From contig JAFCMP010000268.1 in NCBI GenBank assembly GCA_017506865.1, positions 372,001 to 436,000 of the forward strand: a stretch of DNA of 64,000 bases, given 5' to 3'. Both the position numbers and the translations under genes were made by a program. Below the pieces are notes generated by a model. It was not told the DNA's origin, ran no database searches, and saw only the letters and a list, made by a program, of their open reading frames with translations. Within the stretch, counting starts at the first letter, position 1. Every line of letters starts with the position of its first letter. This document shows positions 1 through 64,000 of the stretch, piece after piece. The stretch comes from Tribonema minus (Eukaryota > Sar > Xanthophyceae > Tribonematales > Tribonemataceae).

Positions 1-117
1 CTATAGTCAGTGTGGCTGCAAGTGAGTAGTCAGTACGGCCGCTCAAGATGGAGCTACCATGTTGCATTGTCGCTGCGCCCTGTTCAGGCATGCATGCATA
101 CAGTGTAGCCGCCTGTC

Positions 118-235
118 GAGTGCAGTGCGTACCGCAACTGTTCCAATGGCTGATCCTTGACATTTTGCAAATCTGTAGAGTGCAGTGCATCCCGCAACTG
201 TCTCAATGGCAAAAGCTTGACATATTGCAGGGGTG
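118..235. repeat. Tandem repeat, about 60-bp unit, two copies
   Basis: Two successive units share GAGTGCAGTGC, CCGCAACTGT and CAATGGC, offset by about 60 bp. The unit has diverged by several substitutions. It lies in what is probably intron or downstream sequence of the kinase gene. No coding exon was recognised in 1-1019. Confidence 0.6.
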
Positions 236-439
236 TGGCGTGTATTCTGCTGTGGCGTTGGCAGTGATTAAGAAGCCATTGCAGTACCAGCCAATCACGA
301 AGACTGTTGACTGGCACGTCACCTGCTCTCCTCGCTCCTGATTTAAACCTCAACTTGCACTGTTGCAATTGTCTGAGCGATGGCAATGGTCAGAAGCAAT
401 CACTGCCGCGCACTGCTGCTCACAGCAGCGAACTCCTGT

Positions 440-897
440 CTCCTTGTTGGCTCCCGCTGCAGCACGACCATTGCCGAGCACTGCTGATGAGCGCGCACTT
501 AGTTTTAGGGTTTAGTCATCAAATCTCTTCTGTGCGCTACCGTTGAGCACTGCTCTACATTTCTCACATCGCTAGGACCCTAACTCTACGCTAACCTCGT
601 CCCTTCATGCTGGGGCTCGCGCTGAGCACTGTTACCATGTGCAGACTGCTCACCTGCTCACCTTCATAAAGGTCCAAAAGATCACTGCCGACACGGGCGG
701 ACCGCTAACCCCAACCTTAACCCTCAGGTCAGCCTCAATCTAATTTGTTAGACTTGGCCGTCACCTCTCGCCTCCAGCTGCAGCACTGCCGGCACGGTCG
801 GAATGCGAACCCTAACCCCCAAGCCTAGCATCAGCTTTCGCTGGTTTCAATTAAGCGGTGTTGATTCGCATGGACTGGTCCCTTTTCATCGGCTCCC
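440..897 (-). repeat. Weak echoes of the kinase exon-3 donor region
   Basis: Short stretches at about 440-475, 603-670 and 866-897 resemble plus-strand sequence 1000-1041, which covers the donor of kinase exon 3 (motifs TTCAT.GGCTCC.GCT and TGCTCACCTTCAT). They lie on the intron side of that donor, as in the stronger examples elsewhere in the window. Similarity is low, so some of it may be chance. Confidence 0.35.
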
Positions 898-1019
898 GCT
901 GCTGACACTTGCAATCTGACCACTTTGACCCTTCTGAATCCTGACACCCCCAACCGACCTAACCATTTTTCGGCTGTAACTGAGCAATGTCGACTGGCGC
1001 ATGGCTGAACACTGCTCAC

Positions 1020-3025
1020 CTTCATTGGCTCCAGCTTAGCATACGGCGCAAACCCCTTGGCCAGCTCCAGCGCTGTTATCCCCAGGCTCCAAATATCCGC
1101 ACGCTGGTTGTAGCCGTCTACCTGCTCCATGACCTGCGCGGCAGTTACGGGCAGTCACGGATGCAGCGCTGAGCGCTGCTGCAGCAGCAGAAACGGCCGC
1201 GCGCTGCGCTGACAGCAGAGGACAGAAATGGAGTGTCCGCTGCTGGCAAGTTGCAGAAAGACGCTTGCACATGGACTCTGAATGCGGTGATGTGGTGTTG
1301 TTGTTTCTATTGCTGCGTAAACGTTGGCTAGAGACAGGGTGAATGGCACTCTCCGGTGCAGCGACCATAGAGCATAGGAAACGGACTGCCAGCACTGCAG
1401 TGCAGCATCGAACATTGCATGTTCCAATGGCACAAATGACACAGGACATCTATCGCGTCCGCTCAAAGATCCGCGCCACAAAGCCCAATGCCACACTGGT
1501 GATAGTAAAGCCCGCATACACATATCCTATCCATACATCATGTATGATGATTTGTGGCAGGCGTAGACTGTCGCTGCCTTGGCGGCAGAGCTACATGGGA
1601 TTGAGCCATCAGTGCAGGGCTGTCTTGACACAAGGCGGAGCCAACAAGGGGGCGGGAGGTGTTGTGTGCGCAAGATGCCATGCCCACAAGAAGTGTACTA
1701 CGAATGTACTGTTCTGTACTGGATGATGCTGATCTGAGCAAAAGACACAAAGCCAGTGCGCAGGTTTGTATGAGGCGCCTCTCAAGGACGCCTTGAGACA
1801 GCAGTACCACTGGTTGTGTCACAGGATGCAGAGTGCTATCTGCTCAGCACGAACGGGTTATCATGCAATGCATTTCAAGTGTTCTTCAAACGCTGTGAAC
1901 CTGACAACGATCAACCACAGAACCGTGGCAGCAGCAGTACTGTAAAGAGTGTTTTTCTACGTTGCTGTGCACCAACCAGCAACACCAGCTGCGCTTGTTA
2001 GTGAACTTGCGTGACTGATCTCCGCAGCTGTGGCGTCCTGAGCAAAGGTCAAAGACGCCTCAACCCTACTTCAAGTCACAGACCAGACATCAACAAACGC
2101 TGCCCCGCCAATTGCGCCTAGTAGGCAGCTCTGAATACGTACAGTGAGCAAGTGTTCTGCGCTGCACTCAGTCTCAATTCAATTACCTGGCAGTTACATT
2201 CAAAGAAGCAGCTCACCTCTGGTGCCATCCAACATGGCGTTCCCACGAACGTCTTAGTGGTGGATCGCCGGTTCCCATAGCCTATCAACCAGCCCGCAAC
2301 TCCAAAATCCGCCAGCTGCACGCGCCCATCGCTGCTCAACAGAATGTTTCCCGCCTTTATGTCCCTGTGAATCTGCCCATTTTGGTGGAAATACTGCAGG
2401 CCGCACAGGGTCTCCCGCAGAATATAGGCTATCCAATCCTGAGAGGGGGAAAGGTGACAACAGGCGTAGTGATGAAGCATCAGTGGAGGTTGCATCGGTT
2501 ACAACAACTGCTTCACAGCCACTCAGGCGAATAAGGCCATGCCAGACCTGCAAAAGCGATGAGCTGCCTATTGCGGCATGGTGCAAACGACGTGATGGCG
2601 GACCACCTTGCGCTCATGATCGGTGCATATAGGCTAGCCATAGTTGCAATCACCTCTTTCATGCCCCCAGCGTTCCCCATCCTCTTGGAGACGCTCATGA
2701 CATGGAAGCAGGAGCCTTTGTCCAACAGCTCCATCACGAGCCAAAGCTGGTTGCCGTGCACGAAGGAGCAGTAGCAGCGGACGACATTAGGGTGGTCGCA
2801 CAGCCGCATGACGTTGACCTCCTGCCTGATGTCCTCGAACGCATGGGTCACGTTCTCTAGATCCATGATCTTGATAGCCACGGGCTGGTTTCTGTCGAAG
2901 CAGAAGGCCTTCCACACTGTGGCGAAGGCGCCCTGCCCTATCTGCTTCTCCAGTTCATAGCCCTCCGCAGTGCAGGGCCACGAGCTGTCATCGGAAGCCC
3001 GGCTGCTAGGAGCAGCGGATGCCAT
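1020..3025 (-). CDS. Ste20-type kinase of the OSR1/SPAK (GCK-VI) group, N-terminal part
   Basis: Serine/threonine protein kinase. Three exons are visible: 3025-2654, 2438-2217 and 1133-1020, 408 nt or 136 codons, all joining in phase 0. The start is the ATG at 3025 in a strong context (CACCATGGC). Exon 1 holds the glycine loop ([12 protein letters not shown]), the VAIK lysine and the hinge ([12 protein letters not shown]). Exon 2 holds the catalytic loop ([11 protein letters not shown]), the DFG motif and the activation segment [12 protein letters not shown], characteristic of OSR1/SPAK and plant BLUS1-like kinases. Exon 3 holds [23 protein letters not shown]. Family members act downstream of WNK kinases or in blue-light signalling; which role applies here cannot be told. 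The C-terminal lobe and any CCT-like tail lie beyond the left edge. The hinge is followed by an insert ([10 protein letters not shown]). Confidence 0.9.
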
Positions 3026-4302
3026 GGTGCGGCCTCCCTGTTGTCAAAGCTTTGCTTTGCGCCGCCGCAGCTGGCGCGGCCTCCGAGAGACCTGCAAGGC
3101 TGAGAATCTGGCCCAAACCCAGTTCAAGCTCCTCGCCTGCGCCGCCACCCCTGCCACGAACGGCGGAGTCTCCTTCCTTAACTTGCCTCTCACACCGCGC
3201 TTCGCACACCCTTTCCTGTCTTTCTTTGATCAGATTGCTTTTTTTTTCTCGCGATACTGTTGGCGTCGGAACCCTTTCGAACAAATGAATCAACCACCCG
3301 TGAAAGTGAAATTCGTGTGCACAAGCATCTGAGGTTCCCGCTCTATTGAGTACATGTCATGCAAGAGCAAACATGCATCGCATTTCTGATTGGCTGCCAC
3401 CACAACAAGCACAGAGCACACACACAACACTGACAGAATAAACTTGTCACCCGGGCAAGTAATCATGAATGTAAGAACACGTTGGAAGGAGTCCACCGGG
3501 GACAAAGCAACAACCAGATATTGCAGAAGCGACATTAAGTAAACAGTGGGTGGGGAGCGCGCAGGGGCGAGCTGAGTGCTGCAGCTGACAGCCGAATAGC
3601 GCTGCATCGCCAGCGCCGTCGCCAGTTACATCCTTGCTCAGCAGCGCCAGTTCGGGGCAGCAAATGCCCTGTCGCGACGTGGTGGCACTACATCCTTACA
3701 CACGCCGATAGTCTGCGGCGTTCCTTGGAAACACACAAGTGTGGCCCCTCACGTTTGAAAATCAAAATCGTTGTGCCGGCGGCAGTTTATGGGATGATTG
3801 CAAGCCTCTACATGTCCGGCCGGGCTGTGCGCAGTGCGCCCCCGTTCCCCCCCTCCTCTTTCCCCCCGCACGCCGCTGCAGCTGAAGCTGCATGCGCGGT
3901 GGAAGCCACTGTCAGGGGGCGTGCAGAGGTGGGGGCGGGGGAGGGGGGCGAGGGGACACCCCTAGCGCTAGGGTTAGGACACGCACCCGGAAACTACACC
4001 AACGGCGGCAACAGCCGCCTCCTGCCTCTTCTCTCGCAGAAAGCGTGAATGGTCTTCTGTCCGAGTTTGGAAATCGTGGATAGTCTTCTTTCCGCCCGTG
4101 TGCGCCCTGTGTTTGCAGCGGCGCCAGAGGAGCAGCCATGGGCGCGACACGTGCTGTTGAAGTGTTGGTCGCGCCGTTGCGTCGAGGCAGCTGCAGCGGA
4201 CGTTCCAGCTGCTGCATGTCAGAGGGGCCAAGGGAGCAGGGGGCGGAGGCGGAGCCTCAAACCCTACTTAAACCCTACTTGTAGGCGTTAGCGCCTGCCG
4301 GC
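3026..4302. other. Intergenic region between formin 3' end and kinase 5' end
   Basis: Both flanking genes are on the minus strand, so this stretch contains the formin 3' flank and the kinase promoter and 5' UTR. I see no coding exon. It includes an AT-rich, pyrimidine-rich strip near 3228-3255, a GC-rich low-complexity strip at 3838-3960, and a small telomere-like palindrome (CTAGCGCTAGGGTTAGG) near 3962. No clear TATA box was assigned. Confidence 0.6.
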
Positions 4303-7300
4303 TCAGGACAGGGGCAGGAACGTCGTCGAACGCAGGCGCTTCATGGAGGACATGTCGGTTGAGCGCTGCTTTCCCACGATGCCCGTGTAGCGCGGGTCGC
4401 CGCGGCTGCGCACGCGGCGGTGCGTGGCGTGGTGTTGCCGGCCTGAAGGGGGGAGCCGCGCGTACGATTTGGTCTGCGCGCACGGTAAGCATACGGACAG
4501 TAGGTGTTCTCAGTTAAGAAGGTACTTCAGTAATACTTATTTCAGAACGACACTAATTGTGGCACGACTAGTGTACACAATGGCGCACCAGCGGCTCTGC
4601 TACATGTTTACATGCCTGCGAGGACACGTTGGGCACTGTATCATTCGTCAGGGTTGGGGTTGAATTTAGACCCGGATGCAACAACCTCAACTGCGGCATG
4701 AGCGCAGCACCACAGCCGCGAGTCAAACACCCGTCAGGAGCGCCTCCTCTTTAGGCTCTCATCTCAAGTTCAACTTGAACTTCAGTGCTCCCCTTTCGGG
4801 GAGGCACGAAGCCACACTTGCGACGCTGCGAAACTGCCACGCGCAATGTGTCACAGGCACTCACCATGACCCCGTCGTTCACCATGAACGCGTGCGAGAG
4901 GCCCGTGTGGTAGCGGCTCAGCTCGCTGCCGCGCCGCCGCCCTCCGTGACCCCCCTGCACCCCCCCCTGCCGCGGCCTGTGAATCGCCACCTCCCTCGCA
5001 AGCCCCTCCTTGATCTCCTCATACTTAGCGGAGAGGGAGCCATGCTCCACCTCTTGCTCCAGAGTGGAGGTAACGCGGCGGTGGGGGACCGTAGGGGGCT
5101 TGGCGAAGGGCGGCCCCTGCAAATGGAGGTGCACCCGGGGGGGGGGGGGGGGGGGGGGGAAGATCAGGCCACGGCAGCAAGGAAAGGTCGGTGTGGTGTA
5201 CTTTATCAAAGTACTATGTGTGTATGGCGGTGCACGTGGTTCATACTTCTGTTTGCATACCTTGAAGTTCGTGCATGATGTCGACGTGCATGTTGTCATT
5301 CGGGCGATGTCGGGTAAAGTGATCGTCAAGGCACTTCAAGACTCTTGTCATGTTGATAATGCAGATTCTGGTAGCAAGCTTGACATCAATCATCTGAGCA
5401 TCATCACGCTTCTTCACGCCCTAAGCGAGAATGCATGAAATGCACATGACACAGGCTCGCGCAGTACGAGCATCTGCTGCAATGTCATGCGAAACAGTGA
5501 AGCCTGGGTACCTGCCCTTGCACCAACTCTCTGAAACTAGTAAGCGCAACTGCCAGAAGCGTGCAACTGCCAGCAACAGAAAGCAACTGACCTTGCCCTT
5601 GGCGGCTTGTTGCGCCTGCTGCTGCTCTTTGGTGGTGCGCGTCTTCTCTATTCTGCGGCGTTTGCGCTCGTCTTCCATCTGCCACTGGCGCACCTCGCGC
5701 GTCGCGCGCGTCAGCATGCCCACAAATGTGGCCTGCGTACCAAAACAACAAGCGATGTTGTTCTTGAATAAATACTGTGAAAAGGAGAAAGGGCAGAAAA
5801 AAACAAGTATCTAATAAAGTTAAAGATACACTTTGTCGTCATCTGCCGCGTGGCGCCGCGCGCGGATGAAGCTCCATATTCCGGCAGTCTGACTGACAGG
5901 AGTAACTAGAGATTCGCGCAAAACTGTCTTGTTCATCAAAGCGGGCTGGCTGCACACCGGCCAGCAATCAGCAGCAGAACAGGATCAGGCACCGCTAGTG
6001 CAATGGTACCACTCCCGCACTGACAGTTGCGTATCCTGCACAAACGGATGCTCGCATGCAAATTGACAGAAGCCTTTGCTGGTAAGCTGATCCCTAAATA
6101 CTGTAGATAGATCAAATACCACTCCCCAGCAGTTTCAAGTAAAGCTTGCTACGATTCTTCTCCGTAGTCGAGGGTACATAGGTACCATCACACGGGTGTA
6201 CATGAAAACCAGTTTACGTAGGTTGCAGTGCAACTGGGCTTATCGCGCAAACTGCAGATGAAGCACAACTCACCAGCAGCTTGAAGAAGGCCTTGCTGCT
6301 GGAATTGTAGCAGTCCTCGCCAAACTGCGCCGCCCAATCCATAGACCAAGCATCACAGGGCTCATTGCCCAGTACACAACAGTTCCGTCCTTCGAATGGC
6401 AGCAAACAAAGCACACAATGCGCCACTCACCAGGAGCTTGAAGAAGGCCTTGCTGCTGAGCTTATCGCCGTCCTCCCCAAACCGCGCCGCCGCCTCCTTG
6501 TACTCGGCAATGGCGCGTACGTGTGCGTCCTGCAGCTCCTCAAACCCTAGAAGCTGCACCTGCAAGAACCCCCGTGCCGCTTCGCAGAACCTGTCGTTGG
6601 GGGGCGCGCTGGCGTCCTCCTCTGTGAATTCCAGCTGCTCCTTGACCACTTTGAAGCCCAGTCGCAATTGGTTGATCTGTTGAGCAAGGGGGGGGGGGCA
6701 TGATTAGAACAGGTTATGGTTGATCAACTGCAGCAGTGGCCTGTGCGTCTGCAGTGCGCTGTGACAACCGCCAGAATTCCAGGACAAATTGCCTGACAGG
6801 ACATGCGAGGCACACCGCCTACGGCAGCACAGTTTGGTAGCCAACGAATGCTGTGATGCAGCAGGTGCTGACATGAATGGGCGCCAGGTCCTGAAGGTAA
6901 GTTGTGAGCGATCAAGGAATGGCTCAGATAGATACAGACTATGCGTCTGTAAACGTCATTGGTCCCTTGGCCGATTTAGAAAGCGCTTCACTCTATGCAC
7001 ACTGGTTCAAGCATGTGCAGGTTTTATCCTGACCCTGCCTATCCATGCAGAGGCTCCATTGCACGGTGTGCATGAAACAGCTCTCCTGCGCTGAGCCGGC
7101 GCCTGTTGCAGTTGAAGTACACCACTTGAACTAGGTCTCTTCAGGGACTTCAACTGTAAGACTGTACTCTTAAGGCTGTACATTAGAGGTGGCAGCGGCA
7201 CGGTTTCTCACGATCTTGAACATATGTTCTCACAGACATGCGTACCGCCTGTTGGACGTGTCAACGCGAATGGCCTTGCCAACACCGCCTCTGCCACATT

Positions 7301-10300
7301 ACTACAACCAATGTGAGGTTGTAGTAGCTGCCCTGATTAAGGTCAAACAGCAACACTGAAAAAAGCCCTGGTACCTACATGCCATGTGCAGACACATTTG
7401 TATGCATGCTCACACCCAAAGATGCATACATATACACACATACACAAGTTTGCACTGTAGAGGTTATGGCCTGTGACATATTAGAGCTCAACGACCTTTT
7501 TGATTCGTTTTCATATTTCAACACAGACATAGGCATACTTCAACACAGAAGTGGGGTTACGCACGCAATCTGCACAAGACAAACGTATATACTTCGTACC
7601 TGCTGTTGTAGCTCGCATTAACACATATATAGACTTTGAAGTATGCACTTCATGGATATAGGTCATGACATACTTCAACACAGATAGGACTTTGTGTTTA
7701 GTTCAACACACAAGTAAGCTCAAACCAACATCTACATACACAGATACATACTATACATACATACCTGCTGTTGTAGCTCGTCGAGGCCTATGGTCGCGGC
7801 CTCCTTGCAGTTCTCCAAGTCCTCCTCCAACTCAAGAACTTCCGGTTGAGACTGAGGTGGCAGGCAATGCACAGTAATAAAAGTAGATTGATTACCATTT
7901 GATCGTGTATGAACTTCCGGCCGGTTGAAACTGAGGTGGCAGGCAATAAACAGTAATGAATTAATTAGCCTTAGGTCGTCCATGAGGAACCACACAGCTA
8001 CATTGCGGTAGCAGGCATCGCGTACAAGTGTCTTTTAAAGTCATGATTTGGTAGCGCAGTGTGATGATGCAGTGGAGCGGAATAGTGCGCAGGTCTTTTG
8101 GCAGAGACAGTGCATGTGCAAGATTGGAAGGAAACTTCAACTACTCATAGTAAACTTGAATTGGTGCTCTTCGCGAACACACGCAAAACCACAAGTAGAT
8201 TGTAAACATCAAGTAGTTGAACTTGCCTCTTTTGCGTACTCCACTAGTACATGCAGCAGGGTCTTCTTCCTGTCGAGAGTCTTGACGGTCTCCAGCTGCA
8301 GCAGCGATGCCAGCTTGATACCCTTTGCATCTCCCTGGGAGGGGGCAGTAACGCATGTGAAGCATCAGAATCAGATGCTCCATGTTACAGTGCCGCGAAC
8401 ACAAGGGGATCGAAACTTCAAGCACGAAGTCCGACGATCTTGGGTGTGACTACACAAGGATGTGCACACCTACATGGGTAGTCCGCACGTACACCGGAAA
8501 GTGATACTACATGAAGCAAGGTCGAACTTCAACTTATGCGAGTCATTCATCATGCAGCAGCGATGCCAGCTTGATACCCCTTGGCGTCGCCTTAGGAGGC
8601 AGCAGCGCATGTGAAGCACACACGCCAAAGACCATTTCATTTCATCCTGTACTTTCCAGTGCGCCGTTGGGCGGCAAATATAACAATAAAACTCCAAACA
8701 TGCAGTCTGCAGACCTCTTGTGGCATCAACACCGCCAAAATCAAATGCTATGTCAAAAATACACTGTAATTGTAATGCCACCACCACTACCGCTGCCGCT
8801 GCCGCCGCTGCCGGTGCCGCCGCTGCCGCACTCCGCTGTCGCCGCTGCCATTAATGCATACTTGTGGGTGGTTCATAAGTTTATCATTGCATTTGAATTT
8901 ACCAACTGCTGGTGGTGATTTCCAGGCGTAATTTATTGGTTGCCAGGTGTGCATGATCAAGCTTCAGCGCAGCAACATCACATCTAGCGTGCCTTGAGAG
9001 TGCTCTCGAATGCACTGCAGTGGTTGCCAAGTCTATGTTGTCTAGCGTCCAACATGCAGGTCAAGGACAGCTGAAAAGGCTTCTCAGATCATCCTCTGCA
9101 TGAATACTTCGAATAAAATGGGATGCGGGCCAGCACCACGTGCGCACCTTGGAAGTGCCCTCGTTGAGGAAATTTCCCAGCGCCAGAACGATCTCGAGAA
9201 CCTTGGGCAGGTGCTTGCTCTCTAGCGCCTCCATCACCGCCATGTGTACCATCTTAACGCGCGCCTCTATGCGTTCCGCGTCCTCCACGTATGCGCGGAT
9301 GAAAATGGTGCTGTCCATGCGTGCCGTGTAGCGCGGAACTTTGGAGATGGCCAGGAGGAGCTGCGGGGGCACGATGAAAAGGGGGGGTTTGGCGTGACTC
9401 TGTCTCTTTTTTGAGAAAGTAGCAGCATTTTGGCGGCTGCTTATGATGCCTGATAATCACTGAATACATACGGCTGCTTATGATGCCTGATAATCACTGA
9501 ATACAGTTAGGAGCAGCACTTTGAGCATGGCTAGGAGTAGCTACGGGGCATTATGGGTAGGGGGAAAAGGGGGTCGAACGTAAGCCTTGAGAGAACGGCG
9601 GCATTATGGTATGGTTGTTCGTTACGGTGCCTGGTAATCACTGAATATACTTGGGAGCAGCAATTTCGAAATGGCCAGGGGTAGCTAGCTGTGGGGCGTG
9701 ATATATAGGGGGGAAATGGGGTTAGGCCTGAGCCTTTAGCGCGCAGCGGCACTATGGTACAAGCGTTCATTACGGTGCATGGTAATCGCTGAATATTCTT
9801 GGCAGCAGCACTTTGAAAATGGCCAGGAGTGGAGGAGCTGCGGGGTGCCATGGGTAGGAAAAGAAAGGCGTGCCATGGGTAGGAAAACAGAGGCCTGCGG
9901 GGAGAAACACACGCTTCAATGTACATGCACATACATGCACACATGGGCTGGGAACAGCGCAGCGCCCTGCAAGGCCGCCTGGGACGGGAATAAAACAAAA
10001 ACATAGAAACGATATCTGCGAGAGTCAATCGGCCCACCCACCCATTCTTTCACGGGGTCAGACAGTACAGTGCGGTGTCAGTTTCTTTTGTTGCTGATCG
10101 GCGAGCCACCAATGGCGCCCTGTCTCACAACCATACAACCATTCCTAACCCTAACCCTGTTCAAATGAGCGCTGTTTTGTAGTACTCAGGTTGCACTTGA
10201 AGTTATGCACTTGACGCTGCAGTTTGGTTGAGAGTGTTCGAGATCAGCTCCAGATCTTCTGCATGGCTGACTCAGTAATTCTGAACTGGAATGCCCAGCT

Positions 10301-13300
10301 TGCCGTGCTTTTGTAACACCACTTCCCTTCCTACACACGAGCACGTGTGTGTGTCTTGTTGCTGCCATGGCCCAAGCTCAGGCTCCTCTGCACAGTGATC
10401 TGCGCAATGTCAGGATTGCAACAACCCTACAGTAGGCCAAACCGTATAACCACCGCCTACCCTAATCCTAGGGTTAGGATTAGGATTCAAACCCCACCAG
10501 GTTTTAGGGTTAGGATTAGGGTAAGGGTTAAGGCCAAACCCTACCTGGGTAACCTCGTCCAGCTCTGAGGGCTCCCCTTTGTAGTTCTGGAGAGTCCTCA
10601 GGAGGGACGGATCGGGCGCCATTTCGCGTAGTGCCAGCAGATTATCCGTGGTGAGAGTCCTGTCGCTCATGGTGTAGATCTCCTCAATCACCTTTGCAGG
10701 CTGCAGGTGCAAAAGTGGCGTTTCAAATAAATTAGCAACTTAAAGTGCTGCTTTGTGGATCATGAGCAGGGTGACTGTGACAGGGCTCCTGCTGCTCATG
10801 GCGTAGATCCCTTCCATCACCCTTGGCAGGCTGCAGGGTGTGGAGAGGCAGCGCCACGAGAAAAATGGCAGTTGAACTAAAACCTGAAGTACCATATCGC
10901 AGGTTTGATGTTTGTGGTGCGGGCCCTGTCGCTCATCATGGAGGATCTCTTTAATCACCTTGGCAGGCTGCACTCGCAAAGAGGTAGCGCTTGCCGCGAT
11001 ACACAGAGGCGTCTTCTAGACCAATACTTCCAAGTTCAGATGCACTGGTGATCTCAGACGAGGGTCCGGTTGTGCACATCTATGGCCACTGCTGCCCTGA
11101 CCTTCTGGTCACGTGCTTTAAATCTGAATCGACTTCTGTGGCAGGTGTGGTGACAGTATGGACGGTATGTATACCAATCGTGTACATATGGAAACGAATC
11201 AAAAGATCGTAGAGCTCTAGGTGACAAGGAGTGGTTAGCCGCAAGTGCCTTCCACCAAACCGTGGTCGCCGCAGTTGCAGTCATTGGCCACAAGTCAAAC
11301 AGTGCCACCATATCCGCAGTTATCAAAAGTCTTCCGTGTGCAAGCTTTTTAGCATTTGAGGCATGGGTGTTCAGTACGGAAGATCTCACGTGTTCGGTAG
11401 GCCAGCTCCAGCTAGTAGCCCAAAACAGGAGGTGCAGCAGCTACTGACAGCGCTCTTGAATGCGCGTCGTGTAGAAGGTGGTGCGCGGGCTTTGCAGCGG
11501 CGTGCGGCGACGCGAAGGCTCCAGGTTCTTCAGCACATATATTATACTGCCATGCTCACCTTCATGCGCAGGCGCTTGACGATTGTGTGGCAGATATGTG
11601 TACATGCCGTATGGAGGGGACGTATATCAAATTTGTACCTACATGTACATACACATGCCACCATGCTCCACGGCTCACCTTAATGCGCAGCCGCTTTATA
11701 ATTTGTGGCAGATAGGGGTAAGTATATACCATACGGAGGGTATGTATAAAAAACATGGACATACATACTACCATGCTCCACAGCTCACCTTCATGCGCAG
11801 GCGCTTGAGTGCGATGCCGACGTTTTGCTTGGTCTTGGCGTCCAGAAGGGAGCGTGCCTTGGCCGCCTGCGCTGCTGCCTATTGTGTACAGTGGTGGCAT
11901 ATATGGGTAAATGGTTTGAATAACACACTATGAAAATGTGCATGTAGGGTAGGTATATGTGTCGGACGCAGGGTCTGGTCCCGCTGATGCTTGCCATACG
12001 CATCATACTCAAACGCAGCCTGCAGTGCACAGTGGCGGTGCATGTGGGTCATTGGGTACATATGAGTATAATAGGTATGAGGGGGGTACATAAATGTATA
12101 GCAAGCGCGGTCAGGGCACGAGACAACCAGGAAACGCAGAAGCGTCACTGGGCGCTGGCATTCGAATTGTGTCTTGGGTGTTGCTACGCCGTTGTAGACA
12201 TCCATAACCCAGTCCTCTACCTAACGCCTGACACTAACCCTAATGTACGGTTAACTTAACCCTAACCTCGCGACAGTACCCAAGTAAGCGATGCGCACAG
12301 ACCTTTTTTTCCCCGAGTGCACTCTGAGCTAAAGTTCACAGAATGCACGACCACCGACCTTGCTGATCTTGGCAGGCACAGCAGCGGTTTCCCCTTCTGC
12401 AGGGGGCTTCTCCTCAAAGGCATCGCGAAGCTTCTCAACCGGCAGCGGTACTGAGTTGGGCTGCAGCTCCGTGAACACGGTCTTCTCAAAGCTGCTGCGG
12501 GTGGGCTCCAGGGGGTCCCAGTGAACCAGGCGTCTCTTCTGCAGTGCTCAGGAGATGAAATACTTGAAGTTAGAGGACTCAACTGACAGATGTATCAATT
12601 GGACATGAAATTCGCAGTTGCGCTTGTGCAGTGCTCAGGAGAGAAAATGCTTGAAGTTGGATGGCTCATCTGACAGTGCGTAGCGTGCGGACACGAAGTG
12701 CGCAGCTGTAAGAGGCAGGCATCCAGCCCAGGTGAGGATCTATCATATCGGACTGAATAAATGTCAAGTAGACAAGGCAAGAGCCTGGCTAGCGAGTCGA
12801 ACAGCTGGGCTCCAGGGGGTTACAAACGCCGCTTCTGCTGTGGTCAGGAATGACGCAATTTGAAGTTTGACGACTCATCATGTTAGGTTAGCAACTGGGA
12901 GTGAACTGCACAGCTGTTGTAGGCTGGCGGGTGTGCGATTCAGGTCAGGAGCTAAAGTAATGAATAACAAAGGTGAAGTAGACAAGGTAGCCTGGCTAGC
13001 AAGTCAAAACAGCAGGGCTCTAGGGGGTCGATTGGACCAGGCGCCACTTCTGCAGTGCTTTGAAGAGAAAATACACGTGAAGTTCAGCTGAACATACCAC
13101 TTGTTCGACTCAACATACCACTGTTTAGTTGACACACTTGGCAGTGGGGAGAGAGCGGCGCAGACTTTAAGTCAGCACATGCTCTCAGATTGAGGAACAA
13201 ACTGAAGGAGGGAAATATACACTTCGGAAATAACTAGTCTGCATGTATGCGTATACACTCACCGGCCGAGCCTTGTTGCTCATCGCTATGGCAGCCTTGA

Positions 13301-16300
13301 CAACGCCTGTCGCACAGCGCGCGAGCAGCAGCAGAGACGCACACAAGATTGAGCATCATCACATGATCACAAAGAGCAAGCATGGCAAATGTTGAAGTTG
13401 TCTGGGATTGTTGAACTTGCAGCCAGCCATATGAGAATGCCCCATGACAGGATCGAGCACAGTTGCAGCAGTAGTAGCAGCAGAGGCACACACGGCTAAG
13501 CATCACACACTAGCGCCTGGACTGGCATGGCAGCCAAGCACGGCAGCACATACGCAAATCATATGGCTTATACACGTGCCAACATGTTTGTTGAGGTTGC
13601 GTGATTCAAGCGCCGTTGGCCACTAACGCGTTGCATGAGAGCATCGATGCCCAGAGGTCGTCACCGATAAATCTCATTATTTATAAGCAAGCATAGTGAT
13701 TTTGTCAAGTTGCGATATTCACATGCACATCTGCAAGAACGTGCCTGGCGCAATCGCAATGGCAATCGTCATATACATGCTTACCTGGAATGAGGCCTGG
13801 AGGTCCACGAGGTATTGCGCCGGGCAGCGGAGGGGGCGCAGGTACCCCCTTGCCCAGGGTCCCGGGGGGGAGTGGGGGGGCAGGGGGGATCGTGCCCCTG
13901 GTGCCAGGGGGCAGGGGGGGGGCTTGGGGGATTGTTCCAGGTGCGCGCGGGGGGAGGCCAGCGACTGCAACAACGCGTCGGGATGCATGGAAGAGTGTTC
14001 CTGTGATAATTGACATTTCCTCAAGACAAGACGAAGCAACGACTACTGTACGTGTTGGAAGATGGGTACAAGTGTCATGGTGAAACTGAGGTAGCCTTGT
14101 GACACGCCGAAAGAGTGAAAGTGTTCTTCTTCAGCTTTCAGTGCTCAATCAGATGCTGAACATGTAGCAGAATGTGACCTAGCGCGGCGTGTCAGCGCGC
14201 AACAAGGCACAATAAGGGTACTGTATTACCATTACGGTATGGCATGAAGACGACGGTTGGCGCAGCAGCAATGTCAGAGGATGCGTGTCAGAGCGTTGAC
14301 TGCAGCATCATCGTGGACGCAGGTGATGTTTGAAAGTACTCCTGTTGAAGTACACAGAGACTGTTTGCAATATAGCAGGCTTGCTGATGGCAGCAGCTGA
14401 CCCGACAGGATGCTGGTGTATACGATATGACATTCTTGATTTAGCCATAGAGTTGATTAATTGTGTGTACGGTCGTGCAGTCGCCGTACTTGGCAGTGAA
14501 ATGAGCAGACGCAGTGATATCCAGCCTGGTTGAGCGTCGTGGCATTTTGTTACAAGCCATCACTTCCTCGTGCAGCAAGCATGATGTTCCTCATCGGTGC
14601 ATATTCACGCCCTAGCCACAAGCAAAAAGACTTGACATTTGCAGCGCACGCACGTCAGGGGAGGCAAACTGCAACAAATTTCAACTCATTGAAACGGACC
14701 TGCGATAGCAGGTGGGGGCGGGGGCACCGGTACCCCCGCCCGTGGCTGTTGCGTGTGCCCCCCCTGCTCTTTGCTGGGGGTAAGGGCAGGCGAACGTGCC
14801 TCCTTCGGGGTCATCGGAGCTGTGCCAATTGTTGAAGTTGAAGATGAGAGGTCGGTGGAGAAGAGGGTGGGGGCTGCACCAGTGCAACGCGGGAACATGG
14901 CGTGTGCGGCGAAAAAGGCTGTTAGAGTTGGCCAGTAGTTGAAGTGGAAGTTGAGGTTGTCAAGCAGGCAAGGGCGGCACTGGCCATCACAAGTGCACAA
15001 GCTATGTTGGGGGCTGCTTCTGGAAATCATATACGAAGAAGAAGTACGTGAAAGGGAGACTCGGAGCCTTTCTCCCCACTTGTCAGTGATGTCAATAACA
15101 CTATCCTGGAACCACAAGGCAGCTTGCCAAGGCAGGATTGCAGCAGACAAAACCAGACCGGTATGGTGTCAGCTCCCACTTACATTCCCACCACTTGGGA
15201 TCATCCTACTGCATCACTCACTCGAGAGCTAGAGCATAACGCCATTCACACTAGGGGACCAGACAAGGCTCCTGACACGCGCTCCGCTGCTACGCTACTG
15301 CTCGTAGGTGAGGAAAGGAGAACGCTACGGATAGCTCGTGCTAAACAACCTGGAGCCTTCCATGTCGCCACATGGATTGGTCCAAACCCGCGTCATCATC
15401 TACACTACGCGCATTCAAGAGCGCTGTCACTAGCTGCTGAACCTCTGTGTTGGGCTGCCGGCTGGAGCCGGCCTACCGAACACGTGAGACCTTTTCAATA
15501 CTGAACACCCATGCCTCGAACGCTAAAAGCTTGCACACAAAGTCTTTTGACTGGTGGATACGGTGGTACTGTTTAACTCGTGGCCAATTGCTGCAGCAGC
15601 GGCGACCACGGTTATTGGTGGAAGGCACTTGCGGCTAACCATCCATTGTCACCTAGAGCTCTACGATCTTTTGATTCGTTTTCATTCACAGTTCCTATGC
15701 CACTGCCAGCGCAGTATTCAGAACCCATGCTGGACAACTTAAACTTGTACTCACACACCTGCTTGAACTCCAACCACATCAACTTTCTATCCTAAGGCAT
15801 CACTCACTTGAGGGGTGGAGCATAACGCCATTTGCGGTCGCCTGAACTGCTGCTGTCAATGCCGCCCACGTCTGTAGCTTGGGCTCGCACTCCGCTAGCG
15901 TCTGCATGATTGTTTGCAGATCGCTCTGACAGATGGGGGCGTCCTGCAAGGGGGTGAGGGGGGGGGGGAGGGGTAGAGGGGGCACGAGGATTACACATTG
16001 CGGTCAGAAAGCCTGACAGCAGAAGCGACTTTGAACCCAAGGTCCTCGTCTGCTTCAAGCGCATGAAGCACACACACTTGAAGTTTGCACCTGCACGTCA
16101 CCTGCACGTTCAGGCAGACATGCTTCATCACGGGCAGATTGTTCAGTGCCCAGCGTAATGGCAGCTCAGCATTGGGCGTCGAGTGCCTCCTTGAATGATC
16201 ATGTACCGGCACGTCACTAACCTCAGGTACTTCAAATTCGAGCGTGAACGCACCTCTAGCTTCAAGTAGATGGAGTGCGCCAGGAACGCCACCTCGCTGG

Positions 16301-19300
16301 TGGGCACGGATTCGTCCGAAGTGTCGTCCTGCATGACAAGCGCAACAGAAGTGCAGAGAGGGTACGGAACGGTGAGAGTTGCACCCAAGACGCGTGTGAG
16401 GACTGCAGTTGTGTAAACCCTACGAACGAAACCCTTCGAATGGTCTGCCGGTGGCAGGCTATGCAGACCTGCTGAAGCAGCAATCAGTGTTCTGAGGCAT
16501 TTCACGATGGCCTTGCAGCTTATCCATGCAAGCATGCCTTCGCGCCCTGGCTGCTGTGCACATGCTAAGATTTGCTGTCCATCTGCTGTTCATCGCCTAT
16601 TCACTAATGCCATCATGAATTCATTGGCTCCCAAGGCCCTTGAAGAGCTCTACTTGCATGATCAGCTAGCTCGGTCTTCGCCTGTCACATGCCCGAGTTT
16701 GCCATTCAAAGCCTGTTCATGAATCCATTCATGGATGAATTCATGCATTCATGGCTCACCCTGCTCGTAAGGCCCTCGAACAGCTCGATCTGCGTGGCCA
16801 GTTCACTCTTCGCCTCGCGCTCATGCACTGTGTCAGAGTCCCTGCAACAGCACCAGCCGCGGGCAGGCAAGCGATGATATACTTATATTATGTAACTTCA
16901 AGAAGTGACATTCATCGGCCTTCCACAATGTGATTGATGATTGGCTGGTCACCACCAATGGATGGCAGCATCTGCAAAGAGTACACTGGCATAAGTGAAG
17001 TGTGGTGATGATAGCACATGAAAAAGGCACTGGTATCGGCGTCATAGCAGCAACATCTGCAGGTTCGCATCACAAGCTGCCAATAGGGCAACCTTGTGCC
17101 GATGCCTTACAGTAGACCGTCTGTGCAGCTTGTGAGCGAACCAACAGCTGCCCAGGCTGACATATCAGCCCAAGCTGGCTTATCAACACTCAAGTCCCCA
17201 GCAGTCCTGAGCCTAGTTGCACCACCATTGCACGATGAAGAGCACAGACTGCCAACAACACACTCATGGCGGGGCAAGTCACCGGCACATGCAGCATTGC
17301 TCAGCGGCCCCGGGAGCGCTGGTCATTTGCAGAAACGGCAAGTCACCATGTTGAAGATGCAAAGCTGACTATCAGGCAAAGCACGAGCACTGCAATGATG
17401 AACTGTAATTTGCAGCAATTACGGCTGCACAAAGCACCACTGGGTTATTGAAAGCTGCCGCAAGCTCTCAGCCGCGCTGCTAACGCGACTATTGCGAAGT
17501 CGGTGGAAACCAAACGATGACACCAGCAACGCGCCCATGGCAGATCCTGACCCTAACCCTAACCCCGGGTGGCCGGTGCCTGCGACCTGCGTCTGTAAAT
17601 ACCTTGTGAAGTGACTGTTTTCTTAGCTTCTGCACTATGAAGTCTGCGGCCACGATGCACCAGAAGCGAGTCCACCAGATGCTCGCTGCCTGTCTACATC
17701 TAGGTTTTCCAAGCTGTGGTCAATGCATCGCAGGCTGCCGCGCAGTGCCAGCGCTCCACAAACGCGCGCTCCCCCCTTGCTGATTACAGCAGCGCTCAGC
17801 AGGGCTCAGATGCCCGCTGATGAGCCACGTGGCTTGCGAGAAATTGTGCAACCTTCAAACGGAAGTTGTCACATGGCTGAAATCGCTTTGCGACCATTGA
17901 CGCATGTGACTCCGTTGCGTTGTGTAGCGGTCGCTAGGCAGTGCTCAACCTATGTAAGGTCGCGCCACTTGCCAACAGGCACGCACTATTGTGACACCAT
18001 TTGTGAAACACTCGTATCGTGCAAGTGTAACTTCAACTGCAGGTCAGCGCACGATGAGAAGCTCCTCCCATCGCATTCGCTTGAAGCACGCAAGCGCTGC
18101 CGGTGCTGCATAATGACCAGTGCTCAGCGCGTAGTGCGCCAGCGCTGAGCAATGTGGCTGCTGCTGCCGCACTGCAAGTGCACCTGTAAGATCAACGATG
18201 ACTGTCGGAGCGCCTGCCTCACTGCTTCTCATGCAACGTTGGCGGCTCGTGTCCCCTGATCTATTGCCGTGGCTCATGCCACGGAGATACACACACACAC
18301 CTCTTCATGTGAGAAACGGCTGACTTTGATGACCGTTCTGTGTTGCAAAAGTGCAACCACAGTACATTGGCAAAGACACCCACCTGATGAATAGCAGGCT
18401 GTCGCGCTTCAGCGAGTGCCTGCTGCTGCTCCTGTCACGCGGATACGGGCTCTCATCGCGATCACTGTGATAGCTGCCCACCAGCGACTCCCACTCAGCC
18501 TCCTCCGAACCAGCATCCAAGTGCACCTGACACGACACGGGCGATTCCATAAATGTGTAGACAGGTGTCACACCATATTCTTCGTGTGATCATCATCATG
18601 AAGACTTGACTTGATGTGGGCCGCCGAGGTATAGCGGCGTGCAATGGCTGAGAGAACTGCATGGTTTGCATACTGTCCTGAGGCAAGGACGGAAGGCACG
18701 GGCGATGCCTGAACCGTCAGCTATTGTGTGAATGCTATGATAGCTTCCGCCAGCGACTCCCATTCAGCGTTTAATGAAGCTTTGATCCACCAAAACGTGA
18801 AAGCAGGCGCGCAGTCAATAAGCGCTCTGCCAGATGAGCAGCGCCATGAGCGATTGTGCGCGTGCGGCTGTTTGCAAGTATGCCCTGCAGCAGCGCTCAG
18901 CATGCTTGAAGGCCGCGCTCAACAGCTGTGCTCAGGCATACATGCGCTCTTGCAGGCAGCTGTGAGCGTGCCCCACAGTCACAATGGTGATGGCGCCCAT
19001 GCCGGTGGCAGCGGCTCCGCTTAAGTGGGCTGACAGCAACAGGCAATGGCTCTATGGGAGAGCCTGCTTTGGTGTCCAAAGGTGCTGCCAAAGCACTATT
19101 GACACATCGGTGTCTGCTCTTCGGCAAATCATCGAGTGCTTGAATTGATGCAACCCGCTACCATCAGCAAACGTGCACCTTACATGGCGCGGGCACCCAT
19201 CCGAGACCTGAGGTCTCGTACACGCTATATATGAAGCGTTGCATAACCTGATGCAAACTTCAATAAAGCGTTAAAGTGCGCACTCCCTCAAACTTCAACA

Positions 19301-22300
19301 AAGCATTGAAGTGCGCACTCGCTCACGGCAATGGAATGAATGCAAAGCTTGCACATGAGCACCCAGCAGCGACTTGCCTTCAACGCATACTCACCGCGAC
19401 ACAGCAATCCGCCACCGGTGCTACATATCCGCAAATGCGCCGCTTGGCATGAGTTCAACAACATCTAATACTGGTGATTGGAGGTCATGCTATACATACA
19501 TACCTGGCCGTATTTTTCCTTAATGGCCTCCAATGCATCCAGCACGCCCGCATCGCACATCTCCGCCCGCAACCCCACCCGCTCGTCGATATCATCAGAG
19601 GAGAGTATTGTGTTTAGCAGCACCATCGTGTCCACCTGACAGTCATGGGGAGAGACCACGCAAACAGTTAGGTTGATGAATTGAAGTAGTTGTTGAGTCA
19701 TTGCCTGAGGACAGCGTGCAAATTGCGCACTTCCCCCGGTCATGACACGCTATACAAGCATAGAAGTACTATGGTGAGCGTTGTGTGGCGGTTGTCCTGG
19801 CAGTTGCAGGGAGACCACAGTAGCATATTCAGCAGCGCCATCATATTCACCTGACTAGTGCATGAGAGTGGTGGGCGACATAATGACAGGTGTGGTGACA
19901 GATAATGTGGACGACATACGGTGACCAAGTCACCTGCAGCAGGTTTGAACTAGCTACAGTATTGGCTGCGTGGTCGTGCGATCAATCGCACCGCCAGCTG
20001 CATGGATCGCCACCAAGATGATGTAGTGTGAGTGCTTGCAGAGCAGACACCAAATGATGCAAACCCGTGTTACGTGGTACGAAACCTCACTGAACACAAG
20101 ACTTAAGTCACGCGCTTACCAAAGCAATATCATGTATGTGATCCGCCAAAATGGCCATTCGTCATGCGCGGCGACCGCTCTCCTGCCTACGTCAAGCGCT
20201 CACAACCAACTGCACCATTGGAATGTCATGTGTTCAGTGCTTCGACACACCATCCGACTGGCGGATATGTTCGTCCTGGCAGGTCCTCCCCTGCTCATTG
20301 AGACATAGTCAGCGTGCCCATCAAGCCAACGGCAGTGGCGTCAGACACTGCTCATGCTGTTATTGATGGCTTGTGCCAGCACTGACATTGCCCAGGCAGC
20401 CAGGGCATGGTGACAAACCCAGATCAACGCAACTTGCACTATATCCTTTTGAAAAAACAAACCCAGGTTTGAAGTTGCACAAGCGTCATCTGCCCCAGGT
20501 ATACAAAGCGACCTTTGACAGCCCCCAGAGTTGGGCCTGCTGTACAGCTGTGCATCACTGCATCACTGCTGTACAGCTGTACATGACTGCTTTACAGTTG
20601 CATATTACTGCTGTACAGCAGTGCAAACAGCGCGTGCGTGTTTTGCAACTACTGGGAACTCACACTTGGGTCCCATGCGCATACCCTATACAATGTCTCC
20701 TGTGGCACTTTGGCAAGGTGCTCCCTGACTGAGCTCATCTTCTCAGCCCGCTGCATTGCATATGCTCTGACACTGCTGCGCGCAGTCTGCAGCAACTCAT
20801 GACACTGCCATGCACATGAACTGGAGGTGCATCACTGTTTCGCCTGTGGGGCCCATTGACCTCTCTGCCTCTACGCAGCCGAAGCGTCGTCCAACGATAA
20901 CAACACGACAGACCCCTACCTTCTTGCCCACACACAGTAGACCCGTAGCAACGCTAACTGCCTTGGACATACTGCACCTGCCTCAACAAAGCAATCTCTA
21001 CAGCGCTGCATGAGGACACTGACAACTACAACTTGGCTGCCAGCCGCCGCCAACTGCCAGTGCACCAATTCAGCAAACTGCAACTGTGACGCACCTTGAC
21101 GTCGACGCCCAGGTCCTCCTCCGACAGCGTGTCCACGAGCGTGACAAAGCGGCACGGATCGTCCCTCTCCAGCCGCACGTGGTCCAGCGCCTTGAGCACC
21201 TGGTCCCGCCCCTTGGACCCCCCCCCCGCGACCACCGTCATGAGCCTCATGCCGCTGCCGCGCACGTAGGCGCTGGGGCTCGTCGTGGTGCAGTTGGCGA
21301 CCACCGGCAGCAGTGCGGCGCTCGCCGTGACCTCCGCGACGCCCTCCAGGCCGCCGCCGTTGAGCAGTAGCATGAGGCAGTGCACCAGGTTCACCTCCAC
21401 CTCCGGCAGGTCCGACTCGAAGACCCCCCCCGTCATGATGCTGCTGAGGGAGCTGTACGTGTCCGTGGACACCGCCTTTGTGGTGCTGCTGGCGACGCTG
21501 CCGCCGCCGTCCGCGCCGTCACGCAGGGCTGCCGCGCGAGCCTCCGCCACCGCGCGCGCATCGGCGATCGACCCCAGCGCCCAGGTGATGAGATCCAGCC
21601 CCCCCTTGAGCCGAAACTGAGCTGTCCACTCGCGCCCACGGGTTCTCAATAGATCTCTCAGGCGCATGACGCCGTCTGATGAGGGCAGTCCCGAGTCCAT
21701 CTCGATTTTCAGACAGTCCATGATGTCCGCGATCTCCTCTTCCGGGGTCTCAAACTGTGAGGGGGGAGCGGGCACCGCGGCCGAGGCGAGGGGGCCGCCA
21801 GCCATGGCGTTGTTGCTGCTGGTGCTGTCATACCTCGTGGGAGGCTCTCTGGCAGGGGGCTGGCTCACAGTGGAGAACGGCGCAGTATTGCTGGACGCTC
21901 GCCCTGCAGTTCCGTACCTCTGCAAAAGCTCCTGTTTGGTGGCGTCGGGCAAGCCCGCCAGCAAAGCGGCCAGCTCCGCATCTAAGGGAGAAAGCACCTC
22001 GTTTGTCGGCGCTCGTTTTCTGCCTCCTGCGAACTTGCGCTTCAGGCGGGCCAGCGAACTGGCAAGCGATTGACACCACGGTAAAATCGAGGGCAAACGG
22101 TTAGCGAGCTGAGAGACCCTTGCGTTGCACGCAGGCACACAAAGCAGCTGTTCGATCAAAAGAAAAACTTGTGAGAGCTCGCCTTGCAGGCAAACAGAGC
22201 ATGCAAGACGCCGTCCATCCACTTCGCAAGTTCTCTGCACTCTACATGCTAAGATGCGATGCACCACCAGAGGGGCACCCCAGAGCGACAGAGACGAGGC

Positions 22301-22390
22301 AGATCCTGCGCAGCAAAGCGAAACAAGGCTCCCGGCGCTGGCTAGGCGGCGATCTGCCCAGCTGCGTTGCAGTGCCTACCTTTTCAGCAT
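4303..22390 (-). CDS. Diaphanous-related formin (GBD/FH3-FH1-FH2)
   Basis: Actin nucleator and processive barbed-end elongator, with a GTPase-binding/FH3 regulatory head. Nineteen exons: 22390-22380, 22058-21095, 19635-19504, 18526-18384, 16841-16760, 16328-16254, 15943-15808, 14873-14700, 13964-13785, 12546-12359, 11878-11789, 10700-10545, 9360-9148, 8334-8227, 7851-7765, 6676-6431, 5732-5592, 5116-4865, 4473-4303. Total 3549 nt, 1182 aa, phase-consistent to the stop. The GBD/FH3 part is exons 2-3 (LRTRGREWTAQF, LNGGGLEGV, then NTILSSDDIDERVGLRAEM, like animal and amoebal Drf_FH3). Exons 4-7 look coiled-coil or linker. FH1 is exons 8-9 (repeats such as APPLPPGT; profilin ligands). FH2 spans exons 10-17 (LVHWDPL, KQNVGIALKRLRM, LEIVLALGNFLNEG, GDAKGIKLASLL). 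The basic C-terminus has no recognisable DAD. No in-frame ATG precedes exon 2, so the start is assigned to an 11-nt exon in the left inverted-repeat arm. Exon 14 uses a GC donor. Confidence 0.88.
5139..5159. repeat. About 20-bp G homopolymer (C-tract before an acceptor)
   Basis: On the coding (minus) strand this is a C tract about 25 nt upstream of the acceptor of formin exon 18 (5116), so it probably serves as an all-C polypyrimidine tract. Homopolymer length may be uncertain in the assembly. Confidence 0.6.
6261..6343 (-). repeat. Junction echo of formin exon 16 donor
   Basis: Plus-strand 6261-6343 aligns with 6423-6505, the 3' end of formin exon 16 with its donor. CTTGAAGAAGGCCTTGCTGCTG is conserved, with substitutions and small indels around it. 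Read on the minus strand it still encodes SSKAFFKLL followed by GTGAGT. It lies downstream of the real donor, inside the intron, so it could act as a decoy donor. Confidence 0.85.
7482..7513 (+). repeat. Interspersed repeat, 3'-end fragment only
   Basis: TTAGAGCTCAACGACC followed by TTTTTGATTCGTTTTCAT matches the 3' terminus of the longer copies at 15.3, 40.1 and 63.5 kb. Nothing upstream matches, so only the 3' end is present. Confidence 0.5.
7591..7620 (-). repeat. Junction echo of formin exon 15 donor
   Basis: GTACCTGCTGTTGTAGCTCG matches the real junction at about 7760-7781 (ATACCTGCTGTTGTAGCTCG) and retains a GT donor on the minus strand. It lies in the intron just downstream of exon 15. 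Confidence 0.75.
7905..7960 (-). repeat. Junction echo of formin exon 15 acceptor
   Basis: Plus-strand GAACTTCCGG..GGTTGA.ACTGAGGTGGCAGGCAAT recurs from 7836-7880. The copy carries a 4-bp insertion and extends into the upstream intron. It preserves the CTCAG acceptor on the minus strand. This exon therefore has echoes on both sides. Confidence 0.8.
8548..8612 (-). repeat. Junction echo of formin exon 14 acceptor
   Basis: GCAGCAGCGATGCCAGCTTG followed by ATACCCCTTGGCGTCGCC copies 8298-8336 of exon 14 (GDAKGIKLASLL). It lies in the upstream intron about 260 bp away. The exon part is nearly intact, but the acceptor context has changed. Confidence 0.85.
9420..9865 (-). repeat. Tandem array of echoes of formin exon 13 acceptor
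   Basis: Three or more units of about 140 bp each contain a diverged copy of the exon-13 start (real: 9341-9375, AACTTTGGAGATGGCCAGGA then GGAGCTGCGGGG). Copies are at about 9518-9552, 9658-9700 and 9808-9850. They are separated by a shared intron segment (TGGTAATCACTGAATA and variants). The array sits entirely in the intron upstream of exon 13. Copies differ from each other at many sites. Confidence 0.85.
10144..10158. repeat. Short interstitial telomere-like repeat
   Basis: CCTAACCCTAACCCT, about 2.5 units of CCCTAA, within a formin intron. Confidence 0.7.
10437..10545. repeat. Degenerate telomere-like tract beside a donor site
   Basis: A run of variant TTAGGG/TTAGGA/TAAGGG units in both orientations (centre CCTAGGGTTAGGATTAGG). 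It begins immediately at the donor of formin exon 12, where the intron starts GTAGGGTTTGG. The tract is about 100 bp long and lies wholly in the intron. Confidence 0.75.
10795..10982 (-). repeat. Two junction echoes of formin exon 12 acceptor
   Basis: The exon-12 start (real plus-strand 10668-10706: TCATGGTGTAGATCTCCTCA then ATCACCTTTGCAGGCTGCAG) is copied at about 10797-10838 and 10932-10973. Both copies keep the CTTGGCAGGCTGCA block containing the acceptor. In the second the minus strand still reads LQPAKVIKEIL. They lie in the intron upstream of the exon. Confidence 0.87.
11188..11530 (-). repeat. Interspersed repeat, longest copy (inverted)
   Basis: The reverse complement aligns with 15325-15685 over about 340 bp: GGAGCCTTC..GTCGCC, GCGCATTCAAGAGCGCTGTC, GGCCTACCGAACACGTGAGA, GAACACCCATGCCTC, GCGGCGACCACGG, GGTGGAAGGCACTTGCGG, and the 3' end GAGCTCTACGATCTTTTGAT then TCGTTTCCAT. 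It is inserted in a formin intron. No transposase or reverse transcriptase domain was recognised. No obvious target-site duplication or poly(A) tail is seen. Confidence 0.75.
11548..11722 (-). repeat. Two junction echoes of formin exon 11 donor
   Basis: Plus-strand blocks at 11548-11605 and 11662-11720 repeat the junction at about 11773-11815 (CATGCTC..CTCACCTTCATGCG then CAGGCGCTTGA). The spacing is about 110-115 bp, giving a three-unit series including the real one. The GTGAG donor is kept in both, and the surrounding TGGCAGATA intron text is also repeated. Confidence 0.88.
12225..12268. repeat. Degenerate telomere-like tract
   Basis: CTAACCCTAATG followed by GGTTAACTTAACCCTAACC. It lies about 90 bp downstream of the formin exon-10 donor in the intron. 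Confidence 0.55.
12550..13090 (-). repeat. Three junction echoes of formin exon 10 acceptor
   Basis: The start of FH2 (real plus 12505-12595: GGGCTCCAGGGGGTCCCAGT, AACCAGGCGTC, CTTCTGCAGTGCTCAGGAGA, then ACTTGAAGTTAGA) is copied at about 12630-12680 (intron part), 12805-12880 and 13012-13085. The last retains GGGCTCTAGGGGGTCGATTG and GACCAGGCGCCACTTCTGCA. All lie in the upstream intron. The units include an ACTTGAAGTT motif and a GACTCA..TGACAG motif from intron sequence. Confidence 0.85.
15200..15250 (-). repeat. Junction echo of formin exon 7 donor
   Basis: GCATCACTCACT..GAG and GAGCATAACGCCATT recur from 15798-15832. A GTGAGTG donor is preserved on the minus strand. The copy is about 600 bp into the downstream intron, next to an interspersed repeat. 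Confidence 0.75.
15325..15685 (+). repeat. Interspersed repeat, near full-length copy
   Basis: Same family as 11188-11530 (inverted), 40089-40237 and 63500-63699. The 3' half carries a short open frame conserved between copies ([18 protein letters not shown] here, LFDTWPMTATAATTVIGG at 63.6 kb), of unknown meaning. It lies in a formin intron in the orientation opposite to the gene. Confidence 0.75.
16616..16684 (-). repeat. Junction echo of formin exon 5 donor
   Basis: Plus-strand TCATTGGCTCCCAAGGCCCT then TGAAGAGCTCTACTTG resembles the real junction 16747-16795 (TCATGGCTCACC..AAGGCCCTCGAACAGCTCGA). The donor is degraded. The intervening ATTCATG/ATCCATTCATGGATG text is itself repetitive. Confidence 0.6.
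17549..17566. repeat. Interstitial telomere-like repeat
   Basis: GACCCTAACCCTAACCCC, nearly three CCCTAA units, in a long formin intron (exon 4 to exon 5). Confidence 0.75.
18735..18800 (-). repeat. Junction echo of formin exon 4
   Basis: TGATAGCTTCCGCCAGCGAC then TCCCATTCAGC copies 18468-18500 of exon 4. On the minus strand the copy still reads AEWESLAE against AEWESLV in the real exon. It lies in the upstream intron, about 200 bp from the acceptor. Confidence 0.75.
19250..19326. repeat. Tandem duplication, about 40-bp unit
   Basis: AAACTTCAATAAAGCGTTAA followed by AGTGCGCACTCCCTC is repeated as AAACTTCAACAAAGCATTGA followed by AGTGCGCACTCGCTC. It lies in a formin intron. The unit starts with the ACTTCAA motif that is abundant in introns of this window. 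Confidence 0.8.
19800..19862 (-). repeat. Junction echo of formin exon 3 acceptor
   Basis: Plus-strand ATATTCAGCAGCGCCATCAT then ATTCACCTGAC parallels the real start of exon 3 at 19610-19640 (GTTTAGCAGCACCATCGTGT then CCACCTGAC). On the minus strand it still gives an AG acceptor followed by VNMMALLNMLL against VDTMVLLNTIL. It lies about 200 bp upstream of the real exon. Confidence 0.75.
20545..20632. repeat. Low-complexity CTGTACAGC/CATCACTG repeats
   Basis: Several imperfect units of ACTGCTGTACAGCTGTACAT follow one another within a formin intron, giving local self-complementarity (TGTACA palindromes). Confidence 0.6.
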
Positions 22391-23050
22391 GCCTGCAGCC
22401 CCGCAACGTGACGTCCCGGCGTCAGAGCCCCTGGGGCACGACGCCCGTGGTGCAGCTGTGTGTCGCCTGCCCTGCTGCACGAAGCCAGCCAGCTGCCGGC
22501 AGCGCCTCCCACCTGCTGCTCGAGCCAGTATACGCCTGAAGCCTTGAGAGAGTCTTGCCTTCTTTTTCACGTCATGGGGTGGCTGGGAACGCAAATCACC
22601 AGATCAACTCTCAATCCTCACAGCTCTCACAGCAGCGCCTAGTTTCGGGTCAATTTCTGGTTCAATCGCGATATGCAACGGTCCAACTGCCACTACATAC
22701 ACACACAATGAAAAGATCAGATCGATCTAGAAGTATCAGAATGCGCTGTTTTACAGGCAATGACTGCAACCTGGCCCGCGCGCAGCACCAACCGACACCG
22801 CCAACAGGCTATAGCGCACGGGGATCATGGCACAGCTACGCAATCAGCAGGCGCCCGTGCCGTGAGCGCGCACCCAGCGACAGCACTGAGGCGCCCAGGT
22901 CCAGCGTGGCAGCCGCCACAATGATCCTTGGTGCCAGCTTCAAAGACGGGTGGGGCATGCTGGGCAAGGTGTGCCCAGGGCGGTGCAGCGCCGTGGGCCC
23001 CACCCCCACCCGCGCGACAGCCAGCACATACGAGGGCACAACGCCAGCGG
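22225..23050 (+). repeat. Inverted repeat, left arm (formin promoter and first exon)
   Basis: The reverse complement of 24868-25675 matches this arm over about 0.8 kb with very few differences in the parts I aligned by eye. On the minus strand the arm contains ATGCTGAAAAG followed by GTAGGC at 22390-22380, which I take as the formin start exon and donor. The outer about 150 bp is then formin intron 1 and the inner about 650 bp is 5' UTR and promoter. Both arms share an open frame with APRIIVAAATLDLGASVLS; it shows no recognisable domain, and identity between arms is explained by the duplication itself. Confidence 0.9.
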
Positions 23051-24867
23051 TGCCTTATGCTTGCTTTCTGCGGTACTCTGCCTGGCCAACGGAGGCTGTC
23101 ATTGGACCCCTCTGTTGCAAAGCAGGCCACTCAGCCCCTGCCTAGGACACGGCAGGCAAGATGGGGTTCGCGGAGCAGCAGCTGTTGGTGTTGTATGTAA
23201 GAGGAAGCGCGAGGACAGCAATCATCTCATGGATGCTGTTGAGCTCCTGCTGCAGCATGTGCTGAGCACATTGTGTGCCATATATGGCTGCGTTATACGC
23301 TCTCTCACCTGCTGTGCCGCTTGGGGCCTGCACAGGCCGCGGCCGTCGTAGAGATCATGCTATAGCGAAACCCGGCTCCTCGGGCTTCCCTGCAGACTCT
23401 GAGGCCCAAATGAACCGCATTCGCCGCAGGATGCCCGCCGGGAAATGCTTGGACGGGGCGGTGTTGTTCACCTGCAAAGTCAGCAGAACTGGTTTTGCAA
23501 AGCTGAGAAAGGATGCAATGCAGCCACTGCGGCAGCTGAGGGCTCGAATGACCTGCATGTGAGCAATAAATGGATATCATCCAACGTTCTCCACTCGCCG
23601 TGGAGTTCAACCTGCCAACCTCCGTGCTCGGCTACAGGGGAGGGCAGATGCTACAGCCGTTGCTGAGATGTCCTCGATGGATGCCCAGATGGTGGTTGCT
23701 ACTGCGCTCTGCAGACACGAGCCACGACGCCAGCCCAACGGCGTACTACTATGTATGCTCCACGAACTTCAACCAGCAGCACTCAGCTGCTCTCAGTCCT
23801 TTGGTAACAGGAGCTGAGTGCTGGTGCACATCAGCTTACATCCACTTTAGATGAGTGGCGTGCGCCAACTGACAGTGTCCTCAACTGCACAGCAGATCTC
23901 ATTACATTAACCATTGCTGACTGTAGAGTTGATATCTGCAACTATGCTGCAGCTCCGATTCGCATTGGCCATTGCTGACTGTAGAATTACAGTGGATGCG
24001 AATACTGCACATGAGCACACGCCTGGCTGTGACGCATCCCTGCTGGCAGGCGTTCATGTGACGTGCCTGACAACATGTCCTGTCTGCCCGGCATGGTGCG
24101 GCTCTGGCATCGCGGTACTTGCATGCACAGCAGCTGAGCTCTTGGCGTACAGTACTTGTGCACTTGTATCAATACAGGCCTTAAACCTTGAAGGACGCCG
24201 GGAGTTCAGTGTGTTCCTGGGGATCATAATTTACAGAGGTATGCAGCAACCTCAGGCTAGTCTGCACTGTGCTCATGTAGCAAGAGCTTAGACACTGGTG
24301 ATGCAATACAGCCTTGCATACGCGCTCCGTGTGTGTATACACATAGAAGTATTGATATATCTACTTCAGAAGTGAGTGTTTGAGGCGCTCCGCCAGCTAC
24401 TGTGCCAACAATTTGCGCGCAGTGATGACGATCTGATGCAAATGGCAAACCCAGCTTTGTTCAATGCATCCGCCTCCCCCCTGCCTGAGGACAACGCTGA
24501 GTGCCTTGCCATCTTCTTAGCCAACCGATTTGTCTGCTTGCCCAGCATGGCGCAATGCCGAGCATGACACCAGTTTGCCAGTGTGGAGCTGGACCTTCGT
24601 GTCATCCACGACCGCGGCAGCACAGCCATTTGAGGCATACTTTGTGCCCGTCAAGTACAAGCTCGCTGTGAGTGCGCGCACACTTATCTTCAGCACTGTG
24701 CCCTTGCTGCAATAGACGCTGCTAAAGTGCAGACACCCTGGGTCAATGACTGTGCTCCCCCGATATCCTGGTACCTTGACGACGCTGGCGTCCTCATTGC
24801 AAATGATAGGTTCTGCCTTCACATGCGCTGCAGGCACCGCCTCTGGGCAGTGTGCGTTATGTTGTGC
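23051..24867. other. Spacer between inverted-repeat arms, no recognised gene
   Basis: This 1.8-kb segment separates the divergent formin and GBA2 start regions. A minus-strand open stretch at 23558-23355 (NNTAPSKHFPAGILRRMRF) looks mildly protein-like but matches no family I recognise. A short duplication (CCATTGCTGACTGTAGA) occurs near 23910 and 23966. No transposase signature or terminal structure was found. Confidence 0.5.
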
Positions 24868-25675
24868 CCTTTATGTGCTGGCTGTCGCGCGGGTGGGGGT
24901 GGGGCTCACGGCGCTGCACCGCCCTGGGCACACCTTGCCCAGCATGCCCCACCCGTCTTTGAAGCTGGCACCAAGGATCATTGTGGCGGCTGCCACGCTG
25001 GACCTGGGCGCCTCAGTGCTGTCGCTGGGTGCGCGCTCACGGCACGGGCGCCTGCTGATTGCGTAGCTGTGCCATGATCCCCGTGCGCTATAGCCTGTTG
25101 GCGGCGGCGGTTGGTGCTGCGCGCGGGCCAGGTTGCAGTCATTGCCTGTAAAACAGCGCATTCTGATACTTCTAGATCGATCTGATCTTTTCATTGTGTG
25201 TGTATGTAGTGGCAGTTGGACCGTTGCATATCGCGATTGAACCAGAAATTGACCCGAAACTAGGCGCTGCTGTGAGAGCTGTGAGGATTGAGAGTTGATC
25301 TGGTGATTTGCGTTCCCAGCCACCCCATGACGTGAAAAAGAAGGCAAGACTCTCTCAAGGCTTCAGGCGTATACTGGCTCGAGCAGCAGGTGGGAGGCGC
25401 TGCCGGCAGCTGGCTGGCTTCGTGCAGCAGGGCAGGCGACACACAGCTGCACCACGCGCGTCGTGCCCCAGGGGCTCTGACGCCGGGACGTCACGTTGCG
25501 GGGCTGCAGGCATGCTGAATAGGTAGGCACTGCAACGCAGATGGGCAGATCGCCGCCTAGCCAGCGCCGGGAGCCTTGTTTCGCTTTGCTGCGCAGGATC
25601 TGCCTCGTCTCTGTCGCTCTGGGGTGCCCCTCTGGTGGTGCATCGCATCTTAGCATGCAGAGTGCAGAGAACTGC
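24868..25675 (-). repeat. Inverted repeat, right arm (GBA2 promoter and first exon)
   Basis: Mirror image of 22225-23050. On the plus strand it contains ATGCTGAATAG followed by GTAGGC at 25512-25522, differing from the formin-side exon at one base of codon 3. Joined to the acceptor at 26112 it reads in frame into GBA2. The inner boundary is near the shared TATGTGCTGGCTGTCGCGCG, and the outer boundary near AGTGCAGAGAACT. Confidence 0.88.
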
Positions 25676-28600
25676 GATCTTGGATTTAAAAAAATATTCG
25701 GCCTGAACTTCTCAGCCCACGGTCCAGGACATATACAACTTAAACGGTTCTACCACAACTTCAACAGCGCCTCGGACAAAAAAGTGAGGCAGCACTCATG
25801 CATGCACCCAAGTAGAAGGAGATGCATCAGCCTACTTTGGCTGTTCGGTGAGCAAAGCAACTTCACCAGAGCGTTAACGCCTTGGAGACTTTGTGCTTTG
25901 TGCACAACACGCAGTGTTCTGACTGAAGCATTGAACTGCGCCGGTAGCGAAGCACCAGACCAGCCAGCAAAGCTGAAGCCCGCCCAGCATCGGCTGCTAC
26001 GCGCTATTTTGTGCGCTGCAGCCGTGACGTCGGCAGCATCGTTCACTCCAGGCTTCGTGGCGCGATTCGGCGTTCGAACTGGCCGGCTCGCACTCCTGAG
26101 TGACACCTGCAGTGGTGCAAACGCACGCAGCATGTCAGATCTCCCTCATGCCAGCAGCGACAAAGAGCATCAGCATCCTGATCATGAACCTCTTGAGCAG
26201 CATCATCTGCTTGACCATAACCAATGGGACCGCGCTCAGATAGAGGCGCTGCGGAAGGCACAGGCCGCGAGCCCCGATCCGAGCATACCGGACCCATGCT
26301 GGGCACGTAATCTTGCAGACCCGCTGCCAGATGTACAAACCACACACCGCCCCGCCAGACCCGGCGTTCTGGAGAGCTTGAAGCTGCTCCCCATTGGGTA
26401 CCGGGTTGGGCGCTACCTGCGACGAGAGAGGGCCGCGGGTCGCGATCCTGTCTTCGACCTTTCAGGCCCCTTCATGTCCCCTCCGGACCCAGGCCCCTAT
26501 GCGGGGGTCCCACTCGGCGGGCTGGGCGGCGGCTCCATCGGGCGCGGATTCCGCGGCGAATTCCGGCGCTGGACGATCTTTCCGGGGCGCACCGCGCAGC
26601 GCACGGTCCACGCGGACCAGTTCTCGCTGCGCGTGGCCCCGGCGGCAGCAATTGACGGCGAAAATGCAGCGGCGGGGGCGGGGGGGGTGCACGCGCGGGT
26701 GCTGAGCGTCGACGCCGCCGCCGACGCGCCGCCGGCGCTGCGGTCGTGGCGCTGGGGCGCGGACCCCGCGCGCGTCACGAGCTGCGCGCTGTACCCGCGC
26801 TCGTGGCTCGTGTACGACGAGTGCGTGCCGGGGCTGCAGGCGACGTGCCGCGCCGTGAGCCCCGTGCTGCCGGGCGAGTACAGGGAGTCGTCGCTGCCGG
26901 CGGCGGCGTTCGTGTGGACGCTGCGCAGCACGGCTCAGCACGCCGTAACCGCCAGCCTCATGTTCACGTACCAGAGCGGCGACGGCGGCGCCAACGACTG
27001 CGCGGACGGCCACACGAACAGGGCGTTTAGTTTGGAGGGGGGGGGCGTGCGGGGGGTGGAGCTGCGCTACGTGCACCGCACGCAGCGCGTGTACACGCCC
27101 GGGGAGGAGCACGAGCCGGCGGGCGGGTGGGGGGCGCGGGGGGGGTGCTGCAGCAGCAGCGGCGGCGGCGAGGCGCGCAGCAGCAGCGCATCCTGCGATG
27201 GTTGCCCTTATGTTGGTGAGTTTGTTGTGAGCTGGTGATGAGGCGGGTATGTGTAGTGTTCGCTTGCAGACAGTGAGGGTGTGGCTTCTGACTGCACTCA
27301 CTCGCGCACACGTTGCTCGTACGGTGAAGGCGGGAATGCGGTATCATCAAGGCGCAGGTCAGTGACAGCATGATGGGCGTCCTACATGCGTTGACGCACG
27401 CTGGCGTGTCTACAGTAGTGCTGTGTAGCACGCGCTTCCGTGCTGCTGGTCGGTGATGGTTTGGCCACATGCTCGCTCACGTTGCCACGCAGTGTGGCAG
27501 GCGCACTGCAGTTCTGTCAGTGCTGCTGGAGCACGAGTTCTGGCTGCGCTACAAAAGCACAAGTCACCGCTGTGTGTGAAAGGCGCCTTGCAACATGAGA
27601 AGCGTTTGTCACATTCTGCTGCAGTCGTGGAGGGGTTGCCAGTTGTATGCACACAAGTGCACGGAGGTATGTACCTATGTGGCAACACAGCACTCCAAAG
27701 TTTATTGGAAAGTCTACGATTCCAGTAGATCCCAGCTGGGATGTTGAGCACTGGTGTGACCTGCAACAACCTACTTACCTGTGTCAAGCACTGACATGAC
27801 ATATGATCATCCTCATGCCCACCTACCCGTGCTGCACTGCAACGCTGAGCACTGATGCGAACTACATTATTGCTTACCTACCTAAGGTCTTACCTACCTA
27901 AGGCATCTTACAATGTCGAGCACTGACGTGATCTTCAACTCCCTGATACCTACATGCCCAAACGCAGGCTCGCCTGGCGCCCACAGCGACGACGAAGACC
28001 CCGCCTGGTCAGATCGCATGGGCCCCATGCCCCTGCAGGCGGCTTTCGAAGATCCCGTGAGCTTCGCCATCGCCGCCGACGCCTCCCTCCCCGGTGTCAC
28101 CACGACGCACGTCTCGACGTTCAAAACAGGCTCCGCAGACTCCGCAGCAGCGCTCTGGCGCGCCTTCGAAACCACCGGCTCGCTGCCAGAAACGCTTGAT
28201 CGCAGCGGCGGCGGCGGCGGCGCCGGCGGCGCGTCTGCCGCCGCCAGCAGCCAGAATGGCGCTGCCGGCACCAGCACCCAGAATGGTGCTGGCGGCGGCA
28301 GCAACGGTGGCAGCGGCGGCAGCGGCAGCAGCGGCAGCGGCGGCAACAATGGCGGCAGCCCCATCGGCGCGGCGCTGTGCCAGCAGGTGACGCTGGCGCC
28401 CGGGGAGACGCGTGAGCTGGTCTTTGCGCTCGCGTGGGACGCGCCGCTAGCGCGCTTCGGCGCGGGCGCCGCGCTGCCGCGGCGCTACACGCGCTTCTTC
28501 GGGCGCGGCGGGCGCGCGGCGCCGGCGCTGGCGGCGCACGCTCTCGCTGCATGCGCGCGCTGGGAGGAAGCGATTGACGCGTGGCAGCAGCCCGTGCTGC

Positions 28601-31600
28601 GCGACGCCGCGCTGCCGCGCTACTACCGCTACACGCTCTTCAACGAGCTGTACTTCCTGTCAGAGGGCGGGACGCTGTGGCTGGACGCGTGCGACGGACG
28701 CGCCAACGCTCAGCAGCAGACCCCCCCTCTGGGGGGTGCGGGGGGGACCCCCCCGCACCCTCCCGCCCCCCTCATAGACCCCCAGGCGTCCCCCCTGTGG
28801 GGGCCTCCGAGGGAGGGGGGTCTCGGACCAGTAGAGGCTGCATCGCCTGCCAGCAACGGCACCAGCGGCGGAGGGTCATCCTTTCTACAGATGACGACGC
28901 CGCTGCTGAAGCCCGGTGTGGCGCGCAGTGCTGAGCCGTGGTATGGGGGGTTGCGGGGGGGGGGCGAGCGGGGGGGAACCGGGGGGACAGCGCACAGTTG
29001 GCGGGGGCCGGGGCTGCCGGCGAGTGAGGCGGAGACTGCTGCAGATGCTGGATGCGGAGGCGACGCTGCTGTTATTGGGCAGCTCTTGTATCTAGAGGTG
29101 AGGGAGCGACGCAAGAGGGTGTGTATGTACGTTGCTGCTAGGTGTGTGCTGCGTGTTGGGAATGCCTGAATCGTAGGCTGTGTGAGGTACGCGACAGTTT
29201 GCGACTGTCATGCCCAGTGGTGATGTGTAGCATAGGATGGTTTGTTACACTTCAAGTTGTACTTCCACTTCAGTATTTGAAGTAAGATTTGCTGGCCCGG
29301 CCATGTATTAGACGACGTGCTGATGCTTGTGTTACAGCAGCTGCTGACCATCGCCGCTGCTGTAAAATTTATCTGCAGAGCTAGGGTTAGTGTTATGGTT
29401 GCACTAGATCAGATGACCTTGACGTGCAGGGGCCTCCAGCAGTTGGGGCTTGGATTAGGCTACGCCTTCCGCATTCGCAATTTGCACACCCACTGCGCAG
29501 ATCTGCGTGGGAACCCCGTGTCGCTGCCTGGTGTCAGTGCTCTGCGGGAGCCATGTGTCAGTGCTCAGTGTACTTGCGCATCATTGCTCAACAGAATACA
29601 TGTGTATGTGTCAGTGCCCAATCTGAGGCGCATTATTGCTCAGCGAGAGCCACGTGTCAGTGCTCTGTGTGACAGCGTGTCAGTGCTCAGTGTGAGCGTG
29701 TAACATTGCTCAGCGCGAGCCCCATATCATGGGTGAGTGCGCTGGCCTCTCGCTGGTGCCTCTCGCTTGTGTCTGTGTGACTTGTTGTGACCCTCAACTC
29801 ACTTACTCCAGCAGACCTCCCCTTTCAGCGCGCATGCTTGCCAGGCAAGACCTTCGAGTACCTACTTTGCAATGGCCATCCTCAATCACTTCCGCCATGT
29901 CTAATTGCAACCGTAAATACGCGCTCACACCTATTTGTAAAGCCTAAAGTGGCCTTATAGAAGTATGTCATCCCCAAGATCAACTCCCATCTCAACCCTA
30001 TTTCCAAATACGCGCGCATACGCACACGCCGCGCAGGGCCTCGAAAACTTCATGTACAACACCTACGACGCCCACTTTTACGCGTCCTCATACCTACAGT
30101 GGCCTTGTATGTCATCCCCTACGTGACAACCAACTCCCACGTCAACCCTGACCCTAGCTATGCGCATGCGTACCCGCCATGCAGGGCCTGGGGTACCTCA
30201 TGTACAACACGTACGACGTCCACTTCTACGCGTCCCATTCCAACCCTAACCTGAATTACGCGCGCATACGCACACGCCGCGCAGGGCCTCGAGTACCTCA
30301 TGTACAACACGTACGACGTCCACTTCTACGCATCGTTCGCGCTTGCGCGCCTGTGGCCCGCACTGGAAATGAGCCTGCAACGCGACGTAGCCCTGTCCGT
30401 GTTCCGTTCCGACAGGGCACGGCGGACCCTTCTTGGGGACGGTTCCGCAAGACCGAGAAAGGTCCGCGGTGCCGTTCCTCACGACGTCGGCACCCCGTCG
30501 GAGATGCCGTTCCTAAAGGCGAATGCGTACGTGTTTCAGGACGTGAGCCGCTGGAAGGATCTGGCGCCCAAGTTTGCGCTGCAGGTATGTAGGTATAGTC
30601 ATGTATGTAGGTATAAGTTTTGCTCCCACTAGGTATGTAGGCATAGTATGTGCTGCAGATACGTAGTCAAATGTCATGCTCCCACCAGGTATGTAGGCAT
30701 AGTACGTGCTGCAGATATGGGTACATGGTGCTTTTTGATGTATGTGGGCATGGTATGCTCCATAACCTATGCCGCAACTTGGGTGAATGCATGTGTGCCT
30801 GATGTAACACATATTCCGTCATGTATGGCCTCATGCAGTTTGAGGTGATTAGCACTACAACTTGTACGCTTGCGAATCCACTTGCGATCGCTGAGGTGAT
30901 TTGAGGCTTGAAGGCTGAACTCGGGGCTGGCGCGGAATGCTCCAGAAGCTAGCTGCATGTACTTTGTAGTGCTTGATAGTGATACAACGGCCACCAACCG
31001 CATTACCCTGCTCATGCTCAACAGCTTGCGCATTGACCCCCCCCCCCCTACTGCTCGTTGTGGTGATGATGCTCAACACACTACAGCCCCAGCGTCATTC
31101 GTAGGCATGGCCCTGCCTGCGGGCGGTTGAAGAAGTCTTTGAGAGCAATCTGTACCCGTATCTGTCCTCACGCATTCGCTTGCAAGTCTGCTGTACTGAG
31201 CACCTGCGAGACGCATGACTAGCGAGATGGCCTTCATGGCGCACTTCGACATACATACCTTCTGTTGAGCACTTGCTCTTGGGTCTGGACGACAGTCTGC
31301 CGTAATTGACAGCGCAGCTAAACCCCTGCAAGCGCGTGGCCAGTCAAGTGTCTTTTACGATATGATACGTACTCATACATGCCTACCCTCGTGATTTTGC
31401 TTGTCAGTCTGCCATGACTACGCCGTAATTGGCAGCGCCGAACTCATGCCAACCTTGTGGCCAGCAACTTGGCCTCCATGATCAGATGTGCGCCGCATGC
31501 CTACCCTCATGCATTCGCTTACATACATGCATGCCCTCGTGCATTCATGCGTCAGGTCTGCCGTGACTACGCTGTGACCGACAGCACTGAATTCCTGCAA

Positions 31601-34600
31601 GCCGTGTGGCCGGCTGCCGTGGAAGTAATGCGCGTTGCTGAGGCGTGGGACACTGATGACGATGGCCTTATTGAGAACCAGGGCTTTCCCGACCAGGTCT
31701 GTACCACAGCTACAGCCTTATTTGTAAAGTATGCATCAAAACACTTCACCAGTTGAAGTATGATACCCAACTACAACTTCACTTTGAAGAATGTATTGAG
31801 AACCTGGGTGTTCCCGACCAAATCTGTACCAAATTGCGACTTTATGTGATCCAAGAAGTCGCCGAAAGTGCGTGTTATAAATGTCTTTGATGAGACTTTG
31901 CGTACTTGAAGTATGGCGGCCTCATTGAAATTCAGGGTTGTGCCAACCAGGTTCGTACCGATTTGCCCGCTTCGTTGTGAACCTCGCATTTGGGAGTGCT
32001 CTCAGGTGTGGCGATGCATTTGCGAAAGCGCACGTACAGGTCTCTTTCACCTTGTGTGATCGCTATATGTGTTTATGAACAGGCCTCTTCTGACCAGGTG
32101 TTTTGGCACGCATGTATGCGATCGCAAGCGCTAACATGAAGAGTTTGCATGTAGTGGGAAATATTGCGTGTGCGATTTGTGCGTCTTGATCAGTGCCCCA
32201 ATTATTGTTTCGCCCCGCTGCCGACAGGCGGCATTTGGATTGCAACATCCCCAGTTGCTTGAACCTTTGTGGGTGGCAGCACTGGCAGCATGCAACCATT
32301 ATGTATTCAATTCAAAGTGTGGATCATCTGTGTTCAACAGCAGGAGGCCTTCCGTGTCCTTTCACTGCGCTTCCTGACATGCGCCCCGTTCATTGCTGCG
32401 CCCCACTGCAGACGTATGACATTTGGACAGCCACAGGCCCCAGTGCCTACACCGGGGGCCTTTGGGTGGCAGCACTGGCAGCCATGGGATCGATGGCAGC
32501 GGCATTAGGAGACGATGGTGCACAGGAGCGATATCAGGGCATGTTCGAGAAAGCCAAGAGCGCCTACGATGAAAGACTCTGGAATGGTAGCTATCATGAC
32601 TACGATGATGGCGGCGCCGCTCACAGCGACAGCATCATGGCAGATCAGGTCAGTTGAAGTACGTGTCACACAGTAAGTTGGAGATTGAAATTGAAGTAGT
32701 AAATGGCGTCGGCATCATGCCAAATCACGTCTTTGAAGCATGTTGGATGCATGTTGCCGCACGTGTGTAATTTACCAGCTCCGTGAGCTCCATTGCGCAA
32801 TGAGCACATTGATTGACCAAGTGACATTTGCGTGCTTGCTCCAGCTGACGTGCTGCGCAACCTTTGTGCGCAGCACACCAGCCCCCACACTAGCTGCCCG
32901 AAGCTTGTTTGCAACTTTCATACTCATTTCACATGTTATTCCCTTTCTCATGCGGCAGATGGCAGGGCAGTGTTATGCGGGCTGTTGTGCATGTGTTGAG
33001 GGCTATATATGCACGCCTCACCCAGCAAATGTGCAGCGCAGACTTTGTGCATAGCAAACCGCTTCCTTCACTAGGTGCTGGAAGCCCTTTCTGTCCCTTC
33101 AACACGTACTTCGTCTCGTACTTCATGTTGCAGATGGCAGGGCAGTGGTATGCTCACTGCTATGGCATCCCCCCAAACTATTCTGCCCATCATTAATTTA
33201 CATACATGCCCACCCTTCCAGCCCCTGAAGGGCGTTTCCTTCACAAATGGGTCACAGGCGTCAGAATATGTAAAGCGCGCATATGGGCACAGAGGCCTAC
33301 ACCCCAAGTGGACAAACTTCAACACTTTGCACGCACTTCATGTTGAACTCCACGTTGCCAATGCAGGGCAGTGGTATGCGTGCTGTTGTGCATGTTTGAG
33401 ACAGGTGGTGTGTGCACATGCGCGCCTGACCCAGCCAATGTGCAGCGCCAACTTTTAGCGCAGCAAATCGCCCCCCACACTGGCCGCTGTAAGCCTGACT
33501 GTCCTTGTATCAATTCTCGCTTAGGTCACGAACAAGCTCAGATAGTTCATGTCGAGCCTGCTATGAGTCTATGCTTGTGACAACTTGAAGTGTCTCAGTG
33601 CACAACATTGTCTAACTTCAACATGCACTTTATGTTGAACTTTACGTTGCAGATGGCGGGGCAGTGGTATGCTCGCTGCTGCGGCGTCCCCCCCCCCTGT
33701 GGACCCCCCTAAGGCACGCATCATACACTAACTTCAACATGTACTGCATGCTGAACTTCACTTTGCAGATGGCGGTGCAGTGGTATGCTCGCTGCTGCGG
33801 CGTCCCCCCACCCGTGGACCCCCCCCGAGGCACGCATCATTATTCAACTTCAACACGTACTTCATGTTGAACTTCGCATTGCAGATGGCTGGGCAGTGGT
33901 ATGCTCGCTGCTGCGGCGTCTCCCCGCCTGTGGACCCCCCCAAGGCACGCTCCTCGCTGCTAGAAGTGCTGGCTCACAACGTTCGGCACTACGCCATCAT
34001 GACTGCGAAGGAGCGCACACCGCGGCGGCAACAGCAAAGCAGGTGATTGCCCTGACCCTAGCTCTAACCCTACTCATGCAACGTAAGCCTCAAATTGCTG
34101 TGACTCTGAAATCGTCCAACACTGAGCAGATATGTGGCAAATGCACAAAGGTGACGGCAGAATAGCAGGTGATGCAACTGCCCCGCCTTTTTGTTTACAA
34201 ATATGCAGCGGGCACACCGAGGCAACAGCGAAATGGCAAGTGAGAAACCTGACCCCCCCAGTTCAACTCTAAAATTAGCTTAACTCAGCCTTATATGAGA
34301 ATCTGCCCAACACACAGCGGATGCGTAGCAAGCACACCGCGGCAGCAGAAGGAGGGCAGGTGAAAAGTGCCCGATGTTCAGTAAATTGTAGCCAGCACAC
34401 TGCAGCTGCAATCAGAATGGCAGAAGATGAAAGTGCCTGAGTCGTTGGTAGGGAGCACACCGAGGCAGCACCATATCAGCAGATGATACAATTGCCTACT
34501 GTCATGCTCGCCCGACGCAAGTAGATAGAACCAGCACACCGAGCAAGCCAAGAAACGGCAGGTGATGAAACTGCCCCAGTGCTCAGAAGATGTGTGCCGA

Positions 34601-36784
34601 GTATCACCACGCCAGCCCTGCAGTTTACTGCGTGACCCAAGTTCACTGCCTGTTGGGGAGGCGAGAGCGATGCAAGGCAGGCCGCACAACTGACAGCAGT
34701 GAATTCAAGCCGCTGGTGTGATGGCAGAGCATTGCTGGTGTGGTGACAGAGCATGATTTCAGGTTGGGCCTTGCTGAGCACTGTTGTGCTGTTGAATGCC
34801 TGAGCTGTGCACCGAGTAGCAGAGACGGGGATCACACTTCAACAAATCATCAAGCAGCATTTTACCCTGTCTGGGTACCTGTTGTTGTGCTGCTGCGCAT
34901 GGGTTTTGTGCATACGAGTGCGCCATGTACAGCTTTACCTCTGCATACTTCATGCCAGTACTTCAGGCTGTGGCTCAGGTCGCAGTGCCGCTGCCACCTC
35001 TCGGGCAGGATGCATTCAACTGCTGCTGCTCCCGCATTTTGGTGGAAATTCCATGTGCTTCTGCGTGCCTCGCGTTCGCCCATTAGCTGCAGGCAACCCC
35101 TGCATAAACCGTGTTATTTCGGCACTTGGCACACCGCGTGCTGATCACTTATAATCACACTACGTCATGTATGTACCTTGTTCCCTTGAGTGCAGTCAGT
35201 CCGAAGGCTACAGCATCGGTGCTGTGAACGGGATGCGTCCCGGAGGACGGCGGCTCAGTAGAGCGCGCTCGGTGGACGACACGTGCTTACAGGTATGTAC
35301 GTATAGTCCATAGAAGCGAAGAAGCAAACTTCACGCTTGCATAGGACACCCGGCCACCCTTTAAGGCCTTTATAAATACCAGTTCCTCAGCACGTATAGT
35401 CTAGCTGTGATGCTGAGTTTCCCGCACACGAAACTTGATGTGATGTGAAGCAGCAGGCGGCGCCCTGGCAGAGTGCGCACAATGACCGACATGATTTCAA
35501 GTATGCACTCATTGGTGAGGCGCCATGGGTTTTGTATAGGGCCGGGAGTGGCGTTGCCAGCCCCCTATTCAGTGGGCGTGCCTAACCCCTGTTTGAATAC
35601 AGGCGCCTGAAATCTTGTGGCCAGCCATGTTGGAAATCACGAGGGCAAAGGATGTTTGTTGAAGAGGGCAACAGGGGGGGAGTCAAGGTTAGGAATGGTC
35701 TAGGATGGTGTTCGAGTTATGCTCCAAGGTGCGCCAGTGCTTGGCCCTTTGCTGGAAATTTGGGCATACGTCACATGGCCTTGGCAACTGAGAGAACATT
35801 GACAAAGGTCGACAATTGCACAGCAGCACGATATCAGCAAGAATCAAGGGGAGGAAGCCAGCAAGCTCAACTTCATGTTGAGGTTTTCATGATGCGGGCG
35901 CGAGAGACATGCCATTCTGTTGTATTGCTCTCATCCTGGCCCCTTCCAAAGCATGTCTGCCATCGTCATCACAGCCGCACTCATGAAAGGTTTAAAATTT
36001 ATGGATGTATAGTTGGGGTGGTTAACCACTCGCATTGAAGTATCAGCTTACCCAGGTTGCTGTTTGATGTGACACACATGGCCATGTGCGTGCCCCACGG
36101 TTTGGCAGATGTGATCACGAGCACCATTGGTTGCTGCAAACACCCATACATCCAACGTGTACTTTGTAGCAGTCCCACTAGGGCAATGTGTGACTGGCAC
36201 CACCTGTCCCCTTGCCCCCCCCGTGCGTTCTGCCGCAGGTTCAGCATGCACAGTTGCAGGGTTAGAAACGGCAGCATCGCGCTTTGTGTGCTGAGAATTG
36301 CACTCCGTGAACAAGTTGACACCCCCCGCTTCTCCTTCCCCTTGCGTGCTCTAACTCAGCTTTGCAGTGAATGATTGAAATCCCCCGCCCCCCCCCCCCC
36401 CCGCGTTCATTCCTGCAGAGCCGTGAGGTGTGGACAGGGGTGACCTACGCCTGTGCGTCGGCCATGCTACTGGAGGCAGCAGCAGTGCTCAAAGACCCCC
36501 AGGCAGGTCCCGACCACACCGCCATCGCGCGAGAGCTCATCTGCGGCGGCTTCGAGACAGCGCGCGGCGTTCACGACGGCGGTTGGAACGCTTTCGGCTA
36601 CTGGTTCCAGACCCCCGAGGCCTGGGAAGCCAACGGCAACTACCGCAGCCTTGCGTACATGCGCCCACTGGCAATCTGGGGTGTGCAGTATGCGCTGGAG
36701 CAAGAGCCGCTGCTGCGCGAGGTTTTGGCGTCAGGGCAGCGGGCACCTGCTGCTGCGCCGCTGCATGAGACAGTTACGTTGTAA
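25512..36784 (+). CDS. GBA2: Non-lysosomal glucosylceramidase (GH116, GBA2 type)
   Basis: Beta-glucosidase that hydrolyses glucosylceramide to glucose and ceramide; family members sit on ER, Golgi or plasma membranes facing the cytosol. Nine exons: 25512-25522, 26113-27215, 27968-29097, 30285-30584, 31556-31696, 32412-32648, 33885-34042, 35196-35292, 36419-36784. Total 3543 nt, 1180 aa, all phases consistent. Recognisable blocks in order: [52 protein letters not shown] (catalytic nucleophile Glu by homology); [31 protein letters not shown] then [18 protein letters not shown] (acid/base Asp in TYD by homology); [46 protein letters not shown]. It is longer than plant relatives (about 950 aa) because of Gly/Ser/Ala-rich inserts in exons 2-3. 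The start is uncertain: the 11-nt exon adds ten residues to an internal ATG at 26132. TGTAA overlaps the stop and recurs near 36823. Confidence 0.92.
29530..29725 (+). repeat. Tandem GTCAGTGCTC / ATTGCTCAGCG(A)GAGCC repeats
   Basis: Alternating TGTCAGTGCTC and ATTGCTCA.CG.GAGCC units repeat about every 60-90 bp inside GBA2 intron 3. The CAGTGCTCA/TGAGCACTG motif is common throughout the non-coding parts of the window. Confidence 0.65.
29985..30240 (+). repeat. Two junction echoes of GBA2 exon 4 acceptor
   Basis: Copies at about 30005-30085 and 30160-30238 repeat the intron end and first about 55 nt of exon 4 (real 30255-30335). Both keep GCAG followed by GGCCT. They read [17 protein letters not shown] and [17 protein letters not shown] against [17 protein letters not shown] in the real exon. 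Splice-acceptor decoys or mini-exon use are possible. Confidence 0.9.
31130..31475 (+). repeat. Junction echoes of GBA2 exon 5 acceptor
   Basis: At least two good copies (about 31225-31345 and 31376-31475) and one shorter one (about 31165-31205) repeat 31488-31612. Shared text is CATGCCTACCCTC.TG, GTCAGTCTGCC, TGACTACGC.GT, ACAGC.C.GAA.T and GCAAGC.GTGGCC. Frames are broken by indels. All are upstream of the real exon. Confidence 0.82.
31780..31965 (+). repeat. Junction echoes of GBA2 exon 5 donor
   Basis: Copies at about 31788-31850 (ATTGAGAACCTGGGTGTTCC then CGACCAAATCTGTACC) and 31915-31965 (CTCATTGAAATTCAGGG then CCAACCAGGTTCGTACCGA) repeat the real end of exon 5 and its donor (31665-31715). 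A third faint copy lies near 32080-32105. All are downstream of the real donor. Confidence 0.85.
32200..32297 (+). repeat. Junction echo of GBA2 exon 6 acceptor
   Basis: The about 95-bp copy contains CGCCCCGCTGCCGACAGGCG, GCATTTGGATTGCAACA, CCCCAGTTGC and GGGTGGCAGCACTGGCAGCATG. It matches 32393-32487, which spans the acceptor and the [13 protein letters not shown] catalytic segment. The catalytic TYD is lost in the copy. Confidence 0.87.
32690..32735 (+). repeat. Junction echo of GBA2 exon 6 donor
   Basis: GGCGTCGGCATCATGCCAAA followed by TCACGTC.TTGAAG copies the end of exon 6 and its donor (32620-32660, AGCGACAGCATCATGGCAGA then TCAGGTCAGTTGAAG). The donor is mutated to ACGTC. Confidence 0.7.
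32955..33850 (+). repeat. Five junction echoes of GBA2 exon 7 acceptor
   Basis: Copies start near 32957, 33134, 33363, 33651 and 33766; the real exon begins at 33885. Each carries ATGGC(A/G)G(G/T)(G)CAGTG.TATGC preceded in most by TTGCAG or CGGCAG. The two nearest extend through GTGGACCCCCC..AGGCACGCATCAT and into the ACTTCAACA.GTACT..ATG intron text. The nearest copies still read [19 protein letters not shown]-like peptide before drifting out of frame. Similarity generally increases toward the real exon. Confidence 0.92.
34130..34582 (+). repeat. About six junction echoes of GBA2 exon 7 donor
   Basis: Blocks at about 34140-34185, 34208-34250, 34332-34372, 34392-34440, 34456-34500 and 34534-34577 repeat the real donor region 34014-34056: CACACCG.GGC..CAGC, a variable A/G-rich stretch, GCAGGTGA, then an A/T-variable stretch ending in TGCC. 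Several keep a perfect GCAGGTGA donor. This exon therefore carries five echoes on its acceptor side and about six on its donor side. Confidence 0.88.
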
Positions 36785-38094
36785 CTGCCAGCTGCGGTGG
36801 CAGGCGCGCACGCCAGTCACTTTGTAACTGACCGCAGCGTAGGCGTGCGCACAGTGGCATTCAGGGGATGCAGGGCGCTAGAGAGTAGGACCCCCGTTCT
36901 TCTGGAGGTCTTGGTCTTGGGGCAGCAGTTGCGTGCACTTGTGCCACATCAGTGTCCGCTTTGACAGACTGGTTTCAGAGCAGAGCCTGTGCTTCGCGGC
37001 CTTCTGGCCTGACACGCGCGCCATTGCACTCAACAATTGCGTGGCCTTTGTGTCAGCCTGTAGCATGTGCAGCGCCTGGCAAATAGGCGTGGTCCCCGTT
37101 TAAGATAGCCACTGCAGCGGTGCAGGCGTTCCCCCTCGCAGTACCCATTTGGCGTACTGACAACAATGGGGGGTGCCTGGTTTGCCTGCCCCTACAGATC
37201 CAGATACGGGCAACGGCTTGCGCAGACACAACCACAGCTGCTTGTTTAATGGCGGCTCATGTGCATTTGTACACACCATCTACCTGCTGAGTATGCCAGC
37301 AGTGCCAAGGCCGCTCACAGCACACTTGTTTTGTGTCAGGCGCCGCAAAGCAGGGCTAAGTGCACAAGAGACACCCTGTCCTCAGTGCATAAAGCGGCGT
37401 ATTGTCTTTTACAAGCAGAGACGTCGCAATAGGGCGAGCCGACCTGCTTGATTTAGGGGTGCTATTTGCGCCATATGCAACGTACCTTTGTACTATACAT
37501 CCAAATGAAACCTCCAATCTCCCAAAACAGCTACCTTTCCTGGTGTGCATTTTATCTGCTTCTGTGGTGTCAAATGCTTTGAGCCCTGATCGCATGGTGT
37601 GATGGTGCATGCTCACAACAGAGCAATGACAAGCTTGCAGGCGATGCAGGGGCACCTCCAATGAAAGTCATACAACGGTCCAACAATAACAACAGTGACA
37701 AACTGACATGGAATGGAACAAAAAAATGTGATGACTGCGGGCGCTACTGCTCCTGCAGCAGTAGCCCCCCATACTTTGTTTTATTTACAGAACAGTGTGC
37801 TGCAACGGCACCCCCCACCGCGACACAGCATGAAAACCTCTGACAAAATGGAAGTGGGAAAAGCAGAGAGCGCACAAAGGCGCCACAGCAGACCATGCTG
37901 CCAAGCTAGCTGGCACACACCACCCGCAAGTCAACCCCCCCCCCCCCCCCCCCCTCCTGCCCATCATCTCTTTTCCTGTGTAATAGAGCAGTTGAACAGG
38001 TGGGGTGTTCTGCCTCCAGAAACCACGTTCTCAGGTGCCTTGTACTATGCCCCCTCCAGCAATTTTAACAACTGCTGCTGCTGCGGGGTGCAAA
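36785..38094. other. Convergent intergenic region, GBA2 and LEUC 3' ends
   Basis: Contains the 3' flanks of two convergent genes. TGTAA, the usual green-algal poly(A) signal, occurs near 36823 on the plus strand and, on the minus strand, near 37790 (TTACA on plus). A poly-C run lies at 37930-37952. No coding exon was recognised. Confidence 0.6.
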
Positions 38095-41000
38095 TCAGCG
38101 CTCAAGCAGGGTCTCCACAGGGTGCCTGCGTGCCTTGTCAAAACCGTACACCTCGCGAGGGTCAGTTACGTAGCCTGTAACTGCCGACGCTGCGGCGGTG
38201 TAGGGGGATGCCAGGAAGATACCGGCGTCCTTGTGCCCCATGCGCCCCGGGAAGTTGCGGTTGGTGGTGGAGACGCAGAGGAGGGGCTCGTTCATGCGCG
38301 CAAATCTGTAGAAGGAAGGCATGAAATAAGAAGGAAGGCGTTGGGGTGGAGAGAGAGAAAGAGAGAGAAGATGAGGACACAAAAAAGGGAATTTGGCAGA
38401 CAAATACATATATTCGTGTAGAAATGGGGGGGCATGGAGAGGAGGCTCACATGCCGAACTGACTTGTTCAGCGCCAAGCATGCCAATGCACATAGAGGGC
38501 CTGTTTGTTTGGAGCCCAAAACAACCTGCATCAACCACACTATGAGTAGTTGTTGCACAGTGCCGGTGTGCAAAGCGTAAAAGCGTAATACACGGTACAT
38601 GGGCAAGTTCAACACCAACTTTAAACGTTTGTGTCTGATCAGCCACAACTGCGAGATAAGGCACTGGTACAGCGTACAATTCAACCTCACCAGGGATGCC
38701 AACAAGACAGACCACCAAGGGCACACGGCGCTGATGTGCGTAGCGCAGCACGCATGAGCAGAATTGTACGATGTGCCTCAGTCACAGTGCGAGCAAGCAT
38801 GAGCTAAACAATACATCGACATACACGGATGAGTGGCTGCGCGCTACACGCACAGGGAATGGCCACGGTGCCAGCATCAGTTGTGACTCACGTATCAGCA
38901 GGGCCGCCCAGGCAAGCAGCGCACGATGGCGATGCGGGCTCGATGCAGCCCGCTTCCCTGAAGATCTGAGCCATGGTGCGCCCGTTGATCTTGAGGTTCT
39001 GTAATGACACAAACAAGTGAACGGCAACGGCGCATGTGTTTAGTCAGATGCATGTCTTGTGAGATCAAGCAGGTATGATATTTGCTGGTGCAGGCAGGTG
39101 CACAATGTTAGCAAAGCTACGAGGTTCCACTGTGCCTTTGAGCGCCAGTTCTGCCTGATGCTGAAGCTCAAACTGCTGAGTCTGTTCTAGCATTATTGCG
39201 AATGCAGGGGTATTTTAACAAAAACTGACAAAGCAGTTGCTGCTGTGCTGAACCTCAACGGTGCACAAGTGGACGAAAGAAACACACAGTCTTGAGCATT
39301 TTCTCAGGACCCATTGCCACACCGCGACAAAATCGGTACTACAGCAGTATGTATGTAACATACAACACTGAGCAACTGCGCTGCCACAAGCGCTCATCAG
39401 CAAAAGATTGCAGCCTTTTTGGCAATCATGGCATGTCACAGTTGAACATGCAGCATATTGAACTCGCTACCATATTGCTGTCACGCTCACAGCATCCTAC
39501 TTGTGTTAGCCAATTCGTAGACTGCAGGCGCGGCACAATCAATCACCTGGATGTCGTTGTAGACCTTCTGTGTGGCAGGCACCAGGAAGGTGGGCACGCG
39601 AACCTGAATTGCAAACACGCAGCAGCACAGAGCAAGGCGTGTCAGTGCACAGTCGAGCCTGCACCAACTGCGCGGGCACGCATCAATATACCAACAATAC
39701 GTGCGCCAAAACCAGCAAACATTGTAAGAGTTTTACGACCAGACTGTGGGTATAACAGCTGCTGCAGAACCGCTGGGTGTGTACGCAGTGCCTGACACAT
39801 CGAGTTACACATACCAATTAACGCGGCAAATTCAGTTAGCCGCCCGTCACGGGTTGAAACCGGTAACTACAACTTGCACTCGTGACGGTGCAGTAGATTT
39901 ACGGGCCAACTCTCATGCAGTCACCTCTGAGCCAACTGCGCAGGCATATGACACGGATACATACCCCAGCACCAAAACCTAACCCTCGACATGTACAAGT
40001 GCAGACTTGTCGTGCAAAGGTGTCAACAGTGGCCGCACGGTCCTCCACCTTCAAGCCAGCGCACGATAAATTATAGAAGTACATACAGAAGTCTTTTGAC
40101 TTCTGTGGATATGGCGGCACTGTTTGACTCATGGCCAGTGACTGCAGCAGCGGCGACCACGGTTATTTGGTAGAAGGCATTCAGTTTGACGGCTCACCAC
40201 ACCTTGTCACCTCTACAACCTTTTGATTCGTTTCCATTCATATGTAGCTCACAAAGCAGCGCCATTGAATGGCGGCGACTGTGTCCTTCGCCTTCTGCCC
40301 ATCAAGCACACTTAGGGTTAGGGTTAGGGTTAGGCGCAACAGCACAGCGTGCCTGTCAGCCAGGCATCCACAGGTGTCAGGCGGGCAATGCTGAGAGGGC
40401 TTCTCAAAAAGGCCATCACGCAGTCACAGAAGGCGCCAATGAAGAAAAATATTTTCATAGGTTGCTGAAGCTAGTTGTTTTGTACAGTTCACACTGTGCT
40501 TCCCGTAGATATTGAACTCGCGTTCAGGGCCTTGTCAGCCCCACATGTGCGCAGCTTGAACCACTCAGCTGTCAGACTCATCACAAGCTGAGAAGGCACT
40601 GAGGCCGTGACCTGCTCCACTTGGCAACTCGCAAACCCTTTAAGCTCATCATGTTACTCTCTCTTGCTTGTCATATCACTATTCGTCGGCAGCAGTGTGC
40701 ACGCACCATGTTAACACCGGCCTGGTGCACATTGCGGATATTTGACAAATTACACGTGCCGCAATTCAGTACTAGAAGACTTTGTCCCCACTGTGGGCAG
40801 CTTGCCGCACCTGCTGCGCGTCATTCGCTTGGAGGCCGCTTTTGAGGGTGCGTGTCCCTGGCATGAAGTGTGTGCAGCGTATGCAGACAGAACACAGCGC
40901 CACACACACACGCCAGGACTGTCGTACAGGGGGGGAGCAGGGGGGAGGGGGCGCTTGGGGGACGCCTCGCAGCCGCTGCGCACTCCTTTCGCTATTTGCG

Positions 41001-44000
41001 AGCTTCAAATTGCCGACGATGTCGCGCCCAGTGCCCAGCTGGCCTCTCTTGTAGACGCCACGCCGTGGTGTGAATCCAATCTAGAAAGACGCCGTGGTGC
41101 GGATCCAATCCACCACACAACGGCGTCTACAAGAGATGCCAGCTGGGCACTGAGCGCGATATTGTCGGCAATCTTGAAGCTCACAGATAGCGAGAGGAGC
41201 GCGAAAAGGGTCCAGAAGGCGCAGCAGTAGCTGCAAGCCGCCCCAGCCCCCCCCCCCCCCCCCCCCTGTACGACAGTCCTGGCGTGTGCGCGCGGTTGCT
41301 GCTGCGTTCTGTCTGTATACGCTGCACGCACACGCCAGGGACACACACAAACCCTCAAAAGTGACCTCCACGCGCATGACTGGCAGGCTACACAGCTCAC
41401 CTTCTGCCCATCAAGCACGCGCGGCGCGGCAGCCAAGTCCTCTGTCTTCCCGTCGGTGCACGATATGCATGTATACATTCATACCACTCTAGGTGGTAGG
41501 TAGTACTATAATGTAGTCGGCACCATCACTAGGCAGCTCAACTCACCTTCTGCCCATCAAGCACGCGCGCCGCAGCAGCAAAGTCCTCCGTCTTCCCGCC
41601 AGTGCATGAGCCGATGTACACACGGTCAATCTTGGTGTCGCGGCAGTCCTTAGCGAGGGCCTTGTTGTCTGGGGAGTGCGGCATCGCTACCACAGGCTCC
41701 AGCTGCGACATGTCGTAGGTCTTGTCCGCAAAGTACGTGGCCTTGGCGTCTGCCGCAAAGACCTGAGAGAGTATCAGGGATAGTTCCATATGCAGGACTG
41801 GATTTGTGAGCAAACTGTTGGGGAGGATAGTTCTTATGCAGAACTGGATTTATGAGTGAAAGGGCAGCTACCAGGCACAGTTGTGAAAAAAACGATTTTA
41901 TACACACTGCAACTTCAAGAGTCATTGCATTATTTGACTGCCCCAAAAGGAGGGGGTTGCGACACAGGGGGGGGGGGGGAGGGGGTTGCGACACGCACGC
42001 GAATTGTTAAATTCTTGACTTCGCTGTGGCAGAAGCTCAGATTTGTCTTGAAAATAGTGACAGCAAAGCGTCAGTGGTTGATATGACACACAAAAAACAG
42101 CTGATGCGATCAGCGCCGTGGTGTTGATTCTGTCAGATGCAACAATGCAGGCATTGTCCCTGCCCTGCCTTATCCCATTGCTGCGTAGAAAATTCAACAC
42201 AACTTCAAGAACCAGTTGAAGTGTCGTCACTTGCGACCGACTGGATACTTGTATCTTAGTCACCACATCATGCGACCAATCGATGCATGCTGACGGCCTG
42301 AGCTTTTACTTGTAGACATTGCTGAGCACTTACTTGTGTGTAAACATGAGCTTTACGCCAGTGACAGGAGTGGACAATGGCGCCGGTAGCACCTTGACGA
42401 TTGAGTGAGTGAGTGAGTGAGAGTAAGTACGTCAGCTGGCACCCCATATGCAGCACCTGAGCGCCATGCTGCTCAGTGTCAAAATGCTATATTTACAAGT
42501 TGGGCCCAATTGACGATTGTTGCTAAAATGCTTGATAGCATCTATGCTACTGCCGGCACTCAATGAGCCGAAGTGACAAGCATCACACTGGATCCCAACA
42601 CATCTCACTGACAGCTTTGGAAAAGTTGCGGCTGATGCATAGAGGTACAACTCTATGCTGCTCTGCACATTCAATCTGTCCTGTCTACATAGTTGAACAA
42701 TGAATGCCTGATTTTGCCCACACAGTGCTCGTCACCATCTGCCTGCATCACATGGAATTTGTGTGTTCACATGTTGGAAGTGATGCTGACTTCTTAGTCC
42801 TTCTGCTGCCCTATTGTAGATGCTTCGAGCAGCCAGAACGCACCTCATAAGGCTTTTGCCCCGCATTGCACTGGTCCACGCACGCGCTTGCCATCTCATC
42901 AGTAGGGATGATATCGTTCGTCTTTATATGTGGTGTCGTCCACAAGGATCTGAGATAAAACACTTCAACTGTATTGACCAACAGCATTCAAATCTTGCCC
43001 GACATTGCGCTGCCACAGCCAGTATGCCCCCTACCACGGCTCGGGTGAGTCAAACAACAGGGCGTTATGATACAGCACAAGATCCTAGATGTTTTCAAGA
43101 AGATAGAACGCACCTCATAAGGCTTCTGCCCCGCATTGCGCTGGTCCACGTACGCCCTAGTGATCTCATCAGCAGGGATGATACCGTTCTTTCCCCCCGC
43201 CTCGATAGCCATGTTGCACAGCGTCTGCCTCTCCTCCATTGACAGCTGCGACAGCGCGCTCCCCGCAAATTCCATTGACCTGCAAGTGGTGATGCAGTTT
43301 GTCAGGCACACTATCAGGCACAAATTGGCGAAAATGATAAAGAGTTTGAAGTTGGTCCGGTACAGTACTGTAAACTTGAAGTTCAAGAGAGCTACGGCTT
43401 CTACCTGAGCAACTAGGTGCAATGCATCAGTTGTGCCATACCGCACATGACTGTGGAGCCATTCATGGGTCTGCAGCTGATAAAGCTTCCAGATTACTGT
43501 CAATTTCAAGTCTTGATGAGCGCATACCCGTATTCTTCGAAGTACAATCCGATGCAATGCGATAGTCATGTCACACCAACATCAGTGTGGACAACAGCCT
43601 GGAGTAGCAACGCAGTGAGCAGCACTATGCTAAACATCACTATGTATTAACAAAGGCACTGAAAGAGTTTGTAGTACTCTGTATGTGCATACACAAGTAC
43701 ATGCATAGATACATACCGGTAAGTTGCGCCGGCCACACCAATGTCGCCAATGATCTGCAGGATCACATCCTTAGCCAGAAGATAGTCCGGGATCTCGCCA
43801 TTGAGAGCGAATCGCATGGTGGCAGGAGTCTGGAAATGAAGGAAGCGTTCATGAACGGTTACTGGTCAGCAATGTAGACTAGGGACATGAAGTCGCCAGA
43901 AGACGTGGGCGTGCTCTGTCAGTGCACTGGCGACTGGCACTGATGAGCGCGCCACTGCAATCAACTGAATATGAGCTGGAGTGTCCAAGCTCAGGATGAT

Positions 44001-46642
44001 GTGCATCGCCTTCATAGGCACTCTCAGGTGCTGCTGCCAGGGCAGTGCGATTGACTCCACTATGATGTTTGGGAAAGTGATGGAGTTTTAGATTAAATGG
44101 CAACTCCCATTCTTGCCATGACTGCCACAACAATGCAACCGCAGCACACGCCACCAATATTTGTGAGAGCGAAACACCGCCATCGCAGCATCTAGTGCAT
44201 ACAATGGCAGACGCAATAGCAGCATCTCTAAGACAGGCGCCAACGTGACATTTATGATATGGCTAATGTGGTGCTGCCAATGTTAGTACACAACCCACAC
44301 GGTCACCATGGGCTGCACCGCCTGAGCCGACACTGCAAGCCATTGCCAGCTCATATATGACCTCTCCTATCAAGCGCCCAGATTGCTGGCATTGATTTGC
44401 CAACTGCAAGCAGTCCATGCATATATGCATACACGCATACTGCTGCATACCTACAGCGTCACACCGTCTGAGCCTCAGCTTTGCCCGGCCCAACAGTTAT
44501 GACCCATTGCTTCACGTATCCTAATCAAGTAGTATGCATGTAAGGTGTCCTGCGCTGCCTAACAGACAATTGTCCTATCCCACACATGAGTAACATGCAC
44601 ATCACCCCTGTCCGGCCCCCTCTGCTCCCATTGCACACATGGCGTAACTGCCGCAATGACCCCCCCCCCCCCTTGCTCCCCCCTGCAACAAAACACATAG
44701 CACTAACCCCCCCCCCCCTCCCCCACCAAGCCATGAATGCAGCTCACCTTGATAAGCAGCTTGCCCGTCCCCATCACAAACGAAGCGTCCGTGTTACCAA
44801 TGCCGGTGGCAAACTGGCCAAATGCTCCAGCATTACATGTGTGCGAGTCCGTTCCAAACAGCACCTCGCCAGGGCGGCAGTGCCCCTCCTGCGCCAGCGC
44901 CACGTGGCACACCCCCTGTGGTGGCAGTTACACGCAGGGCGGTTACATAAGGGCAGAAAGGGGGGGGAGGGCGTGTAGGTCAGATTGCAACGGCTGTGAG
45001 GAGGAGGCATGCTCGGCATGTGATGATCTGCAGAGCAGCTGCCATGACGCAATGCATGCATGGCAAAAACAAGGGCGCGGCAGCAAAACCTGCACAAGCA
45101 TATTGAGGGAAGTCCATGACTGATGCTCATTCGGTTAAAGATCCCTGCACATCAAAGTGCTGCCGCAATGTTGATGCACAACAGCAGTAGCTCACCTTGT
45201 AGTCAGGGTTGACCTTGAAGTTGCCCCTGCGAAGCAAAAGCGTTAGGCAGAGAAGCAGAAAAGATGAGCCGATCAGTATGGGCAATGCGACTGCCACAGG
45301 TGGGATTAGCGCTCCTGCACGAATCAAGGCTACATTCGAGTCACAGGTGCGTCCACATGGAAGGCGTCTTGTGATCGTACCACCAACTATTGAGGAGCAC
45401 AACACCATAATTGGCCCCGCACTCGCGACTGAAGCGCCCGCGTCACACGGGCCAAATATGTTATTTGAATGACAAGAATTCATGAGGTGAAGGCTGGATA
45501 GAACAATTGTCAGCAGTGCTCAGCACTGGTGCGCACCTGTCCGTGATGTCGTAAAAGTACTTGAGGTTCTGCTGCGCAGCAAACTCGCGTAGAATGTCGA
45601 CATTGCGGTTGGCGCGCGGGTCCGCCGTGAAGATGTAGTGGTCGGGGATGATGACGACGCCCTCATTGTCCCACACCTACAACAGCGTTCAGCAGCGGCG
45701 ACGAATGCCGTGAGCAAATTGGGGTGGGCACGGTGCCCCACACATGCTCTGCAAACACAGGTTGCATTTCAACAGAATAATGTCGTACTTTACATTGGAA
45801 GATGTCGATCTATTGAAGGCATGCTAGCAGTCCAACAATGGAACGAAACCGCTGAGTAAACTATGAACTGGCACAACTGAATGCACGACAGTCTGCGTCA
45901 CGAATGGATCCATCCAACAAAAACTGGTCGACCGCCTGCACCTCTGCAACAAGTCCAAGTGCGGTCGCCACTGTGCATCACTACAAAATAGCACCTGCTA
46001 TCCTATACTATCTATCACACAGGGCATGTTGCTCCGGACTCTGAGAACCCCGTCTCAGTAACAGTTTCTAGACGCGAAAAACTCAAACGCCAATCAGCAC
46101 AGCAGACACTCATGAAGCTCAACAGCAGCAAGGTCAAGTGCCGCACCTTAGCGTCTGCGCCAAACTCCTTGTAGAAGTTTCCGATCGTGCCAGGGCCGCA
46201 CACATCATGTGTCATGAGCACATCGGTCTTTACCCACACGTTGTCGTTGGGGCGCACCACGCTCTTGTCACAAGCCTTGGCGATGATCTTCTCAGTGAGA
46301 GTCATAGGCTGGGCGATCTTTACGGATGGCCCGGTGGTCGCGGGCGCCGACTGAGTGACCATGGTCATGCGAGCTGGCCGAGCGCTGGCTGCACTGGCGG
46401 GCAGGGTGGCGAAACCTGCAGGCAAACATGCACAAACAGCGCCATGGAATTATCAACAATAGTACGGCATCAATCAGATCCGTCAACAGCGCCGCGGTGG
46501 AGCCAGACAGAAGACAAGCAATAGATCTTGCTGAAAGCACCATCGCAAAAGAGCTTTGTGGCCGGGACTATCAGCACTTACCAGACACCTGGCACGCCAC
46601 CATGGCGGCGGCAAGCGCCAGCACTGCGGTGCGAGGAGCCAT
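38095..46642 (-). CDS. LEUC: 3-isopropylmalate dehydratase (isomerase) large subunit
   Basis: Catalytic large subunit of isopropylmalate isomerase, which interconverts 2- and 3-isopropylmalate in leucine synthesis; needs a 4Fe-4S cluster and a separate small subunit (not in this window). Eleven exons: 46642-46582, 46415-46147, 45676-45537, 45226-45196, 44915-44748, 43829-43717, 43279-43114, 41762-41547, 39603-39547, 38998-38892, 38305-38095. Total 1539 nt, 512 aa, phase-consistent. The N-terminus ([18 protein letters not shown], then Ala/Ser/Arg-rich to about residue 45) looks like a plastid transit peptide. Motifs are [45 protein letters not shown] (first cluster Cys), [13 protein letters not shown] (CxxC cluster ligands), [14 protein letters not shown] and [10 protein letters not shown]. 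Exon 4 is only 31 nt. Introns are 0.2-1.9 kb and carry junction echoes and a foldback. Confidence 0.95.
40089..40237 (+). repeat. Interspersed repeat, 5'-truncated copy
   Basis: Begins at AGAAGTCTTTTGACT and ends at GATTCGTTTCCAT. The middle GCAGCAGCGGCGACCACGGT is shared with the 15.3- and 63.5-kb copies. It lies in a LEUC intron, opposite to the gene. It shares the 3' end of the family but lacks the 5' half. Confidence 0.75.
40265..40311 (-). repeat. Distant junction echo of LEUC exon 8 donor
   Basis: CCTTCTGCCCATCAAGCAC matches the exon-8 end (real 41546-41567, CACCTTCTGCCCATCAAGCA). On the minus strand the donor would be changed to GC. It abuts a (TTAGGG)n tract at the point where homology to the exon stops. 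Confidence 0.7.
40312..40334 (+). repeat. Interstitial telomere repeat (TTAGGG)n
   Basis: CTTAGGGTTAGGGTTAGGGT then TAGG: more than three perfect human-type units, in a LEUC intron, fused directly to an exon-8 echo. Confidence 0.9.
40790..41400. repeat. Foldback (long inverted repeat) in LEUC intron 8
   Basis: Left arm about 40790-41090 and right arm about 41092-41400 are reverse complements with roughly 80% similarity by eye. Shared text includes GCCAGGACTGTCGTACAGGG, CAGTGCCCAGCTGGC, TCTCTTGTAGACGCC and GCAGCGTAT.CAGACAGAAC. The centre is a near-perfect palindrome around TCTAGA. The right end runs into an exon-8 echo, and the left end has a faint inverted match (GAAGACTT), suggesting the foldback arose from a duplicated exon-8/intron segment. 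No transposase is encoded. Confidence 0.85.
41395..41468 (-). repeat. Junction echo of LEUC exon 8 donor
   Basis: Copies about 65 nt of exon end plus donor. The minus strand reads [20 protein letters not shown] followed by GTGAGC, against [20 protein letters not shown] in the real exon (41547-41612). It remains open in frame with an intact donor about 150 bp downstream of the real one, so an extended or alternative exon is conceivable. Confidence 0.9.
42823..42930 (-). repeat. Long junction echo of LEUC exon 7 donor
   Basis: About 100 bp align with 43100-43202: AGAACGCACCTCATAAGGCT, TTGCCCCGCATTG, CTGGTCCACG.ACGC and ATCTCATCAG.AGGGATGAT. The GTGCGTTC donor is intact. The copy sits about 180 bp into the intron downstream of exon 7. 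Confidence 0.92.
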
Positions 46643-48297
46643 GATTCGATTGGTACAAGCGCCACACGCCACGCGCCGCAAGCTCCTGATAAATCACTAA
46701 GGTGGTCTGAAGTTTTACTCGAGTTGGCAAGCGAGTCAAAAGACCGCGCCAGGAACCGTTCTTCCACGGAAGTTGAAGTTGAGTGCAGGAGTGAGGTAAG
46801 GTGAGAGCTTGCTCTTGCGAAGTGACTCGCCCAGTAGTGAGGTAAGCGAGGTGAGAGCATCTTGCTCTTGCGAAGTGTCTGGGCATGCCCCGCTGAATCA
46901 TTCATCACCATAATTGTGTGACTGCAACTCTGCCCATGCTCAGCCCAGCTTTCAATGTGTGTCACGTGTGTTTGATGCTGAACTCAGGAGTCTTTCTACA
47001 TATATCTCACAACTCTGCTGCGGAGTATACCATGATGGACAAGCACGCGCATGCACAGTTTGAGCTACAAGTATGTGCATGTATAAGAAATGCGCATACG
47101 GAGCCGCATTGCGGTATAGAATTGGGCTACATGGCTGGCATGCTGCAGCGCCTGCGCGTGGCGTGCGGCGCGTGGTCAGCAAGACTTGATCGAATTTAGC
47201 ACAGCTAGCATGATGCAACAACGTGGTGACCAGGATGAACAACTTTGTTTGCAAGTAGCATGTCCCAAAACTTGTCGAGAAGTTTGCCAAATACTTGATT
47301 TACTTCCGCTTGAGGGTCGGAAATCCTATGACTGCACGGTGTATGCAACACGTAATACCATGCCATCAGCGCCCGTGATTATTGCCATGCTAGCAGCTGC
47401 ACTACCCTAATCATATGTGCGGCACCACACAAGCGCGCAAACGCGACTAAACCCGCTCAAACACGGAATCGTTGCCCGTGTTCTGTTCCTGGTGCGGTCC
47501 GTTCAAACACGGTCCAAACACGGTTTGTCTGAAAAATTTTGTTTCGTTTTCAGTGCTTGGATTTCGGTTTCACAAGGTGATATCGACGATAATGTCGTGT
47601 TAGTATGTTTAGTGGACCTTCAGAAGTATCCCTGTCCTTAGTTAAGTGTAAGTTTTATTCAGTTTTCCGTTTTAATTTGATTCCGTTTCTAACCTCTCTC
47701 CTAATCTCTGCACACGGCAGCACCTAAGGCGCGAGAGGGGTCCCCCCTTCCCGACGCAGATGATGCCGAGTGTGAAATTAAGACAAACCCTATATGCCAC
47801 GTACCCAGCACACAGTGCGCATATTCCTACCAGCAGCTGATGGTAGCAGGAACATCAGCTGTGTTTCAACCTGATTTCGCGGAGGCCAGCCCCGGGTTCC
47901 GGCGGTTGACCTCGAGGGACCCCGCGCAGCGGCATTTCCGATGTTTCGTTAGGTAAAAGCACAGCAGCAGCGCGCCAAGAGTATCTAGGTGAGCCGCAGC
48001 TTGCCAGTAGCACTTTTGCTGCTCATCTGTCTGTGCTGCAGCCTGCGATCTTACTGTCTTCAGCGCGCCGTGCCCCTTTACCGAAAGCGGAAAACCACTG
48101 ATGATGCATGCAATGCTGCTCCCAAAAGCGTTGCTGAGTTTGCAGAGAAGAGCGCCGCTGCCTCTGTCTGTCTGACTTGCAGCATCTGCAACGTTAGGGC
48201 TCATCCTGCCTCCGCCACCAGCGGAAACTACTGTTTACATGTTTTCAAATTGGGAAGGGCCGCGTTTGTGCTCCGGCCTGGCAGGCTACTGTGTCCA
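46643..48297. other. LEUC 5' flank and upstream region of the small membrane-protein gene
   Basis: Divergent intergenic region. At 46785-46880 a unit of about 50 bp (GTGAGGTAAG..GGTGAGAGC and GCTCTTGCGAAGTG) is duplicated in the presumed LEUC promoter or 5' UTR. At 47455-47525 CAAACACGG occurs three times. No other coding exon was recognised. Confidence 0.55.
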
Positions 48298-49426
48298 ATG
48301 GCGTGCAGTACGTGTTTGACAGCACTGCTGGCCCTGGCGATGCTTTTTGGTCACTGCTGGTGCATACTAACGTGTGAGAGCTACGCCGACAGTTTGGGCG
48401 GGCTCTCCGGCTACGGCAACCCCTGCTGCCCAAACAACGGTGGGTTGGTAACATGCGACTTATCCAAGCAACCATCAATGGTTCCATTGCCTGCTTCACA
48501 ATACTGAGTTGCAGACCATGGGTGATCGTCATATCATCAGGCAGCCAATATTCCCAAAAATCACAAGAACCTGCACCTGCTCTGCCAGTGAAAGCATTCA
48601 TCGGCCGTTGTGCCACTGCCCATGGGCACCAGGAAGCCCCAGGTCTGAGTTTCCAGAGTCCATCACGAGACCCACGACTGCGCCTCAATACCTAAAGCTG
48701 GGTCCGCCAAAACTGGCCGGGCGTAATGGAAGATGCACAAGCTACATCAAATTGAGCAGATCACGAGCGGTGACCCACCGTGACATTCCAACTTGAACTT
48801 GTTAGTTATAACTGCGCCGCCTCCCAGCCTGAGGGCCGGGCCTCAGCCTGAGGCTTAGTTACGCAATTGCGGTAGCATGATGTTGTCAATGCATATGATG
48901 GATTTAGTGCCGTGATGTGATAAGTCATGGCAATGCAATGTGACGCGAATAAATTGAGCACTTGCTCGGATATTTGCCTACAGTAACTGCTGTTGATCTC
49001 GAGTTGTTGGACAACTGCTGCAGCCGACTCGCCGGACAAATGAGTTTTTTTCCCGTCGCCGCACGTGTATGCTCTTGCAGTTTGCACCACCGACTGCGGT
49101 CCCGGTTGCGACGATCGCTACTCATTCGGCCTCACCTGTGAGGGAAACACTCCCGCCCCAACACCTGCCCTGACTGCCCCTCTGACACCTGCGCCAACGC
49201 ATACTTCGCTGGCTCAACGCCAGCCCCTATCCCCTCCAGTGCAAGCGACTCACTTAAAGTTCCACAGGCCCAACCGGACAATGTATCACCAATGCCGGGG
49301 CCTGTAGGTTCCGGAACCGACACAGGAGGGACAAACATATGGGTGATCCTCGGACCGCTTCTCGGCGGTGTCGGGGCAGTGATGACTGGCGTTGCAATGC
49401 TCAGGCACCACAACAACCATCCATGA
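48298..49426 (+). CDS. Small secreted/single-pass membrane Cys-rich protein (predicted)
   Basis: No family recognised. Proposed exons 48298-48439, 49081-49137 and 49224-49426 give 402 nt, 133 aa, in phase. The N-terminus (MACSTCLTALLALAMLFGHC) is a good signal peptide. A short ectodomain follows with paired cysteines (YGNPCCPNN, VCTTDCGPGCDDRYSFG), then a Pro/Ser-rich stalk, a C-terminal membrane helix (WVILGPLLGGVGAVMTGVAM) and a short His/Asn tail. The third junction is least certain. The skipped stretch also has Cys-rich coding character (NTCPDCPSDTCANAYFAG) in the frame of the membrane helix, so an unspliced or frameshifted form is an alternative. It lies between LEUC and cysteine synthase on the opposite strand. 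Confidence 0.45.
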
Positions 49427-50706
49427 GCGTAGCAACTTAAGAACAATAGTGCAGTGCGCGCGGCGGCGGTGGCAGTGGCGGCGGCGGCGGCGGCGGTGAC
49501 GCAGGCGGCGGTGGCAGCGGTGGCGGTGGCGGCGGCAGCTGCTAGCAGCGGCGGCAGCAACGGCGCAGCTGTCACACGATGGTTGGGCACTACTAGCTGG
49601 CGCGCGCAAACGCGGCGCGCCGGCGTCGGAGTTGCCGCAGCTTATGCACCTGGAAGCACATGAGCTGTTGGTGAGCATCAAGATCCAGCATTTGAGTTGC
49701 TGCACTTTTTGGGTGAAGCTAGCTGGCAACGCTTTAGAAGCCATAGTGCACTGGCCAGATTTTAAAAGGGTGTCGACCGTTGCCATCCTGTGTTCAATGT
49801 TTGCGTGCGCATAGCACTGTCGTGTGGAGGTGTAAGTACTTCAAGCATGCCCAGACATGGTACTCAGCGGCCGGGGTGCACCGTGGCTGGCTGGTCTGAG
49901 GGACCAGCAGGCGAGTGGATCTGCGCCAGCACCGTTGTTCATCCCAGGAAATTGAGGTGAAGCTTGTTGAGTCAAAAGTACAGCGTAGGCGCACTACACG
50001 CTCCTACAACGCAAGTGTTTCAGCAATCAACTTGTTCACTTGACTGCAAATTGCAGCAGGCAATCACCCAGTCATCAACGCTCAGCCTTCACAAGCCACC
50101 TTAAATCTCTAGCCTACCTGCCACCACATGTGGCAGATACATGCTCGCTTCGTGCAGTGTGCACATGGCAGCAGAAACAACAAAAGCAGCATGGTGGATG
50201 TGCAAGCAACACCAGCAAATCGTGCTTCCATTGATAAAACCGCGCCATACTGCTACTACAGGATCGTATCCAGGGCGCCGTATGTATCTCATGCGCAAGC
50301 GGCGTCCCGACAGGGCTGTGCCTACGTCTGCAGTAGTACGACTGCCTGCCAACGCGGCTCTGCCACGCACACAGATAAACGGCAAACTTGCATGGCAGGC
50401 CACACGCACTAAGCTACAACCCTATGTATGGGTCATGGACGCTAAGTAGCCCCCCCCCCCCCCCCTTTTACAGCAGCCTCGTACCTTGACTCACTCCCTG
50501 AATTGTCATCATACTGTAGATTATCTGCGGAGTGTGAGCTCAATGACATGCGCGCGTGCTGGCACAACGAGGCGCCCGCTCTCGCTGAGAGCCTGAAGGC
50601 ATGCTGTACCCTAATGACCAGCACGTCACGCGCATGGCATTGCGCTCCTGAACGATGACAGCAAGAAGTGCTGCTGAGGAGGCGTGCCACTGCTGAGCCA
50701 TGCCAC
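49427..50706. other. Convergent intergenic region, no recognised gene
   Basis: Holds a GCG-rich triplet-like strip at 49455-49560 (GGC/GCG repeats), presumably low-complexity, and a poly-C run at 50449-50466. TTACA at about 50468 gives TGTAA on the minus strand downstream of the cysteine synthase stop. Open frames at 50101-50449 exist on both strands with no recognisable domain. Confidence 0.5.
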
Positions 50707-53700
50707 TTACATGTCCTCTGCGGTCAGCGCCTTGACCTCGTCAAGGACGGACGAGAACAGGACAGTGCTCAGGTAGCGCTCGCCAAACGAGGGGATCACC
50801 ACCACGATGACCTTGCCCTCGTTCTCGGGCTTGGATCCTGTAAAGCGACAGCAATGAAAATTGCAAAAGGCAAGGAAATGAGGGTTCCAGACGCAATCAT
50901 TGCAAGATACTTTGGGCATACTATAGAAAGGTGCCTTTGCTCAGAGCCTTACTTCAGTGCCTGACAATGTATGGCTAGCAAGCCAATCAACTGATTAAAT
51001 TGAATGGTGCACCTCAGCAAGAAACAAAAGAAAATTCCAGCCATCAATCGTACTGCCAGCGCATACTTCCGCTAAGAACCACGCCGAGTAAGGCCTCAAG
51101 CACCGCTGGCCGCAATGCCCAAGATTCGGTGCGGCTATCACCATGTTTAACAAACTTGTTTGTCAAAATTTTCCACTCACTGCTCATAAGCTGGACAAGG
51201 TGGCGGCATATTGCTTGATGGTGCCATCAGCACAGGCATTGCCCTAGGATCAACACATTAGGGCCATGCCAACACTTGTCGATATATTGCAACTGTGATC
51301 AGAGAGGAAGGTATAGATCTAGGCCTGACCCTGCCTGGGTGAAGATTGGCGTGAATGTCTCTGGTGTGAGACCGCCAAAATCCCCATGCCCCCCACTGTG
51401 CACTGCAGCGCCAATAGCGGCGCCAGCAAATGCGCACCGCCTCCGCTGCAAGGCTCACATACTGTCGACAGCACAGAGCCAGCAATATCCGCAGTGTGCC
51501 TGGCTGACAAGTACTCCAGTACCTGAAAATCTGCAGAGTTCATTGTGATTTTTCTACAACTTTGCATGGCGAGAGCCCCCCACTGAGCACAAGTCAAAAA
51601 TTGCAGGAAGCAAGCACATGCGCAAGAGCCGATGACACTCACGGGCAAGAACTACAGCTGGAGCATGCTGCACACCGCCTCCGCCCAGGATCTGCAGCTG
51701 CTTTGCATCCGTTGCTCAAACCGGTACACCATGTGTCCTTCACCAATAGGCAACAACTGAAATGCCGACTACCTTTTGAGCGCTGTCTTGATGTACCTCA
51801 AGGTAGCGCGATGCTTTCTGCTGCTGCTAGCAGCTGCATTGAAGTCACAGAGACGCTGACTGTGTGCATCATTAAGCAGCGATAAGTGCTTGGCAGCTGT
51901 CTTGGCCTTCTCAGAGCCTGACGGTGGCTTGCGGGCTCCGGCGAACATAGCAACTTCAAATGTAATCCTGGAAAAGTCGGCGACGGTAGAACTTGAGCCA
52001 GGCCAGCACTCACAACAAGAGCAAAGTGCGAAGGATTCAACTTCGTGCTGGATGTTAGATGCGTCCACTTTTTTTACTCGCAACAACCATCCAATCCATG
52101 TCCGCCCTCACTCTTCACGCCAGGTACAAATAACGTCCAGTGGCCTTAACTATTAATACAATGGTTCAATTGTACCTGCGATGATGGCTGCCTGCACTGC
52201 CGCACCAGCGGAGATGCCCACCAGCAGACCCTCCTCCTTGGCAAGCCTCCTTGACATTGTGATGGAGTCTTCTGAGTTGACCTGCACACCAAGAAAGTGA
52301 TGCAAAGTGCTTAATATGAGAGTTGATGTGAGGTCCATAAAAATGGGGTGGTGGCACCAGATATTCAGGCAAGCATTCACGTGGCACATTGTAAGCTCTG
52401 TTAACTGGTTGTCTATTTACTGCCAAAAATTTTTACAGTATGCAACTAAATAGAACTTCGGTCAAGTTTAGTTGGACTGGACCCACCGCTGGCCAGTTGA
52501 TCTACATGAACCATGCTGATCTAGCAATCGTACGCCGGAGGGGGAGTGGACGAACAATTTGTGCGAGCACCACATCAATTTGAAGTTGTGAGGACTTGAA
52601 GTTGCGATGACTGTCATGCACCAGCGACCATGATCAATGTCCTGTACAGCGCGCCAAAGTAGCGGCATGCCTGGGCCCTGCCAGCACACCGTTTGCAGCA
52701 CCTTACAATGCGCCTGCCGCGCACCGTGTGCGACTGAGCGTGCGAGGCTTGACCTTGATGCAAGGCTGGGTTCCACACAGAGGCTTGCAGCGAGCGTGCC
52801 CTGATAATATTGTTCAATGTTGCTGAGCATCGCTTCATCACATTTTGCTGAGCGCTGTCACCACTACAGCATGCGTGCTCCTTAGCACCGCGCTTCATAT
52901 TCATTGGCGCAAATTATCAAATCCACTGACATTTGTGCTCACGAACGCCTCGTGGAAGCCAAGTGCATAGTTGTCAAGAGACTGCCTCTGAAAAGCACTT
53001 TGCGCAAGATTGCGCAGGTCGCACTAGGCTGCGATGACATTCTGCTAGCATTTATACCTGCTGAACATGGCTGCATCATCATCTTGTCAAGTGTTGTCGG
53101 CACCTGTATGATCTCATCAATGAGTGTGGTGTCGCAGTTGGCGGGGATGAATCCAGCGCCGATGCCCTGGATCTTGTGTGGCCCAGGCTTCCCTCCGCTG
53201 AGCACTGGTGACTCCACGGGCTCAACCGCAACAATCTGTTTGCACGCAACACAGGAAACAAGCAGTCGCACGTGGATATTGGTGACATCATATGTCGGTG
53301 AACGCTGGTCAATTGCTGGATGCTCCGTGGGCTCATATGAGCAACCGCAACAATCTGTTGTCACAAAGTAGAGGAAAGGGGTGTGTGAGGGACAGATGAA
53401 CATGGATGTTGGTGGCATCATAGGGCGGTAAACAGCACGCGAATGCTGTTCAGTTGCTGGATGCTCTGACAATGACGCATGATGATGGATACTAGCAGCT
53501 GGCAGCAGTGCATTCTGCTTTCTCCCTTGCCAGCGTGACAAAGGGTCTGTCACCTTTCTCTCTTGCCAGCATGGCGAAGGTCGGCCTTGCCGAATCAACC
53601 GCGGCTGATATCGTGAGGAGCTGGCAATGGTCTCAACCCCTGGCAGACAGATAATGCCTTTGAAAGAAGCTTATACCGATGTGATTGCACCCAAACCCGC

Positions 53701-56700
53701 GCGGTGCTGCAGCAGCATGGCCTGCCATTTGGGTCTCCTTGAAGGCTACTGTGCCGTGAGTGCAAAATGTACTTTCTTACACAGCTTTGTGCAGATTTTC
53801 ATACGGCGTGAACACTATGGCCACAGTCATAACTCATCAAACATACACGTGTTTTCCATTTGGGTTAATTAAAAAAAAAGTAATTCATGCAGAACGGGAT
53901 CTGCTGTCAGCTTAGTTGTGAGTGCCAACAGTACATTATTCTGCATCAACCCTGCTCGTTTTCAAGCAACACATGGTGTTCGAAAGTGAAGCAGTACGAG
54001 TTCACAGACAGTTACAGCCCCCCCCCCCAAAAACAAAAAAACAATGAGTACACTCGATTTCAGCAAGTCTCACCTTCACCCCGGCCTTGAGAGGCTTGAG
54101 GTACTGGGCAGTGCCTGTGATGGTGCCTCCAGTACCGACACCGCTCACAAGGATGTCCACCTTCCCATCCGTTTGGTACCAGATCTCGGGGCCGGTCGTC
54201 TCCCTGTGAACCTGCCGATGGCAGCGCGGTGGTCATAGAGAGGAATTTGATGAAAATCTCAACGCATGACGGAGCTAAAGTTTGAGCACAGACACAGCAC
54301 CCAGGTTGGCCAATGGCCCACTTGAAAGTAAATTGGCACATTGCGCAGCATAGGGAGGCCGCAGCTGTGATTATGTCCAAGTACAACGCTGATGCCTGTA
54401 GCTCGCCTAATGTCAAGAGCGCAGCCGCGTAGCCAGGCAGAATTGTGTGCATCAGTATGCAGCAGACGCGTAGCGCAGCTCTGTAAACGCAGCAACCCCG
54501 CTGCGCATACGGGCGCAGGCCAAGCGTGGTTGTATCATTGACCAACTTAAAGCATAATACTTCGAAGTATGAAGCCTCAACACGGCTTCACTGTCATCCT
54601 GGTACACCTACACGGCAGAGGGGTCCCAGATAGTCTACAAGTCACAACATAACACTTCTACAACAATCAATATCATGTAAAAACAAACAGTCATGAAAGG
54701 CTTTTACGAGATGTTAACACACAGGCAGTCACTCATGCCACGGCCCCCTCGCGGTCGATCATCAGCACAACATGTTGCGCGCAAAACACCTCAGCATCTG
54801 GCGCTCTGTGTGCTGGTATGTGCTGGTATATGAGAGAGTTATGCCATTTCGATAGCCTGGTGCTGATTGATCACCTTCGGGTTGTCGGGGTTCTCAAATT
54901 GCTGCAGGATGAAGGCATTGTCGCCGAGCTCTGCCTTGATCGCCTCCGCCTATGGAAACATCAAACGGGCAGGGGGTACAGGCCATCAGGATGCGCTGAC
55001 AGTCAGGTCAAGTGGCGGGCTGTGCAAAGTGCACAATGGCACTGCAAAGAGTGCTGTCGGAGCATCCGGGCATCAGAAGCACAGGGAAATGCATGACGCA
55101 ATGCACCATGCCAAGCTCTGCCTCAATCGCCTGCCTAGAGCACTCTGTATTGGGCAGCAAGTGCAGTGAGCACTTGTTTGCCCTTGAGGTCATGTGTGCC
55201 ATGTGTGCTGCAGACAGCGCTCATGCGCATCAGTATCCAGAGCGGCACTGTAAAGCAAGCGGCTGCGGCGGTCAAGTACAAATTGCACGGAGAGCAATAC
55301 GCATCAAGATCGTGCAGTGCCTCACAAAAACGTTCAAGCTCAGCACGAGAGAACAGCACGCATTACATCTTGGCAGCATAAAAACCTCTGTAACAGTGGA
55401 GCACCGAAGGTGCATCATATGTCTGCATGCAGCACTTTCCCTGCTAAGCACTGTGCGACGGTTATGAATTTGATAGCGAAGTGTGTTGCGGTTCATCCCT
55501 TCATCAGGCGTAGGCCCACTGCCAGCCATCCCCTTGTAAATGTGGTGGGTGTCACTCTTGCCAGTTAGCAGAAGAACGGACGCGGATGGTCTTGATGATC
55601 ACAAGATAAACACCACATTCCTCAGCGAGTCATTTGAGTCTCCAGCTGGCCTGCCATTCTGACATCAGCCATACGCATCAGGCCAGCCACCCACCATGGT
55701 AATCGTAACCTACCACACATACTGAACGAGAAATGTCTTTGGTTGCTGATCATTGCCGCATTCGTCAGCCGTTGATTCGCATCTCCAAAGGGCCTTCCCT
55801 TCCTGACATCAGGCATTAGCACGTAACAGCCCCCCAACACTTTTGGCAATCTAAGGTTACAGTAATGTTGTTGATCATCACCTCAGGTTTAGTTAGCCTC
55901 ACCTTCTTGACTGCGCCCGTCATGCCCTTGGCAGCAGGTGTGAGAACGAGCTGCAAAAGCAGAGCAAAGGCAAAAATATCATCATTTTTTAGCACCTCTT
56001 CGTGTGCAAAGCAAATCGGAAAGCTTCGACAAGTCTGCTCTTGAAAAGATGAGGTTATGGTCATGTCCAGGTGCAGCGGGGATGTCCGCGTACAGCAGAA
56101 AAGTCTGCTTAACATGACATGCAGGAATGCTAACCGTAAACGTGACCCATACCCGTATCATAACCCTAACACTACTGTGTGCCTTACACACGGTGGTGTA
56201 CAGAAACAGAGGTAATTTGGAAGCACTACTTGCATTGCAGAGTGAAGCATCGGACGACCAATGCATGACAAGTATACCCGTTGCACACAGGAAATAAACC
56301 TTCTGCTCCGTGTTCTCTCCTACCAACACCTATGTGATGTTGAGAACTGCACAAGCCCCCACATGTGCATGACACAAAGCACATGTGAGCATGTTCTGCA
56401 GGTCAGCAATTTTTAAACATGCGCGTGGTTGCTATATATATGTCTGCAGACAATCAAAACCTGCTCAGCTGGTGTGGCATTCTACCGGTATTAGTAGACA
56501 GGGAGATACGACCGCTTGATATTGCCTGAGGTCATCATCAGCAGCGGCTCCTGTTGACTGCATCCACAGGCTCTTAAAAAAAGCAGCACCTGGCTGTCAA
56601 TCTGCCGCAGCATACTCACACGTGGCAGTGAACTACACTATTATCTGGAGCATAGTACTACGTCTAAAATCCTAAAATCACTATTTCGATGACGTACGTT

Positions 56701-59417
56701 CGCTCAATCAGTTTGTGTCAAACTACAGGCTTTCAAGAAGCACTACTTCTTGTAGTACTTGTGCTTGCTTGATTACGCACGTTCGCCCCAAAGGCCTCGA
56801 GCAGCACACGGCGCTCCAATGACATCGAGTCCGTGAAGGACACTATAAGCGCATGGTACTGTGTCTGAAATTTCTTGTTAGATGACGTACGTTCGCTCCA
56901 AAGGCCTTGAGCAGCACACGGCGCTCCAGCGACATTGAGTCCGGCATGGTGAGGGTCAGCTGGTAGCCGCGCGCCGCCGCCACCATTGCCAGCGCAATGC
57001 CAGTGTTGCCTGACGTGGGCTCCACCAGAATCGTCTTGCCCGGCTGTTCTCACAGCAAGAGAGGGGAGGGGGGGGCGAAGCAACAGTTGATGAGAAAACT
57101 CAAAGTTGCATATCAAGTGCTGCAGAGTGAATTGCACACGATCGCCTGAGCACAACAATGAGAAAGTTTTGTGAAGATGCCTGCAACCTGGCATGTGCTG
57201 TGATGATGCTCAGCACACAGAAAGGACCACCAAAACGATTTGGCGGTCTGTCTTGCATCCTTAGCAATAAGCACTGCGTTGGCGTAGACCAGTCCACAGG
57301 GTACTGAGTAGCACTGCAAACTTCTGTGTGCGAGCATCAACGCATGCTTCATGTTGCTCTCTCGAGGTGAGGAGAGATGAGAAGAAATGTACGCACGCCT
57401 CATGCTACAGACCACAACGTCCCTGCTGTCTGCAGTCGCCCGCAAGCATGCTCTGGTACGCAGTGACCATGTGTCAATGCAGGCTTCATATTGCATCACA
57501 CTGTGCACAGCCATGTACGATGGGAAAATTGTTATTAGTGTGGATGGCTGTGTGTTGCCAGGCACCAGTGCCGAGTTCAAATATATGACTGCGTCGCGAT
57601 GACACATGATCATAGGAGTACGTATCGGAATTGGCACATGGCTGCTTATTTGTAGCTACAAAAACGTTGAAATGGCACTGGAGTGGGTGATTTTCACCCT
57701 TCAATGATGCTCACCCCTCCTGTCACGCCTCGGACAGTATCTGCCTGACGTGCCATACTTGCGGTAAGGTGTTGCCAATTTCAGGGGAAAAAGCCCACCT
57801 CGTGCTGTGTACTATCAAGCATTGCTTCTCATTTGCTGTCGACGCTTGCTGCCGCTTCTTGTTGGTACAGCTGGCAGTGAAGTTCCAACAGCGCGACCCA
57901 CAACACACATGGCGGGTCATTTTCCACGTCCAACACAGGGGGGTCACGACGGGTCTGCTCTGCTAGCCTCACCGCACTTGAACTGGGACCGCTCCCGGTA
58001 GCGTCGGGGCGAAATCCTGGGCTAAATCTGACCCTGGGCGTAGGGTTTGCAGTAATTGAGTAGGGTTATAATGCCAGTACTTTGCGTCGGCAGCGCTTGA
58101 GTCTGAGAGCAATCGCTCAGCACTGTGTGGCCGTGGCACGGTATGCTCAATGACTGTAATCCGCTTGAGCAGTATATAACTATCACACAAAGCCACTGTT
58201 CATTTACTGGCCGTGAAGCTGAGCGGTAGGGACACGATACAAGAAGTCAGCCACGAGCAGCACCAAACCGCTCATTTATTTCATGTCCAGCCGCCAGTTC
58301 GCTATCATACTGTGACCGCTCTGATATCGAGCTCTCATCAATGGAAACGAATCAAAAGATCGTAGAGCTCTCTTATATCGTGACCTCCCTGTAAGCCACT
58401 TCCACAGGTGCAGCGTGCAGCAATGCTCACTGCCGCTCAACACAGGTCTCACCGCTCTTGTACTGTGACCATTTTAAATCAAGCTCTCTTATATTATGAC
58501 CCCCCACCCCCGTAAGCCACTTCAACTATTGCAGAACGCAGTAATGCTCACTACCGCTCAAACAGGTCTCACCGTGATAACGCCACGCTTCTCCGCCTCA
58601 ATGACCATGCTCAGTCCGATCCTGTCCTTGACCGAGCTGCAGGGCTCCATGGACTCCAGCTTTGCCAGGATGGTGGCCTTGCAGTCGGGCCCCGTGACGC
58701 GGTTCAGCCTGACCAGGGGGGTCCTGCCGATGAGCTCCGTCACGTCATTGGCAATCTGCGCGCAACATGATGAGCCAGAGGGTGTATGCTGAGCGCTGCT
58801 GAATCGATGGCTTGTATCTTCTCTATCACTTTCCTTCACAAATATGTTCAAAAAGAAAATTGATTAAATAGAGTATAGATGTGCCGCATGATAGCTGCTG
58901 AGGGCTCACACAGTTTGCCTTGAGGGGCAGGCACATGCAGCGCGTCTGCTACGAGGCAAGTAGTCAGGTTCCAAGCAACAAGCTCTTTTCTGCCTGCGAA
59001 ACCAGGCAACGTCACGCTATCCAACAATGGTCCACATTGTGTGTATGAAGCAGGTAAACAGAGGCAAAGCATAGATATTTCGCAACTGTTCAGTACAAAT
59101 GCCACACAAACAGAAAACCTGCGCAATGCAGCCCGCACGAGCCATCACGTAACACAAGCAGCGAACGCAGCAAAAGCAAACGCAACAAGTGCTGCCTTTG
59201 AGGTGCACATGACTCAGGCTCTTTCAACTTCTTGCAAGCCATACAGCAACCGAGGGCATTGCAATGCTGTGAGTATGGTCTTACAAAAATTTCAAAAATC
59301 ACACCAGCCCGCAGCTTCACGCCAACTCAAGCTTACCTTGGGATGGGTCAAAGTGGCAGTGTTCTTGTCGGCGGCATCATTGGCCGAGCAGGCGGCGGCT
59401 GTCAGCTTGTTGCCCAT
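50707..59417 (-). CDS. Cysteine synthase (O-acetylserine (thiol)lyase)
   Basis: PLP enzyme that makes cysteine from O-acetylserine and sulfide. Nine exons: 59417-59337, 58755-58573, 57043-56891, 55950-55903, 54949-54875, 54211-54074, 53235-53104, 52281-52176, 50837-50707. Total 1047 nt, 348 aa, every phase consistent. Motifs: [24 protein letters not shown] with the PLP-binding Lys; [12 protein letters not shown] substrate loop; [57 protein letters not shown] phosphate-binding loop; [49 protein letters not shown]. The N-terminus is short ([20 protein letters not shown]) and not an obvious transit peptide; MGNKLT fits a loose N-myristoylation pattern. It is probably cytosolic, but that is inference. 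It shares a 274-bp divergent promoter with the MYND gene. Confidence 0.95.
53318..53366 (-). repeat. Junction echo of cysteine synthase exon 7 acceptor
   Basis: GGGCTCATATGAGCAACCGC then AACAATCTGTTGTCAC copies 53218-53242 (GGGCTCAACCGCAACAATCT then GTTTGC) with an extra ATATGAGC. The following intron text (ACATGGATGTTGGTGGCATCAT near 53400 against ACGTGGATATTGGTGACATCAT at 53271) is also repeated, so the whole unit is a tandem duplication of about 110-130 bp. Confidence 0.8.
55078..55140 (-). repeat. Junction echo of cysteine synthase exon 5 acceptor
   Basis: GCCAAGCTCTGCCTCAATCG then CCTGCCTAGAG copies 54922-54955 (GCCGAGCTCTGCCTTGATCG then CCTCCGCCTATGG). The minus-strand TAG acceptor is kept. 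It lies about 140 bp upstream in the intron. Confidence 0.8.
56772..56848 (-). repeat. Junction echo of cysteine synthase exon 3 donor
   Basis: About 70 bp near-identical to 56886-56945. CGCACGTTCGCCCCAAAGGC then CTCGAGCAGCACACGGCGCT match, and the minus strand reads [17 protein letters not shown] followed by GTGCGT. Frame and donor are intact, so it could be used as an alternative exon end. It is about 115 bp from the real junction. Confidence 0.92.
58300..58565 (-). repeat. Tandem array at the cysteine synthase exon 2 donor
   Basis: Units of about 120 bp contain TGACC..CC.GTAAGCCACTTC, AATGCTCACT.CCGCTCAA and CAGGTCTCACCG. The last ends at the real donor (58572), the middle one at about 58455, and a partial one begins near 58300. 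An isolated 30-bp interspersed-repeat end (58341-58370) interrupts the first unit. Confidence 0.85.
58341..58370 (-). repeat. Interspersed repeat, isolated 3' end
   Basis: ATGGAAACGAATCAAAAGAT then CGTAGAGCTC is the exact reverse complement of the family 3' terminus seen at 11188. Only these 30 bp are present, flanked by GAGCTCT on the left and AGCTCTCTTATA on the right. Confidence 0.75.
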
Positions 59418-59691
59418 GCTGCGGGTCGACAGCGAAGCAGGTTGGAAAAAAAGATACGCGCAAACCAATCAATCAACAGTCAGTTATGCGCAGTCGTCTT
59501 CAGTTCAAAGCCAGCTTTCCTGTTGATCTTACCTCCTGCTTGTCTCAGAGAGAATGAGAGAGTTGCGAGTCTGCCCCGAAGATCGCGCCGTGTGGCCAAA
59601 CAAGATGGCTTGCAGTTTCTGAGGATCCCGCAGTTGAAGTTTGCCGCAAAAAAAAAAGAGTAAAAAGCGGGGGGCTTTGGCCAGCACAAGG
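59418..59691. promoter_or_regulatory. Shared divergent promoter, cysteine synthase / MYND gene
   Basis: Only 274 bp separate the two start codons on opposite strands, so both promoters and 5' UTRs must overlap here. A short A-rich tract (GCAAAAAAAAAAAGAGTAAA) precedes the MYND ATG. No TATA box is evident. Confidence 0.6.
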
Positions 59692-61948
59692 ATGCCGGGA
59701 GCGTGCGGTAAATGCGGCGCTGAGGGCAGCAAGCGCTGCGGAGGCTGCAACAAGCAGCACTACTGCAGCAAGGAATGCCAGGTAATCGCGGCCAGACCTG
59801 CCGGCAGGATCCACTTTGACAAAAGATACGGCACACAGCCCAGTCTTGCCACGTTGTGCCATTTTATCATGTTTAACAAGGGATCTGCATGTAGGATGCG
59901 AAGACGATGGAAAAAAACCAGCAGGCCAATTTCAAGGCTTGCAACAGGCTGAGCACCCCGGTATGATACCATGTAATGGTATGTAGTACTCATGACCAGT
60001 TGACTTTCATGAAGATTGCACGCCAAGATACAGGCAAGCTGTTGCACCCATATTTAAACAATTTTAACGGGGAAAGACAAGATTTACAATTGTCACACAT
60101 ACGAGAAAGAAGTGATTTACAGTCGTCGCATCGACAACTTTTTCTTGCAGATACTCACACCTGTGTTTTTGTGTTTCAGGCAGCGCACTGGCGCGAGCAC
60201 AAGCAGACGTGTCCTGGCAAGTCTGAAACACCACAACCCCCCAAAAAGGCAGCACAACCAATGCAGGCGCCTTCATCATCAACTGCTCAGGTGGGACCAT
60301 TTATAACACACCAGTTTGCGCCACAGCCTGTGCTGCCGTCTCAGCGCTGCAGCACTTGAATCGCTGTGCGTGTTGCTGACAAATTGAATGTTACTGCAGT
60401 GCTTGCTTCTGAGGCGCTGCACCCTTGTCCCTGAGACTGTCACCACAGCCCGGTACTGCCTTTCAGTGCCTGGCGTCATGCGAGTCATTTGGCCACTTTG
60501 GTGATGTGCACTTGAAATGCAAGTGCAGCCCTGATAACTTTTTGCGGCAGGTAACCAACCGCTTTTTGGTTTGATCATCAAGCACCATAGGGACCGGCCG
60601 CTGCTGTGCTGCTGACTGTTTGTGCATTCGCTTGCAGCTACGTGCTCCGCCCGGCAAATTGAGCAGCAGCAACAATCATACGCCAGCGCTCACAACTCTG
60701 CCCACCGCCGCTGCCTCGCACCACACAGCCGCAGCATGACGGCAGTGCACACGCGACCACCGGCGCACGCGCGCCACCGCCGCCATCTGCAGCGCGCAGC
60801 ATGGTGCAGGGCGGCAATCGCGTGGTGGATGCTCAGGGCGTAGTCATCTACCAGTGCTTTGGGCATGGTCTCGAGCTCTGCACCGCGTGTGGCATCGACA
60901 ACATCGCCATGAACGAGTCTGCACGGAATGTGCAGGCGAGGATCAGAGCGGCCATGGCCCCCAGGGAGGGGGTGCAGCGCCTGCCAGTTGGCACCAAGGT
61001 ATGTAGCTGTGTAAATCAGTGTGCGCTGCTTTACTGTTGTGGTGTGGTATGCTCCTAGCGGTGCGCTCTGGTAACGATGTCTTGGCAATGTGGAACAGAG
61101 TACTTGATTGTCTGGTTGAAAGCTGGTGACATGTGTTTACTGGTGTGTCTTTGCCGCAAGGGTCCTTGGCATCGTGACACCAACCGATGAGACGGGACCT
61201 GGCTTAGACAGTGTTGCACTTGCAAAACGATATATGCAACGACGTATGTACGCCGAGAGGTGTATTTAGAATGACGCATGTGCGCAGTGTATTTCAACGC
61301 ATCATATATACCATCTGCTGCATCTACTGCTGGTACAACGGCGATCGCGAGGTGGATCTGAGGGCATTGCGAGATATCAGAGTCAGAGCTGGCGCTGTGC
61401 TGGCAGTAAATGCAAGGCAGCTCAGAGAGCTCCAGAACTGATGCAGTGTAGAAAGCACGCGTGCATGACCGACCAGGAGCCACACGACAAACCGCTCTTA
61501 TAAAAGTGGCGGTCGCACATCACGTAGAACTACTTGCTGCTGCAGCGACAGCCCAGTGCTGCAGCGGCTGCTGTTCCAGGGCCCGCTATGGTCGAGATGA
61601 GTGTATCCAGAGCAGATGGCGACGTTGCGCGCGTGCTGCCGCTACGGCTCAGCTGTGTGCATCTGAAGTTATCAGGATACTAGAGCGACACTCCTTACTT
61701 GGTATTGTGCCCTTGCTGCAACACACATTCGACTGCTGCAGGTACGCTTTCGCGGACTTCATCGCGTGGTCCAGGGCATATCAATGTGCCAAGACCCAGA
61801 TCAGGAGTTCTGCGGCCTTCAGTGCTATGAGCTGCAGGGCACTGGTCGAAGTTCCGAAGCGGAGCAGGTGCCGGTGGTGGACGTGCATGACGAGTGGGAA
61901 GTACTGCATAATGGTACTTATGTAGCTGCACAGGAGGCGCTCTGCTGA
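59692..61948 (+). CDS. MYND-type zinc-finger protein
   Basis: Exon 59692-59781 (30 codons) and exon 60180-60290 (37 codons) join exactly within a MYND finger: C-X2-C-X7-C-X2-C-X5-C-X3-C-X7-H-X3-C (CGKCGAEGSKRCGGCNKQHY, CSKECQ joined to AAHWREHKQTC). MYND fingers bind proline-rich partners in transcription or chromatin complexes. A Pro/Gln/Ala-rich linker follows (TPQPPKKAAQPMQAPSSS). Downstream coding is clear at about 60793-60998 (CFGHGLELCTACGIDNIAMN, ending QRLPVGTK before GTATGTA) and 61742-61948 (VRFRGLHRVVQGISMCQDPD to stop), but I could not resolve the exon joining the linker to it. The natural acceptor at 60637 leads to a stop after 33 codons in phase 0. A separate gene starting at 60801 is possible. 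The C-terminal part matches no family I recognise. Confidence 0.75.
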
Positions 61949-61954
61949 GTAGAT

Positions 61955-62013
61955 GCCCAGCAAGGGTGCCCAGACATGGCACCCGTCAGCAAGGGTGCCC
62001 AGACATGGCACCC
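61955..62013 (+). repeat. Tandem duplication, 30-bp unit
   Basis: CAGCAAGGGTGCCCAGACAT then GGCACCCGT appears twice in direct succession, just after the MYND-gene stop codon. The unit is itself partly self-complementary (GGGTGCC..GGCACCC). Confidence 0.9.
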
Positions 62014-62551
62014 GTTTCGTTGAGTGGTACGTTGAGCGAATGGACCTATGAACTTGATGTTGGCGGAGTCGTGCTCCGATCCTGTGACCTTAGGGTGGCG
62101 CGGTGAATAATCCTGTGCACAACATCGAGATTTTTGTGGCAGTGCATTGAACATGCACAGTGTGCTCACTGCTGCCACACTGCTGGTTTACGCTGCACGC
62201 GCAACGTTTGCATGATTGGCTGACGCACAGTGTTACACGGTGTTGGAGCGTGCCCGCAAGACATGTGATACCTCCTCAGCGGCAACACCAATGCAACGCC
62301 TGCCTGCGCAGCACTAGCCGTTGGTGTCGCACTACCTCGCAGTATTGACTTGAGAGCTGCGACAACTGCTTCAACTGATGTCGTCAACTGCACTCGACGC
62401 TACTCTTGCATGGCATCAACTGCACTCTACTCTACTCTTGCATTCATGGGATTTGCCGTGGTACTGTGTCTATTCACCCAAGTAAGGTGACACGCCGGTT
62501 TCGCGCATGTTGAACTTGGATCGGTGACATTAGAACAACCCCACACCAGCT
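62014..62551. other. Intergenic, nothing recognised
   Basis: Short CAACTGCACTC..CTACTCTTGCAT duplications occur at about 62385-62445. No exon or RNA gene was recognised. Confidence 0.5.
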
Positions 62552-62902
62552 ATGGAAGTGCAGGAGGGGCAGAGGCGCTCCCCTGCTGCTCTTGGCATCG
62601 ACAGCACACTCGTCCTGCTCAATGTGGGGGGCGTCAGATACGAGACCACAGTGGGCACACTCAGGCTTGCTGGACCCGGCAGCTTCTTTTGCTGGAGCGC
62701 TTGCACACGACAGGCCATTCACACTCAATGCTGCTGGAGAGTACTTCATCGACAGGTGATCTATGCCAGTCGCATGGTTTGCTTACAACGTGACATCTGG
62801 ATGTGTGTTTGACCCTGCGGGCCGCCATCTCCCTGATCTTGCGCAGATTGTGAGCAGAATCATCGAATCAGCTATAGCTGACAGCCTTGTTGGCTTTTGA
62901 AA
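62552..62902 (+). pseudogene. BTB/T1 (KCTD or Kv-tetramerisation) domain fragment, disrupted
   Basis: From ATG 62552 the frame reads to VLLNVGGVRYETTVGTLRL, the conserved start of a T1/BTB domain, then GPGSFF. Homology continues one base out of frame as AGALAHDRPFTLNAAGEYFI then DR, matching the T1 core GEYFIDR. The shift is at a T4 run (62687-62690), consistent with one extra T. After FIDR there is an in-frame TGA that is also a GTGATC donor. In the same frame a further stretch (GCVFDPAGRHLPDLAQIVSR) reaches a TGA near 62900. This may be a pseudogene fragment, or a real gene with an assembly homopolymer error and further exons beyond the window. Confidence 0.55.
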
Positions 62903-64000
62903 AAAAAAAAGGCTTTAAATAAACAATCTATATAGGTATCATGTCGGAGAATGACGACGGCTCATGAGGCAATGTGTGCTCGCAGCGCGCATGGATTCGA
63001 ATTATGTACGAGGTGTCAGTGTGTGAATCTGGAGAAATAGTGACAAAGAGCTTTGCAACACTGTGCCTGCTAATACTTTTCGACGAGAACGAAGTGCGAC
63101 GGAACCAGGCTTTGTGCTCATCTTAAAGGCGCGCCCACCTGTTCTAATTCACTGCCTACCCCCTTTCACGCTAGGTAGGTACGATTGCAATTAACGCTTT
63201 TTGCTGCGTCCAGAGGCTTTAATCATCGCTGAAGTAGAAGGTGAGTAGATAAGTGCTGGGACACCCTCATGCCTGATCGTTCAGCAAGCAAGGGCTTTGC
63301 AGCGGCACAGCGACGAGATTTTGCCGTCTGAATTCTACTCTGGAGTCAGCTAGCATGCTGGCAGGTTGGCAAACCAGCTTATGCGCTGCCGTAAACGAAA
63401 GCACATGGCAAATATCAGGGTTTGCAACCAATTGATCATATGTTGATGTATGTGCTATGCTTGGTACTGGCGGTGTCTAGTGTCTGGTCGACAATGTGAC
63501 CGAACACGTCTGAACACCTATGCCTCGAATGCTAAATAGCTTGCACACATAAGTCTTTTGACTACTGTAAATATGATGGCACTGTTTGACACTTGGCCAA
63601 TGACTGCAACAGCGGCGACCACGGTTATTGGTGGAAGGCACTTGCGGCTAACCAGTCCTTGTCACCTAGAGCTCTACAATTTTTCGATTCGTTTCCATGA
63701 AGATTGGGCCACTCCACAATGCCTTGAAAACATGATTGCTGTTGTAATCAATGGTTGATTTTCTGTGTGGCGACAATTGCAGCCGAATGCGTCATTGCAA
63801 TGGCAATCATGAGCACAGTGACTATAGTTGCAGTTGAATGTACTTTTCAGTGTCGCCCACAGTTCAACCATATGCTTTGCAGCTGTCAAGCTCTGTGTCT
63901 ACTGATTCAAAGTTAGCATCGACAGGCACCAGATGGTTATGTGGCAGCCATCAGTGGCAGCAATGGTATGAGTGCCAGCGCAGATCACCTTCTTATCTTG
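62903..64000. other. Right end, no recognised gene
   Basis: Apart from the interspersed repeat at 63500-63699 I see no exon. TTTAAATAAAC and A-rich sequence at 62900-62930 may mark a transcript end. Confidence 0.45.
63500..63699 (+). repeat. Interspersed repeat, 200-bp copy
   Basis: Runs from CCGAACACGTCTGAACACCT to GATTCGTTTCCAT. Shared blocks include ATGCCTCGAATGCTAAA, AAGTCTTTTGACT, GCGGCGACCACGGTTATTGG, TGGAAGGCACTTGCGGCTAA and GTCACCTAGAGCTCTAC. It shares the family 3' terminus but begins about 150 bp later than the longest copies. Confidence 0.8.

Follow-up and report, generated by a model that had tools for sequence, protein, structure and literature searches.

At several loci in the genome of Tribonema minus the introns contain degenerate copies of the ends of their own flanking exons, and we give slightly better than even odds (about 0.54) to the reading that these introns were lengthened by repeated local direct duplications spanning the splice junctions, which arose or survived more often at junctions and came from the repair of staggered breaks. 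In young pairs a copy (hereafter an echo) typically measures ~40-135 bp, lies on the intron side of the junction and consists of the exon end and some intron sequence, frequently including the splice site. Because introns decay, the source of their sequence can seldom be read. In the present case, ~2062 of 6128 bp (roughly a third) of the non-exon sequence of a formin gene and 2215 of 5627 bp (two fifths) in its paralog, less one echo that lies outside the counted region, fall within the range of recognisable junction copies. Intact site and echo form a dated pair of intact and decoy splice sites, with the codon positions as an internal clock.

Sequences and gene models

The window is a stretch of 64,000 nucleotides (C268:372001-436000) of a genome of 158.18 Mb in 554 contigs; the DNA is eukaryotic, with GT-AG introns. 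Beyond it we sampled twenty 10-kb pieces at round coordinates on four contigs, one of them picked for a formin paralog (L009), and GC content was 51-62 % across the sampled pieces. Window repeats were listed by self-BLAST. Pfam supports a formin (PF02181), GBA2 (PF12215 and PF04685) and the families of two further genes (PF00330 and PF00291), which, from the preliminary description of this DNA and our reading of the exons, are probably LEUC and cysteine synthase. Formin exons were set by hand from homology between the window gene and L009, ~30 kb away, and those of the three other genes by hand from Pfam homology and the first version of a self-trained, unvalidated gene finder.

In the first seed of that finder, 864 of 4302 nt were four minus-strand exons in a wrong-strand reading; after retraining with a correct seed, 198 of the 215 earlier exons were found again. 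The retrained finder underlies the final figures for the non-formin codon positions and the relocation test. The first one underlies the control on 168 exons, repeat coverage and its relation to GC, the spacer classes and spacer words, the breakpoint rows, the earlier count of 190 pairs, the non-formin rows of the pooled splice-site count and the intron shares given above, while adjacency and census of the formin genes and the formin rows of the codon counts use homology-set exons and are independent of it. Low-complexity matches, exon overlaps below 15 bp and targets within the own exon were dropped from the echo alignments, and piece L036 was left out of the retrained-model count because it overlaps L030.

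Junction copies in the window genes

Within the window, self-BLAST lists 38 direct pairs whose members are separated by under 3 kb. Inverted pairs number 12 over its whole length; one of them falls in the 1.6-3.2 kb bin and none is closer. The four genes formin, GBA2, LEUC and cysteine synthase together hold 37 local direct-repeat pairs: 22 contain at least 8 bp of exon, 10 are intronic and overlap an echo, one abuts a splice site and four are intron-only, although one of the four (12536-12589/12623-12676) extends 3 bp into exon 12359-12538. The duplicated blocks of exon edge, splice site and intron reported in the preliminary description are real, and its estimate of roughly 20 affected junctions in these four genes is near our own count of 18 (formin 8, GBA2 5, cysteine synthase 3, LEUC 2), one of the cysteine synthase junctions having just 66 % identity. 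It had also described copies from donor and acceptor sides, with some exons having both, as we find at GBA2 31544-31696 and formin exon f (Table 1). Its word tandem suits some plain tandems and arrays but not the many copies split by an unrelated spacer. Genes are unevenly affected, with echoes at 6 of 7 exons in GBA2, 3 of 8 in cysteine synthase and 2 of 10 in LEUC. As a separate feature of the window, a large inverted repeat joins 22540-23142 (+) and 24874-25362 (-), where open frames on both strands start with the same peptide.

Table 1. Echoed exons and their echoes in the window (LEUC and cysteine synthase are putative names)
Feature	Position	Strand	Remarks
Formin FH2 exon a	12359..12538	-	start copied upstream
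Echo of exon a start	12806..12877 (second 13015-13084)	-	plus acceptor-adjacent duplication 12536-12589/12623-12676
Formin exon b	11789..11866	-	end copied downstream
Two echoes of exon b end, donor included	11554..11696	-	
Formin exon c	10545..10715	-	start copied twice upstream
Echo of exon c start	10787..10837	-	
More distant echo of exon c start	10914..10980	-	
Formin exon d	9148..9381	-	
Array, ~148-bp units, two matching exon d start	9478..9858	-	
Formin exon e	8224..8337	-	
Echo of exon e start with acceptor	8553..8618	-	
Formin exon f, both ends echoed	7762..7854	-	
Echo of exon f start	7921..7960	-	
Echo of exon f end	7588..7615	-	
Formin exon g	6428..6697	-	
Echo of exon g end	6268..6334	-	90-bp spacer, no detectable kinship to flanks
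GBA2 exon (PF04685)	30285..30584	+	
Echoes of exon 30285 start	29943..30235 (29985-30086, 30162-30234)	+	telomere-like CCCTAA stretch at 30139-30161
GBA2 exon, both ends echoed (31374-31465, 31794-31831)	31544..31696	+	
GBA2 exon, start echoed at 32195-32289	32406..32654	+	
Echo series of exon 33876 start, including first two of three 116-bp units	32948..33835	+	
GBA2 exon	33876..34042	+	
LEUC exon (PF00330)	43114..43279	-	
Echo of LEUC exon 43114-43279 end	42817..42919	-	166-bp spacer, no detectable kinship to flanks
LEUC exon (PF00330)	41547..41762	-	
Echo of LEUC exon 41547-41762 end	41385..41463	-	67-bp spacer, no detectable kinship to flanks
Cysteine synthase exon (PF00291)	58573..58755	-	
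Copy of donor-adjacent segment 58482-58574	58366..58454	-	
Cysteine synthase exon (PF00291)	56891..57043	-	
Echo of exon 56891-57043 end with donor	56764..56833	-	

Each of the seven FH2 exons in the window formin is copied into the adjoining non-exon sequence on the expected side (E<=0.05), the copy of exon a sitting upstream of the first formin exon as defined here; the lone formin hit elsewhere is a reverse-strand match (E 0.041) from an eighth exon. Over the two paralogs, echoes occur at 14 of 17 exons at E<=1e-3 and at 15 of 17 at E<=1e-2. The census of L009 gave 25 pairs (16 exon-containing, 7 derived, none splice-adjacent, 2 intron-only), and by our reading one of the two intron-only pairs (5067-5136/5328-5402) is the intron part of a junction duplication. 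The formin on contig C518 has four exon-containing, two derived and four intron-only pairs, one of the last reading like a missed FH2 exon. At block level, six of the seven exon blocks map one to one between the window gene and L009, which argues that existing introns grew rather than that new ones were created. Exon d is undivided in the window gene and split in the paralog (L009 2955-3558), an intron presence/absence difference between the two.

Adjacency and spread beyond the window

Exon starts are copied upstream and exon ends downstream: 124 of 136 alignments (28 from formins, 108 from other genes) lie on the expected side, and this, together with the near absence of inverted pairs, bears out the earlier claim that each copy keeps the orientation of its exon and stays in the intron next to it. 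The comparison of exon ends with own and unrelated flanks that had been proposed as a check points the same way. With 50-mers from 168 ab initio exons, a score of at least 38 was reached in the own adjoining 600 bp by 10.1 % of starts and 16.1 % of ends, and in unrelated flanks by 0 of 840 per end; the reverse orientation gave 0.6 % and the wrong side 1.8 %. At the same score, 292 intronic 50-mers gave 3.1 % facing away from the exon and 8.9 % facing it. With the retrained finder, 51 of 162 non-formin exons are echoed and 96 of 108 alignments fall on the expected side.

Similar repeats occur elsewhere in the genome, on several contigs. Direct local repeats are present in 19 of the 20 sampled pieces; inverted ones are absent from 15, number one to three in L012, L017 and L028, and reach 14 in L013 and 55 in L027. 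Pfam-defined exons of other formins and of aldehyde dehydrogenases (ALDH) are echoed likewise, and in L036 an exon lies beside a four-copy array, while LEUC, the ALDH on C509 and pieces L019, L020 and L024 show few or no echoes. The GBA2 region gave only three short weak matches to the rest of the genome, and no second copy.

No allele lacking an echo was seen in the two contig pairs compared, C90/C179 and C144/C223. These are not clean allele pairs (94-95 % identity in the one, 90 % over 3.7 kb and then mostly unlike in the other) and show no recent polymorphic echo. Kinase-bearing stretches are common to C90/C179 and to C144/C223/C278, and the two compared pairs are diverged duplicates or haplotypes. 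A local duplication with a ~93-bp period (L043 4507-4615/4600-4705) is found in C90 and unlisted for C179; its copies are 82 % alike, so it is not recent.

Decay of the copies

A free copy next to a selected exon is expected to have accumulated the changes of a single lineage at codon positions 1 and 2 and those of roughly two at position 3 and in intron sequence. Pooled over the 136 alignments, mismatches amount to 194/2132 (9.1 %) at position 1, 218/2131 (10.2 %) at position 2, 380/2135 (17.8 %) at position 3 and 677/4005 (16.9 %) in the intron part, a ratio of 1 : 1.1 : 2.0 : 1.9. Positions 1 and 2 do not differ significantly (P 0.23), nor do position 3 and intron (P 0.40), while positions 1+2 and position 3 differ strongly (P 2e-20); the first finder had given the same pattern (187/2112, 204/2114, 397/2119, intron 655/3937). 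Echoes thus behave like untranslated, drifting copies next to selected exons. The preliminary description had called them frame-broken, which is correct for a minority, with gaps in the exon part of 43 of the 136 alignments, but not for the rest at a detectable age.

Splice sites are often retained, as had been noted: GT is kept in 40 of 54 copies and AG in 42 of 49, formins included. A rerun without formins gave GT in 36 of 48 donors and AG in 39 of 40 acceptors, for a drift expectation of ~0.81-0.82. Donor retention fits drift; acceptor retention in the rerun lies above the neutral 0.81 (P 0.003), an excess that could stem from the alignment or from a handful of related events.

Structure of young events

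Among 44 exon-overlapping pairs of at least 84 % identity, 4 are head-to-tail (spacer below 20 bp), 17 have a related spacer and 23 an unrelated one, as against 5, 7 and 0 among the 12 other pairs of that identity (23/44 vs 0/12, P 0.0007), a contrast that may be partly inflated, since the exon-overlapping pairs are older than their identity implies. The range of forms is wide. L015 holds a plain array with units of ~102 bp, and one 95 % pair is a ~197-bp tandem whose second copy later gained ~69 bp. Spacers unlike either flank separate L018 6277-6379/6427-6529 (93 %; 47 bp), L012 4046-4136/4213-4303 (90 %; 76 bp) and L013 9024-9064/9177-9217 (95 %; 112 bp).

A few spacers are telomere-like. 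Contigs C2 and C3 begin with TTAGGG arrays, which identifies TTAGGG as the telomere repeat. Telomere-like sequence makes up nearly the whole of spacer L021 5820-5861 and occupies the central part of the L013 spacer, and a window spacer (30235-30261) holds one CCCTAA unit, below the scan threshold. Without prior choice of words, the six most enriched 6-mers in spacers were telomeric, and telomere-like sequence covers 255 of 5645 bp in spacers and 1379 of 193144 bp elsewhere. By segment the signal is weaker: such sequence occurs in 6 of the 74 spacer segments, where 2.8 would be expected (P 0.06). Repeat copies flank 19 of the 64 telomere-like loci; random positions give 5.7 (no more than 12 in any of 200 draws) and shifted positions nearby 11.4 (no more than 20). 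We accept telomeric filler for some events but not as a general feature. Extension of both overhangs by telomerase was considered and rejected, the predicted polarity being absent (CCCTAA nearer the first copy in 8 of 10 cases, TTAGGG in 5 of 10). An introner-like family or common intron motif was likewise dropped: sense-biased k-mers revealed none and were for the most part simple repeats, the 8- and 9-mers including telomeric and TTGAAGT-like words. TTGAAGT/ACTTCAA words recur in introns in either orientation, and spacers are enriched for them.

Are duplications biased towards junctions?

A raw excess at junctions is insufficient evidence of bias because exon-anchored pairs decay about half as fast and stay visible longer. 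An earlier count had found 83 of 190 pairs at junctions, 42-48 being expected. Among all 184 pairs, 105 overlap an exon where relocation predicts 75.7, and this excess is gone once a two-fold detection advantage is granted (P 0.66). Young pairs (at least 88 % identity and 35 bp, all others being excluded from this set) were relocated within gene spans: 20 of 26 overlap an exon, 9.4 being expected, with P 2.5e-5 uncorrected, 0.0012 at a 1.5-fold, 0.011 at a two-fold and 0.097 at a three-fold detection advantage. The first finder had given 21 of 26 (P 0.0025), so that the result of the retrained one (P 0.011) is weaker; without the formin paralog piece, 15 of 20 overlap (P 0.031 at two-fold).

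In five homology-checked genes, hand grouping gave 31 junction and 3 intron-only clusters; the fair count is 29:3, as two of the 31 came from an exon-anchored search that has no intron counterpart, and adding the C518 formin unfavourably gives 31:7. These counts omit the ALDH on C509 (one exon-containing pair and 12 poly-C pairs). Uniform placement with a two-fold advantage predicts a junction share of 37 % for 900-bp, 56 % for 500-bp and 75 % for 300-bp introns, whence P for 31/38 is 2e-8, 7.5e-4 and 0.21, respectively, and P for 29/32 at 300 bp is 0.022. The bias is smaller if introns were short at the time of the events.

Simulations, which combined neutral decay with selection on exons, applied the same detection and had no large deletions, were compared as means of 8 runs with hand-set formin bounds (many exon-containing, fewer derived and hardly any intron-only pairs, introns of 600-950 bp). 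Over a grid of 144 settings no uniform-placement setting fell within these bounds, and some with a four- to forty-fold junction preference did. Repeats cover 13-22 % of exon-terminal sequence, 12-15 % of the 150 bp next to it and 8-10 % of the remainder; the near equality of coverage between exon-terminal and junction-near intron sequence counts against a junction bias. Targeting driven by GC was rejected, coverage having no consistent rise with GC inside a class, and no breakpoint consensus such as AG|G was apparent by eye among 60 rows for donors and 37 for acceptors, of which many are low-complexity.

Taken together, a junction bias is probable in the best-checkable genes and unproven genome-wide. 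The preliminary description had proposed that a junction-biased process lengthens existing introns and leaves decoy sites: that junction-spanning duplications do so, leaving splice-site copies, holds on several contigs; the bias itself is no more than probable, the all-pairs excess not going beyond detectability. Its alternative, that only junction-containing duplications are tolerated, fails because intron-only ones should be tolerated too.

Origin of the echoes and relation to known systems

We propose that a staggered break near a junction, with both overhangs filled in, would yield a direct duplication, and that filler DNA captured or synthesised between the overhangs before the ends are joined would form the spacer. 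Junction events would be tolerated, leaving one intact exon-plus-splice-site, and exon-internal events would be purged; duplications may arise or survive at junctions more than within introns, and later rounds might copy earlier copies into arrays. If intron-only events are truly too few, transcription pausing at splice sites is one conceivable cause. It is tempting to go further and regard splice junctions or exon ends as break hot spots, and long duplicated overhangs with captured filler, some of it telomeric, as a main source of intron growth, each junction keeping a private, datable archive; this broader version is speculative and we rather doubt it. Should the bias be mutational, exon-intron boundaries would be fragile sites, which would be surprising.

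A simpler account, which we regard as a serious possibility though not as the probable one, has small duplications falling uniformly everywhere, those at junctions only seeming favoured because selection on the exon copy roughly doubles the time for which such a pair can be recognised and because introns were short at the outset. The codon positions do show the exon side decaying at half the rate, a two-fold detection advantage absorbs the all-pairs excess, the cluster count is no longer extreme at 300-bp introns (P 0.022 to 0.21), and simulations begun at 80-bp introns yield few intron-only pairs. However, uniform simulations begun at 80-150-bp introns reach 240-610 bp, and the longer ones carry more derived pairs than are seen; the young pairs keep their excess at a two-fold advantage, and all five pairs of LEUC and cysteine synthase, with mean introns of 764 and 1016 bp, are at junctions.

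Other explanations fare less well than uniform duplication. That echoes are functional, as alternative mini-exons or selected decoy splice sites, might be read from those that keep splice site and frame and are called by the gene finder, and from the 39 of 40 acceptor copies with AG; yet mismatches at positions 1+2 are roughly half as frequent as at position 3 or in the intron, as expected of a free copy, which argues against translated mini-exons, and with only 36 of 48 donor copies kept and gapped exon parts in so many alignments, function is improbable. In alternative or mutually exclusive exons both copies are coding-constrained, unlike the 9.1/10.2/17.8 % mismatch found here. A mobile element family, introner-like and inserting near splice junctions with long target duplications, is a shade less credible still: the copy-spacer-copy layout looks like an insert with its target duplication, but the exon ends lack matches in unrelated flanks, GBA2 has next to none elsewhere, and the most enriched spacer words are telomeric rather than those of a family terminus. 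Introner elements are recurrent sequence within introns, whereas every echo matches its own exon only. Finally, an assembly artefact can be practically dismissed, since the copies differ with a codon-position pattern and occur on several contigs.

Junction-spanning duplication as the preferred reading has relatives among described processes. Among the papers listed by searches of the open-licence PMC literature we found intron gain by tandem duplication, but no description of genome-wide growth of introns by junction duplication. A close parallel is the potato RdRp gene, where a local duplication across an intron-exon boundary, acceptor included, made one new intron (PMC4974935). Both cases involve local direct duplication with splice signals; here, by contrast, existing introns grow, at many junctions and from donor and acceptor sides. 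Fill-in at staggered breaks through CST-Pol alpha and NHEJ produces small tandem duplications in human and mouse cells (PMC8355091). These share the direct orientation and a size of tens of bp to ~100 bp with the echoes but abut each other, unlike all but the four head-to-tail exon-overlapping pairs out of 44. Interstitial telomeric repeats are inserted at repaired breaks, with flank duplication at 6 of 130 loci in rodents and 4 of 25 in primates (PMC2246262); telomeric filler probably resembles this case, but here it is limited to some spacers and the duplications are long. Degenerate interstitial telomeric sequence is itself common in the sampled pieces and window (64 loci totalling 2522 bp in 264 kb, where shuffled sequence gives 115 bp), and a perfect TTAGGG x6 lies deep within contig C1.
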